From NCBI GenBank assembly GCA_032358255.1, contig JAULBX010004998.1:1-64000 (forward strand): 64,000 nucleotides of DNA. The letters are read 5' to 3'. The notes beneath the pieces were generated by a model. It was not told the DNA's origin, did no database searches, and saw nothing but the letters and a program-made list of their open reading frames with translations. The stretch comes from Heterotrichella gracilis. Its lineage: Eukaryota > Sar > Xanthophyceae > Tribonematales > Xanthonemataceae. This document shows positions 1 through 64,000 of the stretch, piece after piece. Within the stretch, counting starts at the first letter, position 1, and the number at the start of each line of letters is the position of its first letter. The translations under genes and the position numbers were made by a program.

Positions 1-1449
1 AAAGCTGTCTGGAGAATTTCATTCAAGGACCATGATGGCAGAATCAACACGAACCTCAGGGCAGAACTAGCAGCTATATTTTGTGCCTTGTCCAACACAG
101 CTGCACGCACCCAGTTCCATATTCTCCACTGACAGCTTGACCTCACTTCAACTGATCAACACAGTGCTCTACAACCCTGAACGACTCCGCTTCCATAAAC
201 ATAAGCACATGCTCCCCGCTATAATGGCACACATCTTGCTACGCGAAAGCCGCGTCATTTGCGGCAAAGTACGAGCTCACACCAACGTCTGGGGCAACGA
301 TATTGCAGACATGGTGGCCAAACAAGCCACCCACACTGCTATAAGCACCAGCCCGCATGTCAGCATGCCGCCCGGCACTGCCGAAACAGATGCTGATTTT
401 ACTGCTTTTCCTAACGCGGGCCGTGGCTTATCCTGGCTGTCATACGAAAAGGCTGACGGATAACTGTGGGAGGTTGACGACTTGCAATCCCATGTCAACA
501 CGTTGACAAGTCCAACGACGTACCAACACCTGTGGAAGCGAGCCTCGGCAAATGAAAACAGCTATCCTGGCTACCTCAAAAGATTAGCTGACACCACGCT
601 GCCAGGCAAGGGCCTCTGCCACTCCAGTATACCACGTATGAAATGCTCTTCCCTCCCCCACAAACAACGCAAGTTTGTCAATAACACCCGCTATGGCACA
701 TTGTGGACAACAACACTGCAATATAGGTACAGTGGCCAGTCAACCAGCCCAGCTCCCCGTTGCCTTTTATGCCGTCTTGAAGATGGCATTGCCCACTGTC
801 TTGGAGCATGCCAACACCCCGACGTTCATGCCCTTGTCACAGCCAGGCATGACAACCTTGCTCACTCCATCTCCACTACCATACTGCGCTCCAACGTTGG
901 CAATTGCCTCCTATTTACAGACGCAGAAACTCATCCACCGCGTTACACGCAGCTACCAGCCTGGCTCGTGCCCCCTCAGCGCCGGACCACCAAGCCTGAT
1001 ATTGTCATGGTCACCAATGCTGACAAAAATGACCTGCATACCCGGACCACAGGCTTGTCCCGCGCCCGCCGCAAAGACCACCACAATGTGGTGGATGGAT
1101 GGATGTCATCCATCTCCTCGAGGTCAAGTGCCCTAATAAATTTGGAATTCATCGCACAGTTACCGCAGCCCTTGACCAGCACACAGGACTGGCCACACCC
1201 CTCAGACCCATTGGACTGGCCACCCACCTCAGAAACGATGGCTGGCGTGTGACCTGCCATGCCCTAGATATTGACAACACAGGCATTATCCCTGTCTCCA
1301 CCTTTGCTGCCCTGACTGCTACTGGCTTAGCTCCCAGTGTGATTGCCAAGCTCATTCCTGAGTTGCAACTCCTTGCAATTCAAGGCTCCTTTGCTGTGTA
1401 CACCAAACGTCAAACCCTTTTGCGTGCTATGCATGCTGGCATTGGCTAA
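1..1449 (+). mobile_element. Decayed 3' part of a LINE (RNase H, CCHC finger, restriction-like endonuclease), Dualen/RandI-like
   Basis: The 5' part lies outside the window. Three blocks appear in order, in different frames. First is an RNase H domain: NLRAELAAI near base 50, TDSLTSLQ near 130, and a C-terminal block with GNDIAD near 295. Second is a zinc knuckle of the form C-x2-C-x7-H-x4-C at about 767-815. Third is a PD-(D/E)xK-type nuclease pattern: KPDIVMV near 990 and LLEVKCP near 1115. The frame changes inside the RNase H part and again between the PD and ExK halves, so the copy is dead. RNase H followed by CCHC and a restriction-like endonuclease at the C-terminus is the arrangement described for Dualen/RandI elements of Chlamydomonas. 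The APE endonuclease and reverse transcriptase that would settle the family are not in view. The reading ends with a stop near 1447. Confidence 0.7.
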
Positions 1450-2036
1450 GGCCAATGCTTGACCAGCCGTTTTGGCTGGTCAATGCCCTGGTGCGAGCCA
1501 GTGGCCCCTTAACTACGTTGTGCGTCCCCTTTCTTTCTTTCTTAAAGGGTGGCATCAACTAGTGAAATCTGCAGAGCATGGTCTACAACTTCCCATGAAG
1601 CACATTAATAGTGGGGTGGCGCTGCAGAGATGCAATGGGTTCCCATCACACACGCGCAGGCATCATGCCAGCGGCTCATCCTGCCCACTAATTGGGCCAC
1701 TATACTTTGTTAGCTGTAGTACTGCAATATCAGAAGAAGAAGTGAACGCAATATGCGCAGAAAAACGGCAATAAAGTGTTCTATCTTGACTGTCAGTGAC
1801 AAGATACTTAATTGACAACCAGTTAAACCCATGGGTGTGCACTGGACGCACCCTTGGACAGCATCTCCCACCCCAGCCTCGCAATAAGCATAACGCCGTT
1901 TGAAGAGGTCCAATTTCCCCGATATTTTCAACTTATCACCATTTGCACTGCAAAAAAGTGTCGTTTGAATTCCTCGTTCCACCAGCCATGTCAACCAAAA
2001 CTCGTTTCCTGCCCAAGAAATTAAATCCCAACCCCC
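1450..2036. other. LINE 3' tail and spacer to the OPR gene
   Basis: No gene is supported here. The first part probably holds the untranslated tail of the LINE; an AATAAA lies near 1770 but no clear poly(A) tract or target-site duplication is visible. The remainder is 3' flank of the minus-strand OPR gene. Confidence 0.4.
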
Positions 2037-5000
2037 TTACGGCGAGGAAGGCAGCAGCCCCGCACCCACCGCCTCCGCCTCCCCCTTCCCCTCACCCCCC
2101 ACCGCCGCCTTCCCCCCATTGACCACCGGCACCCGCGCGGAATTCCCCAGCCGCTTGTACACCCAAACAATGGTGCCCATCTGGCCGCTGCTCAGGTGCA
2201 GGTTGCCCTCCTCTGCGCGCTTCATTATTACTCCCAGCAGTTTCCCAGGGTGATGCTCCAGGTGGCCGTAGGCGTACACCAGTGCGGTCAGTTCTTCGGC
2301 TCGGAAGGCACCGATGTTCTGCTCGGCGTGGCGCGCAAGGTCGTCCAGCAGGGGGCCTGCGGGGGGTGAAACGCAAGTAAATAGAAGGGGGAAAAAGGAC
2401 CTAGCAGGGGAATTTTATTACTACATAATTGAATTTATTAAATCATTGATATGCAGCCTGTCCAGGCGCCAGTTGGCCAATCGAGATGATCATGCCCAAA
2501 TCTGCACCCTAATCCATAATAAGGAGTTGGCCAGTCCAGTCTCCACTACCGGCAGTCCCCTACCTGGGTGGAAGGACAGCTTGCCATACGCATATGCGAT
2601 GTTGGACACATCTGCAGGGCGGAAGGTGGGTAGCAGGTAGGCGGAGCGATTGGACAGGCTGCGCAGGACCTGAAGGGGGAAAAGGGGGAATGAGCGCATC
2701 AAAGGGGAAAGGGCGGCATGGGTAGAGCATAGGCCTGCAGGGGCTTGTGCCGGGCGTTAGGTGCAGGATCTCAGGCGGCGTGTTTAATGTATGGGGTGGC
2801 ATACATACGGCGCACACCCAGCTCTGGAAAAGGTAATCAAATTACATAGGGCTATTTTCTATTGTCTTATTATCCATGGCTATAGGTGCATCAGGACACA
2901 TACCACACCGCCCACCCCAGCAACAAAAGCAAGCCAAAACCCAACCCACCCACCTTGACCGGGCACTTGCCCATCTTGGCGTACGCCCACAGGACCATGG
3001 CGGTCTGGCGCGCAGTGAACGCGTTCGCGTGGCGCAACACCACATCGGCCATCTCCTCCATGAACCCCTCGTTAGGTAGGTATCCAAAGCGTCCCAGGCT
3101 CCACATCACTATGGCGGTGTCGAGTGCATTGAAGCTGGGTAGCTCGTCCAGGGTGCATGTGGTTGCGGCGTCCAGGAGGACCTCGCTGCGTATGTTGAGC
3201 TTGGCCAGTCCCCACAGCTGCAGGGGTGGGGGGTGAGGTGGGGGTCAGATTGCATACCGTGTTGCTGGCTTCTGGTGGGTAAGACTCCCAGGACAAGGGT
3301 GCTGGGTACAAGGTTTCAAAGCGCAGGGTTTTAGGATTTGTAGGATTTTGTGTGCGCACCTGGTTGCTCAGCTCCAGAGTTCGAGGGTTTCAGGGCGTAG
3401 GGCTTTAGGGTTCTACGTGGGGCATTTAGGGTTGTGCGTGAGCTTTGAGGGGTTTTGGTGCGCACCAGGTTGCTGAGCTCCAGCGGCGACAGCTCCTCCA
3501 CCCGCCTGCTTGACTCCCCTGCCAGCGCCACCAGGAATGCGGTGGAGGTGGCGTAGCGAGGCAGGCGGGCCAGCGCCCATGCAACGTTGGAGAAGTGCTG
3601 CGGGGTGAAGTGCGGGAGCAGCTTCTGCAGTGGGGAGGAGGGTGGAAATTTAGAGTCTAGGGGGCACATAAACGATGTGGTGAGGTGGGAATGGCCACTT
3701 GGAGTATCAAACATTTAACGGGGAGGAAATAAAGAATGAATCTTAATCACGATTGCTGCAAGATAAATGTCAGGACTTTCTTGCACATGAGTATCCCTGC
3801 AGTAGGGTGAAGTAGGGGAGCAGAGGGTTGCACAGAGAGACCAAGGTGAGCGCTGCTGGTTTTTTCCTGCACCCGGGCGTGACGTGGCCCGGCCTTACCG
3901 TTGCGTGGTGCGTGACACTGTCCATGAGGTTTAAGAACTAGGCTAATTGTTAGGAATAGGATTTAGGGATAAGGTTTTCACTGTGGCCCCGCCTTACCGT
4001 TGCGTGGTGCGTGACACTGGCCATGAGGTCTGGGTGCGGGTGGTAGTCAAGCTTGGCCCAGGCCCACAGGGTGTTGCTCACCTGCGAGTGTGCGTGGGGG
4101 GGAAATCAGGGGGTAGGGGTAGGGGATAGACTAGGGACCAGTGGGATGACCGTTGAAGGGTGCACTGATTTGGCCCATGTAATACATGCATTGTCCTCAA
4201 CCGCCGCCCAAGAGCATACGCTTTTTGGGGCCTTGATTAGCACAACCAATCATGCGGCCGTTGTGATGACAGTCAAGCGGGCCGTTGTGATCACAAGCAT
4301 AATGCCTGGTATGATTATGATCATGAGGCCGGTGCGATCACGATCGTGAGGGCGCTGGCCTGTCGTGTGTGGACACAGCCGCTTACCTCCTGCGCCCCAG
4401 AGTTTCAAACCCCAAACCCTAACCAGCTCACCTCCTGCGCCCCAAAGTGCTCAATCTTGTTCTCCAACTCCGCTGCCATTTTGTGCACCAGCTCGTCGTT
4501 GGTCACGCCAACCTTGGCCTGGGCCCACATCACGCCTGGGGACAGGAAACCCTAGCGTTAAACCCTAGCACCAAAACCCTATCGGGAAGCACCAGCTTAA
4601 ACCCTAGCACAAAACTCTCGCGTGCACGCATGAAATCGCGCAAAACCCTAGCTTGTGAAAGCGGGGACCAGATCCTTGTCCCACCCACCAGGAAAGGAAT
4701 AAACTACAACTGCCATTTAAGATCATTATTTTACCCGCAGGTAACCTGCCTGCACTGCTGGAATGCACAGCTACTATCACAGGATCCTTTGATGACAACT
4801 GCTTCACCCACACGCCGTGGCTAGGAGTGGCGGAAATGTGACATCACCCCCACAGGTGCTGTGTTAGAGAACTTTTTACACACGCTGGGCCACAAGCTTT
4901 GTGCAAGACCCACCCCACGCGCACCCACCTACTGTTGACTCTGGCGAGAAGCCCTTGATGTGCTGGATGGCCTGGCGGCCCAGTGCGTTCATGAGATCCA

Positions 5001-8000
5001 TGGGCTCAAACCCTAGGCGCGCAAACCCTACCAGCAGGTTGCTGATGTCCTGCGGCTTGAAGTACATCACCTGCTGCTCGCACTCCTGCAGGCGCAGGGT
5101 TCAAATTTAGGGTTTATGCTTTAGGGTTAAGGCTTAAAGAGCGGCATGTCCAGGGGCTTGAAGTTCATCACCTGCTGCTCGCACTCCTGCAGGTGCAGGG
5201 TAAAGGGTTTAGGTGTAGGGTTTAGGATTTGGAAAGCGGCATGTCCGGGGGCTTGAAGTCCATGGCCTGCTGCTCGCACTCCTGCAGGTTGGCGTGGGGG
5301 AGGAGAAATGAGGATTCATGATTTGCATCCCGTGGATCTGATTGCTGCTCTGGCTTTCTTGCCTGTATGCAAGTATTCCAATAATCCCGTGGGGGCCTGT
5401 CGAGCAGACAAGACTGGCCCAGAAAGCCAGAGTCGGCTCCGTCCCCAAGCAGAACGTACTTGCCACATCTGACCTACCCTGGCAACTTGCCTCAAGCAGG
5501 GGAGTAAGCCCAGTATGCTGAATGTGCACACGGCGTTGCACAGGCCCTGACAACCTGTGCACACGCCTGGTATACATAGCTTATGCAGTCCCAGCATTGT
5601 AAGGTTCATTGGTGGCTATTGCAACCCTTAGCTGGACCAATGCATGCCAACTACACCACGACCCCTCGCAAGTAACCACCATCCACTCTACCACCACCAC
5701 CACCACCACCACCGCCGTCTTTGACCCTAACACCACCACACCCCCCATTTCACCCACCTTGGCCACCGCCTCCAGCAGGGGGGTTGAGCTGTAGCCCAGG
5801 ATGCTGAACGCCCACACGGTGTTAGACAGGCCCTGGGGCGAAAAGTGCTGCAGCTTGTTCCGCATGGCCTTGCCGAGGGCGGGCAGCAGAGGAGCGCGTG
5901 GCGTGTACTCCAGGGCTGGGCAGGGGGAAGGGGTGTGTGAGGTGGTTGTGCGGGGATGGCTTGATCGCATGGGTGCAGGAGGCGCGCATGGTCAGATGTA
6001 ACATTACCCACAGAAACAGTGCAGCCTACCCCACACCTTTGCCGTGACAAGGTAAAAAATTATAAATGGTTACCGTGCGGATGTGTATGTGCTGCAGTGG
6101 CAATGGTTCCATCACATTGCAGCCGATGTGCCAACATGGCAGCCGATGTGCCACACTTTTTTAAATCCATTGCAACTTTACATTAATATGTTCTTCCTTC
6201 ACAGCGGAACCCCACCGCCGCCAACTCAACCCCGCAGTACCGCACCCCCCGGACTAACCCCTCTCCACACCCACCTGCATACGCCCAGGCCAGGTTGGAG
6301 ATGCCCTGCGGGTAGAAGTCGGGCATGCACAGGAGGGACTGCTCAGCGATTGCCTCCAGCAGATCCGCATCCCGGTACTCAAATTTGGCAAATGCCCAGG
6401 CCTGTGGGGCACAGGCCACATTTCAACCCCCCTGCATCGCGACGTCAGCACCGTGCAAAGCGAGTGGTGTGAGTGGGCGAGCACGTAGATTGCTGGTCAA
6501 ATGTAAAGCGCTAGACACACAGATGCAATTGCCTGCCGATGGTGATGTGTGGGGATGGGGCATGGCGCACGTGGGGATTCGTACCAGGTTGGACAGTCCC
6601 TGGGCCTCAAACTCCCCGATGCGCAGCTTCACGCAGGCTGCGATGCTGTCCACCACCTTGCCTGCAGAGAAGCAGCAGGAGGGTCAGCAGGCGGCCGAAT
6701 TTGGTCAATGGCCAGTGGCCAATGACCAACTTTAATTTATGGCCACTTTGGTCAATGGCCACTTTGGCGAACGGTGGTGCAGCAGGTGGCCATGCAGCAA
6801 GCGTTTCTCGTGATAAAAAACATGCAGCACATGCTCATGCAGCCAAATGGGCTACTGTGCATTCCCTGGTGGAAGGGCCTCCAAGACACCAGGCAATCCG
6901 CTTCAGTATTGCATTGTGCCTGTCCCCGCTCACCTGGGTGGTATCCCAGCTTCGCCAGTCCCCAGGTGGCACTGGACAGCTGGTGGTGCTTCATGTTGGG
7001 CAGGTGTTGGAGGCAGCGGTGGGACAGTTTGCCCAGCACAGCATCCCCGGGATGGTACCCAAGCTTGCCAAAGGACCACGCCACAGACGCAAGCTGCGAC
7101 GCCTTGAACCTGGGGTACGGGTAGGTAGGGTTTAGGATTTGGTTTTGGGCCACGTCACAGATGCAAGCTGCGACGCCTTGAACCTGGGGTACGGGTAGGT
7201 AGGGTTTAGGGTTTGGTTTGAGCCATGTCACAGATGCAAGCTGCGACGCCTTGAACCTGGGGTACAGGTAGGTAGGGTTTAGGGTTTGGTTTTGGGCCAC
7301 GTCACAGATGCAAGCTGGGATGCCTTGAACCTGGGGTACAGGTAGGTAGGGTTTAGGGTTTGATTTTGGGCCACGTCGCAGATGCAAGCTGGGATGCCTT
7401 GAACCCGTGGGTGCGGCTGCTGTTTAGGGTTTAGGGTGTTAAGTTTAGGGTTTGCGTGTAAGGCAACGCCACAGATGCCAGCTGCGGCGCCTTGAACCTG
7501 GTAGTGCGGGTGATGAGGGGACAGGGGATGTGCACGGTGGGTGCAGGCATATCAAGAAACGGTGGGTGAAACACACAGACGTGGGCATCTTGTCAGCCCT
7601 GGTTGGCTCCCTGGTTGTGCCTGTCAAAGCATCTTGTAAACCTTGCAAGTGAGATTTATGACCAAAACGTGAGTCCGGTGTGGTGCTGGATGCTGTTGAC
7701 CAGCCCTGCTTGAGCAGGAGCTCCAGCGTGTCCGTGCCAGCCAACAATTCCTCGAGCAGTGCCTGCTTTCACCGCGGAGAGAGGTCGAGCAGCGCCTCGC
7801 GCTCTCGTTGCGGAGAACGTGGCACAGCCTGAGGAGGAAACCCTACAACCTACACCCTACAACACCCACCTGGGCGCGTACTGGTCCACCAGCAGCGTCA
7901 GCTCCTTGAGCACCGGGTCCCTCCTCAGGTCCCCCCGCTCCGCGTATGACAGCTCAGCAGAGTACTTGGCCAAGCCCTTGAGGCTGGTAGACACGTTGGC

Positions 8001-9558
8001 GGCGCTGAAGAAGGCGCCCTGCTCCTGCACAACCTCCTTGATGCGCTGGCAGTTCTGCGTGCGGAACAGGCGGGAGTTTATCAATTACAGGCCTCCCGGC
8101 ACGAAAGCCAGATCAGCAATCAGCCAAGAACGCGCCTGCGCCACCCACTCCTGTCCTGGCATTGCTTGTACCACTTCTATATGTTCCTTTCTGCAAGTCC
8201 TTAATGAAGAGCCGGCAGCCAGAGGTTTATGCGTAGTGAGGACTGCATACACTTGAGCACAGGGTCCCGCCCAGCGTAGACAAAACCCTAAACCCTAAAC
8301 CTACAGCATACACCCACCTGCGCACGGAACGGCCGGAAGTTGATTCGCTGGTTGACGCCCAGTGTGGAAAAAAACCTAAACCCTATACCTACAACCCTAC
8401 ACCCCACCTGCGCCCGGAACAGCCGGAAGTTGATGCGCTGGTTCACCCCCTTGGCGCCCCCTCCAGCGGCGGCACCACTGCTGGCACTAAGGGGGTCTGC
8501 GGCTTCGCTGGTGCTGGCTCCCAGGGAGGTCGTGGCGCGCGCGCCGAACGACTCCATGTCCGATTTTATCAGCTCCAGAAGACCGTCTTCTGGGATTGCT
8601 GCACCGGGCAAGGGGCTAGTGGCGGGGGGTGCGGCGGGTGCGCTGGTGCTGGTGGTGGCTCCCAGGGAGGTTGTTGCGCGCTCCTCAAAGGACTCCATGT
8701 CTGACTTTATGAGATCCAGCAGGCCTTCGTCCTCTGGGGGTGGGGTTGCCGCAGGGTGTGGTGAACAGGGGTGGGCATACGGGGCGGGGCACAAGGCGTG
8801 CAGGGTTTGGTAGCGTTGACAGGGACTTCTGCAGTGTGCGACGTACAGGGGTGGGGCGATGAGGCGAAGGGGACGACACACACAGGGATGTGTAGGTTTG
8901 ATAAGAAGTGCTGCAGTGTGCCATGAACAGGGATGGGCACAACGGGCAAGGGACTTTGCATGCAATGGATGGGTGGCAGTTGTCAGGTAAGCGGGTTGGT
9001 GCAGCGATTGTTGGATAGGAAAGGGCCCTGTTGTTGTGGACAGGGGATGGCAGGTTGGCAGTGCCCCAGGGCTCGCTGGCAAAGGCGTGGTTAAAGCTGC
9101 TCGCTTTCAACATTAAGTGTTTTGAGTTAAGGGTTTGTAGGGTCGGCATGTGCGTATTTGGCACGCAGAGGTTGCCAGGAAGACTCCCTCTGGACATTTG
9201 CTACCCAGTGGCACAACGTGGTGCAAACTGATCACATGACAGACCATGCGCAGTGTCCAAAGCCAACCTGAGAAGACCCACACACACCTGCGCCTGCAAC
9301 CTCCCCGCCGTCAAACGTTTCCCCCCCTGTCAGCGCTGCGGCCTGGAAGGCCGCCACGCGCTTGCGAGCAGACCTTGAGCTGACTCGGCAAGGTGGCTGC
9401 TGCTTGTTTTGGCACCATATGTGACATCTTCCCACACTGCTGGGAGCTATTGCTGCCGCCATGGGACTGATGCCGTCATAAGCTGTGGCTGATGTGCCTG
9501 GATGGCACCGGGACGTGCGCCCCGGCGCTGGTAGAGTGGGTAGGAGTAAAGCCTGCAT
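2037..9558 (-). CDS. Octatricopeptide-repeat (OPR) protein, probably an organelle RNA-binding factor
   Basis: Long many-exon gene. At least twelve helical repeats of OPR type occur, with the core pattern PQ-x-hSNxxWAhAKLGYxP: for example SVAWSFGKLGYHPG (about 7070), ATWGLAKLGYHPGE (6950), FSPQGLSNTVWAFSILGY (5830), DISNLLVGFARLGF (5040), NTLWAWAKLDYHPHPDL (4060), HFSNVAWALARL (3580), MVLWAYAKMGKCP (2980) and LVYAYGHLEHHPG (2270). In algae this family stabilises, processes or activates translation of single chloroplast or mitochondrial mRNAs (Tbc2, Tda1 type). The chosen start at 9558 opens an exon rich in Ala, Ser, Arg and poor in acids, as in an organelle transit peptide. A low-complexity linker with a duplicated LIKSDMESF block follows at 8720-8560. 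No RAP domain is seen before the stop at 2037. Introns carry many exon-edge duplications and telomere-like tracts. The target RNA cannot be predicted; some middle exons (7.5-7.9 kb) are unclear. Confidence 0.8.
3352..4029 (-). repeat. Exon-edge duplications in the OPR gene (two pairs)
   Basis: Pair one: a 26-bp segment around GGTTGCT(C/G)AGCTCCAG at 3352-3377 and 3458-3483, about 106 bp apart, copies an exon/intron edge (reverse-strand ELSNLV). Pair two: about 45 bp at 3885-3930 and 3983-4029 (about 98 bp apart) carry an exon end encoding ASVTHHAT plus its GTAAGG donor. CCCTAAA-like sequence lies between the copies of both pairs. Confidence 0.75.
4384..4447 (-). repeat. Short exon-end duplication in the OPR gene
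   Basis: CACCTCCTGCGCCCCA-type segments at 4384-4404 and 4428-4447 duplicate the end of the exon coding for EHFGAQE with its splice donor. The spacer between them reads CCAAACCCTAACC. Confidence 0.65.
5046..5288 (-). repeat. Three copies of an acceptor-plus-exon-start segment in the OPR gene
   Basis: A segment holding CTTGAAGT...CTGCTGCTCGCACTCCTGCAGG occurs with CTTGAAG at 5056, 5157 and 5252, spacing 101 and 95 bp. On the coding strand it is the 3' splice site and first codons of an OPR exon (CEQQVMYFKPQDI). Only the copy near 5056 runs on into the full exon; the other two are cut off at GGGTTTAGG-like tracts. Confidence 0.8.
5690..5713. repeat. (ACC)n microsatellite
   Basis: Eight uninterrupted ACC triplets in an intron of the OPR gene. 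Confidence 0.85.
7087..7500 (-). repeat. 74-bp tandem array made of an intron 3' end and exon start, 5-6 copies
   Basis: GCCTTGAACC occurs at 7101, 7175, 7248, 7322 and 7396, so the unit is 73-74 bp, with a degenerate sixth copy at 7489. Read on the coding strand each unit holds CCTACC...CCCCAG as a 3' splice site, then the exon opening FKASQLASV, then a CCCTAAACC tract. Only the copy at 7101-7030 continues into the complete OPR repeat (WSFGKLGYHPG). As 74 is not a multiple of three, each acceptor enters a different frame, yet the first five copies stay open in one long reading. Confidence 0.9.
8315..8450 (-). repeat. Exon-end duplication in the OPR gene
   Basis: About 46 bp at 8315-8361 and 8405-8450 (spacing 90 bp) encode NQRINFRLFRAQ and NQRINFRPFRAQ, each followed on the coding strand by a GTGGG donor. 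Telomere-like CCTAAACCCT lies beside the outer copy and between the two. Confidence 0.8.
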
Positions 9559-10622
9559 CCTATTGCTGCATGGCTGTGCTTGTGAGGTCTGTGCTAGCAG
9601 CCGCTGTCACAGTACCGGGTACAGTGACCCCCAAACCAGTGCCCGCCCAGAGGTGTGTGACTGATCCTGCAGGGAAGACACCTCTACTCAAACCATTCTG
9701 TTGCACACAGGGTGCCTGAACTAGATAAGAAACAGATATTGCACAAGCAACAGCAAGGAATAGGTACAACTGGCCATAGCCAGAGCAAGGTGTTAATAGG
9801 TGCAACCTTCACAATATGCATGGTGGGACAGCCGTATTGACTCGCACCAGATGCTGCAAAGCAAGCTCTTGCGTTGTTTTACTCTTCGTTCATACGCTCT
9901 TTGCTACGTGCATCGCGTGGGTTACCTTCCACAGACTTGCTTTCCTCTGACTGCCTTTCAGCCCAACAGCACAGTGTCGCAGCTGTGGCCAACACGTACC
10001 GCAACCGTGGGTTAGTTGCGACTGCTTGACGCAAATATGCTACCTTGCCCTCCCAAGAGTTTAAAACTGTGGAAGAGACACGGCTGGATAACTGTCCCTG
10101 CAACCTATCTCAAAGCTGTGTGTGGATGGTACCTTTCGATGCGTCCAAGACTGCGCGGGACCATAGTTGTCGGAGGTGGCGCGCAAGCAACTTTGAGATG
10201 CGCTGTGCTGCAAGGCGTGCAATATGCCACCGCCCCACACCTGAAGCATATATGCATCGTCGATGCCATCGAAGCACTTTCGCCCACCGTCGCCAGGGTG
10301 GTCTCAAGATAATCGTGGGATTTTTGAAATAGAAGATATTCTTGGAGGAAAAGAAATGGATTTTTATTAACTGCCACATGGCCAGTCGTATAACCTTCAT
10401 GTTCTGGGTCTTTCACTCCATAGACTGGTGTAACGGTTAGAATTAGCAGCCTCAAAGGCGCCACACGTAGGGCAATTTTCTGTGGTCAACTTTGAGCGGA
10501 AGTCAAGCACTGTCCAAAGCGCTGGTAGCCTTTTGCTGAGTGCACTGCAGGCACCATGCGTGAATAGAGAGTCAGAGAGTATAAATACTTCTTGTATCAC
10601 CGACATGCCATCCAGCCGCAGC
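9559..10622. other. Intergenic: OPR promoter side and F-BAR gene 3' flank
   Basis: Several open frames of 70-120 codons occur on both strands, but none has domain likeness, codon-biased composition or splice continuity. I see no supported gene. The left part must contain the OPR promoter; the right part the 3' untranslated region of the F-BAR gene. Confidence 0.5.
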
Positions 10623-13600
10623 CTACAGCGCTGCAGCAGCAATGGCCTCCCGCAGTGCAATCGCCCAGTCACAGCACTCCTCCACCGACCCCGCCCTGAA
10701 CATCAGCTTCCTCCCCTTGAACCCCAGCCACTTGCCCAGCGCAGGCATGTTACCCTCAATTAGGTTAAACTGCGGGGCCTCGCCGTCCTCAAACTGGCAG
10801 GCACCCAGGTTGATGCCGTCGATGGGCCCCACGTCGTCTGGGGATTGGAACCAGTGCATGAACCCCGCGCGGGTCAGCACAAAGTGGTTGTCCAGCCACT
10901 TGCCGGCGCCTGCGTCCCACCGCTGCAGCTCGCCTTGCCTGTGGGGATCAGGGTGCAAGTGTGGGGATACGAGGTGTGGTTGGCACATGGCATTGCAACT
11001 GTCCAACCCGCCATATCCACAGCCACAGCACACACCCGGCAGCTGCCTCAAAGCTACTGTACGATGACATGCATGATCTGGGTGCAGGGAGGCACATCTG
11101 CATACACTCCAATTCTCTCCATATACTGATCCACCCCGCAGCGCCCAGAGAATGCATTAGTTTCATCTAAGGAAGCAATGGAGGGACAGACGTACCATTG
11201 GCATGCTGTTTTGATGTCATACTCCCGATGCTAATCTAGCTTTGTCGCTGGAACGCATGTAAGCAATACCTAGAAATATAAAGCAAGCAATTGCTAAACA
11301 AACCTAACATATGACACCCTGCGCCACAGGGCCTGCGCCTCACCCACCTGACAATCTCTGGGCTGCACAGCAGGTCCTGCGCCATTGCCTGCAGCGCCTC
11401 GCCCTGCTGCTGCGCCAGGGTGTCGCTGTTCTCGGTTGCCTGCGCGGCGGTGGACAGCAGCACCGCCAGCTCAGCCTCCACATCCACCGCCGCGATGCTC
11501 TTGTGCATGTCCAGCATGTCCTGGTTGATGGGCAGCAGGTTGCCCCTGCAAGGGGAGGGGAGGAGGGTATGGGAGTGGATGGGAGGCTCGAGGGCAGTGT
11601 GGAGGGGATTGGTACGTGTCCACAGGTCAAACAGGTGCGCGGATGAAGCGATATTCTGGGGTTTGGTGTTTTGGGGTTTTTAGGTTACTCATGCAAGCAT
11701 ATTGTCCATGGAATGGAGAGCAGTGGTGTTGCGCCATTAAATGGGGCGAGGGTTCCACAACATATGTGGTGCCACATACAGCAGCGGTTGAGAAACACCC
11801 ACTCCAGGCGCACACCCCACCACGCCCTGCCCATGCCAACAACCTCCACCACACCACCACGACATATCCCCCCCCCTACCCTCCTCCCCATTACACGCCC
11901 CCCTTGACCCCCACCCACCTGTAGGTGATGAGCAGGTTGTTGAGCACCCCCTTGAGGGTGTTAATCCGTAGGATGTCCATCTCCTTCAGGCGCTGAAAGG
12001 CAAGCACCACAGCCTGGCGCTCGGAGGCCTGGTAGTGCTGAAGCGCGCTGTGGTGCTGCACCACGCTGCTCTCGCACAGCCATGGGTCGTGCTCAAGCAC
12101 GCGCCCGGGCCGCCCCTTTTCTCGCTCTGCTTGCACAGCCTCAAAGCCCCTGCAGGTCGGGTAGCAGGGTAGGGTTTGGAGGGTGTTTGCAAGGTACAGG
12201 GTGGCATTAAACAAGTGCAGTGTGCTCCATCGGGGCATGTGGGCAAACTGAAGCATGTTGTAATACTTCTTCTATCACATGCATGCATGCTGGAAACACA
12301 GTCAATTCCATCAGGTGGAGCGCGTGTGCATGCGATGGGGTAGGATGCTCCCATCATATAACATGGATTCCAGTACAATTGATTGGCCATTGACAGCATT
12401 GCTGTCCCACCTGCTGGCCTCCACCTGGGTCTGGTTGGCATCCTTCAGTCGCTTACGTCCCGCCTCCACGTTGCGGTGCGCCTTGGATGCCTCGTGGCTG
12501 ACCTCGGTGCAGGCGGAGCGCAGGTCGTTCACCACCGCTTGCACACGCTTGATGGCCTCAGCCACGGTGGTGCGGATCTGGGGGTGCGGTGGCGTTTTTA
12601 AGGGTGTGGTGGGAAGGGGCGTTCAAGCGGCTGTAGCATGTGCGGGAGGATTCAAGAAAGTACAAAGGAATTGGGCTTGGTGGGCGGGATAGTAGGTCAA
12701 GTGGGTAGTCCATGCATGGGACAGATTTTTGGACGCCGGGGATGGGTACCCATGCCCAGCTGCTGAGCACGTTTATGTGTGGATATTGGTTGGTAATTGT
12801 GGAGCGACATATGATTGGGAGACATAGTATGGCGGTCTTACATCATCCTCAAGGAAACTAGAGACCCAGTATGCCCCAGCAGCACCACCATAGAAATCCA
12901 CATGGCAATCAGCACCACATAAGGGCAAGCACCGTTGTCCACCATGCCAATTCACAGTCCATACTGGCCAAGCATGGCAATCAGCATGCGGCATCCACCA
13001 CCAGCACCTGCCCATGCGCCTCCCCAATGGTGTGTGGCAAGCTCGAGAAGCTCTCAAAGGCTGCCTGCATGGCTGGGCCATCGCTCTCGCTCACCAGGCT
13101 GACCTTGGCCACTGTCGAAAGCGCCCTGGAATACGCTGTTTCAGCCGTGAACAGTGCCTGAAGGATGCTGAGCAGGCGCTCAGCCGCGCGCCTGCTCTCA
13201 TCCAGCCTGCTCACTACAGTCGAGGTCAGCTCCTGCAGCAGCAAAAGGGTGCGCATGCAGTGACTGCCGGGCAGCAGCTAAAGGGTGCGCATAAAATGAC
13301 TGTTGAGCAGCAAACGGTTGCGTATGAAGTATTGCCCAGCAAGAGAAAGGTGCGCATGCAATGGCTGCTGAGCACTTGACACTGGCACAAAGCAAGGACC
13401 AACTGCTGGCTGACACAGGTCCCTGGGACCTTGCAGTGGTAAAGATATTCAAGACATACAAGTGCGAACATCCTGCAAGAATGATGGGTCCTCACCTTGT
13501 TCAGGCGCGTCTCATCCATGACCCGCATTTCTAGGGAGTTCAGGGTTGCTCGTTGTTCACCAGCGCCATGGTCCAGCGCCTGGGTTGTGGCGCCTTCGCC

Positions 13601-14025
13601 CTGCCCTTTCGACAACCCGTCCAGCTCGGCAAGCGCTGCCTGGGCCAGCAGCGGGCTCTTGGCCAGGTTGGTGAAGCTGACCTTGGTTTCCTTGGGTGTG
13701 CTGGCCAGCATGGACTTGCGGATGGCGGCACTGGTGGGGCTGTCCACCGAGAGGTCATCCAGGGACAGGGCAGGTGCTGAGGAGTGCGCGGCCCTGAAGG
13801 CCTCGTCAAACTCGTTGCCTGCGCGAGTGGGGTTGCTTGCTCAGTCCATGCACGTAGGTCACAGGTGGGTTGCAGCGCTCAAGCGAGGTGGATTCACCCA
13901 CACTTGTGTGCGGCTGAGTGCGTTCTATGGAAATGTAACTTTGTATGCAAGTGTGAGCTACCTGTCACTGTGTGCAAGTGTCCGTGGTCAGGCGGCCCAG
14001 GTGCCGCATCGTCGTTGTCTGCCAT
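10623..14025 (-). CDS. F-BAR-like coiled-coil protein with C-terminal PH domain
   Basis: Start ATG at 14025 opens MADNDDAAPGPPDHG, then an intron with GTAGCT donor joins to NEFDEAFRAAHSS. A serine-rich stretch (SPTSAAIRKSMLAS) leads into long amphipathic helices over exons at about 13750-13500, 13230-13000, 12560-12410, 12150-11930 and 11540-11350, with signatures like AETAYSRALSTVAKV, QHYQASERQAVVLAFQRLK and TLKGVLNNLLITY, as expected of F-BAR membrane-bending domains. The last exon (about 10940-10623) is a pleckstrin-homology fold: GELQRWDAGAGKWLDNHFVL at its start, KGRKLMFRAGS, and ECCDWAIALREAI as the closing helix with the conserved Trp. Such proteins bind phosphoinositide membranes and shape endocytic tubules. 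The PH call is firm; F-BAR rests on helix pattern and order, so another BAR-like or Arfaptin-like fold is possible. Confidence 0.7.
13235..13380. repeat. About 35-bp imperfect tandem repeat in an intron
   Basis: Four diverged units of the type GCAGCA..AAAGGGTGCGCATG..TGACTG in the intron before the exon starting ELTSTVV. Unlike the echo arrays elsewhere they copy no exon. Confidence 0.7.
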
Positions 14026-15036
14026 GTGCTTCCTGTACCTGTGGTAGGGTCAGGTTAGTCAGGCCATCTATGTGTTTCCAGAACCAGTTGTACAACCGTG
14101 GTGTAGAGGTGAAAGCGGTCGTTACATTCAGGCATAGGGGACTGCATGTGGAACTGCCCATACCTTACGCTGCGTTACGATAGGCGGCTGATAGGATTAA
14201 ATTTCCTAACAAAGCTGTTTCACTTTGCTAGGTGGCGAAGAGTTCAGCTGATAAACTCGTCAGCTGGTAACGGTGTCAGTCTGCAACATGCATGCATATG
14301 TAAACAGATGGGCCGGGTCCGCTCGAATTTCTCGCAATTTATAGGTTTATCATACCACAATCATGTGCACACATTTAACTGCTTTATTGGTTGGTGTAGC
14401 GCATAATTGCTAGACGATGCTAATGATATGCATGCACTGAATCCAATGGCATGCATGCACAATGGGCCGTGATGTTTGGGCTCGTCAAGGCCGTGTACAT
14501 TGACCGAAGAACCTGCAATCAGTACAAAGCCAAAGTAGTTAGCACCACAACAGGGCCGCCCTACAGCGAAGTGAATATCAGCATAAGAGGGTCGCCTGGC
14601 ACTTGAAGCAAAGTGGAGTTTCAGCAGTATCAGTTTCCACAGGAACCTCTTTCAAAGGGATTAATCAGCACACAACATGCTCTAAGGCTGAAGAGGATGC
14701 ACCGTGGCTGACACATACACAGAGTTTTCAGTTACTGTTTTCAACAGTCTGCAAGCTCACCATACGCTGTCGTGCACCCAGTTGCCGTTCACGCCAGTGC
14801 ATGATGGGTATTTGCTGGACTTAAGTTCAACTTGTACAGCTTTTTTGAACAGTGGCGGTGGAACAAACGTGCTAACAACATCTTCAAGGGTCCTGTGCTG
14901 TTGCGGTGGTTGATACAGAGCAGATTGATACACGGTCAAATGGTTGGCATGCATGCATATCTTGTGAGCACATTGTCACCATGAGAACTGTTGCGACAAC
15001 CCAACAACACTGAGCAAGCAAGCCACTGGGGTGACG
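14026..15036. promoter_or_regulatory. Divergent intergenic region between the F-BAR and HPAT1 genes
   Basis: About 1 kb separates the two outward-facing start codons, so both promoters should lie here. It holds four ATGCATGC/TGCATGCA palindromes (about 14288, 14427, 14451, 14949), a dense cluster even for this window. No coding signal was seen. Confidence 0.5.
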
Positions 15037-17037
15037 ATGAAGGCCCAAGTCTTGCATTTGAGACGCAGTGGACAAACGGACAAGACGAAAATCGGCCTTT
15101 TCGTGCTTGGTGGCATCCTGGTTGGAGCAATCTTTGGGTACATCCTGATGGGCACGCTCAACGCAGTGAGTCAGTACAACTTGCCTTGCATGCTCAGAGG
15201 TACTACCAGAACGAGCCTAGAAAACTTTCAGCTTGCTTATCTGGGCTTGATGACTTGCAGTTTTACGAGATCAAGGCAGAGAACCACTATACAGAAGGGG
15301 AACCCAGCGTACCAGGTGTGTGAGGCTACACGCTTATTAAAGTTAAGCTTGGCCCACAAAGTTAATATCCGCCAGGTTTAGCTCCGCCCAATATCCTCAG
15401 GTATTCAGTGAGCAACGAATACACATTTTGCAGCTGCGACCGCCGTTGCTGCTACCACCAAAGCGGTCCAGGCGGTTACAGCAAGCGGTGTTGACTATCC
15501 AAAGAGTGGGCGAACAATTCACACGTACTGTACCAGCAATGGCAGCCCCTACTTGAATTTCCAGACCAGGATAATGTAAGTGCTGCCTCTTTCACACCTC
15601 TCACACGTGCAATAGCTCGTACCCTGGGGTGCAAGTGAGCTTTGCGGCATGCAAAATTTGAGTTGCTTTGTCGCTGTGCACAGGTACGGGACGTACAAGC
15701 TGGCGCAGAAGATGCCAGGTGGTGAGAACATGGTGGCGTTCACGCGCATCCTGCACCGGATGACTCCTGACATCCTCATGGACGAGGTGGGTGCTCAGGC
15801 CAGGCCCTCAATTCCCTTGGGTTATGTCCCTGCGTGTGCTCCACTGGCCACCTGATACCACCACCCTGCTTCCAGGTGCCAAGCTTCCGGGCAAACCCTC
15901 AAACCCCAGCCTGCGACACCTGGTGTGATTTCCCTGTGGCAGACCGCCCAAACGCAGTCAAGCAATTGCTGCTGGCTGCAAAGTCCGACCCTACCCTGAT
16001 CCAAGGCGCCTGGATGCTGATGATAGAAACGGACTATGTGTGGATGAAGCCTGTCCAAGCGCCGCCAGCGGAGGATGCCAGTCAGCTGTCTTATGCCTTT
16101 CCCTTTGGGTACATCCAGCCAACCTACCCCACAGTGGAAGGTGTCATGCGCAAGATGTACCCAGTGGAGAAAGGCCCTTTGACGGACATCCCCAACACTG
16201 GCCCTGCACCCACGTTGATGCGGCCGCACCAGTGGTACCAGGTATGACAAGGCTGTCTTTTCCAAAGCCACTTAACGCACAGCTTGGGCCCCATAGTAAC
16301 CTGTTGGCATGCTGATGACATCCACCAATACAGTTCACGGTTCCTGCAGATTGTCGACGAATGGGAGCGGCTGACACTTCACATAGAGAGTGACCCCGAG
16401 TCCAAGAAGGAATTGGACTGGGTGCGTGAGATGTATGCATTTTCAGTGGCGGCGGCCCTTAAGGGAGTCAAGTTTGACCTGAAACTGCCGCCAGATAACA
16501 AGCTGATCACTCAACCGCCAGCCGACCACGGCCTTGGGAGTGCTGCCATGTTCCACTACACCTGGGGATCCATATACAAGAACCAGAAGGGGGAGGAGAT
16601 ATGGAAGTTTGACAAGAGGTTCTACACAATGGAGACACACCAACTCAAGGCGAGTCCTCTTTGTGTTGTCTTGTAGCATGCCCAGCCGCTGCTTATCTCG
16701 CTGTGTCATACACTGCACGCCATCAACATCCTATGCTATACAGTGGCGTTTAATATGCAGATCCCGCGTGGAATATGTGTAGGTGATTTTGTGTTGATGA
16801 TGGGCTGGATCCATTTTAAACATTAAATTGTGGTGCCCCACCCCGTTCGTGGTCTAATACAATGCTCTGTTTGCACCCTTTCAGGTGCCTCGGTTGGATC
16901 CTCCCCCACCCTTCCAACCAGGCTGGACACTTCAAGATGGTGTCCCAGTCACTGCTGGTCTCAACGAGGAGCTGACACAAATGATCACACAGATGAACCG
17001 AGCAAGCGAGACGCTGCCCACACTTTCTGCAAGATGA
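15037..17037 (+). CDS. Hydroxyproline O-arabinosyltransferase-like Golgi enzyme (HPAT, GT95), paralogue 1
   Basis: Seven exons (15037-15165, 15261-15315, 15434-15575, 15684-15786, 15876-16241, 16350-16649, 16885-17037) total 1248 nt, 415 residues, with no frame conflict. A short basic tail and one membrane helix (IGLFVLGGILVGAIFGYIL) make a type II Golgi protein. The lumenal part has family marks: TYCTSNGSPYLNFQTRIMY, FTRILHR, ADRPNAV, the acidic IETDYVW, AFPFGYIQP, VMRKMYPVEKGP, VREMYAFS and a late FHYTWGS. HPATs add L-arabinose to hydroxyproline on extensin-like wall proteins and secreted peptides. The exon 6 donor is GC (AAG/GCGAGT), making a GC-AG intron. A second copy lies at 25.7 kb. 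The ATG at 15037 was preferred because it sits just upstream of the membrane helix; the shared acceptor is not shown. Confidence 0.88.
16650..16884 (+). other. GC-AG intron in HPAT1
   Basis: The exon ends CAACTCAAG and the intron begins GCGAGT, ending CTTTCAG. The paralogue has AAG/GTGAGG at the same place, which fixes the boundary and shows that only this copy carries the rare GC donor. Confidence 0.8.
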
Positions 17038-17317
17038 GTTGCCTGCCAAGGCAAGCCCTTAGGAATAGTATTTCCTGGACCACCGCACAGCAATCATCCC
17101 AACAGTGCTGACCCTTTGCACTGCCGAGTTTTGTTCAGAAGTACTGCACATGCAAAGTGAATGGCAGCCCATGCCCGCACCGGAACCATAGTTCCAGGGC
17201 ATAAAATGCCAGATTTGCTTGCATGCGGATGAGGGTGGCTTTGCCGCCCAAGCTGTATGGGAATTTGACAGTGTCATAAATTAGTTAGTAATTACAAATC
17301 AATTGCGGGCTTGCCCC

Positions 17318-17322
17318 TGTAA
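17318..17322 (+). terminator. Possible poly(A) signal of HPAT1
   Basis: TGTAA, the usual chlorophyte polyadenylation signal, about 280 nt after the HPAT1 stop. It is a 5-mer, so chance occurrence is possible. Confidence 0.3.
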
Positions 17323-17590
17323 CTGAGGTTTTTGCGTTGTTTAAGGCCCACTGCAAGTTGCAGTTCTTATGTACATGTGCAGATCAACAACTGATATGAG
17401 TTTGTTACGCACCAAAGTTGCAAGAAAGAAAGGAAATGCCCACTCAGGCTGCCAGATGCACACACCGCTGACAATGCCAAGCACAGGAAATATATGAATA
17501 CAAGTAGAAGTCACTTTGGAAAGGCACGGAAGCCTGATGGGCGTTTATACTTCAACCCTACCCCCATATAAACTGATAAACACACTGCGC

Positions 17591-18594
<1,004 letters not shown>

Positions 18595-19276
18595 GCTGTG
18601 CTGTTGTCCTTTAACAGGTGACCAGGCTTCAGTTAGCTATTCCTTTGCCTCTAGCAGAAGACGAGCAGCATGGAGGTGCCATGCTGGGTCATTCGCGAGG
18701 AGGCGAGAAACCTCAGGAGCAAGGCGTTTTAAAGCTACCAGAGAACAAGCACGACGTTGATTTGGCCAACCTTTTCGTTGGGGGGTCTGGAGCAGCTGAC
18801 TGCCGTTTGGTTTGCAATCACAGTTGTCTGGGTCTGTGTTAAATATCCATGTTGCCAAAAACCTCCAGATATTCTGGCGGGAGCCTCTGGCACTGCTGGC
18901 ACCAGTCGCAAGTTGGGGCCCAACGCTATAGCTTTATTAGCTTGATACAAGACAACAAGCCGTTCTCAAACAGCCGTGGTCGACCTCATCTGCTGCTTGC
19001 AGTGCTCCAAAAAGTGCGCCGCACCTGGGCTCAGTGCATCTGCAGTGCATGCAACTTGCTGTTTTGTATGTCGCGTAGGTCTCTGCAGCAGTTTGCAACT
19101 TGGGACGGGTACGCACTGACATAGTATTACCAAGTTCCACCTTGGGCGTAAGCTGGGCTCCTGTCTCAACCTGCCAGTTCGAACGCTGGTTGAGACATTC
19201 CTTCTTGAACATTCCAACTGGGCACAGCCACAGGCCACAGCTTGCACGCCTGGTTTGCAGCACTGCCTCCGTGAGC
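18595..19276. promoter_or_regulatory. Divergent intergenic region TRAPPC3 / 81-residue gene
   Basis: About 680 bp between outward-facing starts. It may still hold an unrecognised first exon of TRAPPC3. An open frame at 18637-18858 on the minus strand resembles nothing I know. Confidence 0.4.
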
Positions 19277-19837
19277 ATGGCGTTCTTTCAGCGTGTGATA
19301 AACTATGTTTTCAACGAGGTGCTGGTGAACGCGCTGGCAAACAGGTAGGTGTTGGGCGCACATGCCACAGAGATATTTCACGAGTTGTGGTGTATCATCC
19401 CTCCTTGGACAACTGATGTCCTGCTGTCTGCAGTCGCTCGTTTCAGCGCTTTGCCATCAAGACGGATGCCATGTTCAAGGGGTTAGCCGAGAAAGGTGGG
19501 TTGTATGGTCTGCAACAGCGCCTTGGACTGTGTGGGTGTTGTGGCATCAGCAGCCATGTACATGCCTTGTGCAGAACCAACTTGCCTTTTCTTCTTGCAG
19601 GAGCAGCACACAAATCGGTTGTACAAGAGCAGGCTCAGAACTTTCAGAAAGTCTTCCAGGAAGAGGTACTAAGTATGCACTGGCAGTGTGCTACCTCTGT
19701 GGGTGTGACATGCAAAACTGTGTGCGTGCCTGGACCTTGCCGCTGTGCCCTTGCTCGATACTCACCCGGGTGCACTGTCTGTGCAGATGAGGAAGGGGAT
19801 GGATCAACAGTTCAAAAACCCCAGAAAGGGACCATAG
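19277..19837 (+). CDS. Small conserved-looking protein of unknown function, 81 residues
   Basis: Four exons (19277-19344, 19434-19495, 19601-19665, 19787-19837) with GT-AG borders join to exactly 82 codons including the stop. The protein starts MAFFQRVINYVFNEVLV, then ALANSRSFQRFAIKTDAMF, a helical Gln/Glu-rich middle (VQEQAQNFQKVFQEE) and a basic tail ending FKNPRKGP. The NSRSFQRFAIKT block has the feel of a small protein conserved among algae and plants, but I cannot name a family. No signal peptide, membrane helix or Cys motif is visible. Four tiny exons that keep frame argue that it is real. Function is not assigned. Confidence 0.6.
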
Positions 19838-20721
19838 GTGTTGTGGCAACAAAACCGCAGCACTGGAACACAAGGCGATTGTCCGCGGCTCCAGTAGCAT
19901 TTGCACCCTCGGCGAAGTGCGGCCTCTTCCTGGAGCATTACTTTGCTACGAGCTGGGCAAGGGGGGTGTGCCCATGAGGGTCAGCGACGAGCACAGTGGT
20001 GTGGTTTGTGGTTTACTGAGGGTTTATATGAGGTTCTCAACGTATTCGCTGCTGCAGGATGTGTCCCACGAGTTAGTGCAGCGTTTGGGACCTTGATGTA
20101 TTTTTCTTTTTGCTTGTTTTCTGCTTTCCTTGTGCCACTGTGCAGCCCGCTTGCACATTTTTGTTGAAAAGGACACGCCGTCAAGGATGTAGTTTGGCAC
20201 AATGCTGCTCAGCTGATGCCAAGCAGTGAATGCTGTTCAACAACTTATAGAGCTGGCATTGCACACACATGATCACTGCCCACTTCGTCAATTGTCTTTT
20301 TATGTAGGACTGGCCATTTTGCGCAGCCCATTGGCCGAGGCATGCATACACCCATTCAATACCAGGGTTACATCTTGTATAGAATACGCACTGACATCTG
20401 TTACAACAGAACATGTTCTGAGCACTGTATCGATGGATTTACAGTCCAATAAGCGCATGCTTGTCAAAGGGCTGGCAAATTGTGCCGCATTTTGCCAGCA
20501 CCATTACCCAGCAGTGACTCTACTCATGAGTCATGAGTCTGAGGCCTGGCATCCCCATGCAACCCCTGTAATATTCCCCCTGGGGCAAGTGGAGATCCGC
20601 GGATATGGCTCAAAAGTTGGTGCACTAGCCACCAGGTTATGGGCTTTGGCTTGCGTTCTCATAGACGTCTGTAACGCCTAGCCACCACCTTGTTGGTGTC
20701 ATTGCTCCTGAACTAGGCAAG
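19838..20721. other. Intergenic between the 81-residue gene and ATPG
   Basis: Probably the 3' untranslated region of the upstream gene followed by the ATPG promoter. A 151-codon open frame at 20226-20681 has no domain likeness and was not called. Confidence 0.4.
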
Positions 20722-21890
20722 ATGGCGGCCGTCACACAGCTCCAGCTCTCTGTGCGCCCATTCAGCAGCGTGGCACGGCGGACGGCCGGCAATGGCTCCC
20801 GCAGGGTGGTGCGCCTGGTAGTCAAGGCACAGGCGGAGAAGAAGTCGACGTAAGCAGCCCTTTCACCGTGCCTTGCAAACGCTGCACCCAAAGCTGCGCG
20901 AGAGCAGCCACGGTGAACCGCTGTGGTGGCGCATTGGCCTGTCCATTATGGCTCACGGCTGCTGTGCTCTTTTTACAGGGTTAAGGAGCTGGCTGCCATG
21001 ATTGTGCGCCCAACAACCGCAGCCGTGCTCAGCAACATTATCATGGCCCTGCCTGCACACGCAGAGGCCGGCAAGATCTTTGACTTCAACTTCACGCTGC
21101 CCATCATGGCAGGCCAGTTCCTGCTGCTGATGGTGTTCCTGGAGAAGACCTGGTTCAGCCCAGTTGGCAAGCTGCTGGACGAGCGTGACGGCATGCTGCG
21201 CAGCAAGCTGGGCTCAGTGAAGGACAACGCAGGCACAATCGAGGCACTCCAGGAGGAGGCAGCCAAGATCATTGCTGAGGCCCGTGCTGAGGCACAGAAG
21301 GTCATTCAGAAGGCCAAGAGCGAGACCCAGGCTGAGCAGGGGGCAAAGGTCGCTGCTTTGAAAGCGGTGAGTGGATGGTTGAAGTGATCTGCGGTTGTGG
21401 GGCTGTTGCTACCGGTGTGCAAGGTTTACAGCTTGAATCAGCCGGCATGGCAAGTGGGTTGGTTAGGCAGGCGGCTGACCACCTTCACCCAAGTACCACT
21501 ATACACTTGAGGTGTACTGTGTGATGACGCTTTTGTTCTTGTCTGCAGTCAATTGACAAGGAGCTTGCCACCGCCCTTGCTGCCCTCGAGGCCGAGAAGG
21601 ATGCAGCCCTGAAGGGTTTGGACGGACAGGTACGCACTGAGTTTGCCAGTCCCCTGTTGAATGCCAAAGCTTGTGTATTCAGGTGGCAGATGGTGGTTAA
21701 CCAGCCATGCCGCTTCTGCACAGCTGTGCTATCCAATTGATCAAACAGCGTACAGCGTGCTGATGGAGTGGCATGGAAGTGGGCAGCGTTCTCCTGTGTT
21801 CCCTGTTCTAAAATCCAACAATAAACGCAGGTTGACAAGCTTGCATCAGAGATTTTGAGCAGGATCTTGCCAGAGGGTGTCAAGTTGTAG
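20722..21890 (+). CDS. ATPG: Chloroplast ATP synthase CF0 subunit II (b'), nuclear-encoded
   Basis: Four exons (20722-20849, 20979-21366, 21549-21629, 21831-21890) give 657 nt, 218 residues. Subunit b' pairs with AtpF (b) to form the peripheral stalk holding CF1 against the CF0 rotor in the thylakoid. The N-terminus is a bipartite transit peptide: a Ser/Arg-rich stromal part (MAAVTQLQLSVRPFSSVARR), then a hydrophobic lumen-type signal ending ALPAHAEA. The mature protein begins GKIFDFNFTLPIMAGQ with one membrane helix (FLLLMVFLEKTWF), the family block PVGKLLDERD, and a long charged coiled coil. The start ATG follows GGCAAG and is the only Met before the targeting peptide. No exon-edge duplications were seen in its introns. 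Confidence 0.95.
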
Positions 21891-23121
21891 GCGCGTCAAG
21901 TTGTAAGTGCTGATGGCACTTGACGCACCAGCCACGCTGGCAGCCGGGAGGGGACTGCCCAGCTGAAGGGTGGCGGAATGGGACCACCCTTGCCTTTATA
22001 GGCAACGAGAAGAACTCTCTTATGTTTTGCTTGATTTGGTGTGCGGGGGTGCGGCATACCCACAGTCAATTTGGCCGCATTAGGGGCTTGTGGTCTTTTG
22101 GATCCGCACTTGACGCCACCAGAGCAGTACAAGTTTCACTTGCTTGATTGCCCTGCATACTCTAAACACGGAGCGTGTGCAATTCACCCGTCATACACTC
22201 ACTGGACCTATCTTGGGACAGCGATGTTCAGCAACCCAATGTTGCAACTGTAACATCTTCCTACCCTTTCCTTGTCCCATATCATCATCACATCAGCTGA
22301 AGTTCACATACTGTTTCCCTCATGCCGCACCTGGCCTGGTGCTGCGTGCCTCATGAACGGGCTGTGTGTTTGTTTGCAACCACACTAAGTTTACAGGCGT
22401 GCAAGGTCACAGCACGCACAATTTGCTCGAGATGTTTTGTTGCAGCAGTGGCAATTGGCAAACTCAGCCAAAGCAAGCAAATAATCAACGGTTGATGGCG
22501 ATCACGTGGGCCTCTATCCTGATAATTATTGTCTGAAATGAAGTGACAGGCTTTAGCTCATACAACTGAGTGCCTGAGCGTAAAATATTGCCAACGAGAA
22601 GAGGTGTGCTCGAAGGCTTTGAAAAACAGCAAGTGTATAAACTGATGCTTGCCAAACAGCTCATAGCAGTGTACACATGGGAACAAAATTTGTACCCATA
22701 AACAGCCTGTTGGGCAAACAGACTGTCAACGAGAAGCACCTTGAAAATGTTGATATCAACCCACTTTTCCTTTTTACCCAACCTCAGGCACTGGCAGACC
22801 TTCCTGTGAACAATAAGGTTCTATATACCTACAGTCAGCTATTACTGCCTCGAGACAACCCAATATAATGTGAACAAAACTCAACAAGTACTGTACACTT
22901 GCTACGCTGCTGTGCAGTGCGCAAACGCTCTGCAAAACCACCTACACTGTCAGAAAATCAAGTACTTGCCCCCCAAAAATAACCCCACTATGCTAGGTGC
23001 CTGTTTGCTACTGCAAGTTGATTTTCAGCAGTTGAGCACTTGCAAAAGACACCTTGCTGGCTGGCTGCAACCTCTGTGTCACACCAGTTGTGCTTTGGTG
23101 CACACAGCAAACAGGTGACGT
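21891..23121. other. Convergent 3' region between ATPG and cyclin A
   Basis: About 1.2 kb with no coding signal. The stop of ATPG is followed at once by a near-repeat of its last bases (GTCAAGTTGTAGGCGCGTCAAGTTGTAAG), a 15-bp local duplication. Confidence 0.45.
22249..22253 (+). terminator. Possible poly(A) signal of ATPG
   Basis: TGTAA about 360 nt past the stop codon, in a T/C-rich stretch. It fits chlorophyte usage but is short. Confidence 0.3.
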
Positions 23122-24710
23122 TCAAACCACTTTGAATATCCACTCTGGCAGCTGCGCGGGTGGAGACAACACCGCCACACATTTGAAGCGCTGACAAGCG
23201 TGCTTATCGCGTACTGCAGGCGTTTCGAGGTTGGCGCCTTGGTTGGCCAGGTACAGGCGGTGCATCTCAACCACACAGGGCCTCAGCGTCTTTGGTGAGT
23301 ACCCAGTGTAGTGCGAGAGGGTGGCTGTCCAGTGAGGCTTCTGTAGGACGTATGCTGCCAGCAGGACCGCTGCCGCTGCCAGCTCTGAAGGCAGGAACTG
23401 CAGCATGTTGTAGTCCACCAGGGACAGCTCCGCCAAGTAGCTGGCCAGGAACTCCAGGCGGTTGTCATACGAGTTCCACAGGTTCACCAACGCTGCCTTG
23501 AGAAACCGCCGCAAGAAGGTTTTGGAGGTGGGCACTGTGAGCTCAAACTTCAGGGTGCCCAGGATTGACTGCTCCATCTGTATCAGCTCCACCCGGGTGT
23601 AGGTGTTGTCTGTGATGTAGCAGAACTCGTCCAGCGAGGGGGCATAGATCTCCTCGTACTTGGCAGCAACCAGCATACAGGCGATGCCCACAAGCTGCAG
23701 CTTCCCCCGCGCGACTGGGACTGCTGACAGATACCGGTCAAGGTAGTTGACTGTGAGGTACATTGTGTCGCTGCAAAGCTTGTACTCCTGTGCTACCTCC
23801 ACCAGCCAGTCTACCAAGACATTGCGCATGTGGGGAGTGATGTCAGGCTGTGTGCGCTCCATGTAGTCCACGTCAGGCCTCCGTTTCAACTGCAAGTGCA
23901 CAAGTCCTGGTCAGCTAGCTGTGAGCTTAGCACAATTGCTGGACTGCAGCATGAGGTCAAACTGTGTGAGCAGCAAGCAACAGGGGTGCTCACCTCACTG
24001 TCGCACAGGTGGTAGAAGATGTCATTGACATATTCAGTGGAGCACAACAAGTCATCCCGGTCCAGCTCGTCTATGTCCGTGACAGTCCCCACACGTGCAC
24101 TGTGCTGCCACTCTGAGCCTGCAACCAAACACCCAGTTGGCCATCATGAGGTTTGAATCTAGGGCAACCATGAGGCTGAGTATTCACTTTTAAGAGGAGT
24201 TACCTGCTGCTTTTGTGTCAGGTTGAGGTTGCGAGGACGTTCTTGCAGAGTTTCCTCCAGCGCTGAAGAGCTGTCAACCACAGGCAGCGTGTAAGTCGAG
24301 AGCAACAGACTGGTACCGCGATATGGTTGGGGTGCAAGCATAACCAAGCTCACCGTTTGACCGGGAACGCTTTGGGCCCCTGAAGTGTTGAGACTTGCTG
24401 GGTTTGAAAACTTGAAGGCTTCTACCACCTACAGCGCAAAGATGCAGACTTTGGTTTGCCGCAGCCAGCGTAACGGAAGCAATTCGCACAAAATGGGCGG
24501 CAGCCCGAGGGTATAGAACTGGATGGGGCACAGTGTGAGTAACACGGAGGCGTTGTGCCACCCCACTACGCACACCAAACAGGAACTTGAGAAAGAAAAT
24601 TGCTGCTTACACACCTTTTGGCCCTCTAGTGGCTGTTGATGTCGTGACTTGTTGGTGATGTCTTGAAAAGCGGACCTGCCCTTCTTGCTACCGAAAGCAG
24701 CAGGCTCCAT
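23122..24710 (-). CDS. A-type cyclin
   Basis: Five exons. Exon 1 (24710-24615) gives MEPAAFGSKKGRSAFQDITN, a destruction-box-like RSAFQDITN for APC/C-driven proteolysis. Exons 2-4 hold a variable linker and DIDELDRDDLLCSTEYVNDIF, the helix before the cyclin box. The last exon (from about 23889) is a full two-fold cyclin box: MRNVLVDWLVEVAQEYKL, then TMYLTVNYLDRYLS, LVGIACMLVAAKYEEIYAP and the C-terminal fold AAAAVLLAAYVLQKPHW, closing with KHACQRFKCVAVLSPP. MRxxLVDWLVEV with LDRYLS is the cyclin A/B signature and the C-terminus favours A. Role: activating CDK in S/G2. The ATG at 24710 follows TTGCAGGCC, which resembles a splice acceptor, so a 5' untranslated intron is possible. Confidence 0.9.
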
Positions 24711-25696
24711 GGCCTGCAAGGCGACGAAAAGTTTGCAGCATCAGCACCACGTCGCGTGCGTTATGGATACAGGTGAACTATGCAGTTTTTTAGCGACACC
24801 AAGCGGAAACTGTGCGGCGATTCTCATAACCCCGCTCATTACCTGCATGTTTGCCGTCCGTTTATTGGTAGGGGCAGGATAGAAACTCGGGGGCTCTGCT
24901 ATTGCGCCACTGCCTGAAGCGAAGGCAGCATGTTCTGTTTGCATACTACTATACGGCATACTTTCACGAGCCGCCTAATCGCTGGAAACGTTCGCAAGGA
25001 CATGCAGAGCAAAGTAGTGCAACCGCCCTAGGGCCCTATCTAACGCTAGCGGATGCACAAAGCTCGAAAGTATGGCCAACTGGCAAGCTATCACAACTTG
25101 AGGAGCCGATCAGGTGCACGAAGGCTGCAGTGCAGGTGTTGTGAACCGCAAACTGCGCGATTGGAGTCACCAAGTGCAACACAAATGGCTCGAGTTGACT
25201 TGCGTCTTAGTAGGCAAACCGACTTTGAAACCGGTGTAATATTACCAGAATCTACGAGGTGGAAGCATGCATAAAGGGCAAGGTAATTTGGTTTGCAGAT
25301 ACGGTATACAGGTACAGGGTGAAAGGCAACTACAGCAGCTGTTATGTACCTTTGTTGACTTGATTCCACAGGTGGAAGGGTACGAGGAGAAACTTGGTTG
25401 ATAGGCGTTACCATGCTTTTTTCTAAATAAGTGCCGAACGTTGCAGGGCTGTTGATGCACTTTCCTGGCAGCTCCAATTTTCTCTAACGTGCACCGTGAT
25501 TGTACGAGGGGACTCCTGACCATATGCTGCCTCATTGTCACGGTCACCCCTGGTGCAGGCACATATGCATGCATATGGAGCCTGCACCCTGCTAAAGGTG
25601 AACCCACCGCTGCAGTAGCAATTTGACTAGCATGGAGTCTTAGTTCTGTCTCTTTCAAGCTGTTTTCAGAGCCAAGCAGAACTGGGCAGCTCTGAA
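24711..25696. promoter_or_regulatory. Divergent intergenic region cyclin A / HPAT2
   Basis: Nearly 1 kb between outward-facing starts; expected to hold both promoters. One TGCATGCA palindrome lies near 25566 inside a larger palindrome-like CATATGCATGCATATG. Confidence 0.45.
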
Positions 25697-28664
25697 ATGG
25701 CAGGGAGCGCATCATGGAAGCGCCATGCGAGGGACCAGGGACCAAAACTGGCCTGCTTTACAGCCACGGGTATTCTACTAGGCCTTATCGTAGGTTACAT
25801 CCTCATGGGGACTATGAACGCGGTAAGAGCTGCAGCTTTGAACTTTTCCCGCTGTGTTCCATCTCTGTGCATTCCTTTGACACGAGGCGTGGCATGCCAC
25901 TTGGGTTGTGCAGTTCCTTGAGATTAAAGCCGACAACCACTATGCTGAGGAGGAAGACAGCGCAGCAGCGGCAGTGGCAAAACTGGCAGCGAAAGCAGCC
26001 AACACAAAAGTCCTGGCAAAGCCTCTATTGCAAGCAGACGGTGAGACCCAAAATCCCTGACTTTCAGCCACAACTCATATCCGCCATTCACCCAGTGTGC
26101 CAAGCTACTTCATTTCATACTGCAGTATGCTGTGACAGTTGAGTATTTAGCCTTGACACTTGTGCAGATGAGCCGCTGGTGCAGTACCATGGCATGGATC
26201 CAAAAGAGGCACAGGCGGCGGTCAAGCCAGCCAACACAGCCCAGGATACCATCCACACCTTCTGCACAAGCAACGGGAGCCCGTATCTCAATTTCCAAAC
26301 GCGGATCATGTACGTGTGCAACATTTACCTCTTCTGCCTATTTAGCGTGCCGTATTGCAGCCGCATTGCGGTCACATGTGCTGCCGTGCATGCAACAAGG
26401 TTGGGGTATGCTTTGAACTCACATTCTCTGGGACAGGTATGCTACATACAAGGCCGCACAGAAAATGCCCGGCGGAGAGAAGATGGTGGCTTTCACGCGG
26501 ATCCTGCATCGGAGCAAACCCGACATCCTGATGGTGAACCGTGAGGTGACTATAATCTCCCCTTGATCGCCATTGCCTGTAAAGTTGCCCATTTTCTCTG
26601 CAAGAGCTCATGCTACCATAGTTGCATGCATGCCACCACTGGACAGCATTGCAAAAGCATTTGGGGGACAGCATCCAATGCCAATGGCCTGCCCTGAGCT
26701 GCAGGTCCCGACATGGCGAGCCGATCCGCTCACGCCCCTGTGCGACACGTGGTGCGAGTTCCCAGTGGCAGACCGACCGAACGCCGTGCACCAGTTCCTG
26801 ACAGCCTCCATGAAGGATGCAAGCCTCATCCGGGTGGGTGCCTCACCTGTTTTGCAAGTGTGCTAGATTTGCATTGCAACTGTGATTGCAATAAACCGTG
26901 TTTTGCAATTTGAAATCGATTTGCACTGGAACTGTAATTGCACCATTGCATTGCATGGTTGTGCATCATCCAGCAGTACCTGCCCTCCGTATAGCATCCT
27001 GCAGGGCACCCATACATTGCATGTGCCATACACCATCCAGCAGCGCCTGCCACCCACATGCCGCTGTACCACTGATGCATGCTGTGGGACTCATGCTGGA
27101 TGCGCATCCACATCATGCCCCCCCACCCACCACATGTAGGCGCCATGGATGCTCATGATTGAGACCGACTACGTGTGGATCAAGCCCATGGAGAACATCC
27201 CATCTGCCAGCGACCCCACCCAGCTCTCATGGGCCTTCCCCTACGGGTACATCCAGCCGCAAAACCCTGGCCTGGAGACCGTGATGCGCAAAATGTACCC
27301 TGCGGACAAGGGCCCGCTGAGCGACGTGCCGCCCACAGGCCCCGCGCCCACCCTCATGCGGCCAGAGGAGTGGTACAAGGTGGGTGCAGCTGCCAGTAGG
27401 GTTATGGTACATGTTTTAGGGTCGAGGGGACGGTGGCACTTGGGTGGTGGTGGGAGGTGACAGTCATGGGGCCATTGGTGCTGCGAAGAATAAAAAGCGT
27501 GGGAAAGGCGGTTGTCAGTAATATGCACTCAGATTGCTATGTGTGACTGCCAGTGAAGTCCACAGACCCCTGCATCTGACATATAGATGCGTGGCAGGTT
27601 ATGGAAGACATGTCAAAACGCTGCACATCACACCTTGCACATTGGAAATCCTACTGCTGGCTACTGCATGCACTGGCGAGCAATCGGTGGCAGATTGGAC
27701 ACGCCTCACACTGCACACCGAACCCTACACATTGGTAACCTGCACATCAAATCCTGCACATCAAAACCCTGCACACTCTACTTCTATTGTAATCCTACAA
27801 TCTACAGCCCTGCACAGCAAAACCCTGCCGCTGACACCCATATGCCCTGGCTGGCAGTTGGTGGCGGACTGGGAGCGCCTCACCCTGCACATCGAGACCG
27901 ACACCGAGACCAAGACCCGGCTGGGCTGGGTGCGGGAGATGTACGGCTTCTCGATCGCGGCCGCACTGAACGGGGTCAAGTACGAGCTGAAGCTGCCGCC
28001 TGAGAGCCCTCTGATGGTGCAGCCGCCAGCGGACCACGTGATTGGCAAGGCCTCCTTCTTCCACTACACCTGGGGCGCCATCTACAAGGACAGGGACGGC
28101 AAGGAGGTGTGGAAGTTCGACAAGCGGTTCTACACAGACGAGGTCATCCAGCGCAAGGTGAGGGGCCCATGACAGAGTCAGTCTTGTGGGTACTACAGGG
28201 TGCAGTAGGGGTATGGTCACGAGACATTGCAAACCCTAAACCCCAAACCCTGAACAGCATGATACTTAAGGGTCATGCTGTTTTATAAAAAAACTAAGTA
28301 TGGCTCGCTGCTCCCTAGATGATTTTCAAAGAGGCCTTTCTGGCGCAGGACGCATCCCTTGGGTTGTGCCACACACGTCATGCCCATTCTGCAAACAACC
28401 CATTCTCACCCACGGCCTGTGCAGCATGCAATTTTCAGCAACATGGATCATTTGTCCCCATCCTGCGCATCTTGACAGTCCTCCCCCTGTGCTGCCCCGC
28501 AGACGCCCAGCTTGGAACCCGCGCCGCCCTACCAGGATGGGTGGGTGCTCCAGGACGGTGTGCCCATCACCCGGGAGCTGCACGACGTGGAGAGCAAGAT
28601 GGTGGAGATCATGAACCGAGGCATCGACACGCTCCCGGAGCTGCCGCCGTGCACCATTTGCTAG
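25697..28664 (+). CDS. Hydroxyproline O-arabinosyltransferase-like Golgi enzyme (HPAT, GT95), paralogue 2
   Basis: Eight exons (25697-25822, 25914-26040, 26168-26309, 26437-26545, 26705-26833, 27140-27379, 27858-28157, 28503-28664) sum to 1335 nt, 444 residues, frame intact. Layout equals paralogue 1: short basic tail, membrane helix near residues 19-38 (GILLGLIVGYILMG), FCTSNGSPYLNFQTRIMY, FTRILHRSKPDILM, IETDYVWIKP, MRKMYPADKGPLSDVPPTG, VREMYGFSIAAALNGVKY, FHYTWGAIYKD. It has about 25 extra residues between helix and catalytic part and one extra intron, before PWMLMIETDYVW, that paralogue 1 lacks. The other introns sit at the same codons and phases, so the two came from one gene. The penultimate intron holds an echo of the following exon start. 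Confidence 0.9.
27680..27903 (+). repeat. Echo of an exon start in HPAT2
   Basis: CAATCGGTGGCAGATTGGAC and the following 28 bases (27680-27727) match the true exon start at 27855-27903 (CAGTTGGTGGCGGACTGGGA onward), shifted 174 bp. Between them lie short repeats of CTGCACATCAAAACCCTG type. Confidence 0.75.
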
Positions 28665-30055
28665 CTGGGGCCAGCACGGAGGGGTGCGATGGGGATAGAT
28701 GGGGGTAGTCATCAGTAATGAACTGCGGCGTTTGCACGCGGCTGCGGCTGCTATCGTGCACCATGTGCTGGCTGGCACAACACATGCCAGCTGGGCCAGC
28801 GTGGGAATGATGGGGTTGAGGGGTAGGGGTGATAGGGGAAGGGGAGGGGGTAGTCAATGACGCGGGGAGTGGTACCTTCCAGCTAGGGATAGTGCTGCCA
28901 TGTCCTGGTTGGGCGGTGGCGTGGGGCCCAGCACATGCACACCAGGTATGCCACAGGGCACCGTTCAGCTGGCGCATGTTCGTCGTGATCACAGCAGACT
29001 TTGCAGCATGCAGTTGGTATAGGGCATTGTGATTGGATTCCAAAGAGTAAACGTGATGTGCGGTCCATTGAGGATTATGAATGCACATTATAATTATGTT
29101 TAGTGGCAGCCTGGCATAACGGCACTGACAGTTTTGAATTTAATGGTAATGCCGGAGGGCACATCACGCAATGTTGGGATATCCATATGGGTGTCACAGT
29201 GGGTATGAAGCCATGCTTGGCCACTTTCTTTTGTCATTTACTTGACTGGCGTACACAGAATTTGCCCTGCCAGGCGGCGCCTCTTTTGTACTTGCCCGCA
29301 TGCCATGCCTAAGTTGAAGACTCTGTTAGTAACGTGACAACTTGGCATGTCAATGACAAACGACAACTTCCGACTAATGACGTGACTGTACATGTGCGAT
29401 GCCGTACAGTGCCTCGCCTGCAGTGCCCCGCCATGCCTCCCCAACCCCCACCCAGGGGCCCTGGGCCAATGCGCTACACTGCCTGCCAGTGGCCCGGCCT
29501 AAGGCAGAGCACTGGCCCCATAAGTTACTACTGGAGACAAAATATTTCCAAGTCTCCTCCAACTCGCCGTTGCGTGCACATGAGCGCTCCTTAAAGGTCT
29601 TTCTATCCATACATTCAGATGCACAAGAAAACAGATTCTGTAGACAAAAATATTTACAAATCGAAAACATGGTGTTGCTGCTCATGCAGCAACTATATCA
29701 AACCCAAAGTGCACATGCTTGAACCCCAAGGGTTGCAAACAATGTGCATATATTTCCTATTGCAAGCTAGCTCCAGGCAATGACCATGGAGGGTTCCCAA
29801 GATATGTCATTGAGCATTTTGAACCCTGCTGCAGGCCGCCCCTCACCCTACCAAGTTCAACATCAGTGACATGCCTAAGCCGTACAATGCACCCTTCCAC
29901 ACGCGCACCGCAACAGTTACCGTGCACCATTCTCCAGCGCAGACCTTCCAGTAACTCGCCACCATCCCAATGTACTGCTGCATGGATGCCAACTGCATTG
30001 CCCCTTCACGGTGCACCCACAAGTAAGCTAATGGTGACTTTCACAGACCACAGCG
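28665..30055. other. Convergent intergenic region HPAT2 / kelch-ACBP
   Basis: About 1.4 kb. Open frames up to 107 codons on both strands lack domain likeness and splice continuity. I see 3' flanks only. Confidence 0.5.
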
Positions 30056-33000
30056 CTACTGTGCCCCCGAGATGTAGCCCCAAAGTCCGCTCCCCTTCTT
30101 GCTGCTCTCCATCTCCTGGATGCGCGCCCTGCACCACCACATCACATCACATCACATCATAACCGCATCACAGCACACCACAAGCACCATTGTCAGCACG
30201 AGCACATCACACCGCAGCACTCCATAGCACGTCACATCTAACACCCTACCACATTTATCAGCTGTAGAGCAGCTTGCGCAAGGGGCAACTGCTAACCTGG
30301 CTAAGCTGCTGTATCACTTATTCTATGCAGCATACAGCATCGGCCCACATGCCGCAGCACTCCCAAATTAGGCGATAAATGCAGTCTGCATTCTGCTTGC
30401 TGTATAACGCATTCCAGCTGCTGCCAGGTTCAATATGACATTTCCCGACTGTAGTACTGCAAATGCATGTACCCAGGTACCCAGGTACGCAGCGCACCCA
30501 CCCTACCTTGCTTTGTCCAGCTCCTTCTCCAGCTCCTCCTGCCGCTGCAGCGCCTTGTGCATCTCAGCCACCTCAACCTGCAGCTTCATGTTCTTGCTCT
30601 GCTCCCCTTGCAGCTGGACCCGCACGTCCTTCAGGTGCTGCACGCACACAAACAGGGGACATCATCAGTGCTGGGGTTACACCATCAGTGCTGGTTAGTC
30701 GTATCAAGTTCTGTATGCCCCCGCTTTGTGGGGCTTGTGCCCCAAACCAGAACCAGAACCACAACCCTTGCCAGACTAGCACACTGGGGAATCCTTGCCT
30801 CAATTTGTGCACCAAGGGTTCGCCACCACTCTATGACATACAAACCCTGCATTGCAATGACCCCCCCACACCTTTTCTGACTGCGAGAAATCTGACTGGG
30901 CCGAAGTGAGCTGCCTGCGCATGAGCGCCAGCTCGTGCCCTGCCGACTCCTTGGCGGTTGCCGCCTCGCGCCGCGCAGCCTCCAGCTCGCGCCGCACCTG
31001 CTCAACCTCTGCAGTCCTCTTTTCAAGCTCCACCTTGAGCGGATCAGGGGCAGATGGCTCGGGGGTAGGGAGGTCCTCTAGGGGATTGGGCGCAAATATG
31101 GAGCTCAGTGAGGGGTGGGTGGGGCTGCTCAGGCTCAGAAACACTCGTTTCTGGGCATTGGGAGGCAACAGGGAGCACACGGACGCATGCGCACATGCAA
31201 CATTGTACAGGCTGGTAGCTGTACGATGCATAGCATTTCTGCCAACCCAATGCACCATGTAGGTTGTGCTTGATTGGCTATTGCATGCTCAGCAGCAACA
31301 GTCATGAGGGCGAGGTGCATGGCGCACCTGTTGTGAAAAACTCCTTGGCGAGCTTTGGCTCCGGCGTTTGGTTGGGCACGGGCAGGCTGGCGCTCTTGAC
31401 CTTGATGGAGCCATTCTCTGTAGGCGCCTTGCTGGCCTCTGCTGCTGCTGGTGCTGCTGCTGGTGCAGCAGGCGCTGTGTCGGGAGGTGCGGTGGTAGTG
31501 GTGGGCGGTTGTTGTTGCGCGGCCTCCCCGGTGGACGCGGCTGGTGCGCCAGCTTGTGCGCCAGCTGCATGGGAAACGGGTGGTGCAGTGAGTGCGCCAT
31601 TGCCTGTAATGTGCACCTTTACAACAGCCTGGATTGCTTGACAGGCACCAGCTGTATGTACATTGTGATGCCCTGGATGCAGGACTATGATGCTGTTGCA
31701 CCGCACAACCCAGAAAATGGGCTTTCATGCGAGCGCTGCCCATGCCAATGCCATGCTTTGCTGCCCTGCCAGCCACCAATGACACACTGTTGGCGCCATG
31801 GCAACACCAGCACCAGCACAACCACGCACCTGGCTTGAACAGGTGCACGTCGTTGTGGTACTTCCCGTTGTATCCCCCAAAGGCCACCAGCTGCCCCAGC
31901 CTGGGCAGCGCCACCAGGCTGAGCCCCTCACTGGCCACCGCCGACTGGGGCGTGGTGTCCACCTCAAAGCTCCAGGCGAGCGGCGAGGAGCCGAACGTGG
32001 AGAGGTCGAGTGAGTACATGTCGCTGCAGCCGCGCATGTTGTTGCCGCCGCCCACCACGTACCACTTGCCCCCCAGCACGTCTCCAGCGTGGCCTGCAGT
32101 GGACGACCGGTTGCGATGGGCATGCGTCTCGCCACAGTGCTATGCATGGATGATCACATTGATTAATTTATCATGAGTAAGCATTAGGTTATCAAGTTAT
32201 GCATGCATTGCACCATGATCAAGGTAATGCATGTGCGAGCATTGCACAGGCGTAAATAGATTGCACAATATTGACATATCAAGGCAGGCTGACAGGCACG
32301 GTGCATCCTGTCCATGGTCATGGTGCATCCTGTGCATGGTCATGCCACGCAAATGGACTCATTTATGTCCCCGGTTGACCATGCATGGCATCAGCCGGTG
32401 CTTGTAATTGACTGAGTGACTGTACTTCCAATCACGCTTGCGATTGTACCTGCGCGCGCAACCGGCGCAGTGCCCTCCACCTCCGGCTTTGACCACTCCA
32501 GCGTCTGCGTGTCCAGCGCATACACGTCGTTGAAGCAGTGCGCCACCGAGCCCCCGCCGAACACAAGCAGGTGGCGCCCGCCATGCACCGCGGCGATGTG
32601 TGCGGAGCGGGCCGTGGGGGCGCTGCCGCTGACCTCGGGTTGGCTCCACGACATGTCAGCAAGGTCGAGCATGTAGAGGTTGGCCTGGGGCCGCCGGGAG
32701 ACGTCCTCACCACCGAACACGTACACCTTGCTGCCGATGAGGGTGGCCTGGGGGCGCAGGAAGAGTGGGGATTAGGTGCCGTGCCTGGGTGCAACTGTGC
32801 ATGTCGTGGTGCAGGGGGAGCGGGGTGTGGATGCCTTGCCTAGATGCCATCGTGGGTGCCGAGGAGCATGTATGCACACCGCATGAGCTGCAAAGGAGCA
32901 GCGCAAGGATGGCGATGGCGACAGGCATGGCCATTGGTGCTGGCGTTGCTAGAGTGAACACGGAGTAACAGTGCAATAGGCCACAGTGAACCCACCGAAT

Positions 33001-34581
33001 GGTTGCTTAGGGTTTAAAGTTTAGGGTTCAGGGTGATAGGTCACAGTGTACCCACCGAATGGCTGCCCCTTGCTGGTGGCGTCTCCCCAGTGGTAGCCAG
33101 CAGCGACCACACACTGGAGGCGGTGTCAAACACCCACACGTGCATGGTGCTCTTGTGGTCCTTCACCTAAGGGTGGGGGCGGGAAAGGGATGTTGGGGGG
33201 TATAAAAGGATGGGTCACCCTCCGGCAAGGAATGTGCGCCACTGCGCCTAAAGCTTCGAGGCGGCAAAGAATGACTGGGTGAAACAAAACATAACCACTG
33301 CTACGCAGGTATGTATCTCCAGCGCATGAAGCGGTCAGTACCTTGGTGAGCCCTCCAATGCATAGCAAGTTGCCTTGCCATGGCACGATGGCATGAGCGG
33401 CGCAGGGGGGGAATGGGGGTGGAGGTGGAGGGGGTGACGTGGAGGGTTCTGAGGACGGCGGTGGCGGCGTTGCTTTGCTGCTGCTGCTGCTGGCCACCGC
33501 CCAGGTCTGCTTCTCAACATCCAAGATCCAGACGTCGTTCAGCAAGCGGCCACCTGCATTGTGCAGGGCACCGGCGTCAGATCCTGCCTCCCCGCACTGT
33601 GCTGTGTGGTGAATGAGCATGCAATGAGCATGAAATAAGATTTAGCGTGTGCTTGCGCCTACCATAGTTGCCTCCAACAACATACAGCAGCGACCCGACT
33701 GCAGCAGCTGCGTGCTCGTAGCGCGGCGTGGGTGCCTTGCCAGCCGTCTCCAGCGGCGCACTCCACTCGCCCTCCACCGAGGATGTCTCCTGGGCAGCAG
33801 CTGGTGCACTCTCTGCCTCTTGAGTTGGTGGCTGTGGGGCAGCTGCGGGTGCTGGGGCTTCTGCCTCTGGAGCCACCTCCCCGTTGCTGGGTGGGATCAT
33901 TGTCCACCAGTCAGCCTACACCACCACACCAGACAGGTTTGGTACATCAATACCTCACCTACCCACCCTGATGGAGTGCAATGGGGGGTCCCCAGTGGAC
34001 ACACCACCCAGATCATGACAGCAATGGTGTTGGGTCACAACTGTAACTGAAGGTGCTTACCACCTCCTCTTCCAGTGTCCTGACGTAGAGGCGCATGGCC
34101 TCCACGGTTGACATCTTGCCCAGCTGCGACCAGCTGTGCCACTTGGCGTTCTCAATAACGTTCCAGCCCCAAGGCTTGGGCTCATTGCACTGCCCAACGG
34201 TGGCCTGTTGACTCAACGCATAGAACAGCAGCTTGCTTTCGTCCGAGAACTCCTCCACCCCTGTACAGTGTTGAAGGTTAATGATAATCCAAAAAAGGAC
34301 AAGCTTCCGATGTTAGCCCTACCCATTTTACACCTGTCTGACAGAGCAGGCTGGGCTGTAGAAGTGGGAAGGCATGTAGAAGCACATCTGATGCCATACC
34401 TTGGGGAGGGTTGGTGACAAAGTCGCAGGCAGCGTAGAACTTGTCAGGGAAGCTCAGAGGGCACTGCAAACTGGGCTTCCTCTGCTGCAACACAGAGCAC
34501 CTAGTGGGCTTGGTCCTACTCGAAAAGAACAACAACGTGCATGGATACCTATTTCAAAGCAGACCGTACCTCGACAGCCAT
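30056..34581 (-). CDS. Kelch-repeat acyl-CoA-binding protein (plant ACBP4/5 type)
   Basis: Exon 1 is only 12 nt (34570-34581, MAVE). An ACB domain follows: FPDKFYAACDFVTNPPQ, then EEFSDESKLLFYALSQQATVG, NEPKPWGWNVIENAKWHSW and EAMRLYVRTLEEEV. An Ala/Pro/Glu linker leads to at least five kelch blades: SLLYVVGGNYG, LLNDVWILDVEKQTW, KVYVFGGEDVSRRP, HLLVFGGGSVAHCFNDVYAL, KWYVVGGGNNMRGCSDMYSL and QLVAFGGYNGKYHNDVHLF. After an Ala/Pro-rich spacer comes a coiled coil (KVELEKRTAEVEQVRREL) and a last exon (30128-30056) ending SGLWGYISGAQ, close to the plant ACBP C-terminus. Plant homologues are cytosolic carriers of oleoyl-CoA esters acting in lipid traffic. Plant kelch-ACBPs usually show LYQQATVG; here the Tyr is Ser. 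Confidence 0.92.
32977..33066 (-). repeat. Exon-edge duplication in the kelch-ACBP gene
   Basis: TAGG(C/T)CACAGTG(A/T)ACCCACCGAATGG occurs at 32977-33003 and 33037-33063, 60 bp apart, at an exon end with its donor. Two GGGTTTA-like heptads lie between the copies. Confidence 0.75.
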
Positions 34582-35626
34582 CCCAGCTCTCGCCACCCAG
34601 GCTGAAGTGATGCCAATCAAGGTTACCACGTCCCAAACAGCAAGTGCAGATACTTGCAACCCAAGTTGCTATGGCAACACGCGTTGCAAGGGCCTCTTCA
34701 CAAGCAGCTTTCAAGATCCAAGGATCCCAGATCAGCAGTGCCAGCCCACAGTTGCCACGGGCGGTGCTTTATCGTTGTCGGGTGTGGGGCGGATGGCACA
34801 CAGCAAAAAGAGCATTGGGAGTTGGGAGCAACGAGTTGTGTGGGTCTGTATTCTCTTTTTTGGCACGACTTGAACGTCACTCCCCAAAAACAAGTGAACG
34901 GGGAAAGGGGAAAACCAATTTATTTAAATTCAAAGCATTTTGCTATTCAGGAATGACGAATGTTTTCCATCGTTCGAAAATGACTTACAAATGTGTGCCA
35001 CAACGCTGTGCTAGCAGCCGCTGGCTCTCCCCACCCTGCAGACCCTAATTGTTTCAAATGCTGCTGAGTCAGACCAACCAATTGCAACCTGCCAAATGTG
35101 CAACCCGTGTGACACCCCTCCCAGTGCCTGCACACGCCGCCGCAGGATAGATCATGATTCCCCACACTCCCGTCCTCCGCCCTAGCAGCTCCACACCACA
35201 CCCGCCGGCCACTTCATTGCACCATGGCCATGGCCTGCCTGCCTCCTCGCCACCCCACCGCAAGCAAGGTACCCCTTAGGGCAGCTGTCCCTGGTCCCCT
35301 GCGCCAGGTGGCGCGTGATGGCAGGCCACTGGCTCCGTTTTGCCACGCTATCGCCCATGCGCTGTGCACCCTTGCAGGCTTCGCCGGGCCACGCATCCCT
35401 GGTGGGGTGACAGGCCCCGCATGGGTGCCCCAGGACTGTCCACCACACAGTGCCGTGCTGGATGAAAAATCTAGCATCAAATCATGAGTGATTGCAGCCT
35501 GCTGCAGTGTAAAGGCACCAAGCCGCCACCCATACTGGCGGCTGTGAGCAAAGAGCCTCAAGGGCGTTGCAGGCGCTCTCATGCTGCTCTGGAAACCAGT
35601 CAAGCACCGGTGCACTGAGTGGCTTC
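34582..35626. other. Intergenic between kelch-ACBP and FPG (both minus)
   Basis: About 1 kb: ACBP promoter on the left, FPG 3' flank on the right. Open frames to about 110 codons show no recognisable domain. Confidence 0.45.
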
Positions 35627-38398
35627 TCACGTGACCCCTGCTGCTGCTGCATGTTTTCCCCCATTGGGCCCGGGCACCTTGGCTCCCCTGCCTGCGGAAA
35701 CAGCACCAGTCATGACAGTGTCTCAAAGCACCTTATTGCATGCCACATCACATGCGTGCAGCAGATGCACTGCATCACACAGCAGCCACTGTACAGCACA
35801 GGATTATTGAGTGCTCAAGACTGCTGCCATGAGACTAACTGCCATGACACAAATTTCCAGGCCTGGTGTGACACCCCTCCTGACCCATGGTGTAATAATT
35901 CCCACACCAACACCCACCTGCACGTGTACGACCCGCCTGCCCCTCCTCAGCAGCTGCCTCCACCTTGCCAGCCTTGGCCTTCACCCTCCGTTTGCTCTTT
36001 TTCACATCCTCGCCCTGTGCCTCGTCGCCATCCCCAGCCTGACCAGAAACCCCTGCTTCCTCCGCATCCCCTCCCTTCTTGCGCTTACCCCCCTTACCCT
36101 CTGCGGGCCCCTTTCCTGCTGCCTTTCCACCCTTGTCAGCTGTACCTTCCTCCCCTGGTTCGGCAGCTTTTGCTCCTTTTCCCCCCTTGGCCTTGCCTCC
36201 TGGGGGCGCTGTTCCACCTGTCAACTTCTGGAGAGCTGGGACATAGGCGCTGGTCTGCAAGAAGGGCGAATTTCCACGTTTCAGGTACAGGGTCCCCATG
36301 TGAACCTCTAAACAAGGTTTGCATTGCTACAGAAGCGTATGTCCAAGCCACACTTCATCAAGCAATGTCACTGGGCCACTCAGGCGCGATTGCACATGTG
36401 CAATGCAAGGCATCAACTGCAAGCTAGCCAGCAATTACAAAATATCAAAGGGTGAAGGATGTGCAGAAAGTGACATGCGTTGCATTCACTCCATGCATGC
36501 AGCAACACATAACCCCCTCCCTTCTGCCTACTGTGCTGCTACTCACCCTCCCCCCAACTGTAATATGAGCTATGGCATGCCCTCCAATCTTCTGCACCGC
36601 ACCCCCCTTGCCCCATCTGGAATGGAACAGCCAGTCCCGAGGGAACTTGTCTGCGTCCGCATTCACCTCCACTGCCTGCTCGCACACGGAGTGTATGTGG
36701 TGATGCAGCGCCTGCTGCTGAGGTGGAGTCAGGCTGTTGGCCCGCTGCTCCGGGTGGATCCTGGCCTGGTACAGCACCTCGTCTGCCACCCAGTTGCCAA
36801 CGCCAGCTGAGAAGCTCTGCAGGGCATGCGATTATGTTAGATTATCACAATTACTGTCACGGCTGCATTTACAATCAAATTGCCATGGCGGCACCTCATG
36901 TGCCACCCAGTTGCCCACGTCAGCAGAGTTGCAACAGTTGCATTTGCAATTACAATGACAGCTACCAATACAGCGCCGCACATGGTGGTACTGGATGTGG
37001 GGTTCAGATGCTGAAATCTGGTCGTGCAACACATGGATCCGAGTTGCGTTTGTATGTGCGGGGCTCAGATGCTGACTTCTGCCAATGCAACTGCCATGAA
37101 TGGATGCAAAAAATCTCACCACCCACATGCAGCATGGGATTCGTCTCTTTTCTGGAGCACGACATTATTACCTCATGCATGCCATACGCCTGTAGAAGCC
37201 ATTAAATAGTATCATGCCGGCAAAGAAACAATGGTTTTCTTTTTCATTACTTGCCCACCTGGTCCAGCAGCACAGCCTTCACAGATTGGCTCTTCTTGGC
37301 TATCTTTGCCTGGAACTCCTCCAACGACGGCATCCCCAGCACTGGATCGAATCCCAGCTTGCTGATTGGCTCACAGCCCTCTGGGTCTTGCACCAACTTC
37401 ACACGCCCAAAGCGGCGGGGATCACAGAACGCCAGCTTCATCCCCCCTTCGAATTCCAGTATTATTTTGCAGAAGCGGGGTGGCCAGGTGTCAACCTCAG
37501 AGAGCCGCACGTACTTGGCTCTGCCCACGCCCTCGATCGCCATCGACCCGGTCATGCCTGCGACATGGAGGTGGGGAGGTCGATTTTGATATCCCAACTA
37601 ATTATTTATATTCTTATAACTCTCGTTGCCTTTCCAATAGCTTGCTTCCCCTACAAATATGGTTGCTTCCCCTGCAACTATTAATTTCATTTCACCAATC
37701 TCAAAAACAGTTGGCTCGTGGCTCAGTAATTGTTCAAGGGCATGACCCAGGCGAGGGTTCAAGGTAGGGAGACGTGGCGGCCTGCGTCCAACATAGGTCA
37801 CGTCGTCTCCAGCTCAACGCATTCAATTCCTGACTACTTCGGCCTTTGAAAACCCTGACAACGTTCACCAAAGCTCCCAACTTCAGGGTTGGGACACCCC
37901 CGCACCTCCCCCCCGCGCCTTACCAAAGTGGTACATGAGAGCTGGCTTGCCCTCCTGGAACTCCAGCCACAGGTGTTTGCCCTTGCGCTTGGCAGCTGAC
38001 AAGATGCAGCCAACCAGCTGCCGCATGAGCTCATCTGGAGGTACATCCCCAAACACCTCTGCAGGGGCAAGGGGTGTGGTGGGTGGGTGGCGGGGTTGGG
38101 TGGGGGGTTGCGGGGTAAAGGAGGAGGGGGTGAGCAACGCAAGGACTGGAAGACAAGGCATTTGAATGGAACGAGAGGGCACAGCTCAAACCGTACGCTA
38201 GCTGGTGTGAATTAAAACAGGATGTGAGTGTTGACTCCTACAAAACTGTACAAGGCCCAGGGCAATCTTGGTACATACACCCGTCCAAGCAGCACACGTA
38301 CTGTCATCCTGTTGGACTGTGGCGGAGACTATCTTCTTCCCGGTGCAGTTGTCAGCCACCAGGCGCCTTGCGGCCTCCACCTCTGGAAGTTCAGGCAT
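35627..38398 (-). CDS. FPG1: Formamidopyrimidine-DNA glycosylase, plant MutM/FPG type
   Basis: Base-excision repair enzyme cutting oxidised purines (8-oxoG, FapyG) with beta,delta-lyase action. The start gives MPELPEVEAARRLVADNC; Pro2 is the Schiff-base nucleophile and Glu3 the partner acid. Next exons: DVPPDELMRQLVGCIL with RKGKHLWLEF; MTGSMAIEG through LAFCDPRRFGRVKLV; SVKAVLLDQ; then AGVGNWVADEVLYQARIHP, the helix-two-turn-helix, and HIHSVCEQAVEVNAD. A tail starting SAYVPALQKLTGG turns into a Lys/Gly/Glu-rich basic extension. As in plant FPG, no zinc finger follows. I end the gene at 35627 by joining a last exon (GRGAKVPGPNGGKHAAAAG) after a GT-AG intron. If that intron is not used, the frame stops at 35835. 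FPG shares its promoter region with the PC4 gene. Confidence 0.9.
36779..36933 (-). repeat. Echo of an exon start in FPG
   Basis: TGCCACCCAGTTGCC(A/C)ACG occurs at 36784 and 36901 (117 bp apart). The first belongs to the true exon encoding AGVGNWVADEV; the intronic copy would read ADVGNWVAHEV. Confidence 0.75.
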
Positions 38399-38735
38399 CG
38401 ATGACGTGTCTCAGGAACTGGCCTCATGCATGCATGCATCCATAGATGCAATAAACCGAGGGAGGGGATGAGAGAATACTGCGTTGAATATGGTGGGCAG
38501 TAAGGGACAAGTGCGCACAGGCAGTTGTACTAAACGCAGTATGCAGAGAAGGTGGGTGCTTATGCCGAACTCCAGTGAGTTTTGGAGGGAGGTCATGTGA
38601 GGACGACTATTCAAACGACTTTTTCAAACCGAATAAAGCTTTTGCCAACAAATTTGCTGTCCGCATCCACCCGCTTTTACACACAACCACTCCGTTCTCC
38701 AATCAAGCGCCGTGTGTTGTCCCCAAGCTGTCGCG
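38399..38735. promoter_or_regulatory. Short divergent promoter shared by FPG and the PC4 gene
   Basis: Only 337 bp separate the start codons of two DNA-maintenance genes transcribed outward. It contains the palindromic run CATGCATGCATGCATC at about 38425-38440. No TATA box stands out. Confidence 0.55.
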
Positions 38736-41700
38736 ATGGTGACCCAGCAGCAGGTGAAAAAGGAGCTCTTGAAGCTCTTAGAGGAAGCAGATCTTGACAC
38801 CACCACTGAGAGGCAGCTGCACAAGCAGCTGGAGGACAAGCTGGGCAAGAAACTCAACAACTTCAAGGATGTCATCAGGGTACGCATCGCGCCTGTGGTC
38901 TGGAACCCAGAGGGGGATGTTCTCGCACGTTAAAAGCATGCAAAAAATGCACGCATGCGAATAAGAGTGACCCTGGTATGCCTGGCCTATCCAGGCCTAC
39001 TGTTGCTTCTGCTGTGTGCTGAGATCAACTGGTGCTAGGGAGGGTGGTACAGGGCGGCGTGTGCTTGCTGCTACCGCATATGCATGCATACTCCCAGCAG
39101 CAGACGAATCTACCGCCCGTTGCAGAGTTGTTGCCCTTTGATCGACCTATCACCACCTCAAGTCCCAATCATGCCACGCACGTGTCCTGTTATTCTACAC
39201 CCTTTCATCACCACCATCAGACTGATCAAAGGTGGTGCCATGCCCGCATGCAGGCCCAAATAGCCGAGTTCCTGGAGTCCCAGCAAGGGGAGGAGGACGA
39301 AGACGAGGGGGACGAGGATTTTGAGGACGAGGAGGAATACACGCAGGAGGAGTCCACAGGCCGCCAGGTCAATCTTAAGCGCAAGGCAGAGACCCAGGCC
39401 TCGGAGGCGCCACCCGCCAAGGTGCAGATAAAACCAGGTGCGCGCCAACACCCGCACCATAGTAGTTGAAGTAGTTTGCGCATTGGCCTCATCACGAAAG
39501 AACAAAAAAAATTATCCTGCATGCCCTGCCTTAAAATTGCCCTTTTCCCTGCTTTAAACCCTAGCACCCGACTGGAAAACCCTAACGCCGCTCCTAGTGA
39601 TATTCCCTGTCAAAACCCATGTCAACAAACTCTCCCAGGGGGCGATACCTTCCAGCTCTCCAGCCAGCGGGCGGTGACAGTGCGCACATTCCACGGCAAG
39701 CTGCTGGTGGACATACGAGAGTATTATGAAAAGGAGGGGGAGCTGCTGCCCGGCAAGAAGGGCATCGCCCTCACGCCCGAGCAGTGGGCAACACTCAGTG
39801 CGAACATGCAGGGGGTGACGGATGCGGTGAATGCAGGGGACGTGGGGTTCCAGGTCAGCCTGAGCAACAACAGAAAGGTGGGTTCGGATTAGGGTTTGGG
39901 ATAGGGTGTCGTTGGCCATGCACCTGTCCATAGAATCTTTCCTGGACCCTTTTGATGCCCCTCTTTCTCATGCTCCATTACAACCTGCTATGTGTTCAGC
40001 GTTTGGGGTTTTTCCCCTCAAATATTTCACTCCTATTCCATCAACATCCTAAAGATTCTCGAGGGTTTATTCAGGTTTCTAAGAGTGTTTTGGCTGGTTT
40101 ATGTAGGTTTCTAAGAGTGTTTTGGCTCACCGCATTTGTCAACTGCAGGCGGAAGTCATTGTGAACAAATGCATCAGGGTTTTCAAGTGCAAGGTGTTTA
40201 GGATTTTAGGGTTTTAAACTACCATTCATCGTTGCCGTAGGTGGAGGTGAGTGAGCGTAAGGGTATCAGGATTTAGGGTGCGCATTCCTTAGGGCTCTAG
40301 GGGTCAGTGTAGTATAGGGTTTTAGGGTTTCCGAGTACCACCCACTGTTGCCGCAGGTGGAGGTGAGTGAGTACAAGGGCATTTAGGATCTTTGGGTTCC
40401 ATATGCTTTAGGGTTTTAGGGTTTCCGATTACCACCCACCCTTGCTGCAGGTTGAGGTGAGCGAGTACAAGGGCCTGCGGGTGAGCATCAGGGAGTTTTA
40501 CGAGAAGGACGGCAACATGCTGCCCGGCAAGAAGGGGATATCGCTCAGCGTAAGCGAGTGGGAGGCGCTGGTGGCACAGGCGGATCAGGTCACCAAGGCG
40601 GCGACACCTGGCGGCCAGGCGGGGCCAAGCAGAGGTGAGCGGTAGACTTTCGGCATGCACGGTGGTGTGGATGGGGATGGGGATGGGGATGCACATATGG
40701 CAGGGATGCAAGGGAAGGGACAGGTGGCCATGCTGCAGGCACAGGTGATAGCCCTGCTTGAGGCAGAAGTGCATTGCATGGCACCACATGCAGGGCAGTG
40801 ATCGGCATGGGCATGCACCATGTGACACCTGGCGACCAGGCCCGGGCCAAGCAGAGGTGAGGATGAGGGGTGCAGATATGAACATTGAATCATACCTGCA
40901 AGCACATTTCAAGGTCCTTGTACCCGAGGTCCGCACCATCAATGCGAAGCCTGAAAAAGAAGGAATCTGTTTCAAACCTTGACAAACAAGAGAAATGATT
41001 ACAAAAAAGAATAAGACGCATGTGGCATGTTACGCTTAGGCCATCTTTGTCTCCCTTGCACACACATGCTAACAAGCACCCCTGTGATCCACGTGTGCAG
41101 CTGCTCATGAGGGTGGGGGCACACCAGAGCCTGCGGGGGCGGGAGGTGCTGGGCCCAGTGGTGCGGGTGGGGCAGGGCCCAGTGGCGGTGGCGATGGTGG
41201 TGGTGTGCCTGTTGAGCTGAGCCCCACACGCAAGGCGGATGTGAGCGTGTTTCAAGGGAAGGTGTTTGTGGGCATCAGGGAGTATTACGAGGTGGGTGTG
41301 AGGTTGTGTGGGGGAAGTAGGGGAGAAAATCGGCAATGGAATCCCGCTTGTGGTGTCATGTATGTTGCTAGGTCACCCATCAATATCCTATTTCTGAGAT
41401 TCATAAAATGCCAAGATCAATTTCCCAACAGTCTTGTGAGCCCGGGTTGGCTCCCTGAATTTGACTGTCAAATAAATCTTGTAAATCTTGTAATTTCTAA
41501 ACTCAATTCAAAATGCTGCAACAGGGGGCTGTAGTGTGTATGTGCACTATGTGCACCCCTTTCTATGTGCACCATTGGTATTGGTGCCTCCCTTGGATGT
41601 GAGGGCAGCGCCTTTCAATTCACTCTGGGTTATTATTGCATCAATGGTAACATTGAGCACTTGGTGCATTCTGTCATGCCACTAGCCTCTCCAGCCTGTC

Positions 41701-42337
41701 CACCCATCCTGTTTTGTTTCTACCGTGCAGAAAGACGGTAAAATGCTTCCCGGCAAGAAAGGCATTTCCCTCACCATCGACCAATTTGAGAAGCTGCGGG
41801 ACGCAGCGGGACGAGTGTCGGAGGCAGTGAGGGCAGAGGAGGAGGCGTTTGAGCTGCCGCTGTCATCCATGTAGGTGGCCGAGGGTCTTTTCATGTGGGG
41901 CTTGCATGACATGGATAGCGGACAGATTTGTTGTTGACATATCGTTACCGCGGCTTTCGGCAGCGCTAAATATTAAATATTTAATTGACAAGCTTTGCAG
42001 TTGGACTGGCCATACACGCCCAGTATGTGTGCCATGGGCAGAATTTTGTGCCGATTTTTACTTACCTAAATACAATATTACTAGACAGGAAGAAAAGAGT
42101 GCACATGCACACACTTTGTAATGTCTATAAACCTATCTAACTATTGTCCCATGCAGGCGCAAGGTGTCTGTCAGCCGCTTCAAGGGCAATCTCCTGATCG
42201 GCATCCGCGAGTACTACTCAAAGGGGGACCAGCTGCTGCCCGGCCAGAAGGGGATCTCTCTCAACCCCGACCAGTGGGCCAAGCTGGCTGCGGGCATGGG
42301 CGCGCTGCAGGCAGCAGTGGCAGGGCACGTCAGATGA
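38736..42337 (+). CDS. DEK_C plus four tandem PC4/Sub1 domains (KELP-like ssDNA-binding coactivator)
   Basis: Seven exons (38736-38879, 39254-39437, 39639-39877, 40451-40634, 41101-41291, 41731-41870, 42157-42337) total 1263 nt, 420 residues. Residues 1-60 are a DEK_C helical domain ([44 protein letters not shown]). An acidic stretch and a basic patch (VNLKRKAE) follow. Then come four PC4 folds, each with a VxxFKGKLLxxIREYYxK strand and L(P)G(K/Q)KGI(S/A)[61 protein letters not shown] (split by an intron) and [21 protein letters not shown] Gly/Ala/Pro linker lies between domains two and three. PC4 dimers bind single-stranded DNA, stimulate RNA polymerase II and protect DNA from oxidative damage. 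Plant KELP has one PC4 domain after DEK_C; four is unusual. Confidence 0.92.
40241..40470 (+). repeat. Two truncated echoes before exon 4 of the PC4 gene
   Basis: The exon opening GT(G/T)GAGGTGAG(T/C)GAG occurs after a CGTAG/CGCAG/TGCAG acceptor at 40241, 40357 and 40451 (spacing 116 and 94 bp). Only the last continues as coding exon; the first two fade into TTTAGG tracts. A looser acceptor copy sits at about 40147. Confidence 0.85.
40600..40864 (+). repeat. Echo of an exon end in the PC4 gene
   Basis: ACACCTGGCG(G/A)CCAGGC...GGGCCAAGCAGAGGTGAG appears as the true exon 4 end and donor at 40603-40640 and again at 40825-40864 inside the intron. A (GGGGAT)3 run lies between, near 40670-40690. 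Confidence 0.85.
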
Positions 42338-43069
42338 CTTACCCTGGGGGCTTTGAAAGGGCATTCGGGGAGTATGATGGGTGACAGCCCTCTGAACCGA
42401 AATTGCCTGCTGGGAGGCAGGGAGTTTCGAAATATATGGCTTGTCTGGGTTGCTGGCGTCACAGACTGTTGAATTAATTCCGCTGACCTTTAGTGGCCTC
42501 AGAGAGTCTCTAGGTAGTATTGCACATAGCTGTTGTTAAATGACAAGTACCATGCATGTTGGATATGCTTCTAATGTTCATGACGCAAACAACTGATCTG
42601 GCAGTGCCAATCAGATTGTTCTGTCACAGAACTTAACAAAGCAAATTACTACTTGTACTCAATTATCATGCCATCATTGACAAGGAAACAAGAAAGGCCT
42701 TTCTTTCCAGCGCTGCGCGTGCGCATGCGCATTGCTGTCTAAATTGACTATGTTACAGCTACCATTCACCACACCTGGTCCAGGCTATCTGTCTAATAGA
42801 TATAACTGCTGAAGGCAAGGACCGTGACAGTAACCCCGCTGCCGCCTCTCAAATGGCCACCAACCCTAGATTCTGCCCAATAAATGTTATCTGAACTAAC
42901 CTTGAAGGCCAACTGCTCTGGCCAGAAACCCTGACACTTAAACCCAACCCCCAAAAAAAGTCACCTGTACCAAACCCATCTGCCCTTCTGCCAGAAACCC
43001 CTACCCACATACATGCCCTGCCCCAAAACACCGCATTGCGCGTCGGACTCCCCTCTCTTCCTTTCCTTC
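42338..43069. other. Convergent 3' region PC4 gene / sugar porter
   Basis: About 730 bp with no coding signal; 3' untranslated regions of both genes are expected to meet here. Confidence 0.5.
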
Positions 43070-46000
43070 TCATCTGGACCAGGGCCATCTGACCTTCTGC
43101 TTGAACGTCAGCAGCTCCACCCCTGGCGCTGAAGAGCTCTCCTGGCCAGCCATGAGGGCGGTGGAGGCAGCGCTTGCCTGCACGCCATTGGCCACTCCCC
43201 TGCCATCCCCATCCTCCCCTGCCCCCGCCCCACCCTTGCTGCTCCCCCCTGGGCCACCCTCGCTACCTGCGGGTGGCTGCTGCTGCTGCTGCTGCTGCTG
43301 AGATGTCTGCGGGAGGGTGCTCCGATCCCCCTTGACCGACAACAACTCCTGGATTTCAATCAGCGTCCTCCCCTTGGTCTCGGGCACGTTCATTGCCACA
43401 TAGATCACCCCATATGCAGCCACCGAGGCAAAGACGATGAAGGAGAAGGGTCCCAGCCAGGAGTGGAGGGACAGGAAGATGATGTTGGCCACCGCGCCGG
43501 TGAGGAAGAGCGTGGCGGTGGCGGCTGACGCGGCGGGCGACTTGACGCTCATGCTGAAGATCTCTGACACCAGGACCCAGAAGATGCCCGCCCAGGAGGC
43601 GCTGCAGAGGGGTGCGCAAACAGGGTGAGTGGCTGTGTGAGGGGTTGGATGAGGGGGAGAGTGCGCTTGTGGCAAGCCCTCTTGGGGCACGTATTTTACT
43701 GTGCCCTGCAATGCACACCACCACCCCCAAGCTCACCTGAAGCAGGGTATAATGAGGCAGAGGCACACCACCCTGCAGCATGCATGCATCTGCACCTGCA
43801 ATGCTAAACCTAACCCTAAATCCCAAACACCAACCCCTCCCCGCTCACCTGAAGCAGAGTATGAAGAGGCACAGGCACACAACCACCATTGTCGGGCTGT
43901 GGTAGGCGCTTGCCACCGCCAGCAGTCCCATGAACAGGGCCATGCCTGCGCCGCCCAGCATCAGCAGCGGGCGCCGCCCCACCGTATCCACAGTGAAAAC
44001 GCTGATCATGATGCCGACAAACTGCAAGCACAGGAGTGGGTTGTGTGAGTAGATTGGTCAGGCAAACTGCTCAGGTGAACGCCGTGCCGCCGCAGGGGTG
44101 AAGGTTGTGCGGCTGATTATAGTGTAGGCAAAATGCTGGTGTGGGTCTGGGCGTGTGCAAAGGTTGATCATGATGCACCACTGAGTCCACAGTGAATACG
44201 CTGGCCATGATGCCAACAAACTGGAGCCGCAGACAAGGGTTGAAGGGTGTCAATCTGATGGTGAAGTATGTGGGCACACATGTACATGCATGAGCGGATT
44301 GGTCGCGATGCAAAGGCAACGAGACCATAGCAGCAATTGGCACAAAGGTATGCAGCTGGCAACCATGACGCCACTCCCATCAAGCAGCGCCAAGCCAAGC
44401 AGCGACACCAGCCATGCACCCCAGCTTCCCCCAATCTACCTTGCTGGCCCCGATGACCGACGTCCACAGCGCGGCATGCGAGTGGCTCTGCATGCCCGCC
44501 TCCTCGAGCAGCGTAGGGGCATAGTTCACGGCAGCGGTGGAGGCCGAGCCCTGGTCCACGATGGCCAGCACCACAGCCATCTGGAACGCGCGGCGCTCGG
44601 GCCCCTGGGACACGATGTAAATGTCCAGCATCATGTCGCACAGCGTGCGCCAAAAGCTGGGGCGGGGCTCGGGGGGGTTGGTGAGCGCTGATGGGGATGC
44701 TGGGGCGGAGTCGGGCGCCGCGGGGGCGGTGGACACCTCAAGCCCACTGCTGGCGCTGCTTTCTAGGAATGGAGAGGGGGTTGGGTCCCCGCCGTTGAAC
44801 CCCTCGGGGGTGTCGCTGGCCACTACTTGCGCAGGGGCGGATGGCGAGCCTGGGTCCTGCTGTGGCGCGGCGCTGTAGTCCGCGCCATTCCCCGCATGGT
44901 GGGCGCTGCTGTCGAGGTCGCCAGCTGAGTCCAGGACCGTCGAATGCTCCTGTTTGACCGGCAGCGTCGCCACGGCATCCCCATTTTTGCCGCGCGTGTC
45001 CCCCTTGCCAACCCCCTGGGAGGCAGGGCCTGCATCCGAGGTGGTGGCCGGCGGCGGGTGGAGGCGCTCTGTGTCTGACTCAGCGCCCTCGTGCTCATGC
45101 AGCACATGCCATTGCTTCTTCACCCACCCGCTGCCGCGCTGCAGGTGCACATGCATGCGAGTCAGTAATCATGCTAGGGAATGGTAACCTGGCCATGGTG
45201 CCCAGCACCACATGGCACATGCGCATCAGCACATTGGTCTGATGCCGTATCACATGCCCAGCAGCAGTGTGTGTATGTGCCTGTGCCTGTGCCCGTTCGT
45301 GCATGGGTGAGGGTGGAGGCATTGGGGTGTGGATGCGGCATGTTGTTCAAAAGTAATTTTGGTGGAGTAGTTGTGCTCTGGGGTTTGCTCAGCTATGTTG
45401 TGCGCATGAGGTTGGTGCAATCCGCACCTTGATCGCCCGCTGCAGGCCGCTGGATATGCTTGCTTTTCCATTTAATCTTCAGTGTTTACTTCAGGTTAGG
45501 TGCGTGATTTCTATTTCCACACGAACCTTACTACCGCCTGGTTATGCTTGTTTTTCCTTTAATTCTTAGTGCGTATTTTAGGTTAAATGGTTGATTTCTC
45601 TATTTTGCCCGCACCTTGATCGCCCGCTGCGTGCCGCTGGCCATGGCCTCTCGGTACTCCCTGCGCCGCTCCCGCACCGCGTGCTTGTCCTTCTCCACGC
45701 TGCTCCACAGCTCAAGCAGCTCCGCCTCAACCTCGGGGGTGGAGTTGCGGGTGCCCAGCGGCAGGGTCTCGCGGGTGTACAGGCGGTGGATGACTGCCAG
45801 GGCCTCGTCCAGGCGGGAGTTGACCACCAGCCAGCGGGGGGACTCGGGGATGAACCAGGATGCCACTGTAAGGGGGAATGATAAAAATATGGGTTGTGCC
45901 TTCGTACAACTTTGCACATTTTGCGGGAGGGCAAGCACAATTCTTTGCGGAAAGTGTTAGCAATTTGTTCTGTGGTGATGGGCTTTAGGGACTTCTGTCC

Positions 46001-47443
46001 ACTAGCGTTGGTGGGTGAGTGGGTTCGATGGTGGGGTGGCTGGGTACGGGTGGCCAGACCGCATGGCTGATGCAATGGGGCGGGTGGCTGTGGGCCATGC
46101 TGCTTATTTACAAGCATGAGGTGCATTCATTGACGGGCTGCATGCGTGAGGATGATCGTTCCAACATGGTGTCAAATCACAGGTTTAAATTTATACCGCA
46201 CTGACCATCATTACAGGGTCACAGCATCGCAGCATGTTGCCATTGAGGCGATGCGCAATCACAGGTGTGCATGTGCAGCCTTACCCGCCAGCACCAGCGC
46301 CGGCACCACAGGCACGCCCACCATCCACCGCCAGTTGCCCGGCAGGCTCTGGAAGGCGGCATCCATGAGCGCCGCCGCCATCATCCCGATGCACAGCAGC
46401 ACCTCATATGACTCCACTATGCGGCCCCTGATCCAGGCAGGCGAAACCTCGCCTAGGTAGGCGGGGGTGGCCACCGCTGAGATGCCGATGCCGAATCCGG
46501 CCACCAGCCGCCCGATGATGAGGCCGCTGCAAGGGGAGCAAGCGATGGCACGTGAGGCTAGGGGTGGCCAATGGTTCCAATTATTGGCCTTTTTAAAACT
46601 AATAACAATATATTGAAGGCGGACGTGAGGGATTGGGATTCGCAGAGGCAGGGGCTGCGGCTGCACAGGGCGTGTACTAAGTGCATGACGGGGCTGAGTT
46701 CCAGCACAGCGTTTCCTGTATGCACCGCATGACACTTCATCAGTGTGGCAATCCAGGTGAAACCCCAACATGCAGTGCATTGGGCAAGATAGCTTGCACA
46801 AACAGGGATGCAAACAGGGATGCAAACAGGGGCACATTTGCAGCTTCATAACCATGCTAGCGGCACACATACGTTGGGTCAAATGCTGCTGCCATGATCA
46901 CTGGCCCAACCACAAAGAACAAGCTTCCCAGGAAGATTGCCTTCTGCCGGCCGTACTGAAGCATGGACGCCCCGCCGATGAAAGTGCCAAAGAATGCACC
47001 AATCTTTGCTGCACCAACTATGAGCTCGCCCATCACTTCTGACAGGCCCCAGGCGTCCTTAATGTTGAGGAGCGCTCCACCAATGAGCCCCAAGTCATAC
47101 CTGACGATGCAATCAACACAAGGTGGTTAAGTGATTGTACATGGCAACCCACACACTGGCAGGCTGTTGCCAAGACAAAATATGGGTGGCACATGCTGTG
47201 CAGAGGACCTGCTTTCCTGGCTGCTCTGCAGATTGCATGTCAGTACACCGTTTAGCAGGTGGACGTCAAGGGAGTGCGCGCACTGGCATACTGATTCCAA
47301 AACACCCTTTGTGGTTGTACCATACTGACAGGGGGAGTACTTCGACAAGGGAACTACACGCTGTTGTGTTGTGGTGCGGTCCTTCAGACTCACCCATACA
47401 GGAACCCCCCCAGTGCCGAGATTGCTGCTATCCGCAACAGCAT
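43070..47443 (-). CDS. MFS sugar porter with a long central loop
   Basis: Twelve-helix proton-coupled sugar/polyol transporter. Exon 1 starts at 47443 (MLLRIAAISALGGFLYG) and joins YDLGLIGGALLNIKDAWGL, the usual helix 1 block. Then IGRLVAGFGIGISAVATPAY with LGEVSPAWIRGR, PESPRWLVVN after helix 6, DQGSASTAAVNYAPTLLEEA in helix 7, FTVDTVGRRPLLML between helices 8 and 9, a Ser-rich WVLVSEIF helix 10, and PETKGRTLIEIQ after helix 12. Between helices 6 and 7 lies an acidic/Ser loop of roughly 200 residues, much longer than in most sugar porters and recalling tonoplast TMT/TST carriers. The C-terminal tail carries eight Gln in a row. Substrate and membrane cannot be assigned. Introns hold several exon-edge duplications. 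Confidence 0.9.
43735..43885 (-). repeat. Exon-end echo in the sugar porter gene
   Basis: CTCACCTGAAGCAG(G/A)GTAT(A/G)A with about 20 more bases at 43735-43772 and 43847-43885 (112 bp apart) copies the exon end LCLFILCF with its GTGAG donor. CTAACCCTAAA lies between. Confidence 0.8.
43985..44232 (-). repeat. Exon-start echo in the sugar porter gene
   Basis: The exon opening LQFVGIMISVFTVDTV (44030-43985) has an upstream copy at 44232-44186 reading LQFVGIMASVFTVDSV, including the CTGCAG/CTGCGG acceptor region. Two residues of sixteen differ, and the copy leads nowhere. Confidence 0.85.
45419..45642 (-). repeat. About 95-bp tandem duplication spanning a splice donor, three copies
   Basis: CCGCACCTTGATCGCCCGCTGC occurs at 45421-45442 and 45611-45632, with a worn copy (CGAACCTTACTACCGCCTG) at about 45523. 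Each is followed by GCTTG(C/T)TTTTCC...TTTAATTCTT(A/C)AGTG and a TGATTTCT stretch. The unit joins exon end TQRAIK with its donor and the first 70 bp of intron. Confidence 0.8.
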
Positions 47444-50041
47444 TGTTGCCACCCAGCCTTCAGTCCTCCTCTGCTATCGTCAGCCCCCCCTTGAACACTG
47501 TACGCCACCAGTTAGCAGAACATCGCAGCTGGATCACTGAGCTTACATTGTGAGGTCAGGTGCAGGCCTGCAGCTGCCCTTCAGGGCTGTGTCGCGCTGG
47601 GTGTGGCCACTGCTCTTATGGGCTATTGTATTTTGAACTTAGTAATCAAACAAAGGGCCATCCTGCAGTGGGCTGGTCTTGTGTGGCTAGTGTTACTGTG
47701 AACGAGTGGAAAGCCCAGCTGAGATCATGCCTTTCTACCACAGGTGCTGGTTGCCTTACAACGAGTATTCTCAGTGTGTCTATTTCACTGCTTTGTATGT
47801 CAGCTTGGGGACACGGTGCAAAGTGGTGTCCGAGGTGGCAGTCGGGGTTCTGGGCACTCGAATACCAATATGTGTCCACCGACTCTTCCTTTCAGCTACA
47901 CCCTGCAAGTTCAGCTTGCAAAGGGGGCACAAGCACCCGGGTCACACCACCAACAACGTGAACCTGGGTTGCTCTCCAGAGTTCTTGTGCTGAGAGGAGG
48001 GTGGTTCGCAGGGCTTCTGCAAGCGCCCATTCGAAAGTCTTCCTTCGTGGCACAAACTTTCGCGCCCTTTTTCAACCTTCTGATTTGCCCCCTCGTTTCA
48101 CCAACCCCGTTTTCTCCCTGATTGGGCTTCAAAGCTGAGTCACCACGCCTGCAACGTGCAGGGCTCACATCTTCCTCGTTTTTCACGTAAATCTGGGAAA
48201 ATTTCTGAAAATAACGAAGTGGTTTGGGGTCATTTCGTCAGGAATAACGAGGATTCCAGGATCCCCGGCACTCCTTTCGTCCCACTGTAACGAACAGGCG
48301 ACCGACGCATTAACCATTTTCGTCAGAATGGTCGCCACTTTGAGGCGTTGAACCGTGCTACAGTGCAATACCATCGACAGTGCATCTAAAAAGTTGCAAA
48401 ACAGCACGTTCGTTCGGGTTCGGGTGGCTAAAATGTGGGCAACTGGGCAGGTGAAACGAACATTTGGGGCTGCGAAACGGCTCATTTCGTCCCCACTGTA
48501 ACAAAAACCATGGGTCCAAATGGACCCTTTTCGTTAACGAAAACGAAGATTTCAAAATAAGATGTAAGCACTGGCAACGTGATTGGCCAATTCGCATGGG
48601 GCTCGGATATATCCTCGTCGGTGCCCGGACGCTCCGGGCCGTTTCTCGCCAAAAGGTCCGAGGACGATCGCTTTTTGGCCGGATGTCGGATGGCGTCAAT
48701 CTTTCGGAGCAGCCGCGAGATATCCAACAATCGAGGCCGCCTGGAAGAAGGTGGCAAAAAGCTGGTGCGCGAAAGATAACGCCGTGTCGGCTGCACCTTC
48801 CCATAACTCCCACAAACTGTGACCTGCAGCCGTGATGTTTGGTGATCCCTACAGCTGCTAGCAACTTAGCCCCATACCGACAGCCGCGTAACCGCTTTAT
48901 TGCGTGGAGCCCCACCCGAGATCGGACGCTGGCCCTGGTGAACCGCGAAGAAGGTATGCAGGAAATCTTTGGCTGCAGCTTGGGGGTGAAAGAACGCGCG
49001 AGGCCTGCTTGCTTTGGGCTGGATGTCTTGGATATATAAGGTTTTTAAGGTTTTCTCCAAAGGTGGACGTCTAGGGCGCACATCGGGTGTGTGTTTTTGC
49101 GCGTAACTTCGGCAGATGGGGGTTCCGTAACTGCAGTCCAGCTGTGTCCAGGACTGTGTGTGGTGGCTATTGGCCCAGATCACCTCGATACGGGTAGTGG
49201 CCAACGGGATCAGCGTTCAAGGGTCCATGTTTTGCAACGAAAGCTGCGTTTCATTCCTTTGTTTTTGCATGCATGCTGACTTGGTGAGTGGGCCGACACG
49301 CCCACACGGCGCTCGATGATGTTCTTGTACACCCCCTCTTGCCGTTGTCTGGAGTTGGGGTGTACTTGTGCTTGCTGGTGTACAATATTGGCTGCTACTT
49401 CTCGGCCAGATCGTGGGTTCTTTCTCCTCGCGAGTGTCGTAGGTGTGGAGGCGCCGCACTGGCGTGCTGGCACTCTGTCCTCCACAGTCACTTTTTTTGC
49501 GTCTCGTGGAAGTGTTTACCAGCACTCCAGGCACGTTACAGGGCCCGGGGTACCTTTGCGAGCTGCAGTTACAACTGCCAGGGCAGCTGTGGCTTCGATT
49601 GGGGTTCCGTTCCTGTTGCCCCCGGCGACCTTTGTGCCGGCGTTAGTACCTTTTTGTCATGGCCCAGATCAGATTTCTTCCGTAACGGGTTTATGTCCTA
49701 AACCACGTCGAACCATCGCGTCCTTGGGTTTGTGCAGTTGCCGAGTTTGTTTCTAAGTGCGTGTTTGCCCTTTTTCGCCTCTCCCATCCAGTTTTTCTCC
49801 TCGTGATTGCGGCACACCTCAACACCCTGCGTGTGGACCCGCCCCTCTGCACATGCTCTGGTTCTTATCGCAAATTGGCCGCCTAAGTCACCTCCTTGAA
49901 GCCAATATGGCTTGCATATATTCTGATCTGTCCCTATGCTTTCCCTACAGATATTTACTGAGGATCAGCGCTTCGGGAGTCTGTCTGATCTGAGGGGTTT
50001 GAAAACGCGGCGTTTATGCCCGTGTGGACTTCGACGGCCGA
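47444..50041. other. Long divergent intergenic region with a CGAA/TTCG-rich island
   Basis: About 2.6 kb between the sugar porter and GATA starts. The part 48180-48560 is dense in TTCG and CGAA and holds two copies of TTTCGTCC(C)CACTGTAAC at about 48276 and 48485. Open frames here (up to 185 codons) show no domains. Base use differs from neighbours, which may mark an unrecognised mobile element or a strong promoter. No terminal inverted repeat was found by eye. Confidence 0.4.
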
Positions 50042-51708
50042 ATGGAGCACTACAACGTGCTGTTGGAACACCACACAATAATCAAGAACCCTGTGAAGGT
50101 GACTGCCGTTGTACAGTTTGCCTTTGTCTGCTGGGTGGCTGTGCCATTCACGGGTGGCCCCAGTTTTTGAACCTTTTGCTTCCATGTGGGCGGCAGTTTC
50201 AAAGTCCCTTTTGCTGCAGATTGCGCGAGAGGCTCCAATGAAAACTCCCAGCACTGGCCCCAAGTGCTGCGCACAGTGTGGCACCACACGCACGCCTCAG
50301 TGGAGGGAGGGCCCACTGGGTCCAAAGACCCTGTGCAATGCATGTGGGGTCAAGCGCGTCCGGCAGATGCGCAGTGTGCAGGAGGGCAAGCGCCGCTCAC
50401 CAGCCACACCCAAAGCCACACCTCCTTTGCCTGTCAAACAGGTGTGTGTGCCCCTCAGCCAGCTTGTCTCATTTGCATATGGTCTCCACACATATGTACC
50501 CACTACTAGTTGGTTTGACGGGTGTGTGTTGTGAGTGTGTGTGCACAAAAACTGAGTTTGCGGTTTGCGTTACAGCAGATCTCGTCAGAGCCAGAGCAGT
50601 CCATTTCAGTACCGGAGGCGCCAACGCCAAAGGCGTACGAGGGCTCGGCTGTCAAACGGCCCATGCGGAAAGCAGCAGCCAAGGCAGCGGTGCGGACAGC
50701 TGAGTTTGCGACAACGGGGGACTGGCCACACGATGACGAGCAGAGCGAGACAGGCCTGAGGGACTCAGACTCCAGCACAGACTCGGTGAGTACTGTGGCT
50801 GTTCATATCTGCAGTGTCACCTATGGGAGTCCTCTATTGAGAGGCTGGTTCAACCGTTCTAAAAGTGTGTTTTGGCTGAGATTTGAATATGCTTGCCCCG
50901 CTTTGCTGCAGGGTGCTAGCCATCCCAGTTCAGACATGGCTGAGGAGATCAACTGGGCACCACAGCTCCCCTTCCAAGACGTGCTGGCCCACCCAGCAGA
51001 GCAGGGCATCGACGAGGCCTCCATCGCTGCACTTAATTTGCTGTCCATATCCTGCCGGAACCTGGCCCTGAAGCGGGCCGACACAATGGCAGCCCTCCCC
51101 ATGCTGCACACAGACACTCAGGCAGCCAGCAATTTTGACTTCCGTCAGATGTCAGCCAGCACTCTGTCAGCCATTGCCAACTCTGCCCTGAAGAGTCAGA
51201 CCCATGAGCAGGACAAGTTGGTTGGCAGGCTGGCTGAGGTGCTGAAGAGCATGCCAAAGCCAAAGCTGTCGCAGCTGTCAAAGATCAAGGCTGTGTTGGA
51301 CTCGAGCATCAAGGAGGCCTCGGCGGCAGACGCTGCTGTTGCATCGTATGCCAAGGTGCTATCCCAAGCAGCTATCCATGCGTCGTCTGCTATCCAGGTG
51401 ATTTTTTAGGGAATTTTTCAGGTTGAATGTCTGCTGCTATGCATGATTTGCTTGCTGATTGGCTGTCCATTTGCTGTGCCTGGGCTGGTCAGGCAGGATT
51501 TTGACTTGTTGTGCTGAAGGTTTTGGCTGTATTTTTGCAGGTGCTGGCAATGAAGCAAGCAATAGCCATCAAGGCTCGCTCGTCAGCATACTCAGCAGCC
51601 GTGGAGCTGCACCAGTTCATGACGGAGGTTGGTGCCGAGTATGGGATCCCCGCAAGGTCCTTCAAGAAACGCAAGTCTGCCCTCCCCCCTTCGGCCAGTA
51701 GCCAGTAA
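50042..51708 (+). CDS. GATA-type zinc-finger protein with long helical C-terminus
   Basis: Five exons (50042-50098, 50220-50441, 50576-50785, 50912-51397, 51541-51708), every junction in phase 0, total 1143 nt, 380 residues. Residues 32-60 form one plant-type GATA finger, C-x2-C-x18-C-x2-[21 protein letters not shown] then [13 protein letters not shown], with a basic tail for the DNA minor groove. An acidic/Ser linker follows ([15 protein letters not shown]). The rest (about 220 residues) is Ala- and Leu-rich helix, for example [17 protein letters not shown] and [17 protein letters not shown], ending in a basic [11 protein letters not shown] possible nuclear signal. In plants such factors control light- and nitrogen-responsive genes. 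The start is the first ATG in the frame-consistent exon; an upstream exon is possible because the frame stays open before it. Confidence 0.85.
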
Positions 51709-53708
51709 TCATTCGCAGCATATGGATGGTACCTTACAACGGTTCCCTTCCAACTAACAAAAGCAGCTCTGATCCGGTGCATCTCTTCCTTTGGCTATGA
51801 ACTTTATTGTTGGAGCTCGACATGGGATGCAGCTGACGCGGCTGCTTTGTAGTTGGAAGCCCAACGCACGCCAGTGAGTCAGTAGACCGCCCAGCCTTCG
51901 CCCAGCCCTTGCCTCTGCCACAATAACACCTAGTGGCCAACGTACAGCCAAATTACGGTTGCAGGCCGAGTATTTTGTGCGTGCGAGTTGGGCTTCATTA
52001 GTCTGTACCATGTTTTTCAGCTGGGCCAGTCAGGTTTCATGCCTACAGCTTACAGCACTGCAGTTTAGGATTAGTTTGTAGTCATGGCGCAGTCGTGTAC
52101 ATGTTTGCCTGTTAGAGTCAACTCTGCGATTTCAGAGTTTATTACTTAGCACGCAAACTGCTCCACCATGCCGAGCACTGAGTTATTTAGTATACCATTG
52201 GGACATAGGGCTGCATTGTTGTACCCCAGCACTGTGTTTTTGTGCTGGGGGCTGGTTTTGCTGCTTTTTTCAGCGCAGACAGTTCACACCCCTTCCCCTA
52301 CTCAGTTTTTCCGTTGTACACTAACAAACCTTGTCGCCTGCTTCTGGTGCAACAAATACGTTGCACAGAAGCAGCAGTTTTCGATGGTTTGTTTCTCGCC
52401 ATCACAAGTTTGGAAGCCTTATGCCCATAGTTGGTTGACAGCCTGTGCCCAAGTTAGGTGCACATCTTCTCAACAGCTTGTTCCAACGAACCCCGAGGAC
52501 CTTTACCCTTGTGCCAGGAATTACCTGGTTTTTGCCACTGTTGGAGCGAGTTGAATTTCTCAGCTGCCTGATATGCAGTAGGTTCTTTTGGTGCAGTACT
52601 GCATCACCTCTTCTCTTGAACTGAATCCCTTTATTTCCCTTGCCGTGTTACTCAATTTTTGTGTTGGCCCTGTCACGTTTTAGTGGCAGTGCCAAAGTTG
52701 ACCCACGCCCAGTTTTGTGTCGTGAATTTGCCTCGGGTGGTGCGGTTGACAGGTAGCGCGGCTGAGGCAATACTGAGTGCGTTACAGCCATGTTGCTGTG
52801 TGGTCCAGGGACTGCTCGAGTTGGTTTGTCCCAGCTTGTTTTTCGGGGTCTCAGCGAGACTAGCTAGCCACACCCCTTGCCAACCCCCCTACTTGACTGA
52901 GAGTACAGTGTTCCACGTGTTCTTGGCTTGGCAATAAAAGCATTATGTATAGTATGGTTGCCTTTTGGACGACCCAGGGTGCGCCGCTTTGCGCGTATGC
53001 CCTGCAACAGTTGTTTATCTGGACAACGGGAGGGGACTGTTTTGTTTCACTTAGACTAGTAGGTATTAGCTACGAGTTGCTTTCATGCTGCGCCAAATAG
53101 ATATATTTGTTTTTCTTCAGTCCCCTCACACAGGGTGCCATGGTTGCAAGGTTTAGGGCTCCACTTACTGGCTTTGTCACCGCAAGTTCTGCGGGCGTTT
53201 ACGGCACTGTCTCAAGTGCAACCAGACATCAGGGCATGGCTGAGAGGTAACCTCATGGCTGAGAGGTAACCACAAGTGTTCTAGCTATGCGTGACCTAAT
53301 TTAGAGCAACTCTTAATCAGGCTTCCAAAAAATACTTTGTAATTATGTAACACATGACATGCCTGGCAATTTACTCCCAAGTCCAGCTGAGTCCAGCAAC
53401 TGCTGCTCGGTGGTTGCCAAAGTGTTCTCGAGTATGTCACCCTTGCACAGCAACCACAAGAAACGTTTCTTGGCTCAGCCGTCACATCTTTCAGCGAACC
53501 CAGGCCATGGGCCAAAGGGGAGGGGGGGGGCGTCACAGAATGCCCACACTGTCAAAGAGTATGTTGCGGCATGCCCACTAGTGTGGGGGAGTGCTACAGA
53601 CAGACAACGCTGACAAGTTATTACCCCCTTGCAAGTGTCCAGTGGCAGTGAATTGCGCAATGCGCCCATAAATTTCAGGGGCAGTATGGACAGCGAGCGG
53701 TTGCTGGT
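51709..53708. other. Convergent 2-kb region between the GATA gene and ACLA
   Basis: T-rich on the plus strand with no supported gene. A 128-codon open frame at 52168-52554 was rejected. Long untranslated regions or an unrecognised non-coding transcript could lie here. Confidence 0.45.
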
Positions 53709-55452
53709 TTACTCAGATTGCTTGACATAATCAATAGCCAGCTTGCAGATCCCGGTCATGCTGGTCTCTGGCCCATATACCTCGATCGGTATCCCAATCT
53801 CCGCACCCAAAGACCTCATCATAGCAAGGCCGGTTTGGTAGTTGGGGCCTCCCCTCCGCACATATATATGCATTTTTGCAGCTTTAATGGCCTCCGCCTT
53901 TTCCCGCAATGCCTGGATGATGCCCTTGAAGGTTGCTGCCACGTCAGTGAAGTTGGCTATGCCACCACCAATCAGCAGTGCCCTGCCCCGGCCATCTGGG
54001 TTGGCTGTGGCGCAGTCCAGCAGAGTCCTTGCAAACAAGTATGTCTCCTGCGACAGCCAGGCAGGGAGCTTTCAGTGCAGGGTTCACCTCACTGCTCACA
54101 GATGCTGGTTGCATATTGCAGCTCAAAGGTGTTGCTCTCAGGTGTTGCTTACACACAGGTGTTGCTCACAGGGTTGCAGCTCATTCCTAGCAGCTGCAGG
54201 TTGAACAAGGGCAGTGAGGAGCAGCAGACACTCCAGGAGAAGGTCCTTACCTGCGTGTTAGGCCCCCCACTGTACTCAGCATAGTTGCCCAGCTCAGCGG
54301 CATACCCCAGGTCACCCACGGTGTCCGCATAGATGACACTGGCGCCCCCTCCAGCCACCATGGTCCAGATGCGGCCCTTGGGGTTCAGGATTGACAGCTT
54401 CAGCGAAGCCCCTGTCTGCTCATCCAGGTCCTTGACGTACTTCTCTGCTGAGCTCAAGTTCCTGCCAAAGGGCAGTGGGAACTCGATGTCGCCCCACTTC
54501 TTGGCGGTCCGGAAGGTTGCTGTGTCGTCCAGCTCTCCCCGCATGTCCAAGGGGAAAGGGAACCCATTGGAGTCCAGCGTGAAGGGGTTCATCTCCATCA
54601 GGCTGAAGTCCAGGTCTATGAAAACCTGTGATGGGGGAGGTTGGCTTGCTGCAAGTAGATTGGATGCACGGCTGGTGGTTCCCTTGTGCACAGCCCTTTA
54701 AAAGCGTTTGTAACAACCCTTTACATTGTTCGTAACAAAGCCCAACACAGCACGACAAGTGCAACAGGAGTGCATCCCTGCAAGGCCTCGCATACGGCAT
54801 GTGCTGCCTGCAATGCGCATGCAGACCGTGGGTGCATGTTTTCGACACCCAACCCCCAACTAGAGTTAAACTCCAGCAGTGTACCACGCACCTCAAAGGC
54901 AGCGGAGATGAATTTCTCCATGGGCGTCCGAAGCTCAAGCGGCAGCGTGGAGATCAGCGGGGCAAGGGTGTCGCTTGAAACTGGGGCCAGAGTGGGCACT
55001 GCGATGGCCTTCACCTTGTCCCAGTTCTCCTCGATATCCACGCCGCCAAACTCCGAAAAGCTGATGTCGTAGCCCTCGCTGTTGGTCTGGATGGACAGGT
55101 AGAACTCCTGGTCGTGTGGCACGAAGGGCTCGATGATGAAGGTGTTGACGGGCCCTGCCACTCCACCAATCTCCACCACCTTGTTCATCCGAGCTGTGAT
55201 AAACTGCTCTACCTGGTTGAAGTCCAGGTTCAGACCCACCAGATCATGCTTGCCACGCTTCCCGAAGAGCATGTCAGGCTTGACCACCAGCTTGGTGGAG
55301 TTGAGCCAGGCGTTGGCATCCAGGAGCTCGGTGAAGTTGGTGCTTTCCTTGACTTGGGCGACGTTGAGCGGCAGCTGCAGCCCCACCAGGCGAAGGATGT
55401 GAGCCTTGAGCAGCCTTTTCGAGTCATACTCTCTGATCTTCTTCTTCGCCAT
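53709..55452 (-). CDS. ACLA: ATP-citrate lyase subunit A (ATP-grasp/CoA-ligase half)
   Basis: Three exons: 55452-54892, 54625-54251, 54047-53709. Total 1275 nt, 424 residues, close to plant ACLA. The start gives [19 protein letters not shown]; then [20 protein letters not shown] (ATP-grasp nucleotide loop), [52 protein letters not shown], and the CoA-ligase part [51 protein letters not shown] and [14 protein letters not shown], ending DYVKQSE. With subunit B it makes the cytosolic complex that splits citrate, using ATP and CoA, into acetyl-CoA and oxaloacetate, feeding sterol and fatty-acid elongation. Fungi and animals fuse the halves; the split form fits a green plant or alga. Its introns show no echo exons. 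Confidence 0.95.
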
Positions 55453-56595
55453 TGTGCCTCAGACTGTAGAGCACTGACTAGGACTTATGCATGCATGTAC
55501 CAAGAGAGCCCCTTGCAATAGGTCACAAGCACAGGGTACGAGAGGTCCACTGCCTCCAGAAACGTCCGATTTAGCTTTAAAAATAGGGCGTGGCTACAGA
55601 AGGTATGCTGTATAGGTGTACCAGCCAGTTCTGCTCCTGTATTGGCAAGGGGAGGATACCCAAAAAAGCACCCTAGCTGCCACCTTGCAAGATCATGCCG
55701 AGGCAGCAGATCTGGAGCCTCTATCTGTCCACAAGCACTGCTATATGGGTCAACCACCCAGTTTGGTGCCAACCCTGGGAGGTTTGACACAGGGCCAAAT
55801 CATTTGCCCAAGCAAACTGCTGTGGGTACTTTTGTGCCGCTCACCCAACCCCCACAGGGAAGAGCATGGTCACATATTTTTGTTACAAGTATGCATTCAG
55901 TAGAGATGCAACAACTGTTCCAGATTTTACAGTGTAGCTCAGCCCCAGGTTGCAGCGTGCTGCAATCGTGGCAGCGCTGTTGCCAACCCCGCACCACCAT
56001 GCAAACTCCTACCATATGTAATTGCACAGCGCAGCGAGCCTAAGCAAAATGATGTCCTAACACTCCTACTGTAAGTGAAAATTGCTGAGCGCAAACCAAA
56101 AAAAAGCCCAGTTGGCACGCTCTGCGCAGCACGCTCTGCAAATGCCATGCACTGCGAAAGTGACTTGGCTGCTCAATATACTTAAGTGCAGTTCGCGTGC
56201 AGGGTGCCTAAATACTGCTCCCAGTGTTGAAACACGCAACCTCGTCCCATCAATCCAACACCCTCACTACTGAGGCAGGAACCACAACTGCATCAATCAA
56301 GCTGGGCAAACCCTCAGCTTGCTGCCACCGCTCTCTATGTAAATCCGTTCCACTGCAAATCCACAGCAATGGCTGACTACTGCGGCACCCAGCAGATGGA
56401 AAACCCAGGAGGCACAGGACTAAACAGGGGATGTGCAGGTTGTCGAGGGGGAAGAGGAAAGCCCATAGAGCATGGAAAACACAGGGCACATCTGCAAGTC
56501 ATCCATCACCGGCAGCGATACTTGCCACTACACCCCAATACACCACATCGCCCTGCCCCACTGCCGCCCCTCCATTCCACGCTCAATGATGGAAT
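55453..56595. other. Intergenic between ACLA and AGPL (both minus)
   Basis: Contains the ACLA promoter and AGPL 3' flank. No coding signal. One ATGCATGCATG run lies right at the ACLA 5' side (about 55487). Confidence 0.45.
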
Positions 56596-59500
56596 CTACA
56601 TCACGGTGCCATCGGCAATCTCGGCGTTGCGCAGCACCGTCACGATCCCCGAGCGGATGTAGAAGCCCTCGTCCTCGCGGTTGGCCTCGTCGATGCCCTC
56701 CTTGTTCACGATGGTGCAGTTCTTGCCGATGCGCGCGTTCTTGTCCACAATCACGTTCTGGATGAGGGAGTTGGCGCCAATGCCGATGGGCACCCGGCCG
56801 GCGGCAAACAGCGTCGCCCGCTGGTCGTCGCTCTCGTAGTAGTCGGCCCCCATGATCATGGTGTCCTGCGCGGGGATGCAAGTAATTAGTGATTATAATG
56901 GTCATGGTGCCCTGCCCGGGATGCATGCGTCAGCTCGTGTGCGCACTGGCCATGGTACAGCAGGTGGCGGGTCGCATTCAATTTGCCACCTAGCCATGAT
57001 CAGGAAATTATCACCCTGATCAGCAATCTCACTGAACAGCGTGAATTTTACCACTAGACGCCTGGTTCATATGCATGCACCAGTACTGTCACCTCCAATC
57101 CGGCGTTTCAGCGGTGCACTTGTTTGCACCGAGAAACCGTCGCCTGGCAAGAACCCAATGCGGCCTGCTGATTGAAATTGTGCCCTGTGTAAATTAACCC
57201 CACGGTATATGCACTTACCCGACCTTATGATGCACTATAATGCCATATTTTGCATGATGCCGTCACCCATGCCGCAGACGTACCCGATTGGGCTTGTGGG
57301 TTTACTCCATGGTATATCTCCCACCATAGACGCACAATAATGACCCATTTCTGGCATCAAAGCACACGTACCCTGATTGTGCAGCCGCTGCCGATGCGCG
57401 ACCTGAGGCCGATGATGGCATTCTCCACTGTGCACGACTCCAGGAAGGCCCCGTGGCTGATGATGGCATCGGTGATCTTGCTGTCCACGATCTTGGCAGG
57501 GGGCAGGAAGCGGGGGGAGGTGTAGATGGGGGTGGCGGGGTCGTAAAACTGGAAGCGGGGTGGCTGCAGCAGGCAGGAAAACGCAGCGTGGTCAGGTTTC
57601 ACTGCTGTCCTAGCTTTTCATATGCATGCTGGTGCATGGTACCTAGTCATTTGTGCTGTGGTAGCTGTGCTCACACAGAGAGTTATGTGCACTGCTCCAA
57701 AAACATTACATAGACATTGCTAGTGGTCACCAACCATGAGATTTCCAGCTGATTTCCATGCACATTCAAGGTTGGATCGCAAGACAAGGAGGCATCTGCC
57801 AGGTGACCACGCGCAGTCCCTGCTGTAATAGCGCCAGGTAATCCTAAACCCTAAACACCCTACACCCTAAACCCCTACAACAGTACCTGCTGTGTGAGCG
57901 CCAGGTTTGCCTCGAAGAATGACTTGATGGTCCCAATGTCCTCCCAGTAGTCGTTGAACAGGTAGCCCATCACCCTGCAGCAAGCAAAAAATAGCCATCA
58001 GATCAACAGCCAGATTGGAGATTAAATGGCGGGGCTGAAGTACGGAAGTAGCACGCACACGCATCCGATACATGGATGGTCATTGTGTCAAACTGGTTAG
58101 GACAACCATGGAGCTGAGGTTGTAGATGACAGGAGGTGATTCGGTCCATGTGGCATTGATACATAGCAGACGCAAACCAAGCAATTTCACTGCTAGTACT
58201 TGTGATGCACAATATACTCCCCTGCACAGCCTGCTCAAGAGACCGCAGGCATGCAAATGCATCCAGCGCCTTGCAATTGAGTGACCCAGCATGCGGGTTG
58301 CAGCTGCGCGCTCTGGCCCCGCAATTGAGTGAGGCACAGCATGATTATTAGCGTACTTGTGGTTCTCTGCCGCCAGTGGGATGATTTCCCCTCCAAAGTC
58401 GTTTGCGTCTGGGTATGTGTCCTTCAGCAGCTCCACCAGCAGCGACTTCTTGAACACGTAGATGCCCATGGAGGCGATGAAGGGCTTGGTCTCAGCCTCC
58501 TCGGCGGACAGGCCTGGAGCAAGGTGTAGGGTTTAAAATGCATGCCTGGATTAGGGTCTACGGTTAAGGGTGGCGGCGATGAAGGGCTTGGTCTCAACTC
58601 CTCGACGGGCAGGCCTGGAGTAGGGTGTAGGGTTTAGGATGCAGTCTTGGAGTAGGGTGTAGGGTGCAGGAGTAGGACTCAACCTTGGCGCCAAGATCGC
58701 ACACCCCAGGGTTCATTTTTGGATTTTTGTGTTTGTACTTGGACTGCTTGGCACCACATGTACAACATATACTGCTAATTTTGGCTGTTTTGCTGTTCTG
58801 CATGAAACCAACCGTGGGTGCTGATTTGACACAGGAGGTAGCCGTTGGCAAGGCGCATTCACGCACGCAACTTGTTTGATGTGGCCATAGGCACAGCGGT
58901 GCATGCCAGAGCAATTGGCTGACATGACGGTTGGGCCACGACGGTTGGGCCATCCAAACATATACATGACTCATGTAACATGAACTATGAAGTATGGCCC
59001 ATGAAACTGCTTGTTGCGTAAAATGTACTCTGCATTAAAAGTTTAGGATAGAACTGCCTGGGCCGATCATGCGTGGCTGTCAGCTGACCTGCTTGTGTTG
59101 CTATCTAACCAAATGCCTTACCCAGGATTGTTGTGTCCACCTTCATGGCCTCCAGTGCATCACCCTTGGGCTTCTCAGCAAAGTCCTGCAGAACGAATGG
59201 GTTAAGGTTTCTCAGCAAATGTCGTGCAGACTAAATGCGATCCATGGTAAGGCGCCGTTCTCATACACATCTTCGAGTGCAAAAACATGCACACCAGCAG
59301 CTTAGCCAGCGTCTCCTTGAGCGCACACAGCAGCCCAGCAACAGCAGCAGGATGCCCAGTGCTCTGCAGGATTAGGATTTCAGATACAGATTTTAGGGTA
59401 CTATAAACGTCGGTTGCTGCCACAGCAGGCGAACACCTTGATGCGGCCCTCGCCGTCGATCTTCATCAGCCCGAAGTCCGACGCGCGCTCAAAGTCCACT

Positions 59501-61746
59501 GGCAGGCAGCCGATGGTGATGTCTGCGCCTGTGGCCCTGTGGTGCTCCACAAACTTGGCGTAGTCCATGCGGTACCTGGGAGCAGCAAGCCAGCGCGGCT
59601 CAAAATTTGGCGGGAATGCAAGTAACCGACCAGCGCGGCTCTAAAATGTGGTGAGTGGGCCAGCAAATGGCCAGCCCACATCCTAAACCCTTAGCACTGT
59701 GGTGCTCCACACACTTGGCATAGTTCATGCGGTACTTGCACACAGCAGGCCAGCGCGGGTCAGCGTTGGCGGGAATGTATACAACTTTCCCGTCAATGGG
59801 AGTGTACCCACGCAATCTGTACACTTCCATTACAGAAGCTACTAAAGGTAAGTGACCAGCGCGGCTCAAAATGCTACGAGTGGGCCAGCGCACGGCCGCT
59901 CGCCCACTCTGCATAAAGGGTTGGTCCTGTGCGGCAGGGGTTGCGCACTGCATTGTTAGGTGCTGCTGGGAAGGGCATGCGCCCTTTCCTCAATGGTCCA
60001 CTACTTCCACTACTTTCACTACCATTACGCACCCCAACCCTCATGCTTGCCTGCCTGCACACTCGAGCTTTGCGCGCTGCATCGTCGGGTGCAGCTGCGC
60101 AGATCTGGATGGTACAGATGCACGCGAGCATGAGGTTGGGAGGTACGTACTGTTAGGGGAAGTAGAGGACAGGGGGGCCACTGAACAAAGGGCATCAGCG
60201 CACACCCCGGTGTGCATGTTCTCACCCCACATGCCCTTCCCTTTGCTAACTCCCCTTCTTCAATTAGCGCGCATGTGCAAGGACAGGCTCGTGTGTTTTT
60301 GTATGCGTGGGGGTACGTACAAGTGGTCGCCGGAGAGGATGACAATGTCCTCTATGCTGCGGTTCTTGATGTCCTCAAACAGCCACGCGTATTGCCTCAC
60401 AGCATCTGCTGTACCCTGGAACCACTCCTTGTCGGTGGGTGTCTGGGTCGCAGCCAGGACCTGGCACAAACACCACACAGGAGGGTATTGAGGCCCAGTG
60501 GTGGGAACCCCTGTGGCATGTGATGTGCAACCACGCCCCACGTGAAAGCACAAACACCGGGATTGGGCCCCAACTGGAAGTGCTATGGATGCTCAGGATC
60601 CACCTCAGCACCTTCAACCAGTTGCACCCCTAATCCTCTGCATGCTTTGGTTCCCTCAAGAAATGCAGCCCGCACATTGCTGTTTAAGGCTTAGGGTTTG
60701 GGGTTAAGGAACAGCACACATGCCTTTAAGCAGACCTGCATGCCACCCCTAGCTATAGCTAGCTAGCTGCCCGCACCTCGACAAACCCATCCCCAAACTT
60801 CACCCCGCTGCCAAAGTTGTATGTCCTGGCCAAGTGCCGGTTGAGCGAGGTGGAGTTGAACTGCGTGAGGATGTAGATCTTGTTGATGCCGCTGTTGATG
60901 CAGTTGCTCATGGGCACGTCAATCAGGCGGTAGGCGCCACCGATTGGCACAGCGGGCTTGGCGCGCTGCTTGGTGAGTGGGTACAACCGGGTGCCGGCAC
61001 CGCCTCCCAGGATGACAGCTGCAGAATTAAAGCACGTTTGGACTTGTAAACAGCTGACTCAAGTGTGGGGAAGGATGGCTAGGATGTGTGCCCACCCAAT
61101 GCATGGACATACATACTCGTTTTGCAAGCCAACAACACACCCACGGATGCATTGCCATGGACTAAAGCTGTAGAAGCTGTGATCTGGTAGGTATTGATTG
61201 GGTTGCTGATCGCCCAGGTGGCCAAAAGGCGTGCACTGCCGTTTGCTGCCGAGAGCTTCCCACCTGCTGCTGAGGTGGCGATGTTCTTCACGTTTGCTGA
61301 AGCAGGGGTTGTCTTCTCGACAACTGCTTGCACCTGCAGGCTCTGGCTGGACCTGAAGGAAACAGCAACCGGGTTGTAACCCGCGCTAGGAGTGTTGGGT
61401 ATTGGGCACAAGGCTCAATGTGACGGTAGCATGCATATCCCTTCAGGATGCAGAAGAAGGAACGGCGACGGAACTAGCAGGCCCTGAGATCCTGTTCTAC
61501 AACACCCCGCCACAACTGCTGATACAGGAGTTAAGCAGGGTGATCTGCAGGTCTTCACATCCGCACACAGGCTAGGAGGGCATACCTCTTTGGTGCGTTT
61601 GTGCGGGGCATGCCAACCTTGGCGCCAGCCATGGACCTGCCATATCCGGGCAGCTTTGGCGCACTGCTGCCGAAGCAACGTGTGGAAGACATCCTTGGAG
61701 CTACGCCAGCTGCCTGGTCGGCAGCGAGCTGGAATGTGGCGCTCAT
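56596..61746 (-). CDS. ADP-glucose pyrophosphorylase large subunit, plastidial
   Basis: Makes ADP-glucose from glucose-1-phosphate and ATP, the committed starch step; the large subunit tunes allostery. Exon 1 (61746-61586) is a Ser/Ala/Gly/Arg-rich transit peptide. Exon 2 (61352-61264) joins at [18 protein letters not shown], the nucleotide loop, and the frame closes. Then [114 protein letters not shown], a left-handed beta-helix ([18 protein letters not shown]), and [20 protein letters not shown] near the stop. INSGINK and [17 protein letters not shown] mark the large rather than small subunit. Introns show two clear exon echoes and several GGGTTTAGG tracts. Confidence 0.93.
57845..57881. 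repeat. Telomere-like heptad tract
   Basis: CCTAAACCCTAAACACCCTACACCCTAAACCCC in an AGPL intron, the plant-type telomere unit in diverged form. Confidence 0.8.
58471..58633 (-). repeat. Exon-start echo in AGPL
   Basis: GGCGATGAAGGGCTTGGTCTCA and flanks, 63 bp in all, at 58471-58533 and 58571-58633 (100 bp apart). On the coding strand this is the acceptor and exon opening [13 protein letters not shown]; the intronic copy carries small changes and is bounded by GGTGTAGGGTTTAGG. Confidence 0.85.
59537..59763 (-). repeat. Exon-start echo in AGPL before the [11 protein letters not shown] exon
   Basis: CTGTGGTGCTCCACA(A/C)ACTTGGC at 59537 and 59697 (160 bp apart). The intronic copy would read [13 protein letters not shown] against [13 protein letters not shown] in the true exon, so the catalytic Asp region is altered. 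A third family of short repeats (CCAGCGCGGCTCAAAA at 59592, 59629, 59857) runs through the same intron. Confidence 0.85.
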
Positions 61747-62564
61747 CGAAGCTGCTCAGTACCACAGCACACTTTGCCTGCTGGTGGGTTGATGCGATAG
61801 GCAATGTGGGAGCCGGCAAAGGTGGCAGGCGCTGTCTCACATGCAAGTGTTCGATCACAAGCAAACCGGGAGGATGCTCAAACTATGTCTGCGTTGCAGC
61901 GTATCATCCCGTGGACCTAGGCAAAGCCAGATGCCATTCTATCGCAAGCGCAAGGAGTGAAGTGCAAAATCTCGGTCCAGTCACATGCAGATCTTGCAAC
62001 CCCCACATGTGCATCCCGAGCATTCTCGCCAAGAACACACATTTTGTAACCGTCCCAGGATTAGGGTTGAGAACTTTTGAAGCCCTGTAATTGTGACCCC
62101 AGGACTGCATTTCTGTTGGTTTGACGGTGGCATGGTGTAGTAAAAGGTAAATTTGCATGCTGCACCACAGCCAGGTCGAGACCAAAAACAGGTTTCTCAG
62201 CTGTATTGAACTTGGTGCACCTCAATCACCTGGCTTTTAATTTGAGTGGAAATCTCGCCCTACTGCTGCCGCACACCACAACTGCTCCTGGGCTATGCAG
62301 CTTTAAAACAGCAGTGAATAGTTCTGACATGAAACGAGAAGAGCTGAAACCGCAAGGTGGTGCTGGGCAATGCCCGCAAAGCAACCAGGCAAACCTAGCA
62401 CATCAATGCCAGGAAGTGCAGGTTCTGGTGATTGTGAAGTCAGTGATGTGATTTGACCTGAACCTGATGGGGCATGGTGTGGCACGGCTAGGCACAATTC
62501 CCATGGCATTCCTTTAGCAAAGGCGGAGTGTCTTTGGAAAGGCTTTATGTTTAAACTTGGAAAA
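61747..62564. other. Intergenic between AGPL and the OXNAD1-like gene
   Basis: AGPL promoter and 3' flank of the next minus-strand gene. No coding signal. Confidence 0.5.
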
Positions 62565-64000
62565 TCACCACCATTTCTCATACCGCATCTGGTCTTGTCG
62601 CAATCCCAGTGTTTCCAAATGGGCTGCCATGCTGTCAGTCATCTCAGGAGGGCCACACAGGAAAGCAACAATGTCGCTCAACGTGTGGGTAATTGCTTCT
62701 GTGCTGGCACCATTTGTGTGGGTGTGTGGCTCCGGGCTTGCAGCGCCAGATGTGGTCGGCTCAGCAGGCGCGAGAGAGGGTTGTTTTTGCTTTGCTGCGC
62801 CATTGCCATGTGCCAGTTGGCGTTCCAGCAGCTCTCCCAGGGCCTCCTCCACATCCTGCAGGATGCAGTATTTCCTTGGTGATGTCCACCATTGTAGAAG
62901 ACCAGTTGACTGGTATGAATGCGGCTATACAGTTACAGTTACATGCGAGGAATGCATCCACCGGCAGTAACCACACGCAATGCATTCCTGTCCAGCACAA
63001 TACTAATGCAGCTACCTGCGTTGAGTACACAGCCATGTACCCAGCAAAAATGCCCACAATGCTGAACTGGTGTGCTTTATGCCAGAGGCTGCCCACTTTG
63101 CCTGCTGTACATGCAACATGCAGAACACATGCCCCAAGGCACATGTCAGTGCAGCACGTCACATGGGCTTGTCCACCAACAAGCACATCACAGCTGACAG
63201 CATCGGGCGCACCTCAATAGTGAATCGTCCACCGCTCACCCCTGGCCACTTGCCCTGGTCATGGTCTTGGGGCTCAGCCTGGGTGGCGCGAAGGTGCACG
63301 TGGATGGACCCTGTGACATGCACACCACATGGGGAGTGAATCCCGGCCAGGAGGATGGAACAGGGACACAGGGAGGGCGCACAGACGGCCGTACCGTTAC
63401 ATGTGGTGCATGCGTTTTACCTGCAATTGTATGTGTGGCTATGTAGGGTTTAGGGTTTAGGGCGCCGCATGCGCACCATGTGACTCCCTGCTAATGTCCA
63501 GAAGCTCCCGTCGGAATGCCAGCTCATCAGGGTGGGCGGCGGAGTACAACAACGAGGCCCGGAAGTGCGGGTGATAGGAGCCTGCACATGCATTGCCACA
63601 GTGCTCAATACCTGGCTAGCCGGCATACAAAGGGGGGCGCATGCATGCCGAGGGCATTCAAACATCTTCAATATCTTTCCCAGGATCTAATGCAGGATAA
63701 TACATTGCACACCAACTCTCCGACCACCATGGTAATGCACCAGATGTCCATTTCAGCCGTGCATGCAGCCGTCCATGTGAGTGGCACCCGCCCTCAATCC
63801 TAGCTCGCACCAACCAATTGGATACACAATTGACAAGGAGCACGCACCGTTATCTGTGGAGCTCTCCCACGCGTGGCGCAGTATGGAGTAGATGGGTGTG
63901 ATGCCGATGCCACCCGCCACCAGCAGCATGGGCCGCTGCAGGTCGCCAGGCAGCACATGGAAGGCGCCACCCACACGCACAACAACCTCGTCGCCAACCC
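62565..64000 (-). CDS. OXNAD1-like NAD(P)H oxidoreductase, partial (N-terminus beyond window)
   Basis: Only the NAD-binding half is in view. Exons, N to C: RVGGAFHVLPGDLQRPMLLV with AGGIGITPIYSILRHAWESS (glycine-rich pyridine-nucleotide loop) at about 63997-63850; SYHPHFRASLLYSAAHPDEL with AFRRELLDISRES at about 63580-63480; SIHVHLRATQAEP through FTIEVRPMLSA near 63320-63190; and DVEEALGELLERQ to the stop. The end FLCGPPEMTDSMAAHLETLG ... YEKWW matches the CGPPxMT motif and terminal (F/Y)EKWW of oxidoreductase NAD-binding domain-containing protein 1. The family resembles ferredoxin-NADP reductase and cytochrome b5 reductase; its substrate is unknown, often mitochondrial. An insert rich in Pro, Thr and Ser lies before the last motif. 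Confidence 0.85.

Follow-up and report, generated by a model that had tools for sequence, protein, structure and literature searches.

How introns grow and arise is a long-standing question; unusually long introns have been reported in Chlamydomonas and its relatives, and the available text of that report (PMC8226300) leaves the driving mechanism unknown. The 64,000-nucleotide stretch of Heterotrichella gracilis DNA analysed here (the window) raises the question in a particular form, as its first-pass annotation held that introns contain displaced copies of the neighbouring exon edges, splice site included, made by recurrent local duplication across the splice junction. Our analysis upholds recurrent junction-spanning duplication and adds two features that this interpretation had overlooked: a telomere-repeat insert between many of the copies, and the near absence of telomere tracts outside introns.

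The gene models were self-trained predictions that were subsequently curated by hand. Curation reduced 107 predicted exons to a set with 76 introns, at a stage when the intronic copies (echoes) were already known to the curator: small or cross-gene exons were dropped (including 5172-5186, 17811-17869, 22446-22484, 35197-35457, 35536-35691, 40149-40193, 40704-40768, 41101-41202, 59295-59363, 61586-61666 and those from 9288 to 10249), joined genes were split, and the boundary at 5680 was moved to 5758. A Pfam scan of hand-trimmed proteins from 10 of the 16 curated models placed nine above the curated cut-off and one (PH domain) just below it. No RNA families or tRNAs were found in the window, the HPAT and AGPL proteins had no relative among the viral and prokaryote contigs scanned, and one exon searched against plasmids matched nothing. 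Scanning the viral contigs for telomere strings returned 37 loci; these gave no match to the 16 model proteins (tblastn, 1e-4), two short DNA matches to telomere tracts, and no tract-flank score above 26.

The 76 curated introns provide 152 exon edges, and 70 nt at each edge were compared with the adjacent intron. At a score of at least 24, 18 of the 152 edges matched their own intron where about 1.8 would be expected, the controls giving 1 of 152 with reverse-complemented exon, 1.85 per 152 with introns of other genes and 1.7 per 152 with dinucleotide-shuffled introns. At a score of at least 30, 13 edges matched, against 0, 0.0 and 0.1 in the same three controls. Copies of exon edges inside neighbouring introns are thus real, with matches far above every control set. 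The pairs described earlier were recovered a few bases from their first positions or within the aligned copies, and the echo-bearing genes are the same seven: OPR, HPAT2, ACBP-kelch, FPG, PC4, sugar porter and the AGPase large subunit (AGPL) (Table 1). Further pairs were found at OPR 4381/4426, OPR 5463/5743, AGPL 57814/57881 and the HPAT2 stop codon (28611/28718). The ACBP pair 32976/33036, which includes only 11 exon bases, is absent from the list at a score of at least 24 and is clear in the tract-flank test and in the repeat census. A fourth PC4 copy noticed by eye near 40149 was rejected, with 7 matching bases.

The copies differ from one another by 4-30% and are therefore not simple assembly duplicates. 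Among 22 echo splice sites tested, a hand-listed set covering part of the echoes, 17 retain their GT or AG, leaving spare splice sites within the introns. This retention would suit echoes that serve as functional alternative exon ends; of 17 extensions of an exon to an echo site, however, only 2 are in frame and free of stop codons, and we find that interpretation scarcely credible.

Table 1. Echo loci in the window (positions are those of the window; percentages are identities between copies).
Gene	Feature	Position	Strand	Remarks
OPR	donor-side echo	3352-3377 / 3458-3483 (exon edge 3466)	-	80-bp insert 3378-3457, degenerate telomere repeat
OPR	donor-side echo	3884-3930 / 3983-4029	-	96% identical; weak TTTAGGG-like spacer
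OPR	donor-side echo, newly found	4381-4403 / 4426-4448	-	23-bp copies, 22-bp telomere insert
OPR	acceptor-side array	5045..5289	-	exon start and acceptor three times, two telomere inserts between copies
OPR	old donor-side echo of exon 5758-5915	5463..5835	-	73% identity; no tract of at least 3 words
OPR	acceptor-side array	7073..7515	-	exon edge and five copies separated by telomere tracts
OPR	intron 8055-8407 and exon edge	8055..8450	-	donor-side echo 8313-8360 / 8403-8450, telomere insert
HPAT2	acceptor-side echo	27668-27730 / 27842-27904	+	76%; spacer with a few telomere-like words; echo acceptor not retained
HPAT2	duplication across stop codon	28611..28775	+	72%; telomere words absent
ACBP-kelch	echo, cleanest example	32976-33006 / 33036-33066	-	31-bp copies, 29-bp telomere-repeat insert
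FPG	acceptor-side echo	36774..36928	-	87%; aligned copy ends 5 bases before exon edge; spacer without telomere tract; echo acceptor not retained
PC4	acceptor-side array	40196..40474	+	three exon-start copies with telomere tracts; identity 0.91 then 0.78 outward
PC4	donor-side echo	40603..40861	+	92%; no telomere tract
Sugar porter	donor-side echo	43715..43884	-	58-bp copies; spacer holds CCTAACCCTAAA-like tract
Sugar porter	acceptor-side echo	43976..44242	-	no telomere tract
Sugar porter	donor-side echo	45421..45640	-	94%; no telomere tract
AGPL	donor-side echo, newly found	57814..57906	-	26-bp copies, 41-bp telomere insert; echo GT lost
AGPL	acceptor-side echo	58469-58519 / 58571-58620	-	telomere tracts 58527-58557, 58621-58665
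AGPL	acceptor-side echo (59534..59777)	59534-59602 / 59694-59762	-	second copy preceded by short telomere tract (59682-59691); AG of echo not retained

The spacer between the copies is often a decayed repeat of TTTAGGG, which, being of the green-plant type, we take to be the telomere repeat of this organism. The resulting order, exon edge with splice site, telomere insert, exon edge with splice site, is that of an insertion with a target duplication of 23-69 bp, the range of the duplicated stretches. No 7-mers in the window are more over-represented than the rotations of TTTAGGG (51 versus 4.7 expected), and telomere words occur at 10.2 per kb in introns, 0.37 per kb in exons and 0.9 per kb elsewhere. 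When the 14 of 19 inserts judged telomere-bearing were pooled, five telomere-poor-looking ones being left out, the best repeat unit of 5-8 bp was TTTAGGG (132 6-mers), narrowly above TTTTAGGG (119). The best local stretch of each of these 14 is 76-94% identical to a perfect telomere repeat, and their copies are 76-96% identical; this stretch spans 42-100% of the insert (minimum 22 of 52 bases, at OPR 3885), and some inserts are therefore partly non-telomeric. There is no telomere 6-mer between the copies at FPG, PC4 40603, sugar porter 43976 or the HPAT2 stop codon, and sugar porter 45421 has a single one; with several echoes lacking a tract, the telomere insert is not obligatory.

Tracts of at least three telomere words are closely associated with the duplications. 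Direct repeats with a score of at least 30 flank 17 of 30 such tracts, at 11 distinct exon edges, compared with 2.0% of 2,725 random intron positions, although these positions were unmatched for exon nearness, so that the shared proximity of tracts and echoes to exons accounts for some of the contrast. Inverted flanks never scored above 18, and for 13 of the 30 tracts no flanking repeat reached a score of 30. Counted by intron, 12 carry both tract and echo, 5 a tract only, 5 an echo only and 54 neither (P = 8e-7); the 17 echo introns were taken from the score test, with ACBP 32748 added, and one of them (AGPL 59186) is weak. Each of the 27 intron tracts is pure for a single strand, 12 being G-rich and 15 C-rich in the sense direction, and this purity in both orientations argues for an origin at the DNA level.

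Plant genomes are known to contain telo boxes (PMC3022908), and the motifs could accordingly be selected cis-elements, either telo boxes or splicing elements, with the echoes as independent tandem duplications. Of the 17 introns that bear a tract, 13 have one within 35 bp of a splice site, where 4.9 would be expected, as such a role would favour. The nearly equal orientations and the co-occurrence of tract and echo speak against it, and so does the distribution of AAACCCTA, of which 38 of 40 sites are intronic, 2 exonic and 0 elsewhere in gene models that carry no UTR annotation; its density is 1,739/Mb in the introns of the window and zero in the unannotated part, whereas the available text of PMC3022908 gives 151/Mb for Arabidopsis introns and enrichment in the 5' UTR. 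We judge this explanation very improbable. The insertion anatomy with target-site duplication, together with one candidate intron gain, would also be consistent with an introner-like or other mobile element bearing telomere-like ends. With telomere words masked, however, the introns share no non-telomeric sequence in the window (self-matches more than 1.5 kb apart number 6, five due to exon paralogy and one a 41-bp repeat), and the duplicated stretch varies in length, which makes such an element extremely unlikely.

The telomere insert found between many of the copies is more suggestive of break repair than of plain slippage. We give nearly even credence to the view that the echoes are scars of imprecise DNA-break repair, in which staggered breaks were filled in, often extended with telomere repeats, and joined. 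Two nicks on opposite strands, about 25-70 nt apart, would create a staggered double-strand break, and fill-in of both overhangs would double the stretch that separates the nicks. In many events an end would first be extended with TTTAGGG in either direction, through telomerase or captured telomeric DNA, and end joining would then yield copy, telomere repeats and copy. Where the doubled stretch contained a splice site, the outer exon copy would, to judge from the gene models, still be spliced, the insert and the spare copy would become intron, and the gene would survive; repeated events would place more copies beside the exon and lengthen the intron. The copy length fits fill-in duplications (up to about 100 bp), but an insert of 21-154 bp separates the copies.

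Alternatively, G-rich, unstable telomere-like tracts may already have been present near splice sites and provoked slippage or unequal exchange, so that tract and exon edge were tandemly duplicated together in a minisatellite-like manner. Arrays in which the tract lies inside the repeated unit (7076-7405, 74-bp unit, 4.5 copies; 8268-8450, 90-bp unit) favour this possibility, as do tracts within 35 bp of a splice site at which no echo was detected (4547, 27397, 39889, 63444); in some arrays the tract itself is partly duplicated, as in ordinary minisatellite growth. In the clean cases, however, a single tract lies between the copies and none outside them (ACBP 32976-33066, OPR 4381-4448, AGPL 57814-57906). 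Moreover, slippage of older tracts leaves their origin and their location near splice sites unaccounted for, and we regard it as rather unlikely.

Local direct repeats in the 64 kb link an exon end with adjacent non-coding DNA in 16 of 18 cases, or in 17 of 20 without the complexity filter, which dropped two pairs of score at least 34 (sugar porter 43715/43827 and a GC-rich non-coding pair, 8751/8831). This distribution could in principle result from duplications and telomere insertions that are uniform over the genome and appear at exon edges only through detection and selection: selection preserves the exon-edge copy, so that pairs remain recognisable for longer, and the shifts of exon-exon repeats are multiples of three in 4 of 4 cases, as expected after selection. 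A simulation of uniform events with the observed ages, however, predicted about 66 non-coding pairs of score at least 34, and 1 was observed (2 without the complexity filter). Tract counts, which are independent of pair detection, still amount to 27 in introns, whereas the remaining 23 kb of non-coding DNA holds 2. For these two reasons survival at splice junctions alone cannot account for the exon-edge bias, and we consider uniform events improbable. One of the exon-exon repeats (shift 114) may represent ordinary OPR protein repeats.

Imprecise break repair, our preferred interpretation, leaves unexplained why exon edges are preferred while intron interiors and intergenic DNA are rarely struck or scarred. 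A bias beyond simple survival would indicate where breaks form or where scars persist. Exon-specific methylation damage was considered and rejected, CpG depletion being weaker in exons (observed/expected 0.64 in exons, 0.47 in introns).

Several known systems resemble parts of this arrangement, so the statement in the first-pass annotation that no named system of this kind exists was too strong. In rodents and primates, short interstitial telomeric sequences have been inserted at double-strand breaks (PMC2246262) and, like the tracts of the window, are short telomeric repeats at internal positions, the target site being duplicated in some cases; in the portion of that report available to us duplication concerns a minority (6 of 130 rodent and 4 of 25 primate loci), unlike the 17 of 30 tracts, near splice sites, found here. 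At breaks with overhangs, fill-in by CST/Pol alpha-primase and end joining produce small tandem duplications (PMC8355091) that, like the echoes, are local, shorter than 100 bp and derived from filled-in complementary overhangs, whereas the accessible text describes neither a telomeric insert nor an exon-edge preference. Intron gain by tandem duplication has been reported in a potato RdRp gene (PMC4974935) and in Drosophila (PMC2891723). The potato duplication likewise crosses an intron-exon boundary and inherits its splice signals, but these reports, as far as their available text goes, comprise one case and five probable cases, respectively, with no telomeric insert described, whereas the window holds many recurrent events that mostly lengthen introns. 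Plant telo boxes are also TTTAGGG units within the genome, and telomerase action at free 3' ends linked to transcription has been proposed for them; unlike the window tracts, these short motifs show their enrichment in 5' UTRs, with none in introns as a whole, and flanking duplications are not described in the text available (PMC3022908). Each ingredient has been published, and we did not see their combination in the literature searched.

A broader proposal, which we put forward as possible but doubtful, is that this lineage has a repair route at exons or exon-intron junctions that seals breaks by adding telomere repeats and duplicating the junction. Such a route would be one of the main causes of intron lengthening and would now and then create a new intron, so that decayed telomere repeat would make up part of the intron DNA. 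As the telomere repeat labels the insert and the duplicated edge roughly dates the event, the growth of introns could be tallied across the genome and dated by comparison with relatives.

The proposition that recurrent duplication across splice junctions lengthens introns and leaves a spare splice site agrees with the intron lengths, the median being 418 bp for echo introns versus 243 bp. The HPAT2 intron 27380-27857 measures 478 bp and the intron at the same position in the paralogue HPAT1 108 bp, and the HPAT2 echo resembles the HPAT2 exon (36 of 47 bases) more than the HPAT1 exon (26 of 47). Within arrays, similarity to the exon drops with distance from it; the OPR 7073 array departs from this at its last copy (0.94, 0.91, 0.88 and 0.85, then 0.91 with 32 of 34 bases covered). 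Creation of introns from AGGT proto-splice sites was rejected as a general rule, as comparisons of intron start with exon 2 start and of intron end with exon 1 end average near background. An insertion within an exon may nevertheless turn into a new intron, and OPR intron 8055-8407 may be such a gain, its putative donor lying at the start of telomere-like DNA. It is the only one of the 76 introns whose end matches the upstream exon end at 8 or more of 10 bases, and its 3' splice site coincides exactly with the end of a third exon-end copy (8055-8081, 22 of 27 bases).

The gene models rest on the predictions of a self-trained gene finder, which yielded multi-exon genes in the 64-kb window (GC about 55%); the models were then curated after the data had been seen, and the evidence comes from this one 64-kb window. 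The curated models of all seven echo-bearing genes lack internal stops, and Pfam matches were obtained for an OPR/FAST-type repeat protein (FAST_1), HPAT, FPG, ACBP-kelch, PC4/DEK_C, a sugar transporter, a GATA finger, an AGPase-like nucleotidyl transferase and a reductase, a PH-domain protein scoring just below the cut-off. No Rfam families or tRNAs were found in the 64-kb window. Its gene content and TTTAGGG repeat suggest what we take to be a green alga.

The echoes proposed in the first-pass annotation, diverged intronic copies of neighbouring exon edges including the splice site, were borne out: the listed pairs are present in the sequence, and matches between exon edges and their own introns lie far above expectation. 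At a score of at least 24, 18 of the 152 exon edges matched their own intron (about 1.8 expected), and 13 did so at a score of at least 30 (0 to 0.1 expected). Thirteen of the 18 matching exon segments run exactly to the exon edge, the remaining five stopping 2–5 bases away. Measured at 16 edges, the duplicated stretch averages 33 bases of exon and 13 of intron; exon bases outnumber intron bases at 14 of these edges, an excess that may derive partly from decay of the intron part on both copies. Array copies diverge from the exon with distance at PC4 (similarity 0.91, 0.78) and OPR 5045 (0.92, 0.90), and the OPR 7073 array reads 0.94, 0.91, 0.88 and 0.85, with 0.91 in its last copy. Among the echo splice sites tested, GT is kept at 7 of 8 donors and AG at 10 of 14 acceptors; extension to the echo splice site is in frame and open in only 2 of 17 cases.

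A census of local direct repeats across the whole window (within 300 bp, score at least 34, low complexity filtered) returned 18, of which 16 pair an exon end with adjacent non-coding DNA, one lies within an exon and one within an intron. Fifteen of these 16 carry non-coding bases on the exon side; the FPG repeat ends 5 short of the edge, and one repeat crosses a stop codon. Unfiltered, the counts were 17, 1 and 1, plus one non-coding pair outside the curated introns. At a score of at least 26 with filtering, 19 exon/non-coding, 4 exon–exon, 4 intron–intron and 2 other repeats were found, vs means of 0, 0, 0.2 and 0 in four shuffles; the shifts of all four exon–exon repeats are multiples of three. 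Random placement would give an edge-spanning share of 14%. Uniform events, allowing for faster decay of all-non-coding pairs, predict about 66 non-coding pairs, vs 1 or 2 observed. In the window, the exon-edge bias is therefore accounted for neither by splice-site survival nor by detection, and requires either targeting of exons or selective retention. The duplication across the HPAT2 stop codon (table) follows the same logic as the spare splice sites.

The telomere-repeat DNA of the introns had been overlooked in the first-pass annotation. Rotations of TTTAGGG are the top over-represented 7-mers of the window, across which GCATGCA (91 vs 39 expected) and ATGCATG (74 vs 26 expected) are also over-represented. 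The introns (21.8 kb) contain 223 telomere words, the exons (18.8 kb) 7 and the remaining 23.4 kb 21; this remainder, classed as other, may include unannotated exons and introns. The runner-up among 20 same-composition heptamer units reached only 62 in introns. At least one word occurs in 27 of the 76 introns, and tracts of three or more words number 27 in introns (15 without the OPR gene), one in an exon and two elsewhere. Fourteen of the 27 intron tracts are no more than 35 bp from a splice site (5.1 expected, P = 1e-4); counted by intron, the nearest tract is this close in 13 of 17 (4.9 expected; none of 20,000 placements gave as many as 13). All 27 are single-strand pure, 12 in G-rich and 15 in C-rich sense. 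At 5008–5030 in an OPR exon, CTAGGGTTT codes for Leu-Gly-Phe of the repeat motif, and these telomere-like words could reflect chance or a domesticated insert. In viral contig L005, where Asn-Pro-Lys-Thr-Met directly precedes the likely start in several reading frames, the telomere-like words may thus represent a leader motif, not telomere DNA.

Tracts and echoes tend to coincide. Direct repeats scoring at least 30 border 17 of 30 tracts (11 distinct exon edges; the 17 are interdependent, five lying in the OPR 7073 array) vs 2.0% of 2,725 random intron positions, unmatched for closeness to exons; inverted flanks score 18 at most. By intron, 12 hold both, 5 a tract only, 5 an echo only and 54 neither (P = 8e-7), or 7, 4, 4 and 49 without OPR (P = 1e-4).

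Duplicated edges with inserts, and other repeats of the window
Location	Coordinates	Copies	Insert	Remarks
ACBP	32976–33006 and 33036–33066	31 bp	29 bp, telomere repeat	Cleanest case; second copy spans the donor site
OPR	4381–4448	23 bp	22 bp	Anatomy like the ACBP case
AGPL	57814–57906	26 bp	41 bp	Anatomy like the ACBP case
HPAT2 stop codon	28611–28668 and 28718–28775			Leaves a spare stop region; without telomere repeats
Within OPR exon	8507–8594 and 8648–8738			In-frame 141-base (47-codon) duplication, 80% identical
Adjoining OPR exon	8751–8855 and 8831–8937			GC-rich diverged non-coding direct repeat, 69%
OPR intron; PC4-region non-coding DNA	7588–7628; 41432–41472	41 bp		Interspersed repeat, 85%

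In 14 telomere-bearing inserts, flanked by copies 76–96% identical, the best local stretch is 76–94% identical to perfect (TTTAGGG)n and covers 42–100% of the insert; thus telomere repeat makes up the whole of some inserts but just part of others. The main rival explanation for this anatomy is minisatellite-like growth of a tract already present. We favour a mechanism in which a staggered DNA break would be followed by fill-in of both overhangs, addition of telomere repeats and end-joining of the broken ends, the gene being rescued by the spare splice sites. Related steps are described in human and mouse cells, where CST/Pol alpha-primase fill-in and end-joining yield duplications (PMC8355091), in mammals, where telomeric insertion at breaks includes target duplication as a minority class (PMC2246262), and in plants, where a transcription-linked action of telomerase on free 3' ends is proposed (PMC3022908).

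Echo-bearing introns are longer (median 418 vs 243 bp without echo, P = 2e-5). One intron, identical in codon position and phase in the two HPAT genes, measures 108 bp in HPAT1 and 478 bp in HPAT2, and the HPAT2 echo probably postdates the HPAT gene duplication, since it is closer in sequence to HPAT2 than to HPAT1. The two HPAT paralogues (15037–16649 and 25914–28664) encode proteins 68% identical and have three intron positions in common, the second having the longer introns. OPR intron 8055–8407 is a candidate gain: it starts with GTGGGGTGTAGGGTTGTAGG, and its final 27 bases copy the upstream exon end (22 of 27) exactly up to the splice site, the pattern expected from an intron-making telomere insertion with target duplication. 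It alone among the 76 introns gave such a match in the intron-end comparison.

Every single ingredient of this anatomy is already known; among the matches listed from the open-access literature, no title or abstract opening mentioned telomere-repeat inserts between duplicated exon edges. Arabidopsis telo boxes occur at 151/Mb in introns vs 155/Mb genome-wide, without intron enrichment (PMC3022908), whereas the introns of the window hold AAACCCTA at 1,739/Mb.
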